Origin: Haliotis asinina | Lineage: Eukaryota > Mollusca > Gastropoda > Lepetellida > Haliotidae | Reading direction: 5' to 3' | Assembly: GCF_037392515.1 (NCBI RefSeq) | Contig: NC_090281.1 | Span: forward strand, 47,220,645 to 47,284,644 | DNA length: 64,000 nt | Shown here: positions 1-64,000 of the stretch, piece after piece | How the letters are laid out: each line of letters starts with the position of its first letter | How positions within the stretch are numbered: position 1 is the first letter of the stretch | The notes under the pieces: generated by a model | The model's input: only the letters and a program-made list of their open reading frames with translations | What the model was told of the DNA's origin: nothing | Databases searched by the model: none | Position numbers and translations under genes: made by a program

Positions 1-292
1 TCATGTACATCGTCCTTACCCCGTTATGTAAACATATCCAATCAACTGTAATGCATTACCATTGGCTTCCATCATTGTTATCATAACTGTCGGCTTCCTA
101 TCAGTGCTTGTTTATACTGGCTTCCAGCTTTCGTTAACTCATTCCACTTGTTACTTTGTTATTGTTTAACCTGTACATATAAATACACCTCTGTATCCCC
201 TTTCTCAATCACCTGATGAAGGAGTAAGCATTAATTCCGAAACGTTGTGTTCTCACATAAAGAAGTTGATATCCATAAAAATCTTCATTCTT
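1..292 (+). repeat. Penelope-like element tail relic (intron or upstream of NDOR1 exon)
   Basis: This stretch lies inside the NDOR1 intron that precedes the first visible exon. Its 3' part carries CTGATGA (213-219), a short stem, GAAAC (239-243) and then AAGAAGTTGATATCC (260-274). That order resembles the terminal repeats of Penelope-like retroelements, many of which carry hammerhead ribozyme motifs. No reverse transcriptase is present in the window part. The family call rests on these motifs alone, so it is tentative. Confidence 0.4.
203..256 (+). ncRNA. Hammerhead-ribozyme-like core (type I, minimal)
   Basis: The conserved boxes CTGATGA (213-219) and GAAA (239-242) are both present. GGAG (221-224) can pair with TTCC (235-238) as stem II, with one extra A at 220. 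CAC (210-212) can pair with GTG (247-249) as the start of stem I. Stem III would be minimal, as in ribozymes of Penelope-like elements, which are known to work poorly as monomers. Activity is unknown, and the extra A may weaken it. Confidence 0.4.
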
Positions 293-882
293 ATGATGTG
301 AGACATGTTTGACTTCAGCCATGCACCGAGTGATGTGAGACATGTTTGACCAGCTATGCACTGAGTGATGTAAGATGTGTCTGACTTCAGCTGTGCACCA
401 GATGATTTGAGACATGTTTGACTTCAGTTATGTACCAGATGATGTGAGACATGTTTGGATTCAGCTATGCATCGGTAATGTGAGACATGTTTGACTTCAG
501 CTATGCACCAGGTGATGTGAGACATGTTTTACTTTCATTTATGCACCAGGTGATATGAAACATGTTTGACTTCAGCTATGCACCAAGTGTTGTAAGACAT
601 GTTTGACTTCAGCTGTGCATTGGGTAATGTCAGACATGTTTGACTTCAGGTATGCACCAGGTGATATGAGACATGTTTTACTTCATTTATGCACCAAGTG
701 ATGTAAGACATGTTTGACTTCAGCTATGCATCGGGTGATGTGAGACATGTTTGACTGCAGCTATGCACAGGGTGACATGAGACATGTTTCACTTCATTTA
801 TGCACAAGGTGATGTAAGACATGTTTGACTTCAGTTATGGCCTTTGTAATGTGTGACATGTTTGACTTCAGCTATGCACCAG
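293..882 (+). repeat. Minisatellite of about 37 bp x 16 ending exactly on the NDOR1 splice acceptor
   Basis: About 16 imperfect units of the type GTGATGTGAGACATGTTT followed by GACTTCAGCTATGCACCAG. The last unit supplies the acceptor (TATGCACCAG at 873-882), and the exon itself begins GTGATGTTGTGATGG, matching the start of a unit. The array therefore looks like tandem copies of the intron-exon boundary, with about 10 exon bases in each unit. Units differ from one another by roughly 5-20%, so the array is not young. Confidence 0.85.
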
Positions 883-3800
883 GTGATGTTGTGATGGTTC
901 ATCCTGACAATCTGCCCGACATGGTGGAGGAGTTTCTTCATCATTTCAGCCTGGACCCAGACACAGAATTCACAGTTGAGCAGACTGATCCTGGTACGTG
1001 ATAACAGGGTGTTCAAGGATAAAATTCTGCATCTTAATAACAGAAAAACAACATGGTGTGCATCTACTGGGATACAGCAGTATTTATGATTCTTTAGCAT
1101 TGTTAGCCCATAAGCTCCCATTTTTCATGTTTGTTGATGAAGCTGTGATAGATAGTACCCTGTGGAACTTCATATCCTGTGAACAGCTTTTGATCATGCG
1201 TCGTATGGTAGAGTACTGTATCCAAACTTCACATCAAAGTGGAGTATCATTTTAACCTTGACCTGTAACTTTAAGTCTTAAAGTCCCCTGAACTCATTCT
1301 CCATTCCCTTCCCCACCCTCAAAGATCAAGAATTAAGATAAGGAACACATGGTAAACAAAAATGGGTTAGATTTGATCTTCAGTAACCCATACTTGTTGA
1401 AAAGGTGACTAACAGGATCAGGTGGTCATACTCACTGACTTGACTGACACATCATCATATCCCATTTGCACAGATTGCTGCTCATGCTGTTGATCACAGG
1501 GTTGTCTGGTCCAGCCTCAACTTTTTACAGATCACCGCTATATAGCTGAAATATTGACAAGTGTGGCTTATACTGGATCAAACAAACAATCATTTCATGC
1601 TCCTAACTGTATCCCAGTAATTGTCAATGAGTCAAACTCATTTGCCCATCTGTGGTTCTTCAGACATTCCACTGCCACCCTCCCTACCACGGCGTTGCAC
1701 TGTCGGCCATCTTGTGCAGAAGTATCTAGATATTGGGGGAATTCCACGAAGGTACTTCTTCGAACTTCTTTCACTTCTGTCGTCTGATGAGCTGGAGAAG
1801 GAAAAGCTGCAAGAGTTCTCGTCAGCAGAAGGACAGGTATAATGTAGCTTCATCTTTTGTATTTATGTACCTTTGGAAGTATATATACCTCTGAAGGTTT
1901 ATGTGCCCCTTTGAGCTTATGTGCTTTAGTAAGATTAGATATACTGTTAAGCCTATGTACCTCAGTACATTCATGTACCTATGTAACTGGCAAGTAAGTC
2001 CGAGTAGATCTGAAATCTTGTGTGTTTCTTTTAGCTTATGTTGGGTGGTAGGGTAGCCTAGTGGTAAAAGCACTGGCTCACACTGAAGACCAATGTTCAA
2101 TTTCTCACATGGGTACAGTTGTGAAGTGAGATTTTGGTGTCACCTCCCCAGCCCCACTAATCACTCACTCATTTAGGCTTTGGTACCTTTGTGGGTCGGT
2201 GGGATAGCCTAATGGTTAAAGCGTTCCCTCGTCATGCCGAAGACCCGGGTTCGATTTCCCACTTGGGTACAATGTGTGAAGCCCATTTTCTGGTGTCATC
2301 TGGCGTGATATTGCTGGAATATTGCTAAAAAGTGGAGTAAAACCAAACTCACTCACTCACTCATTTGGTACCTTTGCAATTTTATGTACCTCAGTACATT
2401 TGAGTACCTCTGTATGTTTATGCTCCTCTCCAAGGGTCGGGTGGTAAGGCTTGCTGACTTGGTGGGCACACGTCATCAGTTCCCAATCAATGTTCATGCT
2501 GTTGATCACTGGATTGTCTGGTCCAGACTCGATTATTTACGGCGCCATATAGCTGGAATATTGCTGAGTGTGGCGTAAAACTAAATTCACTCACTCACTC
2601 ACTTTTTCTCTAAAACAAACTGCCTCAAAATGACCTTTAAAGTACAGTCGCCATATAGGGGGAATATTGCTGAGTGCAGCGTATAACTAAACTCACTTAC
2701 TCTCTGTAAGTTTATGTACCTCAGTACATTCATGTACCTCCGTTAGTTTATGTACCACTGAAAATTGAGCATTGATCTACACAACTGGGAGACTGACATG
2801 TGTCAATAAAGTCAGTGAACCTGAACACCCATTAGTCAACTCTGCCAACAAACATGGATTACTGAAGTTCAACACCGATCTTCATGAGTCAGTGGAGGAT
2901 GTGTAATGTCTTCAGAATTTGTACTTGATTACTTACAGGAGGAGCTGTATACCTACTGCAACAGACCACGCCGGACGACCTTAGAGGTAGGTCTTCCTAT
3001 CACTGCTGATTAAAGTCCCATCAAAACAGTTTAAACATCAACCTGTAGCATCCTAGGTATTTATCTCCACAAACAATCCTGTCGAAGTAATAATAGTGTC
3101 CAGCTTTCATTAATGCCACAATGAGTTACTCAGATATTCTGAAAATGCTGTTCTCTGAGTACTCTCGACAGGTAAAAATTCAAAATTCAACACAGAATTA
3201 CTGTGGTAACCATAGACAGTCTGTGACTATTAGATTGAAAAGTCTGCAAGACATGGTTACCCAGCTACTTTTTGCAGTGATCAGTCAAGTTCTGAATATT
3301 CAAGTCATATCTGTATGCTTGTGTTCGGTGTTCAATGCAAGACTCCATATTCCATCTTTGCGAGAGCGGCCTCCAAATAATCAAACCTGGACCAGACATT
3401 CCAGTGACAGACATCATAATCATAGATCTATGCAAATGTGATATGATGACGTGCTCATTATCAACACTCAAGACATGTGAGGAAGTGGGGAATCCCAGTT
3501 GTTTCACATGTCACACAGAAGGTGCTATTTTGATTCCAGTCAACTCATTTACTCCCTCATTTCTATAGTCAATCAGTCAGCCAACCAGTTTGATCTGTAG
3601 CCTTCAACAATGGCCTTTGTGTTTTGATTACTTAAATTAGTCAACATCTAAATGACACAAGTAGAAATGTTCTCCTTCATTTACAGGTCTTACAGGACTT
3701 TCCACAGACCAGCAGGCAAATACCATTTGAGTATCTCCTAGACTTGATACCTCCACTGCAGCCAAGAGCTTTCTCAATAGCATCATCACAGCAGGTAGGG

Positions 3801-6800
3801 AAACAATTGTGTCATCACAGCAGGTAGGGAAACAACAGCATCATCACAGCAGGTAGGGAAACAATAGTATCATCACAGCAGGTAGGGAAACAATGGTGTC
3901 ATCACAGCTGGTAGGAAAACAATTGTGTCATTTCAGCTGGTAGGGAAACAATGGTGTCATCACAGCAGGTAGGGAAACAATGGTGTCATCACAGCAGGTA
4001 GGGAAACAATGGTGTCATTTCAGCTCGTAGGGAAACAATGGTGTCATCACAGCAGGTAGGGAAACAGTGGTGTCATCACAACTGGGAAGGAAACAATGGT
4101 GTCATCACAGCAGGTAGAGAAACAATGATGTCATCTCAGCAGGTAGGGAAACAATTGTGTCATCACAGCAGGTAGGGAAACAGTGGTGTCATCACAACTG
4201 GGAAGGAAACAATGGTGTCATCACAGCAGGTAGAGAAACAATGATGTCATCTCAGCAGGTAGGGAAACAATTGTGTCATCACAGCAGGTAGGGAAACAAT
4301 GATGTCATCTCAGCAGGTAGGGAAACAATTGTGTCATCACAGCAGGTAGAGAAACAATGATGTCATCTCAGCAGGTAGGGAAACAATTGTGTCATCACAG
4401 CAGGTAGAGAAACAATGATGTCATCTCAGCAGGTAGGGAAACAATTGTGTCATCACAGCACATAGGGAAAAAAGATGTCATCTCTGCCTATTATTGCACA
4501 CCATCTTGTGAACATCAAAGAAAATATCAAGTCTTGTGTTTTCCAGCTGGTTTTCCAGATACTTGGTAAACACTTCCACACTGAACAATGAAAACATCTT
4601 ATATTCTCAAGGTTTCATCACAATCACAACTGTTCGTCCATCTAGTGTGTTGCATTGTGGTGTGAGATAGGAGTCATTGTGGTGTAACCATTTCCTGACT
4701 GGGCAGATAACAGAATCCTTTTTTCATTTCTAGCAAACTCCAATCCATCTAAGCAGTATCTGTGGACCGTGTGTGACTTGTTATCATTGGTGGAAGATGG
4801 AAAAAATAACGCCATTATTTCCTGGAGAACAGACCAAAATAAAAATTATTTTCATGACATAGTAATATGATCTATCTATTTGTAACTGTCATTGTCATAG
4901 GATAATTCTTGTGTTTGATATTTTGAGAATTTGAATAACCTGTGAACCTGCTGTATTTATATTGATAAGAGAAATATTACACTTGTTAGTTATTATCATG
5001 GATATCAAGCTTGTACACCTAGATGATTTTGAAATCTAAAGGTAAAATGTTCCAAATATCAGTGACAATATTTTGTTTATAAACCATTTTGTCTTTAGAA
5101 AATAAACCACATATGACTTTTATTTAACTGGTAGTGACATGCTATCAAAACTGTAATTCAACAAATATTTTCCACAGAAGTCCCCCTCCATCTAAAAACA
5201 TAAAATCAGTGAGAAGAAAGTATTATTACACATAAATTCTACACAGCCTGTGATGCCATTATTTTTAAAAATATCTATACAATGTATCGTGGGCAATTTT
5301 TGTTTTAGACAATTCTGAAACTATACACTAATGAAGGAGATATATATATTATTTGTTTTGTCAAGTATTAATGTCCCTGCAACTTGTTATGATGAAATCT
5401 CCTTGTGTGCCCTTTGCATTCAACTAACACAATAAAAGGAGTTATACTCACCATTCATCTCTCCTCACAAGTAGTGAACATTCTTCCTGCCATGTGTGTA
5501 AAAATCAGTATAAAATTTTCCAATTAAATAGGTCTGTTTGACTGCTTACCGCATTGTAACCGTGACTGATGACATAACTAGCAGTCACAACAAAGGGGAA
5601 ATCACTCTCATTTAACCTCATTTCTTGTATTTTCCACACAACAAATAACAGTGGCTCAATCCGTCATGATATTTTTTTGGAAATTTTATTTACAATGCTA
5701 TCTGAAATGTGTTAGAACATTATTTTCTTAGTATTTTAATTAAAATGTCACTTGTAACATGAAAATGCACAATTGCATACAAATCATGCCATTATATGCT
5801 GGACTAGATTGATCCATCCTCGGATAAAGAATGAATGATCTTGTAAAGGAGAATATAGTAAATATTATATACTAAAGCATACAAGAATTTCCCATATTGT
5901 TAACCCAGATATATTTTATTGATGGTAAATTTCAAACATATGTTGAATCTGGTAATTTCTGTGACTGTTTCAGGCTACGCCAAACGAGATTCACTTGCTG
6001 GTCGCTGTAGTACGATACAGGACGAAGCTATTCAAACCACGGCGAGGAGTCTGTTCAACATGGCTGTCATCTCTCAGAGCTGACCAAGATATCTATGTTC
6101 CAGTTTGGGTGAAGAGAGGAACGATACACTTCCCCACCTCACTACAGACACCTACCATCATGGTGGGACCAGGTTAGTGGTCTACACTCAGTGTATGAGA
6201 GGAACTATAAAGCAATGTGTTTTAACCTGCCACCATCCTACAGTATTATACACCACTTACTGGCCCCTGTCTGTGTTCCAGGAACTGGGGTTGCTCCCTT
6301 CAGAAGTTTCATCCATGACCGAGCTGCCTGCAATGCTGGAGGTATGTGTTTTCTCTTGGGTCTTTACCAGATTTGATCAGTGTTCTGTATATGGACTTTG
6401 AATTGTGGTTACCAATGCTTTTCAAGGTCAGTTTGGGAGGGTCATGCTCCACAGTTTCAGAGCCAGATGTACAGGATGTAATGGTGCCATATTGGTCACA
6501 GCGCCCTGTGAGAGATGTTACTGTGTAATTAGGTTTGTACTGATACAGTGTAAAATACAGTGTAATAAGGGTTGTATTTAAGCATGAAAGTTAAGTAATT
6601 ATTGTCACATTGAACTGTGGAACCTATTGTTATATCGTTCAAACTGGGGTTACTAGAAAATTAGATAACACACATGACCTGCCGGCTCATTGTTTTGTCT
6701 TGGTCAGTGTGTATCACCAGCAACACAGCGAGTGAAATTTGTGTCAGTCATATCATACTTTGTATCTGTACTTCACCAGAAAATGAGCAACCATGGTGAC

Positions 6801-7494
6801 TTGTCTAGATGCTGTTTGGAGCATTGTGTTGTTCTTTATATCTTTAGCTTCCTTCACCATGAGTAACCATGGTAACTTGTCTACATGCTGTTTCAGGCAA
6901 TGTGTTATTCTTTGGTTGTCGAAGTCAGTCGGCTGACTACTACTGTGGAAGAGAATGGGAGGAGCTGAGTGGGCGGGGTCTGCTGCAGGTGCTGACCGCC
7001 TTCTCCCGTGACCAGGAACACAAGGTCTATGTCCAGCACCTCATCAGGGACAATGCGGCGCTTGTCTGGGATCTCCTTGACAACCACCAGGCCTGGTTTT
7101 TCATTGCTGGGTAAGTCATTCATACGTCATTGCCTCAGAGCTGTAGTGGATCAGCTTCCTTGTCTCACGGCTGCAGTGGCGCTGTTTCAATGTCTCAAAG
7201 CTGTTGTGGAACTGCCTCCTTTTCTCACAGCTGCAGTGGCGCTGTTTCAATGTCTCACAGATTCAGGTTGCTTCAAAAGCTTGTTGATTATCATTAGCAT
7301 TAGGTATCTGAGAATGATTATTGAACACAAGATCTTCTACTCTTCACAGGAACGCCAAGAGGATGCCGGATGATGTGAAGGAGGCACTACAGGATGTTGT
7401 GATGTCGGCCGGAGGGAGGAATGCTACGGAGGCCGCAGAGTACATCACACAGATGGAGGCCAAGAAACACTACCAGGTGGAGGCCTGGTCATGA
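883..7494 (+). CDS. NDOR1: NADPH-dependent diflavin oxidoreductase 1, C-terminal eight exons (5' part outside window)
   Basis: NDOR1 passes electrons from NADPH through FAD and FMN to CIAPIN1/anamorsin for cytosolic iron-sulfur cluster assembly. Exons read as 883-993, 1664-1836, 2939-2986, 3687-3794, 5974-6172, 6282-6341, 6897-7110 and 7350-7494 (TGA). All have GT-AG borders and matching phases, giving about 352 residues. In order I see GDVVMVHP (start of the FAD-binding module), YLDIGGIPRRYFFELL, EEFSSAEGQ-type residues followed by ELYTYCNRPRRTTLE, the FAD motif RAFSIASS, RRGVCSTWL, the NADPH loop MVGPGTGVAPFR, FFGCRSQSADYY, YVQHLIRD, FIAGNAKRMPDDV and the C-terminal EAWS (human ends ETWA). 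The N-terminal flavodoxin domain must lie before base 1. Two exon borders here are duplicated as tandem repeats. Identification is by motif memory and is strong. Confidence 0.95.
1363..1578 (+). repeat. SINE family B, worn copy in NDOR1 intron
   Basis: Shows the family B landmarks in order: GATCTTCAGTAACCCAT, GACTTGACTGACACAT, CATGCTGTTGATCAC, GTCTGGTCCAG and a final TATAGCTGAAATATTG. The (CACT)n tail is missing. Family B has no obvious tRNA-like head but shares its 3' end with family A. Confidence 0.75.
1858..2042 (+). repeat. Short-period tandem repeat (TTTATGTACCTCxG type)
   Basis: Units of about 17 bp, such as TTTATGTACCTCAGTAC, are repeated and decayed. The same repeat resumes at about 2370-2425 and 2700-2765, so one older array has been split by the SINEs between these points. 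Confidence 0.7.
2043..2177 (+). repeat. SINE family A, degenerate copy
   Basis: Has GGGTAGCCTAGTGGTAAAAG (2051-2070, box A-like), a decayed box B region, CATGGGTACAGTTGTGAAG and an ATCACTCACTCATT tail. The tRNA-like head drives pol III transcription in this class. Confidence 0.75.
2196..2364 (+). repeat. SINE family A, well-preserved copy
   Basis: Head with GGATAGCCTAATGGTTAAAG (box A-like) and GACCCGGGTTCGATTTCCC (box B), then ACAATGTGTGAAGCCCAT, GATATTGCTGGAATATTGCT and a CTCACTCACTCACTCATT tail. This is one of the most complete copies in the window. Confidence 0.85.
2432..2606 (+). repeat. SINE family B
   Basis: GCTTGCTGACTTGGTGGGC, CATGCTGTTGATCACTGG, GTCTGGTCCAGACTCGATT, GCCATATAGCTGGAATATTG and a TTCACTCACTCACTCAC tail are present. 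The copy begins inside the family, lacking the first 40-60 bases. Confidence 0.85.
2648..2702 (+). repeat. SINE 3' tail fragment
   Basis: Only the shared 3' end is present: GCCATATAGGGGGAATATTG, then TGAGTGCAGCG and CTCACTTACT. Confidence 0.65.
2768..2890 (-). repeat. SINE family B fragment, reverse orientation
   Basis: Read on the minus strand it has the family B 5' half: TTCAGTAATCCATGTTTG, GTTCACTGACTTTATTGACACAT-type landmarks and a cut end near GATCAATGC. Confidence 0.65.
3365..3485 (-). repeat. SINE family B fragment, reverse orientation
   Basis: The minus strand carries the TGGTCCAGGTTTGATTATTT block and decayed flanks of family B. It lies in the NDOR1 intron before the exon at 3687. 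Confidence 0.55.
3795..4461 (+). repeat. NDOR1: Minisatellite, 23 units of 29 bp, starting exactly on an NDOR1 splice donor
   Basis: The exon ends CATCATCACAGCAG and the intron starts GTAGGGAAACAA. The 29-bp unit GTAGGGAAACAATGGTG + TCATCACAGCAG repeats 23 times with no length change, so the last 12 exon bases and the donor are re-created in each unit. Most units keep CAG/GTAGGG. A higher-order pattern (alternating ATTGTG and ATGATG units from 4230 on) shows recent expansion of pairs. Since 29 is not a multiple of 3, use of a later donor would shift the reading frame. Confidence 0.92.
4462..5973 (+). other. AT-rich intron sequence, nothing recognised
   Basis: Remainder of the NDOR1 intron. 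I see no exon, SINE landmark, tandem array or long inverted repeat here; it is AT-rich with short homopolymer runs. Confidence 0.6.
6771..6917 (+). repeat. NDOR1: Twofold duplication of an NDOR1 splice-acceptor region
   Basis: Two copies about 76 bp apart. Each runs from CTTCACCA through AACCATGGT, ACTTGTCTA and ATGCTGTTT into the first 20 or so exon bases (GCAATGTGTTATTCTTT; first copy GCATTGTGTTGTTCTTT). The second copy contains the real acceptor TTTCAG at 6891-6896; the first has TTTGGAG in its place and looks dead. Confidence 0.85.
7125..7268 (+). repeat. Short tandem repeat in last NDOR1 intron
   Basis: Two long units of about 66 bp, each with two subunits of the type CTCACAGCTGCAGTGGCGCTG + TTTCAATGT. 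They start 15 bp after the donor at 7110 but do not include it. Confidence 0.7.
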
Positions 7495-8545
7495 TGTAGT
7501 GGATGTCTTAAGCTGAAACAGAGATGGACTTGATGTAACGGATCTGTTCACCTGAACAGAGCGTTACTTGATTTAATTGATCTGTTTAGCTGGGAAGCCA
7601 GTGGACTAGTAGCCTAGCTAGATGGAGACATGTCTAATTTATTGTTTTTTGGATGTTTACACCAGATCACTTGTGTCAACATATATGTGGATGAAAACCT
7701 CAGATCCCTGAACACAAGGCTCAATGAAACTTGTTCCAATAACTCACCCTGAAGTGTCACTTCTAGATGCCTTTTAAGGATGTATCCTAGTCAGATATTG
7801 GTGTAACATATTCAAGAGAATAATTGATTACAGGTATATCTAATGCATGAACAAAATGACAACAGCAGTGGTGATGGAACAAGATATGATGAAGCCATTG
7901 AAGGTTTTAATTGAACTGTATAATTGCCTGTTACCATGCATATGCACACATGAAGATAATATATACAGATAATATATGCACTGTCTTACGTTCAGCCTAC
8001 AAGGATGTGAGGACTTGAGATTGGAAAACCACACAAAAAACATCATACAATTCGGTCTTGACAGTTAAGAAAGGTTGAAAAGGTGAAACTGGCAGAGGAC
8101 ATGTTTAACTTTTAAATGAAGAAGATGAAGGTTTGGGGGAATTGAATTACAGCAGAATAATTTTATAATGAACAGGGATATAACCAACTGACAACTATAC
8201 CGAACAGTTTCAAAAGTCCTGAATAAACCTCCTAATATTAGAAGGAGAAGTTATGAATACCAATTCTCTATTACAAACTTAATGGATATACTGAACCAAG
8301 TTGCAATTGTGAAGGCTGTTTCCAATCAGTGCAACGGAATGTCCCAAGCTAATTCTGAATGTGATGGTGATGACATGAACTGTGATGAAACAGTCAAGAC
8401 CCCTCCTTCATTTGCTGATGCCAATATGGTGCTTCATGTCTGCTGCCGACCAAGTGTGGACAAAGAAAGATCACAGACTTTGTAGTGAAACGAATGTAAC
8501 TGTCGTATGAATGAATGAATAAACTAATTAGGAATGTATCGTACT
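7495..8545 (+). other. NDOR1: NDOR1 3' untranslated region (inferred)
   Basis: No gene is recognised here. An open frame of 67 codons at 8282-8485 has no recognisable domain. AATAAA sequences occur near 8222 and at 8518-8523; the latter is followed by a TG/T-rich stretch (TGCATGTTTTTATTGTTC), which makes it the likelier poly(A) site. Confidence 0.5.
8518..8523 (+). promoter_or_regulatory. NDOR1: Probable NDOR1 poly(A) signal AATAAA
   Basis: Canonical hexamer about 1 kb after the stop codon, with a GT/T-rich downstream element within 30 bases. The hexamer near 8222 is an alternative. Confidence 0.45.
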
Positions 8546-8727
8546 GCATGTTTTTATTGTTCTTTCAATGGAATTTTGTGGTCCCTTGGAGTTAATTATA
8601 AAGGTATTTTTCTGTAATACCACATGTAACAATAATACACTCAGCATCAAAAGCATGTGATTTCTTTCAGAGAAATTATGAAACTTGTTAAACTAGAAAA
8701 TACTGACATGGAATGTGTGACCTATGA

Positions 8728-8812
8728 AGATCTGGATTAGAATTGATCTTCAACAACCCATGCTTGTCATTGGGTGGTCAGACTCACTGACTTGGTTGAA
8801 ATCAATACCTAA
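8728..8812 (+). repeat. SINE family B 5' fragment
   Basis: GAATTGATCTTCAACAACCC, CATGCTTGTCATTGG and CACTGACTTGGTTGAAAT match the first half of family B; the copy then stops. Confidence 0.65.
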
Positions 8813-9088
8813 AATCAATCAGACTAAACAACCAAGAAAAAATTAACAAAATATGTCTGAAAGAGGAGTTGCACATTCAGCAGGCCCATGAACTTAGATA
8901 TATGTTTCTTAAACACCACATACATGCATTCTGGCTGACTCTGTACTGGGTATCTTCGTCTCATGTGGACCAACAGGCCCAGTTACACGAGCTCACTGCT
9001 GCGATGCATACAGCTCTCACCCATCCAACTGGTAGGTCACTGAGTCCCAGGAATGAATTACAAGCTGTGTAAACTGGGAAGTCTTAAG

Positions 9089-9094
9089 TTTATT
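9089..9094 (-). promoter_or_regulatory. Probable METTL24-like poly(A) signal (AATAAA on minus strand)
   Basis: TTTATT on the plus strand, about 145 bases beyond the stop codon of the minus-strand gene. Confidence 0.4.
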
Positions 9095-9238
9095 ATGTAT
9101 ACCAATTCAGCTTTACAGTCAGTAGTTACACGTCGTTTTCGCATTCTCACGTGTCATTAAATACAGTGTTAAGAGCTGAGTACAAAATTGACTCCACATT
9201 GTGGCGCCCTTATAGAGAGTATTCAGAATTACAGTATA

Positions 9239-12200
9239 TCATTGTGTTAAGTATGTGTTGACATAATGCACTTCGTAACACCCGGTGTCAATGTTCTTCA
9301 ACAACTCTTCAGGGACACGATCCATAAAGAGTGAACACTCCTGGTTCTTGCGGATGTTGAACCGCTTGAACCCGGCGTCTTCTATCGCCTTCAGGGTATA
9401 TAGTCGTCTGAGTAGCTCGCCTGTGCTGGGGTTGATGTCGGTGTTGTACTCCACGAACAGCTGCCGGACTTGACTGAGCTCTCCGTGCTGGATCATGTAC
9501 CGGATCACCTTCCACTCCCTTCCGTTCAGGTCCATCTTCAAGACGTCTATCATCCTCTGAAACAGGTGACCATGTGTGTTAACATGCATGTTGGCTACGA
9601 ATCTGTGTTCACTCACGTGTTAAGTCCGTTTGAGACAAAATGATACCGATGAATTGCGGTCTAACTTGAAAACAGTCTTGCTTTTCGCGTCGTTTCTTTA
9701 GTTCCCACTGCGCCTTTGTTAGAAACTGGGGAAACGCTAAAAAAATAATAATGACAGTTTCTTAAACAACCTTGACAAAAATTAGATTTTCAATTCATCG
9801 GCATCATTTTCTTCTCAAACAGGGTAGTCGGAATGTACAGACATCGATAGCATGTGTTTGACCACCGGAACACGTTGTCTCTCGAATACCATACGATATA
9901 TCCCAGTCAGTAATTAACTAAACATTCACGTAACCTACTGTTGCAAGTTTTCTAACAGTATAAAACATATCGATATCCCTATCAACAACTGACCAAACAG
10001 TTCCTATAGCTTGTTACATACACGCCAGTTGGGCTAGCTATTCCTGAAAGTTGCCAGCCCACAAATTTCACTAGCCCTAAATTTGAATGTAGAAGCCATG
10101 CAAAAGATTAAACAAAGTTAATTATGCTGCTAATATGATAAATACTTGTATCAGGCCATAATCATGCATGATTTAAAAGTGTATTATAACTCAAGACGCC
10201 GGAGGGAGTGAAAAGCCAGTCGGGCCAGTGACTGTGGAGATTACAGGCCCCACTGGATTTGTACTAGCCACGAGCCAGAGGGCCAGTGACTATTTCGCAC
10301 GCTGCATACACATGTTTATGTGTATCGGTAAAGGGCTGACGTCATGATCAGATATAGCGACTAACCTCGTCATGACCAAGTGCATGTCTAATCTCCGCCA
10401 ACGTCATCACGCGACTGCTTTTACCCAAACTGTTACCCAGAGCGTAGTCGAAGTACTGGACAGACTTGGCCTTGACCTCTTTGTCTTGCTTCATGCTGTG
10501 GACAAGACGTTTCACTAAGTAGACACACGTATCTAAATGGTGCTGACAAACCATAGATGGGCGAATCTGGGATTCGAAACCTTGCATCGCGTATGGATCA
10601 ACAACGAATGCTGTGAATTACATTTACGACATGTGCAGTTTGAATAGAGTTTATTAATTTAGATATCTAAACAGCTGGACTGAAGGTCAATGAATTGATG
10701 GAACTTGGGCCTACAGAAAAGGTTAGTTATACAGTGATACTGAATAGCATTGGAATTCCTAGGGAGTAAACGCAGCATCATAAAACACTAGAAGACGGAG
10801 TTCTGTAGACTTCCTGGTTCTGTCTGAAGATGAATATCGCGGGAGAAATCTCGCGGTGAGTGCAGTGTATTATGTGCGGTAAAACAATGAAACACACAAC
10901 GATGTTATAAAGGAAACACAAAGTGATCGAAGTTGTCTTACGTTGGATCGAAGGAAAACACCTCACAGTTGTACAACCGAGCCAAATCCTGATCAAACTC
11001 GAAGCTTTTACCCCAGTGTGAACTGCAAGGAAAAGAATACACCGTACTAGAAATTAACCCAACAATGATGATGTTTTCATCATTGCGAACGGCACGCTAC
11101 GACGGTTCTTGTTGAGTCTCAGTCTCTGGAAACTAGTATATAAGATCAAACACGTTATCCCATAAATGAATTCTCGAATATAGATGAACATCTAAGTCTC
11201 ATTATAGAGCCTAGGGTTGTGGGGTAGCCTTGTGGTTAAACTGTTCGCTCGTGGCGCCGAGAAGACCCGGGTTCGATTCTCCACATGGATACAATGTGTC
11301 AAACCCATTTCTGTTGTCGCCCACCGTGATTTTGCTTAAATATTGAGCATTATAGTACTGTCGGAAATAGGAAAACCCCTTTTTTCACATATATCTCTAC
11401 GAAACATGCGAAAGTGTGAAATGCCTGTTAAACTAAGCGCGACCTACCTACGTTTCCAGTGGTAGGGAGATAGGAAACGTGAAAAAACACTTTCCTGAGG
11501 ATAAATCAGTGCGGGAATGAGCACTGCGGATTTTTGCAAAGTCCAGTGCGCCATATTTGGAAGTTTCACTTCCCGGTATTTCAGCGCCTGAGAATGTACA
11601 CACTAGTCTATTTTGTTTTTATTGGTTTGACTTTAACAAAATGGGCCTGCAGATTTCATTCAGGGCCTGTAGATTAAAGTATTGCAAACACTCGGCCTAC
11701 AGCTGAAAAAGTGATGAGAATTGGCTGCTAAAACCATCAGGGCAAAACTGGCTGATCTTATTGTCCTGTCTAGTTATGGATTTATGGGCTGTCAAAACAC
11801 TGGACCTGCATACCCGACAGAATTAACGATGCGATCTCTTTCTACCCGGTTAAGTCAAACGTTGACAGTACCTGCCCAAACTGTCAAGTAAAGCTTGCGA
11901 AATACCTGCTCGAAAGATCACATTCAGCGTTGAAGTGTGTATCTAAATGATCAAATAACTTTTACAGTGCCTACCCGACTCATAAGCTTTAAGTGCCTGT
12001 ACCCGAGTTTGAAAGTACCTACCGAATGGTCAAAGCTTTGACAGTACTTAATCGAATAATGCAGTTAAGCTTTCACATTACCTGGTCGAAGGAGTACGCG
12101 CTATAGTTACCGGCAGCTACCCGAAGGAGTATGTGCTACAGTTACTGGCACCTACCCGAAGGAGTACGCCAAGCAAGGTTTGACGGGTCTGAACTCTTCA

Positions 12201-15200
12201 TCGTCACAAATCTGCCATCCTTCATCGCCAACAGGACCCGCCTGCAACATGCGTTCACATGGCTGCTCGATGTTGTCCAGGTAGCTGAGGAGAAATACTT
12301 CATTGTTAGCATCTGTGCTACCATATACCATGGAAAAGTATGGGATATCACCAAGGCAGTACATTCACTTGCGGCGTAAAAGGCCTGTTATTCTTTCACG
12401 TCTCATACTTGGACAATGTAGGCTAAATGCTTACAGGAGTATTATAGACAAAACGGCTTCCTGTCAAATGGCTTAGGAAGATTTTAACACTCTGTCATCT
12501 GAACCTACTGCGTTTCTAATGACTGAGTATTTCATGTTTCAGAAATGGACGTGATTACTTAAGATGTTCAATCCGTAACACGAAGCAGAGCTTAATCGAT
12601 ATAATGTATACATCTATCCAGATAAATACTGATTGTGTTGTCTCTCCTTTTATGTTAACTAAACGATTGGCGATGAAATTACCTATGATTGTTTTTAACA
12701 TGAAATCAGTGTGTTGGGCGTAAAAATTCGCTCTAAAACAATAAAACCCACCAATCCACCACTGCGGCGCGTGAGCCGGAACCTCAATAAAACGTTGTTG
12801 AGAGGTTGCGAGAAACGGTGGGGGTAAGCATTCTAAGGTGCCACGTTTACTTTGCCGTTAACACCCACTGTCATCAGTTCCATTCCTAGCGTTTCCCTGA
12901 TTATGTTTCTAGGTTTGTCAGCTACAGACTGGTGGCCATGGCCTGACGTTGCCCCAACACCAGTTTAACATGCCCTGATGTAACCGAACTACTGCCCAAA
13001 GGGGGCGGAAAGAAACCCAGCTCACACACACACATGTCATTTTATCAGGCTTAAACGGGATCCGCCCGGACATGTGCAAAAAATTAAAAAAATAGCTGAA
13101 AAAAATATTGCTGGCAACTCTGCAATGTCACATTTACAACGATTAACTCCTATGGTCTGAACCCATATGTTTGTCCTTGTGGCTGAGCTGTGTATCTGAC
13201 CTATGTGTCTGCACGACTGCGGTGACACTGACCCGCATGCCAACACGACTGTGGTCACACTGACCTGTGTGCCTACATCACTGTGGTGATACTGACCTGC
13301 GTGCCTACATCACTGTGGTGAGACTGACCTGTGTGCCTACACGATTGTGGTGACACTGACCCGCATGCCAACATGACTGTGGTCACACTGACCTGTGTGC
13401 CTACATCACTGTGGTGAGACTGACCTGCGTGCCTACATCACTGTGGTGAGACTGACCTGTGTGCCTACACCACTGTGGTGACACTGACCTATGTGTCTAC
13501 ACCACTGTGGTGAGACTGACCTATGTACCTACAAGACTGTGGTTACACCGACCCGTGTGCCTACACGACAGTGGTGATACTGACCTTTGTGCCTGCATGT
13601 CTGTGTGATTGACCTGTGTGTGTACACCACTGTGGTGAGAATGACCTATGTGCCTACACAACTGTGGTCACACTGACCTAAGTGCCTACACGACTGTGGT
13701 CACACTGACCTGTGGTATATTTCCAGGATTTCCGCTTCCTTGAGCTGCTCCAGTTCCTGCGCTACCTCAAAACCCTGTCAACACGAAACAGGTCATCAAC
13801 ATGTTGCAGAAAGTGGGTGTGAATATTATCTATGAGGGATGGATACATGTGTACCATTTCGTTTAGCCCGATGTGTACGTGTGCGTATGTGTGTGCATGT
13901 GCGTGTTTAATCACACTAACTATTAGTGAATAAGTTTTGTTTTACGCCGCTTTTAGCAATATTCCAGGAATATCATAACGGGGGACACCAGAAATTAGCT
14001 TCGCATATTGTACCAATGTGGGGACTCGAACCTTGGTCTTCGGCGTGACGAGCGAAGGTTTAGCATGTAGACGACTCCACCGTCCCTGCTATCTATTAAT
14101 TCTATAATAGTGTGATGGGGTTGTGATGTTGGTTAGATTCAAAAGTGACCGCTCTTCAGTGCTGAAACACGAGTTTGATTCCTCCGTCGTAACAAATAGT
14201 GAACTGTGTCATTTTTTAATGATAGTTTGTCAAACAACATTTTTCATTTATTTTCTGAGGACATAAATTCTGTAAAATAATGACAGAGCTGGTCTGATAT
14301 TTTTATTATGATTAGTATTTCATTGAGTATTATATGTTTTTATTAGTTATTTTTAGTTAGACTTTAATACATAGGTCCGTGTTTTTTTGCCAAACTGACT
14401 TTACATCAGTGCCATTTGTATCACTGCAAGAAACTCTTCGTAACTTCAGAATTTTACTTCACTGACAACCATCAAATCTTATATATCACTTTAACCACCA
14501 CATAAACAGAAATTCATCTAGAAACCACTAACCAAACAATCTTCTGTGTCGCGTAGATTGTGTCCCGGTGTTGTTTATCCCTTGTTTGTGACGCCGAGCG
14601 GGTTAATCTCCACTTCACGGACCGATTCACATATTACCTTAAAGAGCTTATCAGTGTTTTGCCTGCAAGGCACCTGTCAATAGGGATGGATTAAGTCTAT
14701 TCTGTCAAATGTTGCCTTTCTCTGCTAACTTCAAGCAGAGCTGCTGGATGCGGACACGTAAATGTATAGAATCTCAAATCATGAACTCGTGACACTGTCG
14801 CAAAGACAGATGTCCGAATATCAAATAGAACTCTTCCATTTCAGCTTCTCGTATGCATCACTTGAAAGCGGCATGGTTAATTATCGTATACCAATGTTCT
14901 GGGTGTGCTATATAACTTCTATTATTTGTAGTGAATATATATCTCTGGAGTCCATCATTTCATAGGTTAATCCCAGGATTATAGAGCAACAATCGCTATG
15001 CCAGGGTTATATGGCACCGAAGTCCATACCAGGATTATATGGCAGCAAAGTCCATACCAGGAGTACATGGCACCAAAGTCCATACCGGGAATATATGGTG
15101 CCAAATGCCATAGCGGGACTATATGGCCTAAGAGTCCATGCCAGGATTGTATAGTGCCAAACCCCGTACCAGGACTATATGACACCAAATTTCATGCCAG

Positions 15201-16494
15201 GACTATATGGCACCAAACTCCATGCCAGGACTATATGGTACCAAAGTCAATACCAGGTCTATATGGCACGAACGCCCATGCCAGGACTATATGGCAACAA
15301 AGTTCATACCAGGATTAAACAGTACCAAAGTCCAGATCAGGACTTTCACCCTCATCTTGGTTCTTGGAACGTCGTTGTAGATCAGAAAGCGCCATGTTTC
15401 TCAATTCTCGTGAGAATCAGTTGAACACTTTCAGACAGGCGTTTACAACTGTCCAAACAGTAGATGACATTGTATCTCACGCCTCTTCCTGAGGGTAGCC
15501 TAGCTAGTGGTTAAAGCGTCACACTGACTTGCTCACTCAGTTCTATTCCCACGAAGAAACAGTGTGTTCCATCACCTATAGCAGGGTGATGATGTCGGTT
15601 TTCTGGCAACCCCTAGGGCTCCTACCGAACTATCCCCTACAAGATTAGACCACTAAAGGTCAAGATTATTTAAATCTTGGGCAACTGCATCAAGGTTTTA
15701 CGCCATGCAAAACTCACAAGATTTGTGTTGTTCCACAGGGACAATCCACGCGTACACATATCCGTTATTGCCATGGCTGTCGTGTCGGACTTGGAAATCA
15801 CTGAACGTCAGTCACTAAATTTCCTCCCCTCCTCAACTTGATGGAACCGTCTTGCACTCAAAAACAAGTTTGCTTCCGATTTTGTTTAGGTAGGTATATA
15901 TACCAAAGAGAATAAAACTAAATTCCTATATTTTTATGCAAAAAAGGATGAACTTCCGCAGTCATGAAATTTATTTTATGAAATGTCTTTGAATAATTCA
16001 ACAGGGTGGCATAAAAGATACTGAGAACATACTTTGTGGCGAGTTTGTTTTCCCAGCGCTCGGGGAGTAGTAGGATTGTTGGACGGTTCGTGCCCCAACG
16101 CACATCTGCATACGTCCTTGTGGTGCATCCATAGTATGTGCATATGTATAACGTGAATTTAGGATGAAAATCGAACGGAAAAGAAAATAACATGAATTTT
16201 TCATAATGTTCATATAAATACCGATGTCGTAGAACGACTTCATGTACGTACATGACGGCGGCGTCTTGTCGTGATGATGCATCGTTTGCTCAACCAATAT
16301 TTGCGTCCTATTATGAAACCGACATTTCTACTCACGTGCGGAGTACTCAGAACTGTTCTGTTGAACCAGTACAACAACCAGACCACAGCAGCCAGCAAAC
16401 CCATGAAGGACCAAAACTTCATCCCCATAATCTTCCTGTATAGTGTACTGGACAAGCCCGCCATCGACGGCCTACTGCGTTCAACGTCATTCAT
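9239..16494 (-). CDS. METTL24: METTL24-like membrane-anchored methyltransferase, complete, six exons
   Basis: Exons on the minus strand: 16494-16336, 13774-13710, 12284-12156, 11022-10942, 10495-10366, 9556-9239. Phases agree and the product is 293 residues. The start ATG has an in-frame TGA two codons upstream. Residues 27-44 (FWSFMGLLAAVVWLLYWF) form a signal anchor, so a type II Golgi/ER protein is likely. A short coiled-coil-like stem follows (ELEQLKEAEILEIY). The catalytic fold shows WQICDD, CLAYSFGSHWGKSFEFD, CEVFSFDPT (acidic SAM-ribose loop, D143), TLAEIRHALGHDE and IDVLKMDLNGREW (motif after strand 4, D197). This pattern fits the METTL24 / Methyltransf_22 family; the substrate is unknown. 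For exon 5 an open frame continues upstream to 10608, but only the acceptor CCACAG at 10496 gives the right phase. Two of its donors seed tandem repeats. Confidence 0.87.
10020..10305 (+). repeat. Dispersed repeat family C, copy 1
   Basis: Contains GCCAGTGACTGTGGAGATT, TTTGTACTAGCCACG and GGCCAGTGACTATTT near the 3' end, with AAATTTGAATGTAGA upstream. Similar blocks occur at about 30145-30335 and 55535-55805. It lies in the last METTL24-like intron. I do not recognise the family. Confidence 0.7.
11215..11352 (+). repeat. SINE family A
   Basis: GGGGTAGCCTTGTGGTTAAA (box A-like), AGACCCGGGTTCGATTC (box B), ACAATGTGTCAAACCCAT and CCGTGATTTTGC. The tail is lost. Confidence 0.8.
11842..12160 (-). 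repeat. METTL24: Decayed tandem repeat of about 34-35 bp built on a METTL24-like splice donor
   Basis: On the minus strand exon 3 ends TACTCCTTCGG followed by GTAGGTGCC. The block GTACTCCTTCGG + GTAG recurs with a 35-bp period at 12161, 12126 and 12091 (plus-strand positions of GGAGT). More worn copies of TACCCGA continue down to about 11842. The array thus extends from the last bases of the exon into the intron. Confidence 0.75.
12720..13180. other. Intron sequence, nothing recognised
   Basis: Part of METTL24-like intron 2. A small hairpin is visible around 12782-12810 (AACCTCAATAAAACG with GTTGTTGAGAGGTT), otherwise no feature. Confidence 0.5.
13190..13715 (-). repeat. METTL24: Minisatellite of 32 bp x about 16, starting on a METTL24-like splice donor
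   Basis: On the minus strand exon 2 ends TATACCACAG and the intron starts GTCAGTGTGACC. The unit GTCAGTGTGACCACAG + TCGTGTAGGCACATAG repeats about 16 times. Each unit carries CCACAG and, one half-unit on, an AG/GTCAGTGTG donor look-alike. The array begins at the donor itself (13709). Confidence 0.88.
13934..14094 (-). repeat. SINE family A, reverse orientation
   Basis: Minus strand shows AGACCAAGGTTCGAGTCCCC (box B), ACATTGGTACAATATG, GATATTCCTGGAATATTGC and AAAGCGGCGTAAAAC. Confidence 0.8.
14985..15345 (+). repeat. Minisatellite of 30 bp x about 12 in METTL24-like intron 1
   Basis: Unit CCAGGACTATATGGCACC + AAAGTCCATACC. Because the period is a multiple of three it stays open in several frames and mimics a repeat protein. 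It does not touch an exon border. Confidence 0.88.
15490..15625 (+). repeat. SINE family A, degenerate
   Basis: GAGGGTAGCCTAGCTAGTGG, TTAAAGCGTCACACTGAC and a decayed remainder with CAGTGTGTTCCATCACC. It has a 4-base duplication (CTAG) in the box A region. Confidence 0.55.
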
Positions 16495-16902
16495 CTCTCA
16501 CGGGTGGTAAACGAATCCACAAACTCTTTGAATCCTCGTACTAGTTGCCCTTCAAGTTACGCAAAAAAGGAACAGAACACTATTATTCTAACTAAACACA
16601 TATATACGTTTTTGCTCTAACAGACAGCGTTCTCTCCGCCAGATGGCGTGTCGGTGACGAAGACGTCCCAACGTCGTGGGTGTATGGCCAGTGTGTCTCG
16701 TCCTCATTGGTTAGTATCTTATGTGTTTCAGTATACACTTGTGTTTTACCCCTGGAGCTTTTCGTTCTGCTACTTAATCCACACCGGTGGGTTATTTAGA
16801 TGGACGGATGATACTGTTACGACGCCGGAAGAAAAAGCCATATTCCCACCGGTTCACGAACTTTGTGCGTCTGTGTCATTTAGGAAATATCAGTAGTGAG
16901 TG

Positions 16903-17046
16903 AACATGGTTCTACGGTGTTTTTAGCAAGATCAAGGCGGGGCACACCAGAAATGGGCATCACACATTGTACCCATGTGTGGAATCGAACCCGGGTCTTC
17001 GGCGTGACGAGAGAATGCTTTAACCACTAGGCTACTACCCACCATC
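16903..17046 (-). repeat. SINE family A, reverse orientation
   Basis: Minus strand carries GGGTAGTAGCCTAGTGGTTA, GACCCGGGTTCGATTCCAC, ACATGGGTACAATGTGTGAT and CCCATTTCTGGTGTGCCCC. It lies 400 bases upstream of the METTL24-like start codon. Confidence 0.85.
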
Positions 17047-17167
17047 CGCTGCAGATATCAGTCAGCAGATACAGTGTACCATATACGTAATATAGAAATC
17101 CGGGCAAAATATAATGCAACTCATTAGTTCGTTAACTATGGTTAGTTTGTATAAGTGAGAGACTCGG

Positions 17168-17358
17168 GAAGATCCGGGATAGAATTGATTTTCAGTAACC
17201 CATGCTTACCGTGAGAGGCGACTGATCGTGCGGTCACACAGGACATCGTATCCCATTGTGTAGATCGATGCTCATGTTGTTAATCACAGGATTGTCTGGC
17301 CAGGACTCGATAATTTGCAGATCGTTGCCATATAGCTGTAATATTGCTGATTTCGGCG
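17168..17358 (+). repeat. SINE family B
   Basis: GAATTGATTTTCAGTAACCC, CATGCTTACCGTGAGAGGCG, GATCGATGCTCATGTTGTT, GTCTGGCCAGGACTCGATA and GCCATATAGCTGTAATATTG. The tail is replaced directly by the next element. Confidence 0.85.
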
Positions 17359-17700
17359 TGGTGGCGAGTGGTCCTGTGCGTAGTGCTCAGGTCACCATTA
17401 GTTAAAGTTAAGCCCCGTCGAGCTCGGACAGTCCTTGGATGTGTGGCCGTGTTTGGCAGTTTAACTCCTGAGAGTTTCGGTCCTGCCCCACATCGAGGCA
17501 CATGGGAAACATGCGGTCTCACCTTAGGCAAGTGAGTTCGTTCAAATTTGCCTCTGTTCACCCAGCAGAAAAAGGGTACCCGGTCAGACTATAACCTTCT
17601 AACGCCTAAGAGGGCAGCTTGGGTTATCCGGGGTAATGATAATCAGATTCTGATTAGAGCGTCCAGTGAGTAACTGGTCAGATGGATACTAGGCGTTATA
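17359..17700 (+). repeat. 5S-rRNA-headed SINE (SINE3-like)
   Basis: The head reads AGTTAAAGTTAAGCCCCGTC + GAGCTCGGACAGTCCTTGGATG + TGTGGCC, which follows the internal promoter region of 5S rRNA (AGTTAAGC..., ...TTGGATGGGTGACC). The body has TTCACCCAGCAGAAAAAGGG and GGGTTATCCGGGGTAATGAT. A reverse copy of a similar body lies near 47145-47345. A true 5S gene is excluded because the 5' and 3' parts do not fit. Confidence 0.65.
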
Positions 17701-19890
17701 TAAGTGAATTTTTATCATTATCAAAACAAACTCACCACCGTTACAAGTTAGATGATAAAACGGATGGTAAATCTACATCGTCGAATTAACACATCAATTG
17801 TGACAAATACACTTGATTGTTTCTAAAATAAAACAAGTCCATCCTCCATAATCTTGTGTATATAATTTCCAGTCTATGACGATGAATCCAAAAGGCAATC
17901 AGTACCATTAACACACATACATAAAAGATTCAGACGACTGTTGAAAAGAAAGTTAGAAAAGATACCATTCGAACGCCTGATACTGATCGAAGCTGACGTG
18001 TGTGTTAGTGTGTTTATCGGTATGCATGGCGTATGCGAGAAAGCAATGGTTCTTCTCAGCCACCATACAAAACCAAGACTAACAATACTACCTACACCTT
18101 ACTACCTATCCATCGTTTTACATCACAAAAACGCACTCACTATATGTTATGGTCATATATATGGTTACATCGAAGATGAATTTCTCCACTGACTTGGGGG
18201 AACTAACTACATACCCTGTGCAGATGAATTGCACCAGGATCATGCATCAAATTGCTGAAAATAATGTGCCAGTATTGTGCATATGAACAGCTGCGTTTTG
18301 TTTTAAAGTTTTGTTAAGAATTCGTTAATTTTCACGGAGTTTCATCATTTATTGAACTTATGACAATAATCTTTTCAGCCATAAGGATCTGTTTCACGAT
18401 ACATCACTTCATGTGTAAACAGTACTATATGTACTACTTTTAAACAGTATAGAATCCAGTTTAGAAAAGTTGACTGAGATAAGTGGGTACATTTAAACTA
18501 GTGGTTCTAAACTTTTAATGGGTGGTATATGTTTGACAAACCGATAAAAGTATCCGGAGCACACATAAAATACCCCCAAATATGCTCAAAATGTTACTCA
18601 TTGGAAAGCGTGGCTAATTCAAATTTTTGCTAAAAAGATCGCTGTTAACAGGTTTTTGTTGTTGTCACGATGAAATCAATTTGGCTAAAACATTGAAATA
18701 GGAAGTATGACACATGAAAATAGAATTAACACGGCCAGTACATTTGCGGTTGGAAACAGAAGCAGTGGCATCGACCTAAACCCCTGTCTGAACCCATGGA
18801 AAAACTGGTAATGTAAATGTTTTACTGTATGAGTTACTTCCCTTGGTGTGTCGTACAAACAAAGTGTGACTCTACTAAGTGTCAACTTGCAATGGACGAA
18901 CGCTGCAACAGATACTAGAGGTGATGCATCCTGTATTTTAAGTCAACAGTCGGGGTTTGTTGGCTAAGGTTAGCAAGCGGTTGTGTCGAGATATCTGGAA
19001 CTATATTGACGGGAGCCCTACAGGCTACATCCATCAGCTGATCTCGATTATTGCCACCGACTGGTATGAAAGTAGGTCTGTTGATACGGCTGAGAGGATG
19101 TTCGCTCTATTACCACCACGAAGTTAGATAATTCGCCGACATTAGATTACAGACGATTGCTTTGCATTTATATCCGAACGTATGTCTACAGGTCTATGTG
19201 TATGAACAATACAATGCAATATATCAATTACAACATCGATCCCGTTTTAAGTGAAACGGATTCACGTACTGACGTAGACAACTACCCGTCACACATTCCG
19301 ATTGGATTTTAGTCTAAACAAGCAGTTTCACTCATGACTGATTGCCTGACAGTAAGTTTCTGCTTCAACGATATAAACCATCAGATCACTTGAATAGCTT
19401 CGAACGAGCGGTTGTGGGTTAGCACGATGGTTATTGATAATGTTCATTCCTCGTACCGAACACCCAGGTTCGATTCCACACCAGTGAAATGAGTTTCATT
19501 ATTGCTTCACTGGCGCATGAGTAGATACGTCTGTACATGAACAAACACCTAGCTGCAGATACAGCAACATGCATTGAACTTAGGCAAGGTATTGTGACTA
19601 GGTGTCCCAGTCCATGCAACTGTGAATGCGTACCTTATGGGAAAGCCATGGGAAAGGCACCTAGAGTTGTATGATCCCCAGGGAGTTGAGATTGAAAATA
19701 TTATGTGCTGTTGTAAAGTATCTATATGTTGCTTACTCAGTGTACAAACATGCTTCAACCCTGTTACTGAGTTTTAACATGTTGGGAGCAGATGCAGTTT
19801 TTGACTTGGAGAAGCAAATGAACAGATGCTTATTAGACTAAATATCCTGTTTGATCTGTTTGATTTGCATTTCAGAAGTTGGTGAGAAAA
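17701..19890. other. Intergenic, no gene or repeat recognised
   Basis: No exon with a recognisable domain on either strand. Short open frames at 17941-18192 (+) and 18685-18885 (-) have no visible family features. A decayed SINE A-like block (GGTTAGCACGATGGTTATTG, CCAGGTTCGATTCCACACC) may lie at 19415-19480. Confidence 0.5.
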
Positions 19891-19894
19891 AAGG

Positions 19895-20075
19895 AAGTAA
19901 GACACTTTGTAGATAACAGCTTCTTTATTGTACTTGGTGTGACATTTTGGTATTGATTCTTATGCTATTGTCTAGTAAAAGTCTCTCTTTGACTATGGTG
20001 TAAGAATCTATGCCGAAACATTGCATCAAAATGTAATATAGAAATTGTCCAACTTTCTTAAATTCCTGTTTGACC
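19895..20075. repeat. Inverted pair of Penelope-tail-like motifs
   Basis: GATAACAGCTTCTTTATTG (19913-19931) is the reverse complement of the AAGAAGTTGTTATC tail motif. Facing it on the plus strand is GTGTAAGAATCTATGCCGAAACATTGCATC. The same two-armed arrangement is seen inside the Kolobok-like elements at 42020-42125 and 56975-57085. The CTGATGA box is not preserved here. Confidence 0.5.
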
Positions 20076-20305
20076 GAAACTGTGTAAGCTAGCCTGTTAG
20101 CCACCCATGTGTATGTAGCTGCTGGCACAATCAATTATTTTCTTACCTTCTCTTACTGAAAGTCCAGCATCAAGAAGCAATCAGTAAATAGAGAATCCTC
20201 TCTGGACACTAGGCAGCCATTGTTGTGTATATTGTTGTTTGCCACACTTATCCAGGTGCAAATTTCTGCTCAAATTCAGTTTACATCTTCTCCCATCAAT
20301 AGAAA

Positions 20306-20526
20306 TCCGGGTTAGAATTGATCTGCAGTAACCCATGCTTATCGTAAGAGGCAGCTAACAAGATCGGGTGGTCATGCTTGCTGTATTGGTTGACACATGT
20401 CATCATCTCCCAGTTGCACAGATCAGTGCTGATGATGTGATCACTGGATTGCTTGGTCCAGATTTTATAATTTACAAACAGCCACCATATAGATGGAATA
20501 TTACTGAGTGTGGTGTTAAACAAGCA
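20306..20526 (+). repeat. SINE family B
   Basis: GAATTGATCTGCAGTAACCC, CATGCTTATCGTAAGAGGC, GGTTGACACATGTCATCAT, GATCACTGGATTGCTTGGTC and GGAATATTACTGAGTGTGG. Confidence 0.85.
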
Positions 20527-20529
20527 AAC

Positions 20530-21227
20530 AAGATATCTTCTTCATCCACTGGTTCCACATACTTTCCACTAATCATTCTCAACTTCCCTGGAAGTGTACT
20601 AGAGTTTTCTTTGTCCATCTCACATATCTGGCATTCATTTCCTGCTGGGTGAACCATGGTGCATTTGAACTGTCACTCAAAACAGCTCAACATTTACTGT
20701 AATTCTCTTTAGTTCTACCATAGTTGACTTATTTGCTTTGTAAGTACATTTTCCTCTGAAGTTGCTGAGCATACAGAGGTCCCAGGGGAAGGTAATTTCA
20801 ATTGGAAACATGTTTAGGTGAGCTCCGGTGCCAGAACAAAGAACCTTTTGAAGACTTTTGTTGTTTGCTTTGATTTATTTAATAAATATATAATCAAATT
20901 CTATGAGTAAATGTCTGTGCATGAACTATTAGCTTGTATGGACAGTCCAGGAATGAAACATTTTTTTTTTAGCAAGTGTACTTTAGGGCACCGGGCAAGT
21001 GTTTTAGATGTGCCTTTCAGAAATCAAGTGTGCCCGTATGTTTTTAGAATTAATAACTGTAATCATGACATTGATCATTTGAATTTTTTTGTCAGTAAAC
21101 AACAAAAGTAACCTTTCTTCTCTATCACTGATATGTCTGTTTTTTTAAGATGGCTTTCTTAAGCTTCATCTGTTCTGCTTTCCCAACACCTTTACTAGCT
21201 AAGAATTTTGTACAGGTTCATTTGTTC
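20530..21227. other. Intergenic, nothing recognised
   Basis: AT-rich sequence with short open frames only; no domain, array or element seen before the target duplication of the LTR element. Confidence 0.5.
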
Positions 21228-21232
21228 AATAT

Positions 21233-21391
21233 TGTTACGATATTTGTTTATCGAGAGTACTACGGTAACTATAACAGCATTGAGAGTGCTCTCCCCTTCC
21301 TATATATGGCAGGTACCGCAATACACGCGGTTGAAGGTCAACAGCATTGTAGTCCTTCTTGATTATCTGGGACTTAACAGTTAACTAAACA
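21233..21391 (+). repeat. 5' LTR of the Ty3-type fossil
   Basis: 159 bp, TGTTACGATA ... TAACTAAACA, with TATATATGGC as a possible TATA region. It pairs with the copy at 24522-24680. Confidence 0.9.
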
Positions 21392-24300
21392 TAGTGTCAG
21401 AAGTCTCAACTCATGTCCTAGAACGTGGAGGTATCCCTAAACGTAAATTTTGAACAGTAAATACTAAAGAATAGTCGCTCAACATCTCAAAGTGACACTC
21501 TTGTGGTTTTCATGAGAAAAATGAAAACCGCCATTTTGTCTCAAAAACACTTCTCAATGTGAATGATCACAAACAGATATTCTTGAACTCTGTAACAGAT
21601 ATATGATTTGCTTTAACTTTCTAAACGTTTGGGCTTGATATTCTATGAAGATTCTTTGTGTACACAAAAACTTGATTGTCTGACACATGTATCATCTGCA
21701 AACACTCAATCTACAGGAATACCGTAAAACTTCCAAAAGACTACACAAAACTCAAAGTTAGAAAAGGTAGTGTTTTTCAACATCTTTACTGATTGACACA
21801 GGCCGTAAATTCTCCAATATGTCAGAAACTGAAGAACTTGCTTCTACTCCAACTGACTCTTAAAATGCACAAAGCTTGCAAGTCTTCCTCTGTAATGTGC
21901 CATTATTACCCCACAACTTAGAAATTCGAGGAAATCTCAGAAGTAACTGGAAAAAATGGAGACAATTATGGGACTCATTTGAAATTGTAGCGAGAACACA
22001 AGAACAGGACCACAAGTATAGAGTAGCAACTTTTATTACATGTGTGGCCCCTGATGCACTTGAGATCTACAATGGTGTACCATTTCCAGATGCTGAATCA
22101 AAACGTAACATTTTTGCAAGTAGTGTGGTACTAAGCATGGGTGTGACAGGGATTCTTGTCCAGCTTTTGGCAAGAAATGTCACAACTGTGGTAAGATGTC
22201 TCACTTCTCTAAACAGTGCAAAGTCAAAGCTACGTCTAAATGTTAGACAGCGCAGTGACTCTTCAGATGAAGAAGTAATGGTGTTGGATCTAGTAGAATC
22301 TGTTAACAGTGTAGAGGAAAACAAAGACAAGATCTTCACTCATCTTGGCATAGATGGCTCTCTCAAAAAGTTTAAGATTCACTGTAGGGCAACTTGCAAC
22401 GTTATATCAAAGTCCGACTTACCTGTGAATACCAAGCTTGAAGACTCCAATATCACGTTACGCATGTACAACAAGATTATCATTCCTGTGGAAGGTGTGA
22501 CTACTTTGAAACTCACAAACCCCCAAAACTCTAGATCTTACCAAGTAAAGTTTGTGGTTGTAGCAGACTACAATGATATGAGACTATGTTTCAAACACGT
22601 TTGGAAGCCGAGCTTTTACTCAGACAGAGAAAAACTATGCCCAAACTGACTGCTCAGCGTAGTTTATTGCTTCTCCAAATTCCACCAGTATGTATATGGG
22701 CGCAAGGTTACTGTTGAAAGTGATCACAAACCCCTTGTGAACATTCAGCACAAGCCTCTCCTTGCAGCACCCAAGAGACTCCAGAGGATGCTTCTCTTCA
22801 AAACTACAACTACAAAATTGTTTACAAATGAGGCAAGGACATGCATCTCACTGACACGCTGTCACGCGCATACTTACCTCAAATTGAACATCCAGATGAA
22901 CACAATATGGAAGTTCTACAAGACGAACTTTCACAAGCTGAAAGGGAAGTGCAATCAATTAGAATGGTTGAATACTTACCAATCAAGGATGAGAGACTTC
23001 AAACTATTCAGGTTGAAACTGAAGTGGATGAATTACAAGCTGTCAAAACCATGATTCAGTCAGGATGGCCAAACAAACGAAAAGACGTTTCAAATCTGGC
23101 ACCTCCATACGTTCATTTCTGGGATGAACTCTCTATCCAGGATGTAATCATATTCTGTGGATCAATGTGTGTGATTCTGTAAAGTCATCGACCTGAAATT
23201 CTCAAGCGTCTGCATAGCTCTCATGTTGGAATGGAATCTTGCTGACACCGAGCAAGGGAGTGCATCTATTGACCAAACATGAATTCAGAAATTATTGACT
23301 ACATTACCAAGTGTGATATCTGCAAAACATTTGAGAGAAAACAGGCAAAGGAACAACTTGTACCCCATGAGGTACCAGATCGACCATGGTCAAAGCTTGG
23401 GACAGACATTTTCACACATAACCAGAAGGACTATTTAGTCACAGTTGACTATTTCAGTGACTTCTTTGAAATTGACCAGATCACAGACAAAACTGGAAAA
23501 GAAATTATCAACATTTTGCTGATAAATATGAATTTGAGCACAAGACTAGCTCCCTAGGTTATCCCCAGTTTTAAGGGAAAGCAGTAAAGATAGTGGAGCA
23601 TCTTATCAAGAAGTCCTGCATGGCTAAGTCTGACCCATATCTAGCCCTACTGGATTATCGGAATACTCTGACAGAATCAACCAATTCATCACCTGCTCAG
23701 CGCCTCTTCAACAGATAGACAAAGACTCTTCTTCCAATGAAGAACAATCTCCTGAAACCGAACACTCCTACAAACAGTCTGGACAAGAAAAAGGAAAAGT
23801 TTTCTAAACAGGCCCAGTATTACAACAAAGCAGCACATGAGTTACCACCCCTACAAGAAGGTACTCAAGTTCGCATGCAGCCCCTTAATCACCGAGAGGA
23901 GGAGTGGCAGAAAGCCTCTGCACAGAAACAGCTCAGCATTCGATGTTATGAAGTAGAAACTGATCAAGGCCAAATCTTCAGACGTAATCAGACATCTGAA
24001 AGTTACTTCTGAACCTCCAGTCAGCTCTCCTAGACAGAAGATTGTCAGCACAGACAGCGCAGACTCACATCGGTCAGTACCAACTGAAATGGTCAGATCT
24101 CCAGAAAGCTGTTTCTAGAGAGACACACACCCATGCCGTCACCCATGTCTCTAGCCAAATCAACTTACTCTCCAGTCCAGAAACCAGTCAAGCCAGTCTC
24201 GCAACAAACAGTGCCTTCTCCTGTGTCAACCAGAAGTGGAAGAATCTCCAAACCTCCAGCATACCTGGACTGAAATGACTGAACTCTCAGCCGGTGTAAT

Positions 24301-24521
24301 GTAAATGTGTTCCTTCAGTGGTTCGTGCTATCAAATGACTCTAAACTGATCAGTTCATTTTCTACAAGAAAAGGTTTATTGATGTTATTATTCTGAAGTA
24401 TATTTTCAACAGACTTTTCCAGTGCAGCCAGTGAAACTCAAAGACTCTTGAAGTGGTGACTAGCTTTAATGCATGCCTATAGGTATATTGCATCTTCTCT
24501 TTTTCTTTGAAAAAGGGAAGA

Positions 24522-24680
24522 TGTTACGATAGTTGTTTATCGAGAGTACTACGGTAACTATAACAGCATTGAGAGTGCTCTCCCATTCCTATATATGGCG
24601 GCTACCACAATACACGCGGTTGAAGGTCAACAGCATCTTTGTCCTTCTTGATTATCTGGGACTCAACAGGTAACTAAACA
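24522..24680 (+). repeat. 3' LTR of the Ty3-type fossil
   Basis: 159 bp, same ends as the 5' copy and about 94% identical to it. It is followed by the AATAT target duplication. Confidence 0.9.
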
Positions 24681-24685
24681 AATAT

Positions 24686-25506
24686 ATCTAACACACACAA
24701 TTTCCTCTTCAATAACCAACTTATCAGTACTCAACATGAAAAAACAACCAGATTTCTTTACATCATTTATCATAATTCCAGTGATTTCCTGGGTGATAAG
24801 TCAATATTTTTTTTTTGCTCGTTTGTCATTTACATAAGTGTTTTAGGGATTATATGAGTAAAGGTGAGCTGTGTCTCTTAAAAAATTAGATACTAAGAGC
24901 ACTAAGAACACTTTTATTTGGGGCATGTAAATATTTACCATCCCATGGCCATGATAATATATGGGCATTTAAAACCCTGAACATAATGAAAAAATAGTCT
25001 AATATTTTGTTCATGCTCTAAGAAAAGCTGAATAGTATGGTTTGCAATATCACATGTGATGGATAGAAAATGAAAATAATGACAGATCTGAATAATTGTA
25101 CCAACACCATGTATAAGATATATCAATATTGTGTTCTTCATATAAACAGATGTTGCACTATGTTGAACTTTTGGTTTCAAATATGCATTAGCTATTACAG
25201 ATAGAATCGCATGTCTGAATCTCATGAATATATGACACTGATGCTTATCATATGAAAAAAAAAAATATCAAGATTATATTGGTCAACCTGAAAAGACAAC
25301 TCTGTTCTGTCTAACTGCTGGGATTTTCTCCAGACACACATTTGATAAATCCAGTGTATAAAATAGTATTGAAATGTGGCCTGTATAATGACTGGTCATC
25401 CAAAAAAGTGACCTGTCTTAAACAAACACAGCCAGTCCCAAAAACTAAAGCAATAAAATATCAACAAGTTAAGTTTGTTTTATTCAGGTATTTCCCCCAG
25501 TGAAAG
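24686..25506. other. Intergenic, nothing recognised
   Basis: AT-rich; no exon, element or array seen. It may include the promoter or 5' noncoding exon of the transporter gene at 25912, but no signal is clear enough to call. Confidence 0.5.
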
Positions 25507-25790
25507 GAGTGAGTGAGTGAGTTTAGTTTAACGCCACACTCAGCAATTTTCCAGCTATATGGCGACATTCTGTAAATAATAATAGTCTGGACCAGACAAT
25601 CCAGTGATTATCAACATGAGCATCGATCTGCGCAAATGGGAACCAATGACATGTGTCAACCAAGTCAGTGAGCCTGACTGCCTGATCCTGTTAGTCGCCT
25701 CTTATGACAAGCATAGTCGCCCTTTATGGCAAGCATGGGTCGCTGAAGGCCTATTCTACTCCGGGACCTTCATGGGTCCCAATCAAAGGA
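25507..25790 (-). repeat. SINE family B, long copy, reverse orientation
   Basis: Begins GAGTGAGTGAGTTTAGTTT (reversed tail), then CTCAGCAATTTTCCAGC, TCTGGACCAGACAATCC, GAGCATCGATCTGCGCAAAT, TGACATGTGTCAACCAAGTC and a duplicated TATGACAAGCATAGTCGCC block. The 5' end reaches GGGACCTTCATGGGTCCC, a perfect 18-bp palindrome with one central step. Confidence 0.85.
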
Positions 25791-25911
25791 TGGCCATACT
25801 TATTAACTGACGCTAAAACAGATGAGGTTGGAGTTGGGGGTAGGTGTGGTGACCGACTATATTTTAAAAACTGGTTAAATCATCTGTATTCTTCCTGCAG
25901 GTCATTTGACA

Positions 25912-28900
25912 ATGCAAAGAGGGTCTATATCAGATGGAGAGTGGCAGGATACAGAGTCTGCTGGGAACAAGAGAGACAGAGTGGGGTCTGTAAATGCTGA
26001 CAGTAGCCAAAGGGCACGGCTGTCAGGTGATGATGGAGACAAGACTCAGCAACAAGATGATCAGAAAGGGAGACAACTCTATAATGCAGGATGTCATGTG
26101 ACACAAATGGCTGAAGATGGTGATGAAGGGAGACAACTCGGTCACCAGAAGAGCTGTGAAGTTGAAACTAGCAACTATGTGGCTGAGAGGAAACAGATTC
26201 AGTTGGATTCAGAAGAAGTCCAGAGAGCTAAGACTACAGATTATGGCTGCTACAGATGGGTCGTTGTATTTTCCTGTTTCCTTCAGCATGTCATAACAGG
26301 TATGGTTAGACAGAGATTTGCTCATAAAATGTCAGATGGCAGCAGGACTGTGGAGTAGCTTAGTGGTTAAAGTGTTCCCTCATAGGGTTTGATTCCCCAC
26401 AGTGAGAAGACCATTTCTGGTTTCCCCCTACTGTGATGTTGCTGGATTGCTAAAAGCAGCATAAAACTCACTCACTCACTTAGATGTAAGCATGTGTGAA
26501 TTTCACAGAATTATCACAAAAAATTGACTAAAATAAATCATAACTAGTATATTGAAAATGTTTATGTCAGTTGTGTCAGCACTTCATGCAAGGAAAACTG
26601 AAAACATGTTGATAACATCAACAAGCATTGAAACGATTCAGTCATTGAAACTATTCAGTCATTGAAACTATTCAGTCTTTGACACTATTCAGTGAATGGA
26701 AACAGCCTGTTGACAGTGATTTATCCAACCTTATCATTCAGGTTACTTACAAGTATTCACATTACATTTAAAAGTATAAACTGTACCAGATGACGACACT
26801 GCTCATTGTAGGGACCCAACTGATGTTAACGTGACTATCCACATCCAATCACACTTTTTTAACTTCCTTGGCGCTTAAAGCCCTAGTCTCTGGGGCTTTT
26901 GTGAGACTCTGGTTTGGGGGAAGTGTGTGAGGCTCTGGTTTTGGGGGCGTGTATGAGGCTCTGGTTTCGGGGCGTGTGCGAGGCTCTGGTTTTGGAGATT
27001 TTTGTGAGGCTCTGGTTTTGGTTGCTTTTGTGAGGCTCAGGTTTTGGGGGCGTGTGTGAGGCTCTGGTTTCGGGGCGTGTGCGAGGCTCTGGTTTTGGAG
27101 ATTTTTGTGAGGCTCTGGTTTCGGTTGCTTTTGTGAGGCTCAGGTTTTGGGGGCGTGTGTGAGGCTCTGGTTTCGGGTTTTTTGTGAGACTCTGGTTTGG
27201 ATGAGTCTGGGTAAACCAGTAGGGTACCAGTTTAAGAGGTCCTAGTCAGGTTCCTGTTTGTCAGGTTCCAGTTTGTCAGGTTCCAGTTTATTAGGTACCA
27301 GTTTATTAGGTTATGAGTTTATGAGGTTTGTCTTTCACAATATGGTATCTTGATGATCAGCTTTAAAGAGTCACAATGTGGTGTTGTTACATGTTTCACA
27401 GGGGGATTTGAGAGGACTGATGGTGTCTTGTACCTAAAGCTGATCGACAGATTCAACCAGAGTGCCCAAGCCACAGCCTGGGTTGGGTCCTTGGCTACCA
27501 CCCTAAGGCTTGTGCTTGGTAAGTTGTGAACATCAAGCATAGAACTTACTGTCTGCAACTACAACAACATAATTATCTTGAAGGAGAATGCAAACAAAAA
27601 CAAAAATTTTTAACAGGGGTAAAGTCATTTTAAAGGTCACCTTCCATGATTGAAAATGAACAAAATGTTTGTAAAACTGCAATGAAACACCACATACTCA
27701 TATTTCTGCCTATCACAGAAACACTTGACATGAGCATATGGTGTATCATGTGACATGATATCATATGTGCTTGTTGCTGATGGATTCTGAAACAGTAAAA
27801 GATGCTCCTGATGTCATTTTTTAAGTGGATGTTAGACAATCTGATTTTCCATCTTGCCAGTCAGTCTTTCAGTGAAGATGAAGAAAAATCAAGCGAAACA
27901 GACACAGCTTAGTGTCAAAATAGTTTTAAAACAGACTGTAGAATTTTACTGTTTGCCAGCCAAATAGTTCAAACTGGCAAACCCACCACTATAAATAAAT
28001 GACTAGTCCCTAAGAAAATATTTTTTTGAAATGTGATTGCAGATCCTTTTGTGCCAAATGAGTGACTGTAGGATGCATTGGATTTAAGAAAAAAACAAAT
28101 ATAAGTACGCTTCATGTGGGGGAAAAAAAATAGAAATTAACTGCAATCAAAATTTACATTGGAAGCCCAGTTCTCATTAATAATGTATGTAGTCTCCATA
28201 CACGATTCCAGCCTGGTCAAGGAGAGATAATATATGCAGCGCAGGTGTGTTATTCCCCGAAGATCGGTGAATTTCAAAATATAGTCAGGACAATGTATAT
28301 TTCCTTAGTTTGGGGTCATGTAAATAGTTATGGTACTCAGACATAGCCTAAGAATGACATCTTGTCAGCTAATGAGAATACAGTACAAATTTCATCTCAC
28401 ACACTATCAACAGTTAGCAAGTCTGATGTTAGTGTGCGTAATTGAACAAAATAGAAAACAGTGAAAGCAATAAGCACTTCAAGATTTTGCTGTTGTATTT
28501 AGCAATGTTTCAGCGAGAAAACAGCATTTAGGGCCCCAAACCGAAAAGAACTTTATAGCAAAACATTTTCATGCTCCTGTGAAATCTCTTTCTGATACTG
28601 ATAATATATATCTCATGGGTACCAGTCGAAACTACCCCTGATACAAAATGCCCCAACAAATTTGGTCATTGATTCTAACTTGGTCATATTTGTTTAAATT
28701 AGTTACATATATGCTGGAAATACATAGTTTTTGTCAACTTTGATATTATGTTCTTTGTATGAAGTTATTGCAAAGTAATATTTCTGATAAATGTTCCATT
28801 AGTAAACTCATAATTCTTTTTTATTTTGCATCTACTTTTTTATGAAGAACATGAATCAAAGATGACAAAAACAGTGCATTAATGGCCCATATTTAATCAT

Positions 28901-31900
28901 TTTGAATAAATTTGGGCACTTTGTCTATCCCATGGGGTAATTTGTCCAAAATGATCGGAACATTTCTCCTGCCTAAATGTGGGACTCTACTGGGAAAACA
29001 TATAAAAAGTGGTGGCTCTTTCCATTGTTTGATGATTGTGTGCATCTGGGATTCCCCATGCAAAGGAATACACCATCATAGCATTTGCATGAAGGACAGA
29101 AACAAAATGAACGCTTGTTCTTTGGCAACATGGCAGACTCTAGTCACATTTGACGTCACAAGAGGTGAGGTCACGTAAGTTTCAGCAGAATGTACATAAT
29201 GTCTGAAGCTCAGATAACAGAAAATGTTATTGTGATTAAAACATAAATATCCATATTTTTTAAGATAAGAATTTGGGTACATGTTACGTATACATCTTCC
29301 ACCCAGCAAATTATTGCAATTGTTTAGCATTCTCCTTTAAGCCTTTTTCTCCTTTTCACCTTTGCCAAGCCCTGTGTCCAATTTCTTCAGTAACATATCC
29401 ACTTTTCCAGGTCCTGTGTCCAGTGCCTTCAGTAACATATCCACTTTTCCAGGTCCTGTGTCCAGTGCCTTCAGTAACATATCCACTTTTCCAGGTCCTT
29501 TGTCCAGTGCCTTCAGTAACATATCCTCTTTTCCAGGCCCTGTGTTCAGTGCCTTCAATAACATATCCACTTTTCCAGGTCCTGTGTCCAGTGCCTTCAG
29601 TAACATATCCTCTTTTCCAGGCCCTGTGTCCAGTGCCTTCAGTAACATATCCGCTTTTCCAGGTCCTTTGTCCAGTGCCTTCAGTAACATATCCTCTTTT
29701 CCAGGCCCTGTGTTCAGTGCCTTCAGTAACATATCCACTTTTCCAGGTCCTTTGTCCAGTGCCTTCAGTAACATATCCTCTTTTCCAGGCCCTGTGTCCA
29801 GTGCCTTCAGTAACATATCCACTTTTCCAGGCCCTTTGTCCAGTGCCTTCAGTAACATATCCACTTTTCCAGGTCCTGTGTCCAGTGCCTTCAGTAACAT
29901 ATCCACTTTTCCAGGTCCTGTGTCCAGTGCCTTCAGTAACCGTTTTTCAAGTCGAGTGGCCACCATAACGGGCGGCCTCATCATGACTGTTGGTGTCCTC
30001 ATCAGTGGCTTCGCTCCAAACCTCATCTTCCTCTACTTCAGCTATGGTGTTATTGGAGGTGTGTAAAGGTGAAAAGTTCTTTCGGTTGACAGTGAGATAT
30101 TTAGCACACCTCAAACCAAAGAATGACGATGAATGTATACCATCATTTATCAGGCCATGATCTCGCCTGATTTATAAGTGTATTAAAACTTAATAAGTCC
30201 ATTAGAGTGATATATTTATAACCTGATCCTATGAAACTTCACTATCCAGTCAGACCAGTGACTGTGGAGATTTACAGGATTTTTACTAGCCACAGGCTAC
30301 CAGGCCAGCGGTTATTTCAGACACTGTATCTGGGCTTGTGCCAGTGCTTTGTGTAGCCACCATCCCATCCATATTGAGAATCATTTTGCCTAGTTTGTTT
30401 CACAAAAACTGATGTGCAACATGTAATGATACTGGCATAGTTTGATTCCTGACCTAACTATTGCCTACCTCAATGGATATGTAATGCCTTTTTGTTGTAT
30501 GCTAAGTATCTGTAATGTATTGCTTATTTATGGTTCAAATTCTGGTTAGCCATCCATTAAAAGCAACAGGAACAGTCAGGATATGTACAGGACAGCTATA
30601 GAGGTTTTGGGTAAAGCTTTTTAGTATTTAGTATTTATTAAAAAATATATTAGATGAAATATTTCAAGCATATTTTATATGCTTTGAAGACTGAAAATGC
30701 AGGATGTTTGCCAATACTCTTCTGACTCTCCTGCCAGGAATTGGAAGAAGTCTCACCTATGGTCCTGGCATTGTGACTGTTGGTGAGTATTTTCCCAGGA
30801 AACCAGGAGTGCCCATCGGAATAGCAACATCAGGGTCAGGAATTGGAACCTTCTTCCTTCCACCATTGACAGACTTTCTTTTTGAACAGTTCCACTTCTT
30901 TGGCGCTTTTCTCATCCTCAGTGGAATAGCATTCAACTTCTGCATTTGTGGGGCACTTTATCGTCCACTGGCACTGCATAAGAAAATACTAGGATTGGAA
31001 AGGTTCGTGTAGTATTTGATTCATATGATTTCTAAAGTAAATTGATCTCTTTAATCAGTTACTTTCACCCTTTGTTTTTCGAAAGTGTTAAGTGATTATC
31101 TGTGCAGTTTTGTAGCCCACTGGTGAAAGCTTTCACTCGTCACACCAAAGACCCGGGTTCAATTTCCCATGGGGGTTCAACATTAGAATCCCATTTCTGC
31201 TGTCCCCTTCTGAATATTGCTGGAATATTGCTGGAATATAAACCTTAACTCACTCACCCACCGAGATAGGGCTGCATATTATACATAAGTTCTCACTAGA
31301 CTATGACAGACTAGCCACGATTTGGTGCTAGAAGTTAGCTTCTGAAAGAGGAGCAATATGTAGAAGACATATCTAGGGCGTATCCACTGAGAGCCTACAC
31401 CCTTAGGGCCAGGTGGTTGTGTGGCTGTTGTCAGCCTCCCGTCATATGTTTGTCAGCTGTGTCCTGAACTAGTACCATCTAGTGTTTAATAAAATATTGA
31501 TCATGACAACGTGTGAGGTGATGTAAGGTTAACATCACACTTCAGAATGTTTAACTCATGTGACTAAGTTCATGCATGTGTATGTGTGGCTCCTTGTACT
31601 AGCCCAGACATAGCTGGTTTACAGTGCTAGCTCACTGAGATACCATGCCGCAGTTCAGCATGAACACCCTACCCAGACACATTATACTGACTCTAAGCTG
31701 ACCAGTCCTTGTTGTACCCATTCATACCAGGGCCAGGCTGGGACCAAAAAGAACCATATTTTAATGTCTTTTGGTATGACACGGCAGGGGACTGAATCAG
31801 CGACCTTCTAGTGGAAACTCTAAGCACTACTCCATGGAGGCTGTTGATGGTGACAGTACATGTCAAGAGAACTAGTGACTGTCTGCTGTACTCACTTACT

Positions 31901-34354
31901 GACTGACTACCCTAGTTTATGACATTTCAGTGATGAAAAGGTTTAAATCCTTCAAGGTACAACATGGAGTTTCAGGCACATGTCTGGCACGCCCCTGTCC
32001 ATCTTCCCTAGGATGAGGAAGTCTGACAGGACTAACAGTTGCCTTGGTTTCAGGAACACTAGGCTGATGTCAGGAGGAGATGCTACAGATCACAAAGGAT
32101 GTGATGAAGAAGGACGAGGTTGTGATGAAGAAGAAACAGGATGTGATGAAGATAAGAAAGATGAAGCTGTAGTCCTTCCTCCTGAATGTAGATATGTTAC
32201 CATGGCAACACAAGATAAATCACAAATCCCTGAATGTGAAAAAAATTATGACAAGATATTAACTATTGATAAAAGCAGGTTGAAAACTATTGGAAAAAAT
32301 GACATTACAACTTTCTGGCACAGAGTACAAAAATGTTTTCCAAAGAAAGTTCAAGAACCTCAAAAGTCTAATGTGCTTGATCTGTCTCTTCTAAAAAATC
32401 TCCCGTTTCTATTTTTCTGTCTCAGTATAGTTTTATTTACAATGTCTTTTAAGTCAATATTTACATTTTTACCTGCCCTGGCTAAGTCGAGAGGTTGTAC
32501 TGATGCACAAGCTGCTCTTTTGATGTCCGTTGCTGGGGTTCTCGACACCACTGGACGAATATTAGGTGGTGTTTTCCTGGAGTTGAAGCGAGTGAGACGA
32601 ATCCGGCCATATGCATACAGTGGGGTGTTGTTTGTGATAGCTGTTGCATCATTTGTGTGTCCAGCCCTTTACACATTCTGGCAGTTTTGTGTAATAAGTG
32701 GAGTCTATGGTGCTATGACCGGTGCCTATGTGTCGCAGAAAGGTGTGGTGATTGTGGACATTCTTGGCATTGATAAACTGTCCAGTTCCTTTGGGATATT
32801 GCTGGGGTTTCAGGGAATCGGAGCACTTATTGGTCCTCCTTTATCAGGTAAGTAACACATTTTGTGTCAACACAATCTAGGTGTTAGATTTTGTGCTAGT
32901 TCTAGGACAGAATAGGTTCCCAGTACCCCATACTTGTCTGCCCACAGACAAAAATAATTCTAACATGCCCCAGTGGTGTCAGTACAGTGATAATGTTTTC
33001 TTGTTAAATTTACAGGTACTGATCTCTAAATATTTCCTCCAATATAATGATGTAAAACTAAGCATTAAAGTCTTTTTACGGATACTCATCATGCCTGTTG
33101 GTCCCATCTTGTGAGTCACCTCAGCATAGCATGACTCCAGATGTTAGAGCAGATTTTGATAAATCCTTGAAAAATTGTCAATATCCTACCGCCATTCTTG
33201 TATGTATTTGTTTGTATGTGTTTTTTTTGTATGTATCTCTTATGTATATTGCATGTATAGTGTACATATCTTGTATGTATGGTGTATGTATCATGTATGT
33301 ATTGTGTATTGATCATATATGTATCATATATGTATCACGTATGTATTGTGTGTGTATCATATTTGTATAGTGTGCATATCATGTATGAATTGTGAATGTA
33401 TCTTGTTCGTATTAGTGATTCACACAGTGGAGGCTGTCTAAACCGGCATTTTTCAGGACTAAAGAAATAATCCAGTTTAGACAATGTGCCCAATTGTAGA
33501 GCTGAAGATAAATGTACAAGCCACAGATGGGACTGAGATTTTATGTCGGCGTTGACAACTTCCTGGATTGGGCAGATGCCGGTTTTGACAGCTTCCACTG
33601 TATATAACTGCTCAATATCCCCATCAGTCAGGTGTATATTTGCATGTTTTGGTATACAGCACTGCCCTACGCACATAACTCTGTATATGTCATGGATGTA
33701 AAACTGGATGTGTACAATGTAGGTTGTTCACTGGTCATGGGGGCCCTGCGGGCTCAGGGAACATAAACAAACCTCGCGGGTGCATGAGCCCATGGACTCC
33801 AAGGGACCAGTGAATAACGTATTTATCTTACCAAACACTTGAATTTTAATTTTGAGCTGTTTGAAGCACTTCTGTTGAATGCGAGGCGAATCGCCATTTT
33901 GCAAACGACACAATGTAAACAGATTTAGAGTTATCTCCCTTCCATCAATTTTCAATTGCAAAACATCGGTAATTTCTGTGCTTTATGCGTGATTCAATGG
34001 TATTCAAGGCAAAGAAGTACTCCCATGAAGCACAAGAAGAGTTCTGTATTCCCAGCGGTGTACATTGAAAATGATACATCGCCTGTAAGCGGGGTACATT
34101 GAAAATAATAGAATAGGGCTTAGCCAATCAGAAAGCGACATTCATGTGTGAGGTAAGATAAGGTGATTTATACCCATACTATTGCTGTTGCTGCAGGCAT
34201 GATGAAGGACGTGTTTGGTGACTACTCTGAAGCGTTCTACTTCGGCGGAGGGATGACTGTGTTGGCAGGCATCGTCATGGTTATCTCCAACATCCTGCTC
34301 GTCGTCCAGAGACGGAAACATTCGTCATCGCTGGATGCATGCAAGTCACACTGA
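25912..34354 (+). CDS. Monocarboxylate transporter-like protein (SLC16 family), copy 1, six coding exons
   Basis: Coding exons: 25912-26299, 27402-27518, 29915-30058, 30738-31002, 32054-32847, 34197-34354 (TGA); product 621 residues. A splice acceptor at 25900 precedes the start by 11 bases, so a 5' noncoding exon exists upstream. SLC16 proteins are 12-helix major-facilitator carriers of monocarboxylates or related solutes in the plasma membrane. The first-helix signature is altered: DYGCYRW (109-115) in place of [DE]G[GS][WF][GA]W. The fifth-helix motif is clear: EYFPRKPGVPIGIATSGSG. Also visible are ATAWVGS, GPVSSAFSNRFSSR (loop 2-3), GALYRPLALHKK (end of helix 6), a long charged loop, LALAKSRGC-like PALAKSRGCT, GVYGAMTGAYVSQKGVV and GFQGIGALIGPPLSG. 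Substrate cannot be read; the changed helix-1 motif argues for an orphan member. It is the upstream partner of the copy at 49992. Confidence 0.9.
26339..26482 (+). repeat. SINE family A in intron 1 of transporter copy 1
   Basis: GTGGAGTAGCTTAGTGGTTA, GGGTTTGATTCCCCAC, GACCATTTCTGGTTTCCCC, GATGTTGCTGGATTGC and ACTCACTCACTCACTT. About 20 bases between boxes A and B are missing. Confidence 0.8.
26627..26697 (+). repeat. 18-bp tandem repeat, four units
   Basis: Unit ATTGAAACTATTCAGTC, with small changes in the first and last copies. Confidence 0.8.
26884..27315 (+). repeat. Two adjoining minisatellites before exon 2 of transporter copy 1
   Basis: 26884-27215 has about 13 units of 24-27 bp of the type GTGAGGCTCTGGTTTTGGGG, G-rich on the plus strand. 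27236-27315 has about five units of 15-16 bp of the type AGGTTCCAGTTTGTC. Neither includes the exon acceptor at 27401. Confidence 0.82.
27582..29336 (+). mobile_element. Kolobok-like non-autonomous DNA element (TTAA class), in intron 2 of transporter copy 1
   Basis: Ends are inverted: AGGAGAATGCAAACAA at the left and TTGTTTAGCATTCTCCT at the right. Flanks are TTGA (27578-27581) and TTAA (29337-29340), consistent with a TTAA target duplication plus one change. Nothing inside reads as a transposase. A second pair of TTAAAGG-like ends begins at 27630 (TTTTAAAGGTCACCTTCC), so a related element may be nested. Superfamily is inferred from the TTAA and the AGG start, shared with the better case at 41674. 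Confidence 0.45.
29369..29914 (+). repeat. 42-bp x 13 array duplicating the exon 3 acceptor of transporter copy 1
   Basis: Thirteen units, exactly 42 bp each, of the type GTCCTGTGTCCAGTGCC + TTCAGTAACATATCC + ACTTTTCCAG. The real exon at 29915 starts with the same GTCCTGTGTCCAGTGCC and TTCAGTAAC. Each unit therefore contains a pyrimidine tract, an acceptor (TTTTCCAG, at 29410 + 42n) and 26 exon-like bases. All units are open in the exon's frame, coding GPVSSAFSNISTFP with few changes. Other frames and the minus strand are open too, a by-product of the period. Confidence 0.95.
30145..30335 (+). repeat. Dispersed repeat family C, copy 2
   Basis: ATCAGGCCATGATCTCGCC, ATAAGTGTATTAAAACTTA, CCAGTGACTGTGGAGATTT, TTTTTACTAGCCACAGG and CCAGCGGTTATTTCAGACA match copies at 10020 and 55535. 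It lies in intron 3 of transporter copy 1. Confidence 0.7.
31106..31262 (+). repeat. SINE family A in intron 4 of transporter copy 1
   Basis: TTGTAGCCCACTGGTGAAAG, AGACCCGGGTTCAATTTCCC, CCCATTTCTGCTGTCCCC, a doubled TTGCTGGAATA block and AACTCACTCACCCA. Confidence 0.8.
32097..32162 (+). repeat. In-frame 21-bp coding repeat, three units
   Basis: Inside exon 5 of transporter copy 1, unit TGTGATGAAGAAGGACGAGG, coding CDEEGRG, CDEEETG and CDEDKKD. It lies in the large intracellular loop between helices 6 and 7 and is absent from copy 2. Confidence 0.85.
33195..33420 (+). repeat. TATGTATxxTG microsatellite-like tract
   Basis: Repeated TATGTATCATG, TATGTATTGTG and TATGTATAGTG steps of 10-12 bp in intron 5 of transporter copy 1. 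Confidence 0.8.
33425..33600. mobile_element. Pogo/Tigger-type MITE
   Basis: Inverted ends CAGTGGAGGCTGTCTAAACC (33425) and the reverse complement of GGTTTTGACAGCTTCCACTG (33581-33600), three mismatches. Length is about 176 bp. TA follows the right end; the left flank is CA, so one target base has changed. Confidence 0.75.
33722..34145. repeat. Possible fold-back element in intron 5 of transporter copy 1
   Basis: GTTCACTGGTC (33724-33734) faces GGACCAGTGAATAAC (33805-33819), with GGGCTCA/TGAGCCC between. The rest to 34145 holds AGAGTTATCTCCCTTCC, a motif common in mollusc repeats, and two GTACATTGAAAAT blocks. Its limits are not clear. Confidence 0.4.
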
Positions 34355-34404
34355 CAACGTGAGATCAGGTTATCAGCTCTTGCTGTTTGTGATGGAATCT
34401 TGAA

Positions 34405-34622
34405 GCCGTCAGTTCATGTGAAGTATCTTCACATGTCAGTTGTCTTCACATGTCAAGTATCTTCACATGTCAGGGGTCTTCACAAGTCAAGTATCTTTAC
34501 GTCAGGTGTCTTCACATGTCAAGTAGCTTCCCATGTCAAGTGTCTTCACATGTCAAGTATTTTCACATGTCAGGTGTCTTCACATATCAGGTATCTTCAT
34601 ATGTCAGGTATCTTCACATGTT
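34405..34622 (+). repeat. 17-bp tandem repeat in the 3' UTR of transporter copy 1
   Basis: About 13 units of the type TCTTCACATGTCAGGTA, starting 50 bases after the stop codon. Confidence 0.88.
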
Positions 34623-36137
34623 ATTGTCTGTTATTTTCGGGAGATATTGCTCGTTTTTTACAACTTATAGAGTGCATTTATTTTATAGATTCACAACTCA
34701 ATGGTACTAAGACGGTTAACTGTAAAAACTTCATAGAGATTACAACTCACATGACATGCTGCACTATGGATGCTGCACTTGGATGGAAGAGGGATAAGGG
34801 TGGAGGTGTCATATGTGTCGAAGTTGTTTCAAGGTTTGATGTTTCACTTCCAAACAACATCTGAACAACATGAAATGTTCACATGTTGCCCAAACCCACA
34901 GAAACAAATACTCATTATAGTCCTTCATTATACTGACTCGGGGCTTGTTGTTATCAATCTATTTCAGATTCCTGGTAATTAGGCATCAGATTTGCCTGAT
35001 GGAGTGGACAAGTCATGTTGGTTTTTACTATTTCGTGATCTCCATTCTTAATACTTAAACAACCTCTCATGGCTGACTCCGGCCTGTATAAATGATGGTG
35101 TTTTTCATTTTTATATATCAGTGTTTAGTGGTCCAGTTATCACACCTACTTCCTTATATTATACAAGGCATGGTGGAAACGGTAACTTATCAAGTTTCTA
35201 TCACAGGTACTGTAGTTGTACAATAATACAATGTTTCCTGTCAAGATTTGGGCTTGTATGGGTAAGAAAAAAAAGGAATCACATACCCTCATGTACTTAC
35301 CCAAAGTGGTATCAAGTACTGGAAATGTACAGAATACAGCACTGCTGTCAACTTTCTGAATATGCAAGTAAAATTTCAGTGAGATTATTATTGAAAACTT
35401 GAAAGGGTGGCAATAAGGCATTGAAACTGATCTCAGACTTTTTAACCAGCCAATATAAGGTTTAACATCATTACTTACATTCCTAATTAAATCACAGAAC
35501 TTTTTGTTCCTGCTGGAACTGTAACTTGACTGCTCACTGCCCATTACAGTCGTTAATGATAACCTCCATTAATCAGATAGTAACAATGATATGATGCCAT
35601 ATCTGTTCACTGTATCATAACTTTGCGTTCATGGATTTACATGGCTGGGGATTTTTATTATAGGCAGATAATGGCTGCCAGTCCCCTTCCCTGGCTATCA
35701 TGAATACACAGACCCTCATTTTATGTTTACATCCGTTAGACAGTGTGTATAAGTACCCGAGATGTTGAAATGTTGGGTTGATTATATTACATTTATTATT
35801 TTGTTCAATTTTTACATTTCTGATCATTTACCTTATTTTAACCAATTATTTCCACCCTCTTCTATTATTCCATATTGAAATGTAATCCATTTTCTTAAGC
35901 AGGTATATGTATATACGTTGATTATGTATTTCAGAATGAAATAAAACCAGTGAATTAGGAAGATACTTATATGCATTCCACATGGTTGTGGATAACACAG
36001 ACATAGAGGCAAGGTGCAAACCCACCTCCAAGATTGTAATTAGTTACCATGGTTACAGATATATGTGTAATCAGATATCGTGTGAAAAGATCTGTGTCTA
36101 TATGAAAAACCCCAGGCATTGCTGTTTGTAAAGACAT

Positions 36138-36143
36138 AATAAA
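36138..36143 (+). promoter_or_regulatory. Probable poly(A) signal of transporter copy 1
   Basis: AATAAA followed by a TG-rich stretch (ATTGTGTGCTGTTGGTTTT). If used, the 3' UTR is about 1.8 kb. Another hexamer lies near 35940. Confidence 0.4.
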
Positions 36144-36325
36144 AGTGATGCCTTAGACATTGTGTGCTGTTGGTTTTATCGTAGGCATTCCTTGCGTCAT
36201 CTTTAAGGCATTGGCAGTGAAGTGAACATTGATAAAACTACCAGTGAAAGGGACAAAGATCACTCTAAAGCCATGTGGTAAATGACGTCTTTGTTAACTG
36301 TCGCATGGCCACTCTGCTGAATTCA

Positions 36326-36362
36326 CGCCGCCATATAGCTGGAATATTGCTGAGTGCGGCAA
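36326..36362 (+). repeat. SINE 3' end fragment
   Basis: GCCGCCATATAGCTGGAATA and TTGCTGAGTGCGGC only. Confidence 0.65.
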
Positions 36363-37124
36363 GATTTTCGAAGTTGTGATAGCGCTAAGATCGACTTTCA
36401 GTGTTGCTAATGCTTTTACAACTATCATAGAACTAAGAGAACTTTGAAAATTGAGGCCATGCTAAATATCGAATACGTTTACTTTCATTTTTAATATTCA
36501 ACAGTACATGGACGAAGACAAAGGAGTAAATAAGGTGAAAAAAACAGTAATTATACATCTAAATCTGTTCATCACTGGTCTGATGTCTGTTCAACTGGAA
36601 ACTACGGGAGGTTTGATTGTCCGTCACCTCGTACAGTCGGTCACAGTTAGATTTCTTAGATGCGGTGACAATTCAGTCGTTGGTGACGAAACAGGCCCGT
36701 GTTCATTTCGGGTTTTGGCCTGAAATTGGCAGCCTGCCCATGGCATCCCTCGGAACCGAATCTATCAGTTGTGCTAACACCGTCGTCAAGCCAGCTTTGA
36801 TTGTCATTTACGTCACATATATTATATTGTTATGAAGAAGTTGTATATCAATAGACCTATCACCCTCGTTCACCACACTGACTTCCAAACGCCAATGACA
36901 GAAGGCATCAGACGTTTTGAAATAGCTCTGGAAATTACATTCATGTGCAAATTGTACATTTCACATAATTTACAAAGTCTGTCGAGAAAGTCGTGAAATC
37001 CAATGTTCTTCATGTTCCACTTAGGCTATGAGGAGATTGGCTGTAATGTTAACTGATGACAACCTGGACAGAAACAGGGCTATTCTTGTGAAATAACGAC
37101 ACCACATTGAATTTATAGTGAAGG
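36363..37124. other. Intergenic, nothing recognised
   Basis: Short open frames at 36508-36835 have no recognisable domain. No array or element. Confidence 0.5.
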
Positions 37125-37252
37125 GGTTTAACTTTACACAGCTTTCAGCAATATAATGGTGGACACCAGATATAAGTTTCATACGTTATGTCCATTTGGG
37201 GAATCGGGTCTTCGGTGTGACGACAAAGCTTTTACCACTGAGCACCCCCGAG
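37125..37252 (-). repeat. SINE family A, reverse orientation
   Basis: Minus strand: GGTGCTCAGTGGTAAAAGC, AAGACCCGATTCCCCAAAT, GAAACTTATATCTGGTGTCC and TATTGCTGAAAGCTGTG. Confidence 0.7.
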
Positions 37253-37770
37253 AGACCAACTTTACAAGCTATATCATCCGAATCTGCAAAAACCTCTTCA
37301 TAGCGTCATACTTGCTGACGAAATTACCTTGACCAATTGCCTAAGTTTCAGTTACCAGTTTAAAGGCCTTCAAAATGCTGCTTTGACAACCTGGTAATTA
37401 GATGAACTATTAAGTTAAAGAAAAAGGAGCTCTAAACCTTTATACCCCTTGCAAGAACACTGCCCAATGCTTATCTGGCTTCTCCAAATTGTTGGCCACC
37501 AATTGCTAGATTAACTTTGCAGTATGACATATGAAGGAAGAAGGGACAAGACTGTTCGGAAAGATCAAACTATTAATGACTTATTTTGATCTTGACAGAG
37601 TTCATTCTGTGAATCTCTTTATTTCACTGGATTTTCAATATTGCCCAATCTGAAGTTTTCTAGTAAAATCTGCCTTTTTTAAAGTCCACACGTAAATTCA
37701 TTCTTCAGTCAAATCCATAGCATCAACATGCAAAACTTATTCCTGAACCAGATACGTAATTTTCTCATTT

Positions 37771-37905
37771 TAGTGAGTGATTCTGATTACGCCACATTTA
37801 GCTGTATACCTGCAATATCACAACAGGAAACACCCGAGATGGACTTCACACATTGTGTCTATGTGGAGACCCGAACCAAGGTCTTCCGCCCGACGATTTT
37901 GACAT
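37771..37905 (-). repeat. SINE family A, reverse orientation, worn
   Basis: Minus strand: GAAGACCTTGGTTCGGGTC, ACATAGACACAATGTGTGAA and GATATTGCAGGTATACAGC. Confidence 0.65.
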
Positions 37906-38806
37906 ATTAAGCATGCCTGACTTGATGCCAAATGATTATGATTTTTGGCCAATACCCCGGTAAGTTTTACTGAGTAAGTGACTGCTTCCGATGGCCAACG
38001 ACTCCGCTACATCAAACAACATAGTGATTGATGCATTCCCACAATGACTGATATTAGAATGTTAACCCAAAACGTCTCACAAGTAATGTTGTGTTAGACT
38101 GATCATGGACGAGCCACGAACATCATCTAATGCCAGTTTTTCAAACCTAAACAATAATTTGACGCAGACACCCGTCGGTATTCAACGCGCAACTAACAAT
38201 CAAGAAATGCAGTAGAGTGAACAAATATTATCAAACTGACTAGGCCCATAATTCATTATAACTCACTGCACGTAATTACTATGGAAATACACAAGCGTGA
38301 CAAGTGAGTATAAATGCAGTGGAGGTGAAAACAGAAATAGAGTGATGATTACAATAAAGTCAGTGATAATTACATGTATATTCACATGGCAACAATAGGC
38401 TTCTTTCATAGGTTTACGCGGAATCCAAGGAATTTGCAAGGATCGTCGTCACACGAGCGTTGCGATGTGAACTGATAGCGCGTCTTATGTCTTAAAACTT
38501 TAAAAAATGTTCCGTGATGGTCCAGTTATCTGAAAAGGTATATTGACGGTTTAACTGCATATAACATTATGGGTAAATCATGGGTAAATAAGTGTGTACT
38601 GTTAGATCAGCACGTGCTATGAGAATAATTTCCAAAAGACAAATAGAAATATAAAGAAGAAATTGAAAATTGTCACATGTATGTTGTTGCACATTGTCTG
38701 ATATCATGAAATTGTTCGAGTGATGATTTTTTCGTTTCTTAGTAAAGACCCTGGGTTACACAGACAAAGGCACCCAAAAATGAATATATTAAAAATTAAA
38801 AATCTA

Positions 38807-38884
38807 AAACAACAAAAAAAACCAAAAACAAACCAAAACAAAACAAACAAAAAACACACAAACAAACAAACAAGAAAAAACAAG
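38807..38884 (+). repeat. A-rich (CAAA)n-like low-complexity tract
   Basis: AACAAAACAAACAAAAAAC-type sequence with almost no G or T. Confidence 0.85.
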
Positions 38885-39211
38885 TAACTGCATGACGAAC
38901 CGTGTCAGTTCATGATGAAGTAATTTTAACCAGTCCGTATGTGTTATCAAGATAATAATAAGCCAATTAAGCGACATAGAGACTTAATTTGTAAGCCATC
39001 AATCTAAAGCACGACCAGTGTACTTGCATCTTTGACTTTCTGTTAGCAAGCCCGTCCCTAGTTATAGTTTACAACAGCACAAGCAGATTGTAAATAATAA
39101 TAATAAATATATGTAAAGAAGATATTTAGGCAAAAATATTAAAAAAAACACACCATGAATTACTCAAGGCAAAGGCATTCATGTACTAATGACAAAAATG
39201 AACGATATATA

Positions 39212-40772
39212 CCAGTGGGCAAAAGAAAGTGAACATACCTATTAATGATCGATAAAAGAGAAACCAAAAATGTTTGCTAAGTTATACAGAGAACACTAAA
39301 CTATGTTCCCGGTAATACCATATCTATGAAACGAGTGAATGGTATGTTATTTAACGAGCAAAAGCTAGTTACATACCGATACCATTTATGAATTTCATAA
39401 ATATGGTATTACAGGGGACATAGTTTAGTATTTTATTTATTACTCACCCAACATTAGAAAAATAATATCAATCAAAGTAATTCTTTCCTAAGAATTCAAG
39501 GGGTGTGACGACTCTTAGCCTCCCTCGGGTCTAAAACTATTCTGACAGAGGTATTAGTATTATGACGTCACAACTGTAAATCACTTTGATGTCATACGGC
39601 ATCACACGATATATTATTACACAATGTGTAATAACTTTACAAAATTATTAAACAGTGATATTTTCAATGGGTACTCAATAAAGTACATTTCACGAAGCCA
39701 GCATATGGGGCAATGCGCCAAAACTGTCTATGAGAAACTCATCACACAGGAAGAGCACTTGTCGTGTACTTGACAGAGGGGTAGGAATAACACCCAGAAA
39801 CAAGAGTCAATCAGGAATGTCCCAGTCATTTCAAGTCTCTGGTCAGGCATACACATTCTTAGGAATAATGTTACCACCTCTAGCAGCAGTATTTTCAAAG
39901 ATTCGCCTTCTCATCGATGCCGACGAATGATATCATTCGGAATCCTATTTCACTCGCCCCTGAGAGCGTCTGCAGGTTCGTGTCGATTCACTAGGGGTCG
40001 TGGTCGTTTTCTCACATAACGATTGAGGTGATTCCACAAGTGCCCTATGGGGTTTAAGTGAGCACGCTGCCCATGGAAGAACTTGGATATTCTGGGCGAA
40101 GTTCTGGACATCTCGCGCTGTGTGGAGCCCGTCGTGCTGCAGACGTGTTCCCTGTGGTATTGCTTGTTGAAAAAAAGTCATCTCTGTATCTGTGAGCGTT
40201 CATGTTTCTATGTATTACGACTAATCGTCTGCCTTGATTCCCACAAATTCCTCCCCATGCCATCACACCGTCTCCTCCAAAAGGATGCACTTTTTGGACG
40301 GAGTTCGGCTCTAGTCTTTCTCCCCTGCGACGGTATACTCGCACCCGGCCATCATTATGGAAGGCGGTGAATATACTTTTGCCTGTAAAGACCACTCGAT
40401 CGCTGCCTATATCGTACCAGCCAGCGACGCAACATGGCCGTTGTTGGCGCCCATCTGCCTCATACCTCGAGATCTCTCTCTCTTGACTGGTTTCTGTGCC
40501 ATAATTTCGGTGGTTTCCTGTCAGCTGAGATATATGGCCACCGGTTCGTTGCCTTGTCGTACCACTTCTCGACAAGCATTTTGCAAAATCTACGAGATGC
40601 ACGGTTTGCCATTTTTTGCAAATTCACGTGTTTGTACACAGCCAACATGCTGCGTTTTCAAGAGCGCATGATTAGTCAGTGAACCGTTTATATCCAAAAG
40701 GATCTTACTAGTTTGAACAACTCTGCCTAAATTTCAGAATAAAAAGTGTTCACTTTCTTTTGCCTGATGACT
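39212..40772 (-). mobile_element. Tc1-type DNA transposon relic
   Basis: A 17-bp perfect inverted pair marks the ends: GCAAAAGAAAGTGAACA at 39219-39235 and TGTTCACTTTCTTTTGC at 40747-40763. The left end reads CAGTGGGC after TATATAC. On the minus strand, 40602 to about 39945 reads as a Tc1/mariner transposase with DRVVFTGKSIFTAFHNDGRV, RRGERLEP and GDGVMAWGGI, RRLVVIHRNMNAHRYRDD. In the usual FTDES motif the catalytic D-E pair is replaced by G-K, and the frame shifts after RDD, so it is dead. About 1.56 kb, normal for the family plus the nested insert. Confidence 0.85.
39290..39436. mobile_element. Fold-back element nested in the Tc1 relic
   Basis: Left arm ACTAAACTATGTTCCCGG + TAATACCATATCTATGAAA (39295-39331) pairs with the right arm at about 39393-39430 (TTCATAAATATGGTATTACA + GGGGACATAGTTTAGT), four or five mismatches in about 37 bp. 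A 60-bp loop separates them. Confidence 0.75.
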
Positions 40773-40774
40773 GA

Positions 40775-41669
40775 GAATTTAGTCTCTTGACCAACCAAAA
40801 TAATCGTTTTAACTAGCTGATCGTTTCAGCCATTTGACCAGAGACCATATACCGATATATATGATTTGACCAAAGACTGAAAATTTCAGTGAGATTGGCT
40901 GTAACATATATCCCTTTTCTCTGGCACCAACTTTTAAATACAACATACAAATGTTATTAGAATTCTTTTTTTAAGTAGTTCTCGTTATCAAAATGTATCA
41001 TGTAATTCTTTGCTATGCGAACAAATCTCATCCGTTTGCAAACATATTTACTCATGGTACTCAATATGCACGCGCATGGAGAATTATCTCCCCTGTTTGA
41101 CAGGTCACCTTACACGAAATCTATGACACTCCACTCCGATGGAAAAATACACATGTCCGATTATTAGCTTGTCCTTACATGCAGCACCGTGCGAGGTGAT
41201 GCAATGGGACGTAAAAACTCATCATGTCGTGGAAAAGCAGATTGACACCGGGAGATACATTTTCAATGTGAAGTTGACTTTGTCGTCGGTGATCAAGAAA
41301 GTTGTTGAAGAACATAGATAGACTGAAGTGACAGTGGCACTGACAGGTAGGATAATTTGATGGTAGTAATCAATATCTTAATTGCGTTTACCTTTCATTT
41401 CTTAGTTTGATTTATTTCATTGTTATATATTCAGTTAGTTGGCTGTACATAGTCAAATTTAATATAGTGCTTTTGACATGCTCTTTAAACCAGAAACAGA
41501 TTATATCAATTAGATCTATATGGTTTCTGTTTAAACGAATGACTCTGCCAAATATCTTGAACCTCCTGCTTGCATGATGTTTTTAAGGAGCTGGCGTCAT
41601 AGATAGAATACTAGAAATGTATATTGTTAATAGAAATTGTGTTGTGGGGTTTAAACTAAAATAGCATGC
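40775..41669. other. Intergenic, nothing recognised
   Basis: A 60-codon open frame at 41139-41321 has no recognisable domain. No array or element. Confidence 0.5.
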
Positions 41670-41673
41670 TTAA

Positions 41674-42935
41674 AGGTCACATGCAACCAAAAAATCAAAC
41701 ATAATTAAAACACATATATCACTTATTCATGACATATAATATACACTGCTCCTTTTAAAAAAAACAGATAAACACAATTATAAGCGTACAATCGCGAGTC
41801 AAAAGTGCAATATTTTGTACTTGGGCTTACTTCCCCCGAAACGAAGCCCTCGGGAGACCGAACCCAGCCATAGCGGGTGGATATGCTTTCAAGTGAAACG
41901 ACGGCTTCCGATTGGCTGTTTCATTTGCTGATATGCTAGGTTTCATTGTGTGTACAGAAAGATGATCTGTTTGATGGGCATTTTAGAAGTATAGCCAGTC
42001 ACCAGAAAGTAAAATTCTTTATGGATAACAACTTCTTTTAGTGTATTTGATCCGTCGTTTCAGTATGGATTCATATACAATTGTCAAACAAAATCATATA
42101 CACTAAAAGAAGTTGTTATCCATGAAGAATGTATATAGAGATGTTGGGTTTGGAAAATACATATTCTCTGAATTTGCGCTCCATCCAATAAAAAAATCAT
42201 GTCAGTAGAGATAGTAAACTACTGCGCGGCTGGAATCTGTCATTCGTCCAAGTACAAGGCAGGACTTGAAACTGACAAGAGTTTGCACCAGTTTGCGTCA
42301 GATCCAGTCATCCAAAAAAAATGGATGTAGTTTGTTTGCAACCCACAGACATGAAAACATGTCATGTGTATCACACGTGCCTAATTACATAATGTGGCAG
42401 ACACGGGACTCGGGTGCACGAGTCATAAATCAGCTTGTTTTCTTTATGTCGTATAGTCTGATAGGTGTTAAGTTCAAATCGCACGTGGTCAATGACTGAA
42501 GCTGTGTATTGCATGTTGTCTTTAGCAGACAGGCAGGCAGACATATAGGTGTGAATAAACCAGACACTGAGCTTTCTCTGTGACAGATACTGCTCACCAC
42601 AATCAACATGTTTTTTTTACGTAACGAGCAGATTATTTACACAACCAAGATTAGACTACTGCTCACGACCTCAGTATGCATACTGTTTCAAGCTCCGCGA
42701 ATCTATTCACTGCGCATGCGTTATGGACGCAGCGCAGCACAGCTGTTGAAACCAGTTTTCCCCCCAGCGCTGGGGGGAATTTAGTGAAACGTTTGAACTC
42801 CGATTTCGCGGGCTTTTTTTTCATCGCGTTTTTTTCAACTTTATAGATTGAATTGGCATTTATAATTCGTTTCGGTAATTGCATACCAAAAGGTACCAGA
42901 ATCTGCAAAGTTGTGTTTTACGTTGCATGTGACCT
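41674..42935 (+). mobile_element. Kolobok-like DNA element with THAP-like relic, copy 1
   Basis: Ends AGGTCACATGCAAC (41674) and GTTGCATGTGACCT (42922-42935) are perfect inverted repeats, flanked by TTAA on both sides (41670-41673 and 42936-42939). Kolobok transposons have TTAA target duplications and often encode THAP fingers. Here 42210-42345 reads VNYCAAGICHSSKYKAG, then SLHQFASDPVIQKKWM, and in another frame CVSHVPNYI, which resembles a C2CH THAP domain. A stop codon follows KKWM. No transposase core is seen, so the element is non-autonomous. An inner hairpin lies at 42005-42125. The same family is inverted at 56146-57424, over 90% identical by eye. Confidence 0.75.
42005..42128. repeat. 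Inner hairpin of the Kolobok-like element
   Basis: Arms of about 31 bp: TTCTTTATGGATAACAACTT + CTTTTAGTGTAT faces ATACACTAAAAGAAGTTG + TTATCCATGAAGAA. The loop holds GAAACGAC and CAAACAAAATC on opposite strands. The arms carry the AAGAAGTTGTTATCC motif also seen at 260 and 19913. Confidence 0.8.
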
Positions 42936-42955
42936 TTAACACTGCAGTAAGTAGG

Positions 42956-43070
<115 letters not shown>

Positions 43071-43374
43071 CTAACACATAAAGCTATAAAGCTGCTGACT
43101 GCTACTTGATTAATCAAAACTTTCTTGCAGTTTTTTTTAGAAATGATCTGGTCACCATTAGGTTCTAAAAGGTTGTTTTCATATTACGACCATGCTCTTT
43201 CATAGACTGAGCACTGAGAAACATAGGACACAGATTGCTTGATATGTACTCATGCCCAAGGCCTGACCGAACAGGACAGTGTTTGTGGGATTATTGCTTT
43301 TTTCAATGAAAGGAGCTCTCCACCTATCATCAAATGCCTTGATGTTGTATGGTGAAATCATGTATTTGTTAAAA

Positions 43375-43735
43375 CACTACAGATCTAGTGAAATCTGACA
43401 TGTTCTTTGAAACCCTCTACCATCACTGGTGGTGAAATGTGACATGTTTGTTGAAATCTTCTATCATTACTTTTAGTGAAATCTGATGTATTTGTTGAAA
43501 CCGTCTGCTGTCACCAATGGTGAAATCTGACATGTTTATTGAAACCTCTACCATCACTAATGGTGAAATCTTACATGTTTTTTAAACCTTCCACTGTCAC
43601 TAAAGATGAAATCTGACATGTTTTTGAAACCTTCCACCATCACTAATACTTAAATCTGACTTGTGTGTTGAAACCTTCCACCATCACTAATGACGAAATC
43701 TGACATGTTTCCTGAAACCCTCTACTGTCAGCTAG
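43375..43735 (+). repeat. Minisatellite of about 44 bp x 8
   Basis: Unit GTGAAATCTGACATGTTTGT + TGAAACCTTCCACCATCACTAATG, intergenic. Not next to any exon I can recognise. Confidence 0.85.
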
Positions 43736-45080
43736 CAATGGGATAGAACTGACATCATATAAATACTGCAATAACTGTGGTGTGAAGTCTTGAGGGCCCA
43801 CAACTTAACATCAGGCAAAACACCCCAGTACGGGTTCCTGTTTATAAAACACCCACTGTCTGGTGATACTAGAGATCCCTTGCGTTTTATGGAAGTGATG
43901 GAATAGTGTTTGGGTGTATATTGTGATTATCAAGCAATAGTTATCATTGCGTATCATTCTGACAATCTTCCTGTTTTGAGAGAAATTTGTGCCTCTAGTT
44001 GACGAGCATTATGACGTGAGAATATTTATATTTTCGGGTCCTGTGGAATGCAGATAAGATGCAGAATATGGGGTTGGCTGCACAGCTTTCTGCATCAGTG
44101 ATGTTATTCATAAGAATGAATGGGCATTTCTAAACTTGTATAATGTACTTGTATAGTTTACTAGTCACAATGAACAGTGACACATGCCTCAGAGGGGATA
44201 TTCTTAGGACTTTGACACACAAGATACGACTTTGCTATGTAAGGGTTAATCTGCCTCACAGTCCCTGAACCACATTATTTCCCTACTGCCTAGCCTTCTC
44301 TGCAGTGCTGAAGCTCTAAATGAAGCAAGTGTAGATTTCTCCATGTCCCAAATTTCAATCTCCCTGGAGCTCCTTTTCAGTTTAGATGGGTTTATTTGTT
44401 ACTGTCAAAATTATATATATTCGAGGACTAAGCATTATTCTATGCAAGGGTGTATTCTCCATATAGAGGTGACTAAGCAGACATGTGGACAGGTGATGAT
44501 GTATACCGGTACTTCAGTTCTCTGGGCCTCCTTGTCCTGACCATGAAGTCAGCTGGATCACAGTGTCCTACATATTTCTGTGTGATGTACAGCTCCCTAT
44601 GAGCCTAGTTTTGTGTTACAAACAGAATGGGATTCATCCATGTGAACTGGAATCAGAATAATGTGAAATGTCATTGTCTCAAATTCCGATTATCATGAGT
44701 TCATTTTGCAGCATGTTCACGAGCCCTGTTCATGGCAAGTTTACATTGTCATATTACACTGGTGTGTCAACAGGCCCCCAAACAATCTCAACCTACAAAC
44801 CCACTTTTCTTTCTCCTTATAGCTGAGTTATCTATGCGCTGGCAAATTTGATCCAGGTTTTGGCCTTGTAAAAGTGCACTTTACTTTGAAGGACAGGTAG
44901 GTTGACAAGCATCTCTCAATACATGTGCTGTTTGTTGCATTGTCAGATATGCTTTTATATGCCGGTTGTAGATATGGAGTGTTAGTTACTCATTTAACAT
45001 CAGCAAACAAACTGTATCTATTGCCTGTCTGTGTGTATAGTGTGATTTCTTGTTGGAAGTTCACTATACTTGCTGACAGT
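43736..45080. other. Intergenic, nothing recognised
   Basis: Short open frames only (for example 44343-44540, 44925-45161), without visible domains. Confidence 0.5.
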
Positions 45081-45360
45081 CAGAGTACTTGTCATCCGCT
45101 GTCATTCATTGACTGTATGTGTGTCAACAGAGTACTTGTCATCCGTGAACTGTATATGTAAACAGATCTAGAGTATTCGTCATTCATTGACTGTATGTGT
45201 GTCAACAGAGTACTTGTCATTTGTGGACTGTATATGTAAACAGATCTAGAGTATTCGTCATTCATTGACTGTATGTGTGTCAACAGAGTACTTGTCATTT
45301 GTGGACTGTATATGACAAATGAGTACTTGTCATCCTTGGACTGTATATTTCAACAGAGTA
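45081..45360 (+). repeat. Minisatellite of about 28/76 bp, split by a pogo element
   Basis: Units CAACAGAGTACTTGTCATCC + GTTGACTGTATATGT, with a 76-bp higher-order unit repeated at 45160-45290. The same sequence resumes at 46216 (TACTTGTCATCCGTTGACTG), showing that the element at 45361 inserted into the array. Confidence 0.85.
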
Positions 45361-46215
45361 CAGTGGACTCTGGCAACATCGGCCTCTGTAAACATTGGCA
45401 TTCAGTCTACAACGGCACAAAGTTTCAGTCCCGGCAGAAATGCACTTAATTATCATATAGAAACATCTGTAAACATCGGCTTCTGTCTACTCCGGATAAA
45501 TGGCACAAGAAAGACGGCGCAACCCTTTGATGTGGTTAGGTCCAAATGATGTAACAACACAATTCACGGTTACTACCCGAGATTATTCAGAAATTGGAAA
45601 TGTCAATGAGTGTCTTGTTAATTAGTGAATGATACTTGTCCCTTACATAGAGTGTTGAATAGTGGGCACTGTAACAACACATTTCCCGATATTATTCAGA
45701 AACGGGAAATGTCAATCAGTATCTTGTTAACTAGTAAGTGGTACGTGTCACATAAATAGAGTAATTAGAGGGTACTTAAGGTAAAATCGTATAATGTCAG
45801 TAGTGTAACATTCAGTATTGCCAAAATGTCTTGGCCCGCGAAACATGCAAGGTGTGAGTTGACACTTCAACAAAAAGTGCAGTTGATAGAAGATTTTGAT
45901 AAAATGCCTTGACCCACACAGAAAGCATGTGCACTCAGATTAAACACTTCGCATCTAGCCAGGAAGTACAACTTCTACATCATGTGCAGAACTTAGAAAG
46001 TGCAGTGGAAGACAGTGGAAGGCATCAGCACAGAAAATACAAAGCAAGATCAGTGACTGTTTTACTGTGTGAACAACCTTGTTATTAATGCTAACGTACG
46101 ACTTCCGTTGTGCGTCAGCGTCATGAGGCAAACTGCCTATACCGGCACTTTGTAAAACCAGCATTTTTATTTGGTCCCGTGTGGTGCCAGTATTGATAGA
46201 GTATTGAGTCCACTG
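45361..46215 (+). mobile_element. Pogo/Tigger-type DNA transposon relic
   Basis: Ends CAGTGGACTC and GAGTCCACTG, flanked by TA on both sides (45359-45360, 46216-46217). At 45826 a frame reads MSWPAKHARCELTLQQKVQL and IEDFDKMP, like the N-terminal CENP-B/psq helix-turn-helix of pogo transposases, then a stop, then PTQKACALRLNTSHL. No DDE core remains; length is 855 bp against about 2-3 kb for a whole element. Confidence 0.82.
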
Positions 46216-46285
46216 TACTTGTCATCCGTTGACTGCATATGTCAGCAGCGTACTTGTAGTCTATTTACTGTATGTGTTGTGTCTT
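46216..46285 (+). repeat. Continuation of the split minisatellite
   Basis: TACTTGTCATCCGTTGACTG, CATATGTCAGCAGCGTACTTG and one worn unit match the array at 45081-45360. Confidence 0.75.
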
Positions 46286-47140
46286 TAAAGCATGAGTTTC
46301 TTTGAACTCTTCTACCAGGAATCCATTGTATGGTAAGGTTAAAACAGCATTAATGACCAAGCCATTGTAACCAAGGTGGCATGACCGGTTCTCAGAATCA
46401 CTAACGACATCAAAGTGCTACACATCACATTTACCCTCAATTGTATGTTTGTGTCTTTATTTACTGTTTAAATAGCACACCCATAATGCATTGCAAGCCA
46501 TGTTCCAGATGTTTACAGAAAGGCTGACTTTGAAGCCCGAGGGAAATTGCTGAAATTCAGAAATAATGATGTTCAGGCCTTTAAGCTTCCGAACATAATG
46601 TTAAAATCAAATTTAATCTATCTGCATTATGTATAGCCATTCATATGCTGATACGCCCCTTTTGGAACACTAACTGCTAGTTTGACGTGTCACTGGACTG
46701 GACTGGGTCACATAGGTCATGTGTTGAAGAGTGTTACAACCATGTAAGATATGTCAACGCACGAACATGTCACAGGAAAACAGGGTTATTGTCATGCTGA
46801 GTTTGTCGTATGTGACAGCTGGGAGACTGACTGCATTTTGTCATGGTATGTTAGCCATGGGACATTAGTTATGGTACATTAGACATAGTCCTGTTTGTTT
46901 CTATCAGAGTCAACAGAGTAAATGTGTCAGTGGAGTGTTTGTTCAATTTCCAGTTGGTAGAGTGTCAGTGAATATATGTTATAACTACTCATATTTTACT
47001 TTTAAATGACAAGATGGGTAGGCCTCAAGTCAGTGATGTGAAAATACAGCATATATGACGTTTTCTTTTAAATGTATAGATAATCTGAATAGATTAACCA
47101 AAGCTGGTTAGGTGGATTTAATAATGAAACATTAAGTGAC
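46286..47140. other. Intergenic, nothing recognised
   Basis: No exon, array or element that I can support. Confidence 0.45.
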
Positions 47141-47144
47141 CATT

Positions 47145-47345
47145 TATAGAGTGCACCAGGCATGCTCAAAGTGCTAACAATCAAAGCACAGCACATTATT
47201 ACTCCAGATAATCAGAGCTGCCTGTTAAGTGCTTGAAGCTTATAGTCACACATCCTGCCAGGTATCCTTCTTTTGCTGGATGAACACTTTTGAGCAAACC
47301 CACTTGCCTAAGCTGGGATCACATGTATCACAGGTGCTTCACTCT
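47145..47345 (-). repeat. SINE fragment with the same body as the 5S-headed SINE, reverse
   Basis: Minus strand: GGGTTTGCTCAAAAGTGTTC, ATCCAGCAAAAGAAGGATAC, AACAGGCAGCTCTGATTATC and TGGAGTAATAATG align in order with the body at 17545-17660 (TTCACCCAGCAGAAAAAGGG, GGGCAGCTTGGGTTATCCGG). The head is not recognisable. Confidence 0.5.
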
Positions 47346-48425
47346 GGGGTAGGACTGAATTCCTAGAAACTCTCAGGAGTCAAGCCATCCAGAATAAACT
47401 AGCACAAATTCACCTCTTCTCCCAACTCCGCATCTTCTACCCCCCTGCGTTGATGGCGGGGTCCAAAAACATCTCGCTTTCTCACCAGGTCCCGCAGTCA
47501 GCCATGACACTTCCTAGTAGCAATTATGACCGATCTGTTGACTTCCATCTGAGTGAGGTCAGCGACAGATATGCTGTCACATCTAGACAACAAATGCCAT
47601 TTCTGTACCAATGTATCATAAACAGTTTCCATGTTCACTGCAACAAGTGTCCATGGGTTGACCTGTTGTGGAACATCGATACGTCAACAGTAACATCTTG
47701 TTTAGTCTAATGCAAGTGTCTTGTATGAGGTTAGTACATTCTAATACAGGTCATGCTGACCGTCCCATGGTATTAGACCAAAATATTTGTGCTGAATGCA
47801 ATCGTATGAACCCAAAACATTGTATGTTCTCAAATAAAAAAGTTATACAGAGACAGCTGTCTGCCATTTTGGTTCTCTCATTCTTTCAGTCCAGATTTAA
47901 AGCATTTAGTGAGATGCTTGTTGAGATAAATTCATTACCATCTGTTTGTTAGTTTGATATGGATACGATACGTATCACGATATCCTGGAATGATACGATA
48001 TGATTAGATTCACATCACAATATGCTATCTATAGTTATTTTCTTTAAAAATGTATATTTTGATATCAAGTAACAGTGCAAATCTTTTATATAACTGTCAA
48101 TTACTATTAAAAATTAACAATTTTAAGGTCAATGATATGTATCACGATACAAAAAAAGTATCAATATATTTATCGTCAGATAAATTATCACAATTATCGA
48201 TACTACGATATATTTTCACAGCTCTGATAATCACACAGTAAGAAAAATCGACTGTCCCAGAGTGAGAGTGAGAGTCATCTATTATAAATGCATCCATTCC
48301 CTGACCTCTAAGGTTTGTTTAGGTTGCTGGTAGTGGTAATCACATCTGATTCAGTATGATATGTTTAGATCAACACTACCTGTAATTATCTGGGTTATAT
48401 TTAACAGTGATTTTCAGTAATTTTA
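47346..48425. other. Intergenic, nothing recognised
   Basis: Open frames at 47450-47952 have no visible domain. 47955-48225 has repeated ATACGATA / ATATCACGATA steps, a simple AT-rich tract. Confidence 0.45.
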
Positions 48426-48429
48426 GTAA

Positions 48430-48675
48430 TGTTTGTCGTAAGGGGCTACAAATGGGTCGAGTGAGCAGACTTGCTGACATGGTTGACATATGTCATTGGT
48501 TCCCAATTGCGTAGATATGTTGTTGATCACTGAATTGTCTGGTCCAGATTCGAGTATTTACAGATATAGTTGAAATTTTGCTGAGTCCAGCGAAAAACTA
48601 AACTAACTCACTCACTCACTCACTCACTCACTCACTCACTCACTCACTCACTCACTCACTCACTCACTCACTCAG
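48430..48675 (+). repeat. SINE family B with long (CACT)n tail
   Basis: CAGACTTGCTGACATGGTTG, ACATATGTCATTGGTTCCC, GTCTGGTCCAGATTCGAGT, TTTTGCTGAGTCCAGCG, then about 18 CACT units (48604-48674). The tail length suggests later slippage expansion. Confidence 0.88.
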
Positions 48676-48837
48676 ATCAACACTGAATCACAAACATAAA
48701 AGCAGGTCTACAGTGAACACTGTCATAACCCGATATTGCAATACCAAGACCATAGTGACATGTTTCAAAGAAGAAAAGTCAGAGTTTTTTACATTTTTTC
48801 CCCCAAATGCAAGAAATAGTTTTTAACTTCTATGAGG

Positions 48838-48905
48838 TCCTACAACCTGATCCCATTTGTCGCTTCTTATGACAAGCATGGTTTGCTGAAGATCAATCCT
48901 GACCT
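48838..48905 (-). repeat. SINE family B fragment, reverse
   Basis: Minus strand: GGATTGATCTTCAGCAAACC, ATGCTTGTCATAAGAAGCG. Confidence 0.65.
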
Positions 48906-48942
48906 GTATATTCTGGAGATTTATGTAGAAGCATATTAAAAC

Positions 48943-49140
48943 TGCTGCTTGACAAGCATTAGATGAGCCACAACCTGACAAATGACTCCAATTTGCATAT
49001 ATGGAAACGGCCTCCAGAACATTCCATTTGAAACAAGAGGGAAACAGGTTCTCGTCTAAATATTGAAAAGTTCAATTTCCTTGTGCAAATCGGGTCGGTT
49101 TTTTGCTGAACTAAATCACTATATGAGACATATGGCGGTA
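48943..49140 (+). repeat. Dispersed repeat family D, copy 1
   Basis: Matches 63483-63655 through CTGCTTGACAAG, AACCTGACAAA, GGCCTCCAG, TATTGAAAAGTTCAATTTCC and TTTTGCTGAACTAAATC. Identity is about 75-80% by eye; this copy has about 20-30 extra bases. The family is not recognised. Confidence 0.65.
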
Positions 49141-49991
49141 TTGATTTCACGCTACGGTCAGCATGTATTGCTCATGCTTAATCGCCAATCTACCTGTAGC
49201 AACCAAGTGTAGATAACTTGCCCTGCCTGCTTGTCACAAACACATTCACTGCGCTGGCTCATCTTATACTTGTCAAGCAGTATGTAGATGGGATTTTTGT
49301 AAACTGTGTGAGAGGAGCTTTTTTTCACCTTAGAGTGGTATCTTTTTTTAATTTATTGATTATGATGAAACGAATACATTATATTTTTAAATTTTCCTAA
49401 TATCTGAATTCGGTATTGCTTGTTGTGGTTAGAATTAATAAGGATTTTTTTGGGTATAAATTATTACTTCATTATATATAATATGTGTTCATATGGCCTG
49501 TGATTGTGTTTAAAAATGCAAGTATGCATTGTATATGCAGCATTTGAAATAACAACCTGCTTGATCGCTCACGATGGGGTATTTTCAACACAGACTGCCA
49601 GATTGTCAAATTCTCCTGCCTGATGGTTGAGTTTAAGTTTAGGATAATAATTCATTATTAATTCACACACAAATCAGAATTGAACAAATAATTTTTTTAG
49701 TGCGTTGGCACTTTTGGTTTTTGTGGTCTGGTAAATTTTGATCAGGGCTGGCAAGTTTTGCATCTAACCACCTTTTGCTCTGGCTGAAATATGGGGAGTT
49801 TTATACCCTGGTATACCTGTGAATGTCAAACCTTTGCTTTGCTTTTCATGTTGACTGTAATTTGTGAACAGTAAAGTGAGAATATATGTAAATAGAGCCA
49901 TTAATCAATTTGTGACAGACTGGTTTGCAGCTGCTGCTCTGTGAACGAAAGTTTATATCACTGTGTTTTCAGGCAATGTTGACAGATCAAA

Positions 49992-52900
49992 ATGGTTGGA
50001 AGCATCAGCACCACCGCAGACACAACCAACGGTCAGTTTTCACCTGACACAACCAGAAATGGTGAAATGGGTGACGACTCCAAGGGGAAACAACTCTTAG
50101 CAGGGAGTTATGAAGGGAGACAACCCATGGATAATGAAGAATTACACTTAACTGGCAAAGAAGATGGAAAAGATGTGGAAAGAGATAATAATGAAGGGAC
50201 CCGACTTGTTCTAGATGAGAGTGAACACGGGGATGCGGAGGGTGATGAGTGTGAGGTTCAGGTTGATGTGGAAGACAAACCTAACCAGAGTGTTGATTAT
50301 GGATTTTACAAGTGGATTGTTGTCTTGGGATGTTTTTTTCAACATTTTTTAACAGGTATGTCAAGTTCAGCATTTAATACCTATAAACACTAAAAAGACT
50401 AGATGAATTTGTGCTTTTGATATATACCTCTTACAAGGTATTAAACAACACTGTTATATTTCAGTTGAGTTTAGTTAATGGTGACATTACATCTAGAGAC
50501 TCAATGGAAGTACAAGGTGCTGCTCAACTTCCTTGAGTGGTATACATATTTGACAGACATTATCACACATGAAGCTTAAATGCCTTTTCATGCCAAACTG
50601 ATGTCAAAACACAACAAATGACGAAACGTGAACTGAAAAGTGACCCTAATGAAATGTAACAGTTAGGTTGGTTTTAATTTCTTTATGCCTTATGTTTTAC
50701 AAAGTGTATGCATATTTGCTGTTTGCTCTGATAGTCTAGGGCAGTGGGGTAGCCTAGTGATTAAAGTGTTCGCTTGTCACGCTACCAACATGGGTACAAT
50801 GTGTGAAGCCCATTTCTTGAGTCCAGTGCTGTGATATTGCTAAAAACGGCAAAAAACCATATGCACTCACTCTAAGAATAATTGTTTTCCACAGGGGGTT
50901 TTGAGCGATCAGATGGAGTGCTGTATCTAAAGCTGATCAACAGATTCAATGAGAGTGCCCAAGCTACAGCCTGGGTAGGGTCACTGTCATCGACTGTCCG
51001 TCTCATTCTGGGTATGTATGAAGTGAACAGGTGTTGATGAGCAGGTGTCCATTGCCTCTCTGTTTACTGTTTGAACAAATATCTCCAGGACCCCAGCTGA
51101 TCTAACCCCACTGATATAACATGATCTGATCTGACCCCACTCATCTGACCCCAGCTGATCTGACCCCAACTAATGTTACCCAATAATCTGACCCCACTGA
51201 TTTGCCCCACTAATCTGATCTCGCTAACCTGACCCCACTGATCTGATCCCAGCTGATCTGGCCCCACTAATCTTACCCCAGCTAATCTGATCCCTCTAAC
51301 CTGACCCCACTGACCTGATCCCAGCTGATCTGGCCCCACTAATCTTACCCCAGCTGATCTGACCCCACTGATTTGCCCCACTAATCTGACCCCACTGATC
51401 TGATCCCAGCTGATCTGGCCCCACTAATCTGACCCCAACTGACCTGACCCCACTGATTTGCCCCACTAATCTGATCCTGATAACCTGATCTCAGCTGATC
51501 TGACCCCACTAATCTGACCTCAGCTGATATAACCCCACTGTACTGACCCCAGCTGATCTGATTCCGCTGATATGACCCCAGCTGATCCGTCCCCTGCTTA
51601 TCTTACCCCACTGATCTGACCCCTCACCCACAACCCACCCTAATGATGTACAGTTTTTGGTATTATTCAGCCATCTTAGTTCTAAATTAAAGTGTTTTGT
51701 ATGATGGGGTCCAGCATAGGTGTTGCAGTTTTACGCTATATCAAATTTTCACCTTAATTTGACTTTTTAGCTTTATCTTTTATTCGTCTTGCATGAGTCC
51801 TCAGATGTGGTAACACATAATCCTCTTTATCGGTGCTTGTTTCTGTCTAAAACAGATCCTGAACTAGTTCCAGTCATTGGAATCAAAATGTCAATTGCCT
51901 CCGTGAAAGCTGCATTATACTGCATAGTTTTGTGCTGGGAATGAAAACTAGGTTCACAGTATTGTTTTGTCCATTTTCCAGGCCCTGTGTACAGTGCCTT
52001 CAGTAACGTATCCACTTTTCCAGGCCCTGTACTTTCAGTAACATATCCACTTTTCCAGGCCCTTGTGTCCAATGCCTTCAGTAACATATCCACTTTTCCA
52101 GGTCCTGTGTCCAGTGCCTTCAGTAACCGTTTTTCAAGTCGAGTGGCCACCATAGCGGGCGGCCTCATCATGACTGTTGGTGTCCTCATCAGTGGCTTCG
52201 CTCCAAACCTCATCTTCCTCTACTTCAGCTATGGTGTAATTGGAGGTGAGTGGGATATTTTTACAGAAATTTTTTTCAGACTCTTCCACTTGTAATAAGT
52301 GAAATGCACATGCTGTAACCATCTCCTTCCCTGTCACCACCTGCACTGTTTCACTAACTCACACAGTCATCCACTTCCACTTCTCACCATCCGACTCCTC
52401 TCCACTTCACTTCCACTCCAGATGCTGTATTTGTATTCAATTTATTGGCCACAGCTTGTCATTTACATCTGACCTTATCATTGTCATTATCAACAAACCG
52501 CTACTTTTTGGTGCTTTTTTCAAAATCAGACAGCTGAAATAGACATAATATTGCTGACTTCTTCCCTTTCTCCCACCTTCACCCCTTCACTCACTCACTC
52601 ACTCCAACCTTCACTACTCTTCATCCTGTAATGTTTACGTTCTTTCCACTCCACTCTTCTCCACTCTGCTCCACTTTCTTCGCTCACCTCAACTTCACTC
52701 TGCCCCTGTTCCACTCCTCTCCAACCTGCTTCTCTCACTCTGGACCTGTAAAAGTACGAGTAGAATAGGCTTTCAGCAACCCATGCTTGCCATAAAAGAC
52801 GACTATGCTTGTCGTAAGAGACAACTAACGGGATTGGGTGGTCTGGCTTACTGACTTGATTGACGCATCTGATCGGTTCCCAATTATGCAGATCGATACC

Positions 52901-55900
52901 TATGCTGTTGATCACTGGATTGTATGGTCCAGACTTGATTATTTTTTCCGGCCCTTTCCACTCTGCTCCTCTCCCTCCACTCCACTCTGCTCCTGTTCCG
53001 CTCTTCTCCACTCTGCTCATCTCACCATGCTCTCCTCCACTACACTCTGGCTCCGCTCCCTTCCGCTCTAGTCTGCTCCTGTTCCGCCCCTCTCTGCTCT
53101 GCTCCTCTCAGCTCTGCTCCTATCGCTCCGCTCCCCTCCTGTTCCACTCCTCTTCGCTCTGCTCTGTTCACTTGACTCTCCTCGTCTCTGCTCTGCTGCT
53201 CTTGCTCTGCTTCACTCCATTTGACTCTGGTCCTGTTCTGCTCTCGCTCCACTTCCCTTCACTCCCCTCCACTTCACTCTGCTCTTGTTCCGCTCTGCTC
53301 CTCTCACTCTGCTCCCCTCCTCTCTGCTCTGCTCTGCTCCTGTTCAGCTCTGCTCCTCTCTCTCTGCTCCCTCCTCTCCCCTCCACTCCTGTTCTGCTCC
53401 ACTCCTCTACTGTGTGCTCCTCTTGTTGCACTCTCTTCCAAGCCACACTGCTCCTGTTCCGCTCTGTTCTGCTCAGCTCCTTTTACTCCACTTCACTCAG
53501 CTTAACTTCAGCTTAACTCCACCTGACTCTTATCCTCTGCACTCCACTCCACTCACCAGATGCAGTATTTCAATTCAGGTATTGGCCGGAGCTTGTCGTA
53601 TACCCCTGGCCTTGTCACTGTCGGACAATACTTTGCCAACAAACCTGGGTTGGCAGTGGGATTGGCTACATCAGGTGTTGGTGCAGGAACATTTGTCATA
53701 CCACCGTTAGCTGACTTCTTGTTTGACGAGTTCAACTTCGTGGGCGCTTTCCTCATCTTGAGTGGGCTGTCTCTAAACTTAGTTGTCAGTGGAGCTTTGT
53801 ATCGCCCCCTTGATCTGCATAAGAAAATCCTGGCAATACAAAGGTAGGTGATTTGACATCTTGCGTTACAGACTACATCCCCCTTTTCCCTAAAAAATAT
53901 TTGCCCCAACCACTTTTCTGTAGTATACATGCGTATGTGTGTATATATATACATTATATGTTTTATTGAGGGCACTTTTGTGTTTCCATTTGAGAAGAAA
54001 GAAGGAAAGAACCAAAACGAAGTCCATCCATGAAGTCCAGTCTGGAACACATGCGGGGGAGGATGTAGAGCTTCTTGTCAAGAAGCCTGGGTCTGTCAAA
54101 GACACCTACAAAGAACCAATTCCAAATTCCAGAAACTCTGATGGGCACAAGTTCTCCACTGCTACAGCAGCAGACCAGGTTGCTATGGCAACAGACCATG
54201 TTACTCCCCAGAAAGCTGTGTCCATTGACAACACAAGTAGTGTAAACAACAACAAAAGGTCTTGTCGGCATGCTATATTCACAAAATGTGTTCCTGAAAA
54301 AAGCGAAAAACTTCAGAAGGAGAAAAAACCAAAGCTGTTGGAATTGTCACTTTTGAAAAACCCTCCTTTTTTATTGTTTTGTATAAGTATAGCGCTGTTT
54401 ACTTTATCCTTTAAATCTGCATTTACCTTTTTACCTGCGTTGGCAAAGTCTCGCGGCTGCACCGAGAGAGAAGCTGCATTGCTCATGTCAGTAGCTGGTG
54501 TCCTTGACACTCTTGGGCGGATTTTAGCAGGATTTGTCTTAGATTTTAAAAAAATTAGAAAATTTCGACCATATGTGTATAATGGAGTGATGTTTGTGAT
54601 TGCAATGTTATCTTTTGTGTGTCCATCATTGCAATCTTTTTGGCAGTTCTGTATTCTATGTGGATTATATGGCGCCTTGACTGGTGCCTATGTGTCTCAG
54701 AAGTCAGTCATCATTGTGGACATTCTTGGAGTGGAAAAACTCTCAAGTTCCTTTGGACTGTTGATTTCTTTCCAGGGACTTGGAACTTTGATTGGCCCGC
54801 CTGTCTCAGGTAAGAATTACAAGTAGTATCAACATCAGGCTGTTACTGATCAGCCCCTGATTTCTTGAGGCAAAGTCTCAGTTTTAAATTTGAGAAAACA
54901 TAGGAAAATACATTTCCCAGAATATACTGAATTCCATCGTTAGCTCAAACATAGTATATAAGTTGATGTTTAGTAGATTGGTTACTTAAATTGTTTTGGC
55001 TTTTGGAATTTAGAAATGCAGTTAAGTTAGAAATTCAGCTGGTTCAACTGACAAACTCAGTTTGAACTTTGAATGAAAAGTTATGTTTGTTTCAAGAAAT
55101 CAGAGCCAGATGTAGATAATTAACCACAGGGCTAAGGGTTTGATACATTTGAGATAATGCTATCTTACTCTAAGGCACAATGTCCCACTTTTTCGACAAT
55201 ATTTTGGTCTATAATGTATATATATTGGAGCATATGCCCTCATTTTAGCTTCCTATTGACACAATAAAAGACCTATCTCTTGCAACTTGCCTGAAATCGC
55301 CAATTGAAACTTCGAGGCAAACAGCTTCCAACCAGACTAGACTTGCCACATATGGAATGTAAATAATTGCTCCGTACCAGGAAAACCATTGCACAGTGTT
55401 GTCAGTGTTGGAGCAACTGGGCTCAGTCACAAGTTGAGATTTAGGATTTTCGTAGCGCTCCAAGGTACATAATTTTATGAAGGTTTGTTTGAAGTAAAGT
55501 TTAGTCGTTCGTCAATGCCTATGCCTGAAAGTTTCTATCCCACAAAATAATTCACAAGCCTGAAATTTGAATGTAGACACAGGTTTCATAATAAGCTGCT
55601 ACTTTGATGAACATCAATCAGTCCATAGTCTTGCTTGTTTTAAAAAAGGGTAATAACTTAACAAGTCGCAGAGGGTGATATATTTGCAAAATGACCCCAT
55701 GAAAATTCACAAGCCATTCTGGCCTATGACTGTGGAGATTTACTGGCCTGTCTGGATTTTTACTAGACACGGGCTAGCAGGCTGGTGGCTATTTTGTACA
55801 CTGGCTCTGACATAATGTCTGGACATGTTATGTCAAGAATAAAATGCTGGAGTCCGTAGGCATAGTTTATCCATTCATCCTCATAATAACTGCCCAGGTT

Positions 55901-57718
55901 GAAAAATATCTAAATGATTACTTTCCTCCATCGGGATGATCTCACAAGAAGTTAGAATTCTGATGTCACTCACTCATGTCCTATCAAACATGCTCCTTTG
56001 TATCTAAACTAATAAGGGAAGATGGGTTTCCTAGTGGTTAAAGTGTTCATACTTCATGTCAAAAACCCCCATTTTATTCCCCATGAAGTCTATTGTATTC
56101 CCTATGATATTGCTGGAATGTTACTAAAAGTGACTTAAAACTTAAAGGTCACATGCAACGTAAAACACAACTTTGCAGATTCTGGTACCTATCGGTATGC
56201 ACTTACCGAAACAAATCATAAAAAATGCCAATTCAACCTATAAAGTTGAAAAAATCGCGATGAAAAAAAAGCCCGCGAAATCGGAGTTCAAACGTTTCAC
56301 TAAATTGCCCCCAGCGCTGGGGGGAAAACTGGTTTCAATAGCTGTGCTGCGCTGCGCTGCGTCCATAACGCATGCGCAGTGAATAGGTTCGCGGAGCTTG
56401 AAACAGTATGCATGCCCAGCGTCTGAGGTTGTGAGCAGTAGTCTAATGTTGGTTGTGTACACAAACAAGTAAATAATGTACTCGTTACGTAAAAAAAAAC
56501 TTGTTGATTGTGGTAAGCAGTCTTTGTCACAGAGAAAGCTCAGTGTCTGGATTATTCACGCCAATGTGTCTGCCTGCCCGTCTGCTAAAGACAACATGCA
56601 ATACACAGCTTCAGTCATTGACCACGTGCAATTTGAACTTAACACCTATCAGACTATACGACATAAAGAAAATAAGATGATTTATGACTCGTGCACCCGA
56701 GTCCCGTGTCAGCCACATTATGTAACTAAGCACGTGTGATACACATGACATGTTTTTATGTCTGTGGGTTGCAAAGAAACTACATTCATTTTATTCGGAT
56801 GACTGGATCTGACGGAAACTGGTGCAAACTCTTATCAGCTTCAAGTCCTGCTTTGTACTTGGACGAACGACAGTTTCCAGTTCACCATCTCTGCTGAGAT
56901 AATTTTTGATTGGATCGAACGAAAATTCAGAGAACATGTATTTTCCAAACCCAACATCTCTATTTTCATTCTTCATGGATAACGACTTCTTTCAGTGTAT
57001 ATGATTTTGTTTGACAACAGTGTATGAATCCATACTGAAACGACGCATCAAGTACACAAAAAGAAGTTGTTATCCATAAAGAATCTTACTTTCTGGTGAC
57101 TGGCTATACTTCTAACATGCCCATCAAACAGATCATCTTTCTGTACACACAACGAACCCTCAGCAGATCAGCAAATGAAACAGCCAATCGGAAGCCGTCG
57201 TTACACTTGAGTGCATATCCACCCGCTATGACTGGGTTCGGTCTCCCGAGGGCTTCGTTTCGGGGGAAGTAAGCCCAAGTACAAAATATTGTACTTTTGA
57301 ATCGCGATTGTACGCTTATAATTTTGTTTATTTGTTTTTTTAAAAGCAGCAATGTATATTATATGTCATGAATAAGTGAAAAATGTGTTTTAATTATGCT
57401 TGATTTTTTGGTTGCATGTGACCTTTAACTCACTCAGATCAGTGGAAATCAAACATGATATAATATTGTCATCAGAAGAAGCTGTAGGATCTCCTCCTCT
57501 TCTTCTTTGGTTATTTCCAAAATCAGAAACTGAAACATGAAGTGGATTTGTACCGGACTGTTTCAGGTGTGTTCAAGGATGTGTTTGGCAACTACACCAT
57601 GGCATTCTACTTCGGTGGAGCCATGATCATCCTGGCAGCTATCATCATGATCTTCTCCAATGTCCTGCTGGCGATACAGAGAAGGAAGCAGGCCAACAAG
57701 GAGGGGAAGGTGGTGTAG
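49992..57718 (+). CDS. Monocarboxylate transporter-like protein (SLC16 family), copy 2, six coding exons
   Basis: Coding exons: 49992-50355, 50895-51011, 52102-52245, 53579-53843, 53995-54809, 57567-57718 (TAG); product 618 residues. An acceptor at 49972 shows a 5' noncoding exon upstream. Exon lengths 2-4 (117, 144, 265) and all phases equal those of copy 1, so this is a tandem duplicate. Helix 1 reads DYGFYKWIVVLGCFFQH, again without the usual DGGWGW; the helix-5 motif is QYFANKPGLAVGLATSGVG. The loop between helices 6 and 7 (about residues 290-410) is basic and unlike copy 1. The C-terminal half (PALAKSRGCTEREAALLMSV, GLYGALTGAYVSQKSVI, GTLIGPPVSG) is closely similar. It ends QRRKQANKEGKVV. 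Substrate unknown. The stop codon is the first base of a tandem array. Confidence 0.9.
50740..50875 (+). repeat. SINE family A in intron 1 of transporter copy 2
   Basis: GTGGGGTAGCCTAGTGATTA, ATGGGTACAATGTGTGAAGC, CCATTTCTTGAG, GATATTGCTAAAAACGGC. About 20 bases around box B are deleted. Confidence 0.8.
51087..51640 (+). repeat. Minisatellite of CTGATCTGACCCCA units in intron 2 of transporter copy 2
   Basis: Irregular units of 14-17 bp (CTGATCTGACCCCACT, AATCTGACCCCAGCT and others) in higher-order groups. Starts 75 bases after the donor and does not include it. Strongly C-rich on the plus strand, with no G outside the TGA/CTG steps. Confidence 0.9.
51982..52101 (+). repeat. Three-unit version of the exon 3 acceptor array in transporter copy 2
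   Basis: Units start at 51982 (42 bp), 52024 (35 bp) and 52059 (43 bp), each ending ACTTTTCCAG or CCTTTTCCAG-like, before the true exon at 52102. Acceptors at 51981 and 52023 are in frame with exon 3; the one at 52058 is not. Same sequence family as 29369-29914. Confidence 0.9.
52421..52497 (+). pseudogene. Decayed duplicate of the exon 4 acceptor region, transporter copy 2
   Basis: GATGCTGTATTTGTATTCAA, TTTATTGGCCACAGCTTGTC and ATTTACATCTGACCTTATCA parallel the true exon border at 53559-53630 (GATGCAGTATTTCAATTCAG, GTATTGGCCGGAGCTTGTCG, TATACCCCTGGCCTTGTCAC). About 75% alike by eye. The duplicate has no AG at the acceptor position and its frame is lost. Both are preceded by a CACTTCCACTCCA-type pyrimidine tract. 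Confidence 0.75.
52560..53560 (+). repeat. Pyrimidine-rich (CTCTGCTCCTGTTCCGCT-type) minisatellite before exon 4 of transporter copy 2
   Basis: Two blocks (52560-52745 and 52965-53560) of units such as CTCTGCTCCTGTTCC and CACTCCACTCTGCTC, interrupted by a SINE at 52755-52950. It ends 18 bases before the exon 4 acceptor at 53578, forming in effect an oversized pyrimidine tract. Long open frames on both strands are artefacts of this composition. Confidence 0.88.
52755..52950 (+). repeat. SINE family B inserted in the pyrimidine-rich array
   Basis: GAATAGGCTTTCAGCAACCC, a doubled ATGCTTG(C/T)C block, CTGACTTGATTGACGCATC, GCTGTTGATCACTGGATTG and GGTCCAGACTTGATTATTTT. It lacks the 3' tail and passes straight back to the array. 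Confidence 0.82.
55535..55805 (+). repeat. Dispersed repeat family C, copy 3
   Basis: CTGAAATTTGAATGTAGACA, AATAACTTAACAAGTCGCAG, GGTGATATATTTGCAAAATGA, CTATGACTGTGGAGATTTAC, TTTTTACTAGACACGGGC and GGCTATTTTGTACACTG. This is the longest of the three copies and lies in intron 5 of transporter copy 2. Confidence 0.72.
56018..56145 (+). repeat. SINE family A, 5' part, split by the Kolobok-like element
   Basis: GGGTTTCCTAGTGGTTAAAG, TTCATACTTCATGTC, TATGATATTGCTGGAATG, AAAAGTGACTTAAAACTTAA. The tail (CTCACTCAG) resumes at 57429, after the inserted element, with TTAA on both sides. Confidence 0.8.
56146..57424 (-). mobile_element. Kolobok-like DNA element with THAP-like relic, copy 2 (inverted)
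   Basis: Ends AGGTCACATGCAAC and GTTGCATGTGACCT, with TTAA at 56142-56145 and 57425-57428. It has the same order of blocks as 41674-42935 on the opposite strand: the CCCAGCGCTGGGGG palindrome, the THAP-like block (minus strand about 56880-56740, with SLHQFPSDPVIR), the inner hairpin (56970-57085) and TTCGGTCTCCCGAGGGCTTCG. Here the THAP-like start CAAGICH has been partly lost. It sits inside a SINE A tail, so it is younger than that SINE. Confidence 0.78.
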
Positions 57719-58372
57719 GTGGAGTGTCCAATGATGTGTGGTAGATGAGGTGTCCAAGGATGTGGTGTAGATGGAGTGTTCAAGGATGTTTGGTAGGTGG
57801 AGTGTTCAAGGATGTTTGGTAGGTGGAGTGTCCAAGGATGTGGTGTAGGTGGAGCGTCCAAGGATGTGGTGTAGATGGAGTGTCCAAGGATGTGTGGTAG
57901 ATGAGGTGTCCAAGGATGTGGTGTAGATGGAGTGTCCAAGGATGTGTGGTAGATGAGGTGTCCAAGGATGTGGTGTAGATGGAGTGTCCAAGGATGTATG
58001 GTAGGTGGAGTGTCCAAGGATGTGTGGTAGGTGGAGTGATGAAAGATGTGGTCTAGATTGAGCGTCCAAGGATGTGTGGTAAGTGGAGAGTCTGAGAGTG
58101 GGATGTAGGTTCAGTGTCGAAGGCTGTGGTGCAGCTGGAGTGCCCGAGAATGTTGTGTGGTTGGAGAATCTGAGAATGGGGCATTAGTGGAGTGTCTGAG
58201 GATGTGGCGTAGGTGGAGAGTCTGAGAATGGGGTGTAGGTGGAGAGTTAAAGGATGAGGATGTGTTGTCGGTGGAGAGTTGATGGATGTGGTGTAAGTGG
58301 AGTCGAAGGATGTGATGTTGGTGGTGTGTCAGAGGATGTGTTGCAGGTGGAGAGTCTGAATGTCCAAGGATG
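57707..58372 (+). repeat. 26-bp minisatellite beginning on the stop codon of transporter copy 2
   Basis: Coding sequence ends GGGAAGGTGGTG TAG. The unit GTGTAGGTGGAGTGTCC + AAGGATGTG contains that TAG and repeats about 13 times cleanly to 58040, then in worn form to 58372. It forms the start of the 3' UTR. Minus-strand open frames (HPWTLHLHHILGHS) are artefacts. Confidence 0.9.
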
Positions 58373-58504
58373 AGGTGTAGGTTGAATGTCAAAAGTGAAA
58401 GCTGCATACTTTCTGAAACTAAGCATTTGTTTAGTGTTTCCAAGTTTCCAGATGTTGTGAAGTGTATCACGTGTAGTTGTGTCAGAGCTATCCAGAATCT
58501 TGAA

Positions 58505-58665
58505 GACTTAAACACTTAGTCTTGGAGAGGTGAACACTGTTGTGAAGACATAAACACTGTCTTGAATACGTAAACACTTAGTTTTGAATATGTAAACACT
58601 TAGTCTTGAATATGTAAGCACTTGTCTTGAATATGTAAACACTTAGTCTTAAAGTGTTTAGCACT
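58505..58665 (+). repeat. TGTAAACACTTAGTCTTGAATA tandem repeat
   Basis: About six units of 20-24 bp with the core AAACACTTAGTCTTGAA, in the 3' UTR region of transporter copy 2. Confidence 0.8.
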
Positions 58666-58915
58666 GTCTTGATGGATTTCACTATGTGTAGGAGTTTGCT
58701 GTAAAGATTACAGACTGTGAGGGGCAGTGTACAGAAGCTAAATTTAGCTGACTACTGTCTTCATTTGGCTGACATCATTCCAAGTTTACATCAACCCCTC
58801 TCACAATACTGCCATACAGGATGTTCACAGAAATATGACTTCTGAAAGGTTGGAACTCTTACTTTCCCTACACCACATTTGTCATGAAGACATGCTGAAC
58901 TACAGCAGCGTCTGA

Positions 58916-58921
58916 AATAAA
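58916..58921 (+). promoter_or_regulatory. Possible poly(A) signal of transporter copy 2
   Basis: AATAAA 1.2 kb after the stop. A second candidate is AATAAA at 59450-59455, followed by a GT-rich stretch (GGTTAGTGTCCTCATG); which is used cannot be told. Confidence 0.35.
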
Positions 58922-59759
58922 CCGTCAAGCCAGTCAGACATCAGGGCTGGTGACTTCAAAATGTAACCAGCCCCATAACGGACAATCCTGCATGTTTAGT
59001 TACAATAAACGATTTAATATCAATGCAGTGCTAAGAGCTTGCAATTAGACTGTCATACAGACCCTGAAGTATAAATATCCAAGAAAGCCCACACAAGTCT
59101 AGAAAATGTGGCAAGTCTAGATTTCCATAGCTTCTGAAAATGAAGAAAGTCTCAGGGCTCCAATTCATTATATTAATTTTTTTCACTATGAACGTTTTTT
59201 CAGTAAAATATGTTCATTTCAGAGACTGGCTGTTAGTCTAAGTCTAAATGTAACATTCAATTTGAAAAATATTCTAAAATATGGAGAATTTACTCAGACT
59301 TTTGGAACAGTTTGTCAAATTTTTTTAACAGACCACCAGGCTGGATAGCTGTAAATCAATGCCGTCTGTCCATTGGGCCTTATTTCATACAATGGATTAA
59401 GGAAATGGTTGTGGAATCAATCACGAGTGAAACTGTTATTTTTGTGTTCAATAAAGATTGGTTAGTGTCCTCATGTTCTTTCATTTTTGTGTTCCAAGAA
59501 TTGTTTTTTGACGGCATTCATGCTGATGCATTTAACCAAGAAGCATATCTGATATTTCTCATGATCCACATGTCAACGACTGATGAGATTTTTCCCTCTG
59601 TACTTACTTATTCTTTGGTTTTGACCATAGTCAAAATACAAAAAGACATCATATTCAGTTTTGTAACCCAAATATTGTTTAAAAAGAAATACTAAAAAGA
59701 TATCTTTTCAAAGATAATGTGAAAGGAAAGAAATGGAACTGCTTCCTACTGAACTGTTT

Positions 59760-59825
59760 GATGATCAGCTTCTTTATTGTACAATAGAGACATTTTGTAC
59801 ACACGGATCCTTATGTTGCTTGAAA
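59760..59825 (-). repeat. Penelope-tail-like motif, reverse
   Basis: ATCAGCTTCTTTATTGTACA is the reverse complement of the AATAAAGAAGCTGAT tail motif; ACATTTTGTACACACGGATC + CTTATG follows, as at 19930-19965. Confidence 0.45.
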
Positions 59826-59934
59826 ACAGTATAATAACCATAGTTTTTTCCTCCTTTTGGAAACTCCATTATCATAAGTCGATTTTTGATGCTTGGGAAG
59901 ACGTGACAATAAATGGCTATTATCGAATTTTAGT

Positions 59935-60130
59935 ACTTAAGAGCTGTTTTGTTTGTTATTATTCCATCATATTTTTGTACCAGTGGCACCAGATTATATA
60001 GTGGCATGTTCCTGTTTTATTTATTTATGTTATTATTGAATTTTAGTCTTTAATAGCTGTTTTGTTTATTATTATTCCATCATATTTTTGTACCAGTGGC
60101 ACCAAATTATATGGTGGCACGTTCCTGTTT
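59935..60130 (+). repeat. Direct duplication of about 95 bp
   Basis: GAATTTTAGTACTTAAGAGC ... ACCAGTGGCACCAGATTATA (59924-60000) recurs at 60037-60113 with ATTATTATTCCATCATATT and GTACCAGTGGCACCAAATT. About 93% identical by eye. Confidence 0.8.
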
Positions 60131-61679
60131 ATTGTTTAAATAGATATGTTTTCATTTACTGGCATTTAGAAGTTATTACAGATGATCAATATATATTTTA
60201 TGGATTCCAGATTCCTCATTCTTTCCTGCACATAAGAAAGAAAGAAAGAAAGAAGCTTAATCCACAAAATATCTTGATCATTTATGGAGATAGTTGGTCA
60301 CACAGTAGAACGTAAGTCCTAAGACCAAATATCTAATGGCAGGACAGATAAAATATGTATTGCTGTATTGCTCTCAATTGGAGTTGGGGATCGGGCAGCA
60401 AAATCTTGGACATCTTTCTTACTGCTTTGGAAGCTTGACAGGTTATGTCCATGTCTTTGGTCATGGGTCGAAACTTTTCGTGGAGGCATTCCGTGTATAT
60501 ATGTATATGCGTTTGAAATCCCACACTGCTGAACCAACTCTACTGCTATATTATTAGATTTAAAATACAATCAGTATTTTTCTAATAAATATAAAATATT
60601 GTTGTCATACTGATGTTACTTCATTAAAAGAATGAAATTTACATGGTGTTGAATGATGAGTTTCTGTCTGCATTGTATGAGGCAATTATAGCGCTGTATG
60701 GCTCATAGAAACTGTTGGGCACACTGCCACATAAGCCTGTGTATGAAATAAGGCCTGTCCGTCCTACCGAGACATGCTAGATTTCTGTCCGAGGCCTAAA
60801 TTCACTGCAAGCCAGCTCAATGGTCTTGCGAAAATTCTAGGAAAATGTTCCAGTGATATTCTTTGGAGTGTCTGGTCTGGTTAAATCTGGTTTTGATGTG
60901 TGATGTGTGGCAGGATTTTTGGCTTATTTCATACACTGCTTAAGCCAAAATGATTATTATATAATTGAAGATATGTATGTGTAAAGTGCTGTCCTAGGAT
61001 CAATGGTGCTTTGTGTATTACATTATGGTTTTACACAGACTGGTAGAAAATAATGTATATACAAATTCATGTATTGTTATTATGTTTTTTTCATAAGTGA
61101 CTTTTCTCTGAAGATTCTTAGTACTGATCAAGCTAGAGTTTCCTGTATGTCTAGTGTCCTTTGTCAACTCTATGCCTGTCTCCATCCTGTTATCTATGCT
61201 CTACTTAATGTAATTACATTTTACCTGTTTTAAATGTCATTCAGGTGTATCTTCTTCTCACCATTTTTAACTTTGCTTGATAACTATAGGTATCTACATT
61301 GAATATGTGTTAAACCAGAAGTTGTTATCAAGATGTTATCAAGATGTTATCACACAGTCTCATTAAAATGACCAGTTTGTTTTTAATGTTGTTTCTGATT
61401 TTTGTTACATTTTATTCAGGTTTTGTTAGTTTGAGATATAGTGTGAATATATTGAGAAAAATTATAGAAATAAAATTGAAAGTACCTTAATATTGTCGTT
61501 TTTTGTACAGTCAAATGTGACCAAGTTTATGCTAGTTCTCAAACATTCTCATATCACTGAAATAGGATGTTCATCATCTACAAATGAACCTGCACATGCT
61601 GGGTACGACATGCTGGGTATTGAAAAGGTCTGGCTGTGATTCTGACTTCAAGGGTCGTTTGTTGTTGGTCCTACCATGA
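60131..61679. other. Intergenic or distal 3' UTR, nothing recognised
   Basis: AT-rich; no exon with a recognisable domain on either strand. AATAAA occurs near 61468. Confidence 0.45.
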
Positions 61680-61935
61680 AGGTCCAGGTTTGAATATTGG
61701 CCTTCAGTAACCCAATCTTGTCATAAGAGGCGACTAATGGATGGTTAGGCTTGCTGACTTGGTTGACACATGTCATAATTCCTAATTGTGCAGATCGAAG
61801 TTCATGCTGTTGATCACTGGATTGTCTGGTCCAGACTCGATTATTTACAGACATTTACAGATTATTTACCGCTGCCATATAGTTAGAATATTGCTGAGTG
61901 TGGTGTGAAACTAAACCTCTCTCACTCACTCGTAA
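61680..61935 (+). repeat. SINE family B, long copy
   Basis: TATTGGCCTTCAGTAACCC, AATCTTGTCATAAGAGGCG, GCTTGCTGACTTGGTTGACA, CATGCTGTTGATCACTGG, GTCTGGTCCAGACTCG, then ATTTACAGA doubled, TTAGAATATTGCTGAGTGTG and CTCACTCACTCG. Confidence 0.88.
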
Positions 61936-62810
61936 GCCATGGTTGATGTCAAGGAAATGGGAACTTGCTCCTCTTGTCAAAATGGAGCTGATACATTGTG
62001 ATATTTTATGAAACATGAATATGAGTTGTAACTGCAAGGGTCCTGAATGAAGAAGTGGACCAACAACCCTACTTTGTGGAACCTACATTTACAAAAACCA
62101 CAGAAGGAAGGATTATCCTGACCAGCAAGGTGGACTCATGTTTCTATTTCAAGGGTACTTTAAATGGAATCTAAGTGACTACCCCCATGGTACAAAAGCC
62201 CTTTGACCAAAAGCCCCTCCTCAGATGAAAACAGATCAACAAGAAATTGTGAATGACGTGACATAACAATTCTGGAGCTAAACTTGACATGTAAGTAAAC
62301 AAATGAACACAACCTAATGCTTGGCCTATGGCAGAAACCAGGTCCTGAGTAAAAGGAACAGCATTCTGTTTTTCAAAGCCTGAGTTTGGCTGTGAGAAGT
62401 GTGCGTTTGCAAAATACATTGATCCTAGTGTAATTGGGTATGATGAGTTTTAATTTGTTTTGTGTTTTACCCATTTCCTCCTTGGGAAAGGCTGAGTGAG
62501 TTTGGCTTGAGAAATGTTTGTTTGGCAATTAATATTATGAAATCTTTTCAAACAACTGAAATACGTGGGAGGATCGAACAGCTTTTAACAGGGGTGCTCA
62601 AATTAACGAGGGGCTTTTGTCCTGTAGGGATTTTGGTCGTTCCCCCTGAAATGATACACAGTATCTGGAATACCCTGGGTCATTGAAAAACGTGAAACTA
62701 CATAAAATACATGTATTTAAGGACACCATCACACGACTCGTCGTGGTAGATAGAACTGCAGCAGATGAGACAGACGACCTTGCAACAGCTGTGCGGATTT
62801 CTCATGTAGT
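61936..62810. other. Intergenic, nothing recognised
   Basis: Short open frames only (62171-62419 minus, 62462-62686 plus), no domain features. Confidence 0.45.
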
Positions 62811-62814
62811 TCAG

Positions 62815-62905
62815 GTCGAACTCCTGTGGTTTAGTGGCGAGAGTATCTGCTCTGCTAATGACCGGTTGGTGGTTTGAATCCTACTTAAAGATGTCTAAAA
62901 TGTTA
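62815..62905 (+). repeat. tRNA-like SINE head (third type)
   Basis: TGTGGTTTAGTGGCGAGAG (box A-like) and TGGTGGTTTGAATCCTAC (box B-like) are spaced as in a pol III promoter. The acceptor stem does not pair, so it is not a functional tRNA gene. It differs from the family A head. Confidence 0.4.
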
Positions 62906-63202
62906 CTTGTTGTTACCGTGGCTGGCACTCAGTAATTAAGGGACAACACAATAACAGGTCAAGTGAGAGTCAGTTTAGTGTGTCTGAATGGAACGTCCAT
63001 GTTTAATTGTGGGAGGGTATCTAACTGTATTTTCGTGTGTTAGGAGAGTTTTCAGCAAGGACATAAAGACATAGAGATTAATAAATGACTCGCAAAGATA
63101 TATATTTATTCATTTAATGGTATCACCCATTATGTTCTGGGGAGGTAGCGTCATTTACCTTGTACATTAATTTTAGGGAGTGGTCATTCACATTGATTGT
63201 AC

Positions 63203-63234
63203 CAGAGACCATATAATCTATTATATGGTCTCTG
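63203..63234. repeat. Perfect 14-bp inverted repeat with 4-base loop
   Basis: CAGAGACCATATAA, loop TCTA, TTATATGGTCTCTG. No mismatch in the arms. Confidence 0.95.
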
Positions 63235-63482
63235 ATTGTACATGCTGCTCCATTGAAATCACCATCACTCTCCCATCAGCTGTGGCTTCTTATGCTGTCC
63301 TTCTACAGTGTCGTGGCGTGCAGGCATGTCAGTGTGGTCAATACCGTGGCACCGTGGCACCGTACCAGCTGTGCCTCGTGTCCTGAACGAAACAATGTTA
63401 ATTCCGTACTTGGTTGACCTTCTATATCTATTGCCAAAGAGGATGATTTGGAGATTTTAAGTGCGCTTTCCGAGATAATGTG

Positions 63483-63655
63483 CTACTGCTTGACAAGTAT
63501 TCGATGAGGCACGACCTGACAAAGGACCCCAGATTGTATGTATGGGACCGCCCTCCAGGAACGGGTTGTCGTCAAGATATTGAAAAGTTCAATTTCCTCG
63601 TGCGAATATCGTCGTGATGGTGTTTTGCTGAACTGAATCGCTCTACGCGACACTT
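63483..63655 (+). repeat. Dispersed repeat family D, copy 2
   Basis: CTACTGCTTGACAAGTATTC, GACCTGACAAAGGACCC, CGCCCTCCAGGAAC, TATTGAAAAGTTCAATTTCC and GTTTTGCTGAACTGAATC; pairs with 48943-49140. Confidence 0.65.
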
Positions 63656-63675
63656 GTTAAACAGTAGCGGTGTAT

Positions 63676-63757
63676 AGGAGAAACCACTCATCCTCGGGTG
63701 TGGTAGGGATTGTGAACCCTGATCAGACGTGACAATCCTAGGACGAGTGGTTTCTCC
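63676..63757. repeat. Fold-back sequence, about 21-bp arms
   Basis: AGGAGAAACCACTCATCCT (63678-63696) faces AGGACGAGTGGTTTCTCC (63740-63757), one mismatch. The loop of about 43 bases has GTGAACCCTGATCAGACGTG. It may be a small MITE. Confidence 0.8.
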
Positions 63758-64000
63758 AACTTATCAACCGTCACGTGACATATGATACTTTATAATAAAT
63801 AAGTAATGCATGTCATTTGATTCGTAACAACTCGTGTTATTCCGGCAAACCGGTCGCGGGAAGGTGCTGATTCGCATGGAATGCACGTGCTAACCTCAAT
63901 CACGTGCACGCTACATGCACAGAATTTCATTTGCCTTACGGTCGTGAAGGATGCAAGATGACAGGCAAGTCAGACAGCGAAAGAGAGCTATTTCTCTTTT
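63758..64000. other. Window end, nothing recognised
   Basis: Somewhat more GC-rich than its surroundings, with CACGTG steps at about 63886 and 63901. No exon can be supported. Confidence 0.4.

What the first reader, a model, noticed from the sequence alone, without database searches (positions are those of the whole stretch)
293..58372. Tandem repeats in this locus repeatedly start on splice sites or a stop codon
At least seven repeat units contain a real exon border: NDOR1 acceptors (882, 6896) and donor (3794), METTL24-like donors (13710, 12156), and the exon 3 acceptor in both SLC16 copies (29914, 52101). A decayed duplicate of an exon 4 acceptor (52421) and an array that begins on a stop codon (57716) add to this. 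Several units include 10-26 exon bases. Other minisatellites in the window (14985, 26884, 43375, 51087) do not touch exons, so it is not universal, but the excess looks too large for chance. Possible causes are duplication at transcription/splicing-linked DNA breaks, or selection sparing duplications that keep one working site.
Basis: partly seen in the sequence, partly recalled or inferred. Interest (0 to 1): 0.85.

Follow-up and report, generated by a model that had tools for sequence, protein, structure and literature searches.

The report
Minisatellites spanning exon ends ("mirages")
In this snail-type genome several short tandem repeats are built from the end of an exon plus its splice site (or a stop codon), so the gene can still work through the one copy that touches the exon while non-coding decoy copies pile up beside it; the same oddity is known from amphioxus.

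Summary
The core observation holds. Corrections: the first NDOR1 acceptor is most likely 871/872; 6896 is one decayed duplication; the two SLC16 arrays count once, since array plus exon 3 look like a gene-conversion patch (98.6% identical against 51-75% in other exons).

If arrays may invade an exon by at most one unit, about 1.4 are expected. In DNA from elsewhere in the genome (186 kb, 142 exon matches) 2 of 33 arrays straddle a match, 1.9 expected. So border arrays recur elsewhere, in two kinesin genes, but a genome-wide excess is not shown.

This matches the amphioxus "mirage" (PMC3087553, passages read). Best explanation: short duplications across an exon end are tolerated because the exon-side copy still works; minisatellite turnover then enlarges the array in non-coding DNA. 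Arrays on stop codons argue against a splicing-specific cause. Splicing and polymorphism were not testable.

The parts
294..889 (+). 37-bp x 16 array ending 18 bases inside an NDOR1 exon (acceptor 871|872)
   Evidence: TRF; exon model; exon start supported by the match to P450 reductase
3783..4482 (+). 29-bp x 24 array starting with the last 12 bases of NDOR1 exon 3687-3794 and its donor GTAGGG
   Evidence: the joined protein runs gap-free over this junction against P450 reductase
6783..6913 (+). single decayed duplication (76 bp apart) across the NDOR1 acceptor 6896|6897; the upstream copy has lost the AG
   Evidence: 85% over 55 bp; not reported by TRF
7492..7586 (+). 38-bp x 2.5 array beginning on the NDOR1 stop codon TGA 7492-7494 (not in the finding)
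12087..12169 (-). 35-bp x 2.4 array holding 14 exon bases and donor 12156 of the METTL24-like gene
   Evidence: the exon matches Methyltransf_22 when joined to the next
13196..13714 (-). 32-bp x 16 array holding 5 exon bases and donor 13710 (CAG|GTCAG) of the METTL24-like gene
   Evidence: GT intact in 17 of 17 copies
29360..29940 (+). 42-bp x 13.8 array ending 26 bases inside SLC16-1 exon 3 (29915-30058)
   Evidence: exon 3 start GPVSS aligns gap-free to MCT2 (run with SLC16-2)
51970..52127 (+). about 3.5 copies of the same 42-bp unit at the SLC16-2 exon 3 acceptor (exon from 52102), ending 26 bases inside the exon
   Evidence: 91% DNA match to the end of the SLC16-1 array
51970..52245 (+). 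patch shared with SLC16-1 (array plus exon 3), read as gene conversion: 142 of 144 exon bases identical
   Evidence: other exons 51-75%, intron stretches outside the array 44-60%
57710..58359 (+). 26-bp x 21 array starting with the last 9 coding bases of SLC16-2 (stop TAG 57716-57718)
52403..52485 (+). decayed duplicate of the SLC16-2 exon 4 acceptor region (true acceptor 53578|53579)
   Evidence: 78% over 85 bp; a separate duplicate, not an array

Best explanation
These are 'mirages': minisatellites whose founding duplication spanned an exon end. Such a duplication need do no harm, because the copy touching the exon still supplies the splice site or stop codon, and the other copy falls into the intron or 3' UTR, where its few coding bases are not read. 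Ordinary minisatellite turnover (unequal exchange, slippage, gene conversion) then multiplies the unit on the non-coding side. Shown: units span the border; the exon-side copy gives the protein expected from homology; straddling arrays enter the exon by no more than about one unit; most internal copies keep an intact splice dinucleotide; the same structure occurs in two kinesin genes elsewhere in the genome. Inferred: the founding duplication, its neutral tolerance, that splicing uses the exon-side copy, and that array plus exon 3 was copied between the two SLC16 genes.
For: Border-spanning units seen base by base. Clean multi-exon proteins with the exon-side copy, gap-free over the NDOR1 donor junction against P450 reductase and over the exon 3 junction against MCT2. 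Of seven splice-border units examined, 37, 29, 35, 32 and 35 bp are not multiples of three and 42 and 39 bp are, so length is not held to frame. Dinucleotides intact in donors 58 of 60 and acceptors 29 of 38 copies examined, anchor copies included, so decoys are not purged overall. Two of eight arrays sit on stop codons. Two more cases in kinesin genes at C9 and C14. The rate outside the window fits plain tolerance: 2 of 33 arrays, 1.9 expected.
Against: In the window tolerance alone predicts about 1.4 straddling arrays and 8 are seen; unless this is ascertainment, something adds to it. Long arrays (8 or more copies) lean to borders: 5 of 9 in the window, 2 of 5 outside (P 0.04; P 0.09 by the kinesin-only background). 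The C9 kinesin acceptor array keeps only 3 of 9 AGs, which could mean selection against decoys there. Internal copies of SLC16-1 would stay in frame with exon 3, so their use is not excluded by frame. No RNA was available.
Confidence: 0.7

Rival explanations
1. Arrays arise or persist preferentially at the edge between constrained coding and unconstrained DNA: selection protects the anchor copy and forbids deletions through the border, so border-anchored arrays live longer and grow longer than purely intronic ones.
For: Window excess 8 against 1.4; long arrays 5 of 9 in the window and 2 of 5 outside; stop codons behave like splice sites.
Against: No excess over all arrays outside (2 of 33, 1.9 expected; 1 of 33, 1.35 expected, without matches that hold a stop). 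The long-array test is post hoc, P 0.04 or 0.09, and 1 of 5, P 0.25, without matches that hold a stop.
Confidence: 0.15
2. Splicing- or transcription-linked DNA breaks at exon borders seed the duplications.
For: Six of eight straddling arrays sit on splice sites.
Against: Two sit on stop codons; donors and acceptors are hit equally (3 and 3); 142 exon matches elsewhere carry two such arrays.
Confidence: 0.05
3. Chance in a locus that is simply dense in minisatellites.
For: Array cover is 7,138 of 64,000 bases here against 4,328 of 185,772 in the sample; free placement expects 6.3 straddlers, P 0.24.
Against: Free placement would also let arrays swallow exons; no array here does so (two lie inside exons with 21-bp units). 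With swallowing barred the expectation is 1.4. 8 of 23 here against 2 of 33 outside is Fisher P 0.011, but 5 of 20 against 2 of 33, after dropping the stop codons and the converted copy, is P 0.09.
Confidence: 0.08
4. Relics of intron gain by tandem duplication of an AGGT-bearing exon segment.
For: The C14 kinesin unit is 33 exon bases plus GT, and the join of two units makes the donor GTGAGT.
Against: In the two introns checked the far end is not repeat: the NDOR1 array ends at 4482 and the next exon starts at 5974; in the C14 kinesin non-repeat intron follows the array before the next exon.
Confidence: 0.02

Closest known systems
'Mirages' in amphioxus: Adh3, globins BflGb6 and BflGb9 (PMC3087553, passages read), troponin C and PGBD5 (PMC3902484, one passage read). 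The Adh3 paper of 2002 they cite is not held
   Same: Minisatellite-like tandem duplications across intron-exon boundaries, at both kinds of border; many internal copies keep AG/GT signals
   Different: Here a mollusc; units 26-42 bp, inside the 10-72 bp quoted for Adh3 but shorter than the about 150-160 bp of the globins; also on stop codons; one array shared between two SLC16 genes, apparently by gene conversion; haplotype variation and splicing, reported in amphioxus, not tested here
Internal tandem repeats at exon-intron boundaries of human genes in segmental duplications (PMC2812944, outline and passages read)
   Same: Minisatellites of about 30-bp units at exon-intron boundaries
   Different: There linked to alternative splicing and novel introns with transcript evidence; here the exon-side copy gives the expected protein and no transcripts were seen
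[quoted passage not shown]
   Same: A duplication crossing an intron-exon boundary supplies extra splice signals
   Different: No new intron is shown here, and the far ends of the two introns checked are not repeat

Membership tests
Mirage (amphioxus) | Tandem repeat unit spans an exon-intron border, exon-side copy authentic | tested here: met
   6 arrays in the window, 2 in kinesin genes; authenticity by homology, not by transcripts
Mirage (amphioxus) | Many internal copies carry AG/GT signals | tested here: met
   Donors 58 of 60, acceptors 29 of 38 copies (7 of 8 splice-border arrays examined); the C9 kinesin acceptor only 3 of 9
Mirage (amphioxus) | Regular splicing undisturbed | not testable with these tools
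   No transcripts; indirect support from gap-free protein matches over two junctions
Mirage (amphioxus) | Length instability between haplotypes | not testable with these tools
   One assembly only; the two SLC16 paralogues differ, 13.8 against about 3.5 copies
Intron gain by tandem duplication (AGGT model) | Both ends of the intron derive from the duplicated segment | tested here: not met
   Checked in two introns: NDOR1 after exon 3687-3794 and the C14 kinesin
Intron gain by tandem duplication (AGGT model) | Intron absent from relatives | not tested
   No other mollusc genome was available

The most novel reading that the evidence does not exclude
In this genome the boundary between coding and non-coding DNA is itself a preferred home of long minisatellites: border-anchored arrays at splice sites and stop codons form a separate, longer-lived class that lengthens introns, fills them with decoy splice sites and acts as a start point for gene conversion between paralogues.
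Probability: 0.18. Interest if true: 0.65.

Novelty: new member of a known kind. Interest (0 to 1): 0.4.

Why it matters
In the papers read, mirages are described from lancelets. Finding them in a mollusc, in six genes of four families (NDOR1, METTL24-like, two SLC16, two kinesins), suggests a general outcome of minisatellite birth wherever one copy of a border is enough. The arrays are natural splicing tests: more than 20 near-identical donors in a row in NDOR1, of which presumably only the first is used. The near-identical patch of array plus exon 3 that stops at the exon 3 donor suggests such arrays may help exchange between paralogues.

Tried and rejected
Rejected as mirages after checking: L070 3357-3731 (starts about 120 bp beyond the donor); L015 567-1164 and L042 1964-2733 (stop about 36 and 18 bp short of the acceptor). 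A C7 array found by DNA search (L003, L004) is an unrelated minisatellite. An abalone TSSK1-like intron minisatellite in print (PMC6905558, passages read) seemed to hold exon letters; a 22-letter part of its unit is not in this genome at up to 1 mismatch. TRF finds no array at the exon 3 donor of the split TSSK gene here, and none was seen by eye at its exon 4 acceptor. Other SLC16 copies were listed (best-scoring other match 44% identical, short matches up to 50%), but their borders were not read. Literature searches on the phenomenon: of which 63 and 84 named molluscs or Haliotis. I saw no earlier mollusc case in the listings; most of the listed papers were not opened.

Caveats of the counts. 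One search gave 71 rows, merged by hand to 30 arrays of period 10 or more; rows of shorter period were dropped as arrays of their own, and 7 arrays outside the gene regions were left out of the null. The null bars arrays from lying wholly inside exons, although 2 of the 23 do. METTL24-like exon D has an uncertain acceptor, and the frame between exons C and D does not close in my model. The outside sample was first counted with part of the exon rows (130 rows typed, 122 inside, 2 of 33 arrays, 1.7 expected). One search repeats it with all 127 myosin and 63 chaperonin rows and the 35 of 130 kinesin rows that lie in fetched DNA: 142 exon matches inside, 61 of them myosin on C5, most from one cluster of paralogues. 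Without the rows that hold a stop, 102 matches remain and 1 of 33 arrays straddles (1.35 expected); the C9 kinesin match drops out then because it runs past its donor. Kinesin stretches were picked for closely spaced exons before any array in them was looked at. Exons unmatched by the family models were not counted. The 50 kb beside the window (L072-L076) was not in the test; it holds two upstream NDOR1 exons, with no array at them.

Full report
The window is 64 kb of a held assembly of 1.14 Gb in 159 contigs. It looks like an abalone-type gastropod; that name is my recall of its short interspersed repeats and was not tested. Four gene regions were modelled from splice signals, open frames and homology: NDOR1 (8 exons in the window, clean frame to the stop), a METTL24-like gene on the minus strand (5 exons, Methyltransf_22 by Pfam), and two SLC16 monocarboxylate transporters; SLC16-2 gives a clean 618-residue protein. 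The modelled NDOR1 part matches P450 reductase over its whole length and SLC16-2 matches MCT2.

TRF gave 71 rows, merged to 30 arrays of period 10 or more covering 7,138 bases, 11% of the window; 23 lie in the gene regions. Eight of these straddle one of 50 exon ends by 3 to 26 coding bases: acceptor 872 and donor 3794 of NDOR1, donors 12156 and 13710 of the METTL24-like gene, exon 3 acceptors 29915 and 52102 of the SLC16 genes, and the stop codons 7494 and 57718. Two others lie wholly inside coding exons, with 21-bp units. The copies, written unit by unit, show for example TCATCACAGCAG|GTAGGG repeated about 24 times from the last 12 bases of an NDOR1 exon.

How unlikely is it? If arrays may lie anywhere, 6.3 straddlers are expected and 8 is ordinary (P 0.24). 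That null lets arrays swallow exons. If an array may invade an exon by at most one unit, 1.4 are expected and none of 1500 or 4000 simulations reached 8. Dropping the stop codons leaves 6 of 21 against 1.2 (P 0.0015); dropping the second SLC16 array leaves 7 of 22 (0 of 4000); arrays with 8 or more copies give 5 of 9 against 0.6 (0 of 4000). All of this is on the window that suggested the idea.

An outside sample was therefore built from the same genome with exon matches to the Pfam myosin head, chaperonin and kinesin models. It is 186 kb in 47 stretches with 142 exon matches and 33 arrays covering 4,328 bases (2.3%). Two arrays straddle an exon match, 1.9 expected (P 0.57); of arrays with 3 or more copies 2 of 12, 0.9 expected (P 0.20); of arrays with 8 or more copies 2 of 5, 0.4 expected (P 0.04). 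With only the kinesin stretches as background the last becomes P 0.09. Leaving out exon matches with a stop inside gives 1 of 33 against 1.35 and 1 of 5 (P 0.25). So border arrays exist elsewhere; an excess is not established.

The two outside cases are plain. In a kinesin on C9 a 39-bp unit, 8.9 copies, ends 24 bases inside the exon whose start reads ACAG|GTGTTCACAGCGCTAAGATC. In a kinesin on C14 the 35-bp unit is 33 exon bases plus GT, repeated 19.6 times; the join of two units makes the donor GTGAGT, and after further non-repeat intron the next exon continues the kinesin frame.

What the copies say about mechanism. The seven splice-border units examined are 37, 29, 35, 32, 42, 35 and 39 bp, five of them not multiples of three, so use of an internal copy would mostly shift the frame. 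Internal copies mostly keep the splice dinucleotide (donors 58 of 60, acceptors 29 of 38, anchor copies counted), with one array (C9 kinesin) keeping only 3 of 9. So decoys are not generally purged; whether they are used was not tested. SLC16-1 is an exception in frame: its 42-bp array is open and in frame with exon 3, so extra 14-residue steps are conceivable; in SLC16-2 the same array is broken by indels.

The SLC16 pair holds a second finding. Exon 3 is identical at 142 of 144 bases between the copies, while exons 1, 2, 4, 5 and 6 are 51, 75, 66, 61 and 65% identical and intron stretches outside the array 44-60%. The simplest reading is gene conversion of array plus exon 3 long after the gene duplication; the patch stops at the exon 3 donor, where alignable homology ends. 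The two arrays are therefore best counted as one event.

The best account is tolerance: a short duplication across a border is harmless because one border is enough, and normal minisatellite turnover does the rest. Two arrays on stop codons generalise this beyond splicing and weigh against splicing-linked breaks. Whether anchoring also makes such arrays more frequent or longer stays open.

The kind is known. [quoted passage not shown] PMC3902484; passages read). Human minisatellites at exon-intron boundaries have been linked to novel introns (PMC2812944, passages), and a duplication across such a boundary made a new intron in potato (PMC4974935, abstract). Not seen in what I read are the mollusc, the stop codons and the conversion patch.

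Noticed in passing
29360-30058 and 51970-52245: Array plus exon 3 nearly identical between SLC16 copies whose other exons are 51-75% identical: a likely gene-conversion patch that stops at the exon 3 donor.
   Followed up: yes
29341-30066: The SLC16-1 array is open in frame with exon 3 (42-bp unit), so in-frame isoforms with 14-residue repeats are conceivable.
   Followed up: partly
52300-53560: About 1.2 kb of strongly C/T-rich simple sequence (GC skew -0.19 over 52001-56000) upstream of SLC16-2 exon 4, with a decayed copy of the exon 4 acceptor region near its left end.
   Followed up: partly
42600-43000 and 56160-56560: Similar open frames on opposite strands in the ORF list suggest a dispersed repeat present twice in opposite orientation.
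   Followed up: no
40054-40623 and L075 177-569: Open frames that look like Tc1-type transposase fragments (recalled likeness, not searched).
   Followed up: no
9239-11022: The frame between METTL24-like exons C and D does not close in my model; a missing small exon or a broken gene is possible.
   Followed up: no
L070 3357-3731: A 24-bp array about 120 bp beyond a kinesin donor whose unit itself contains GGTGAGTAT, a donor-like sequence.
   Followed up: partly
window 32096-32152 and 54160-54202: Short 21-bp tandem repeats wholly inside exon 5 of the two SLC16 genes, the kind of in-frame repeat that coding DNA can bear.
   Followed up: no
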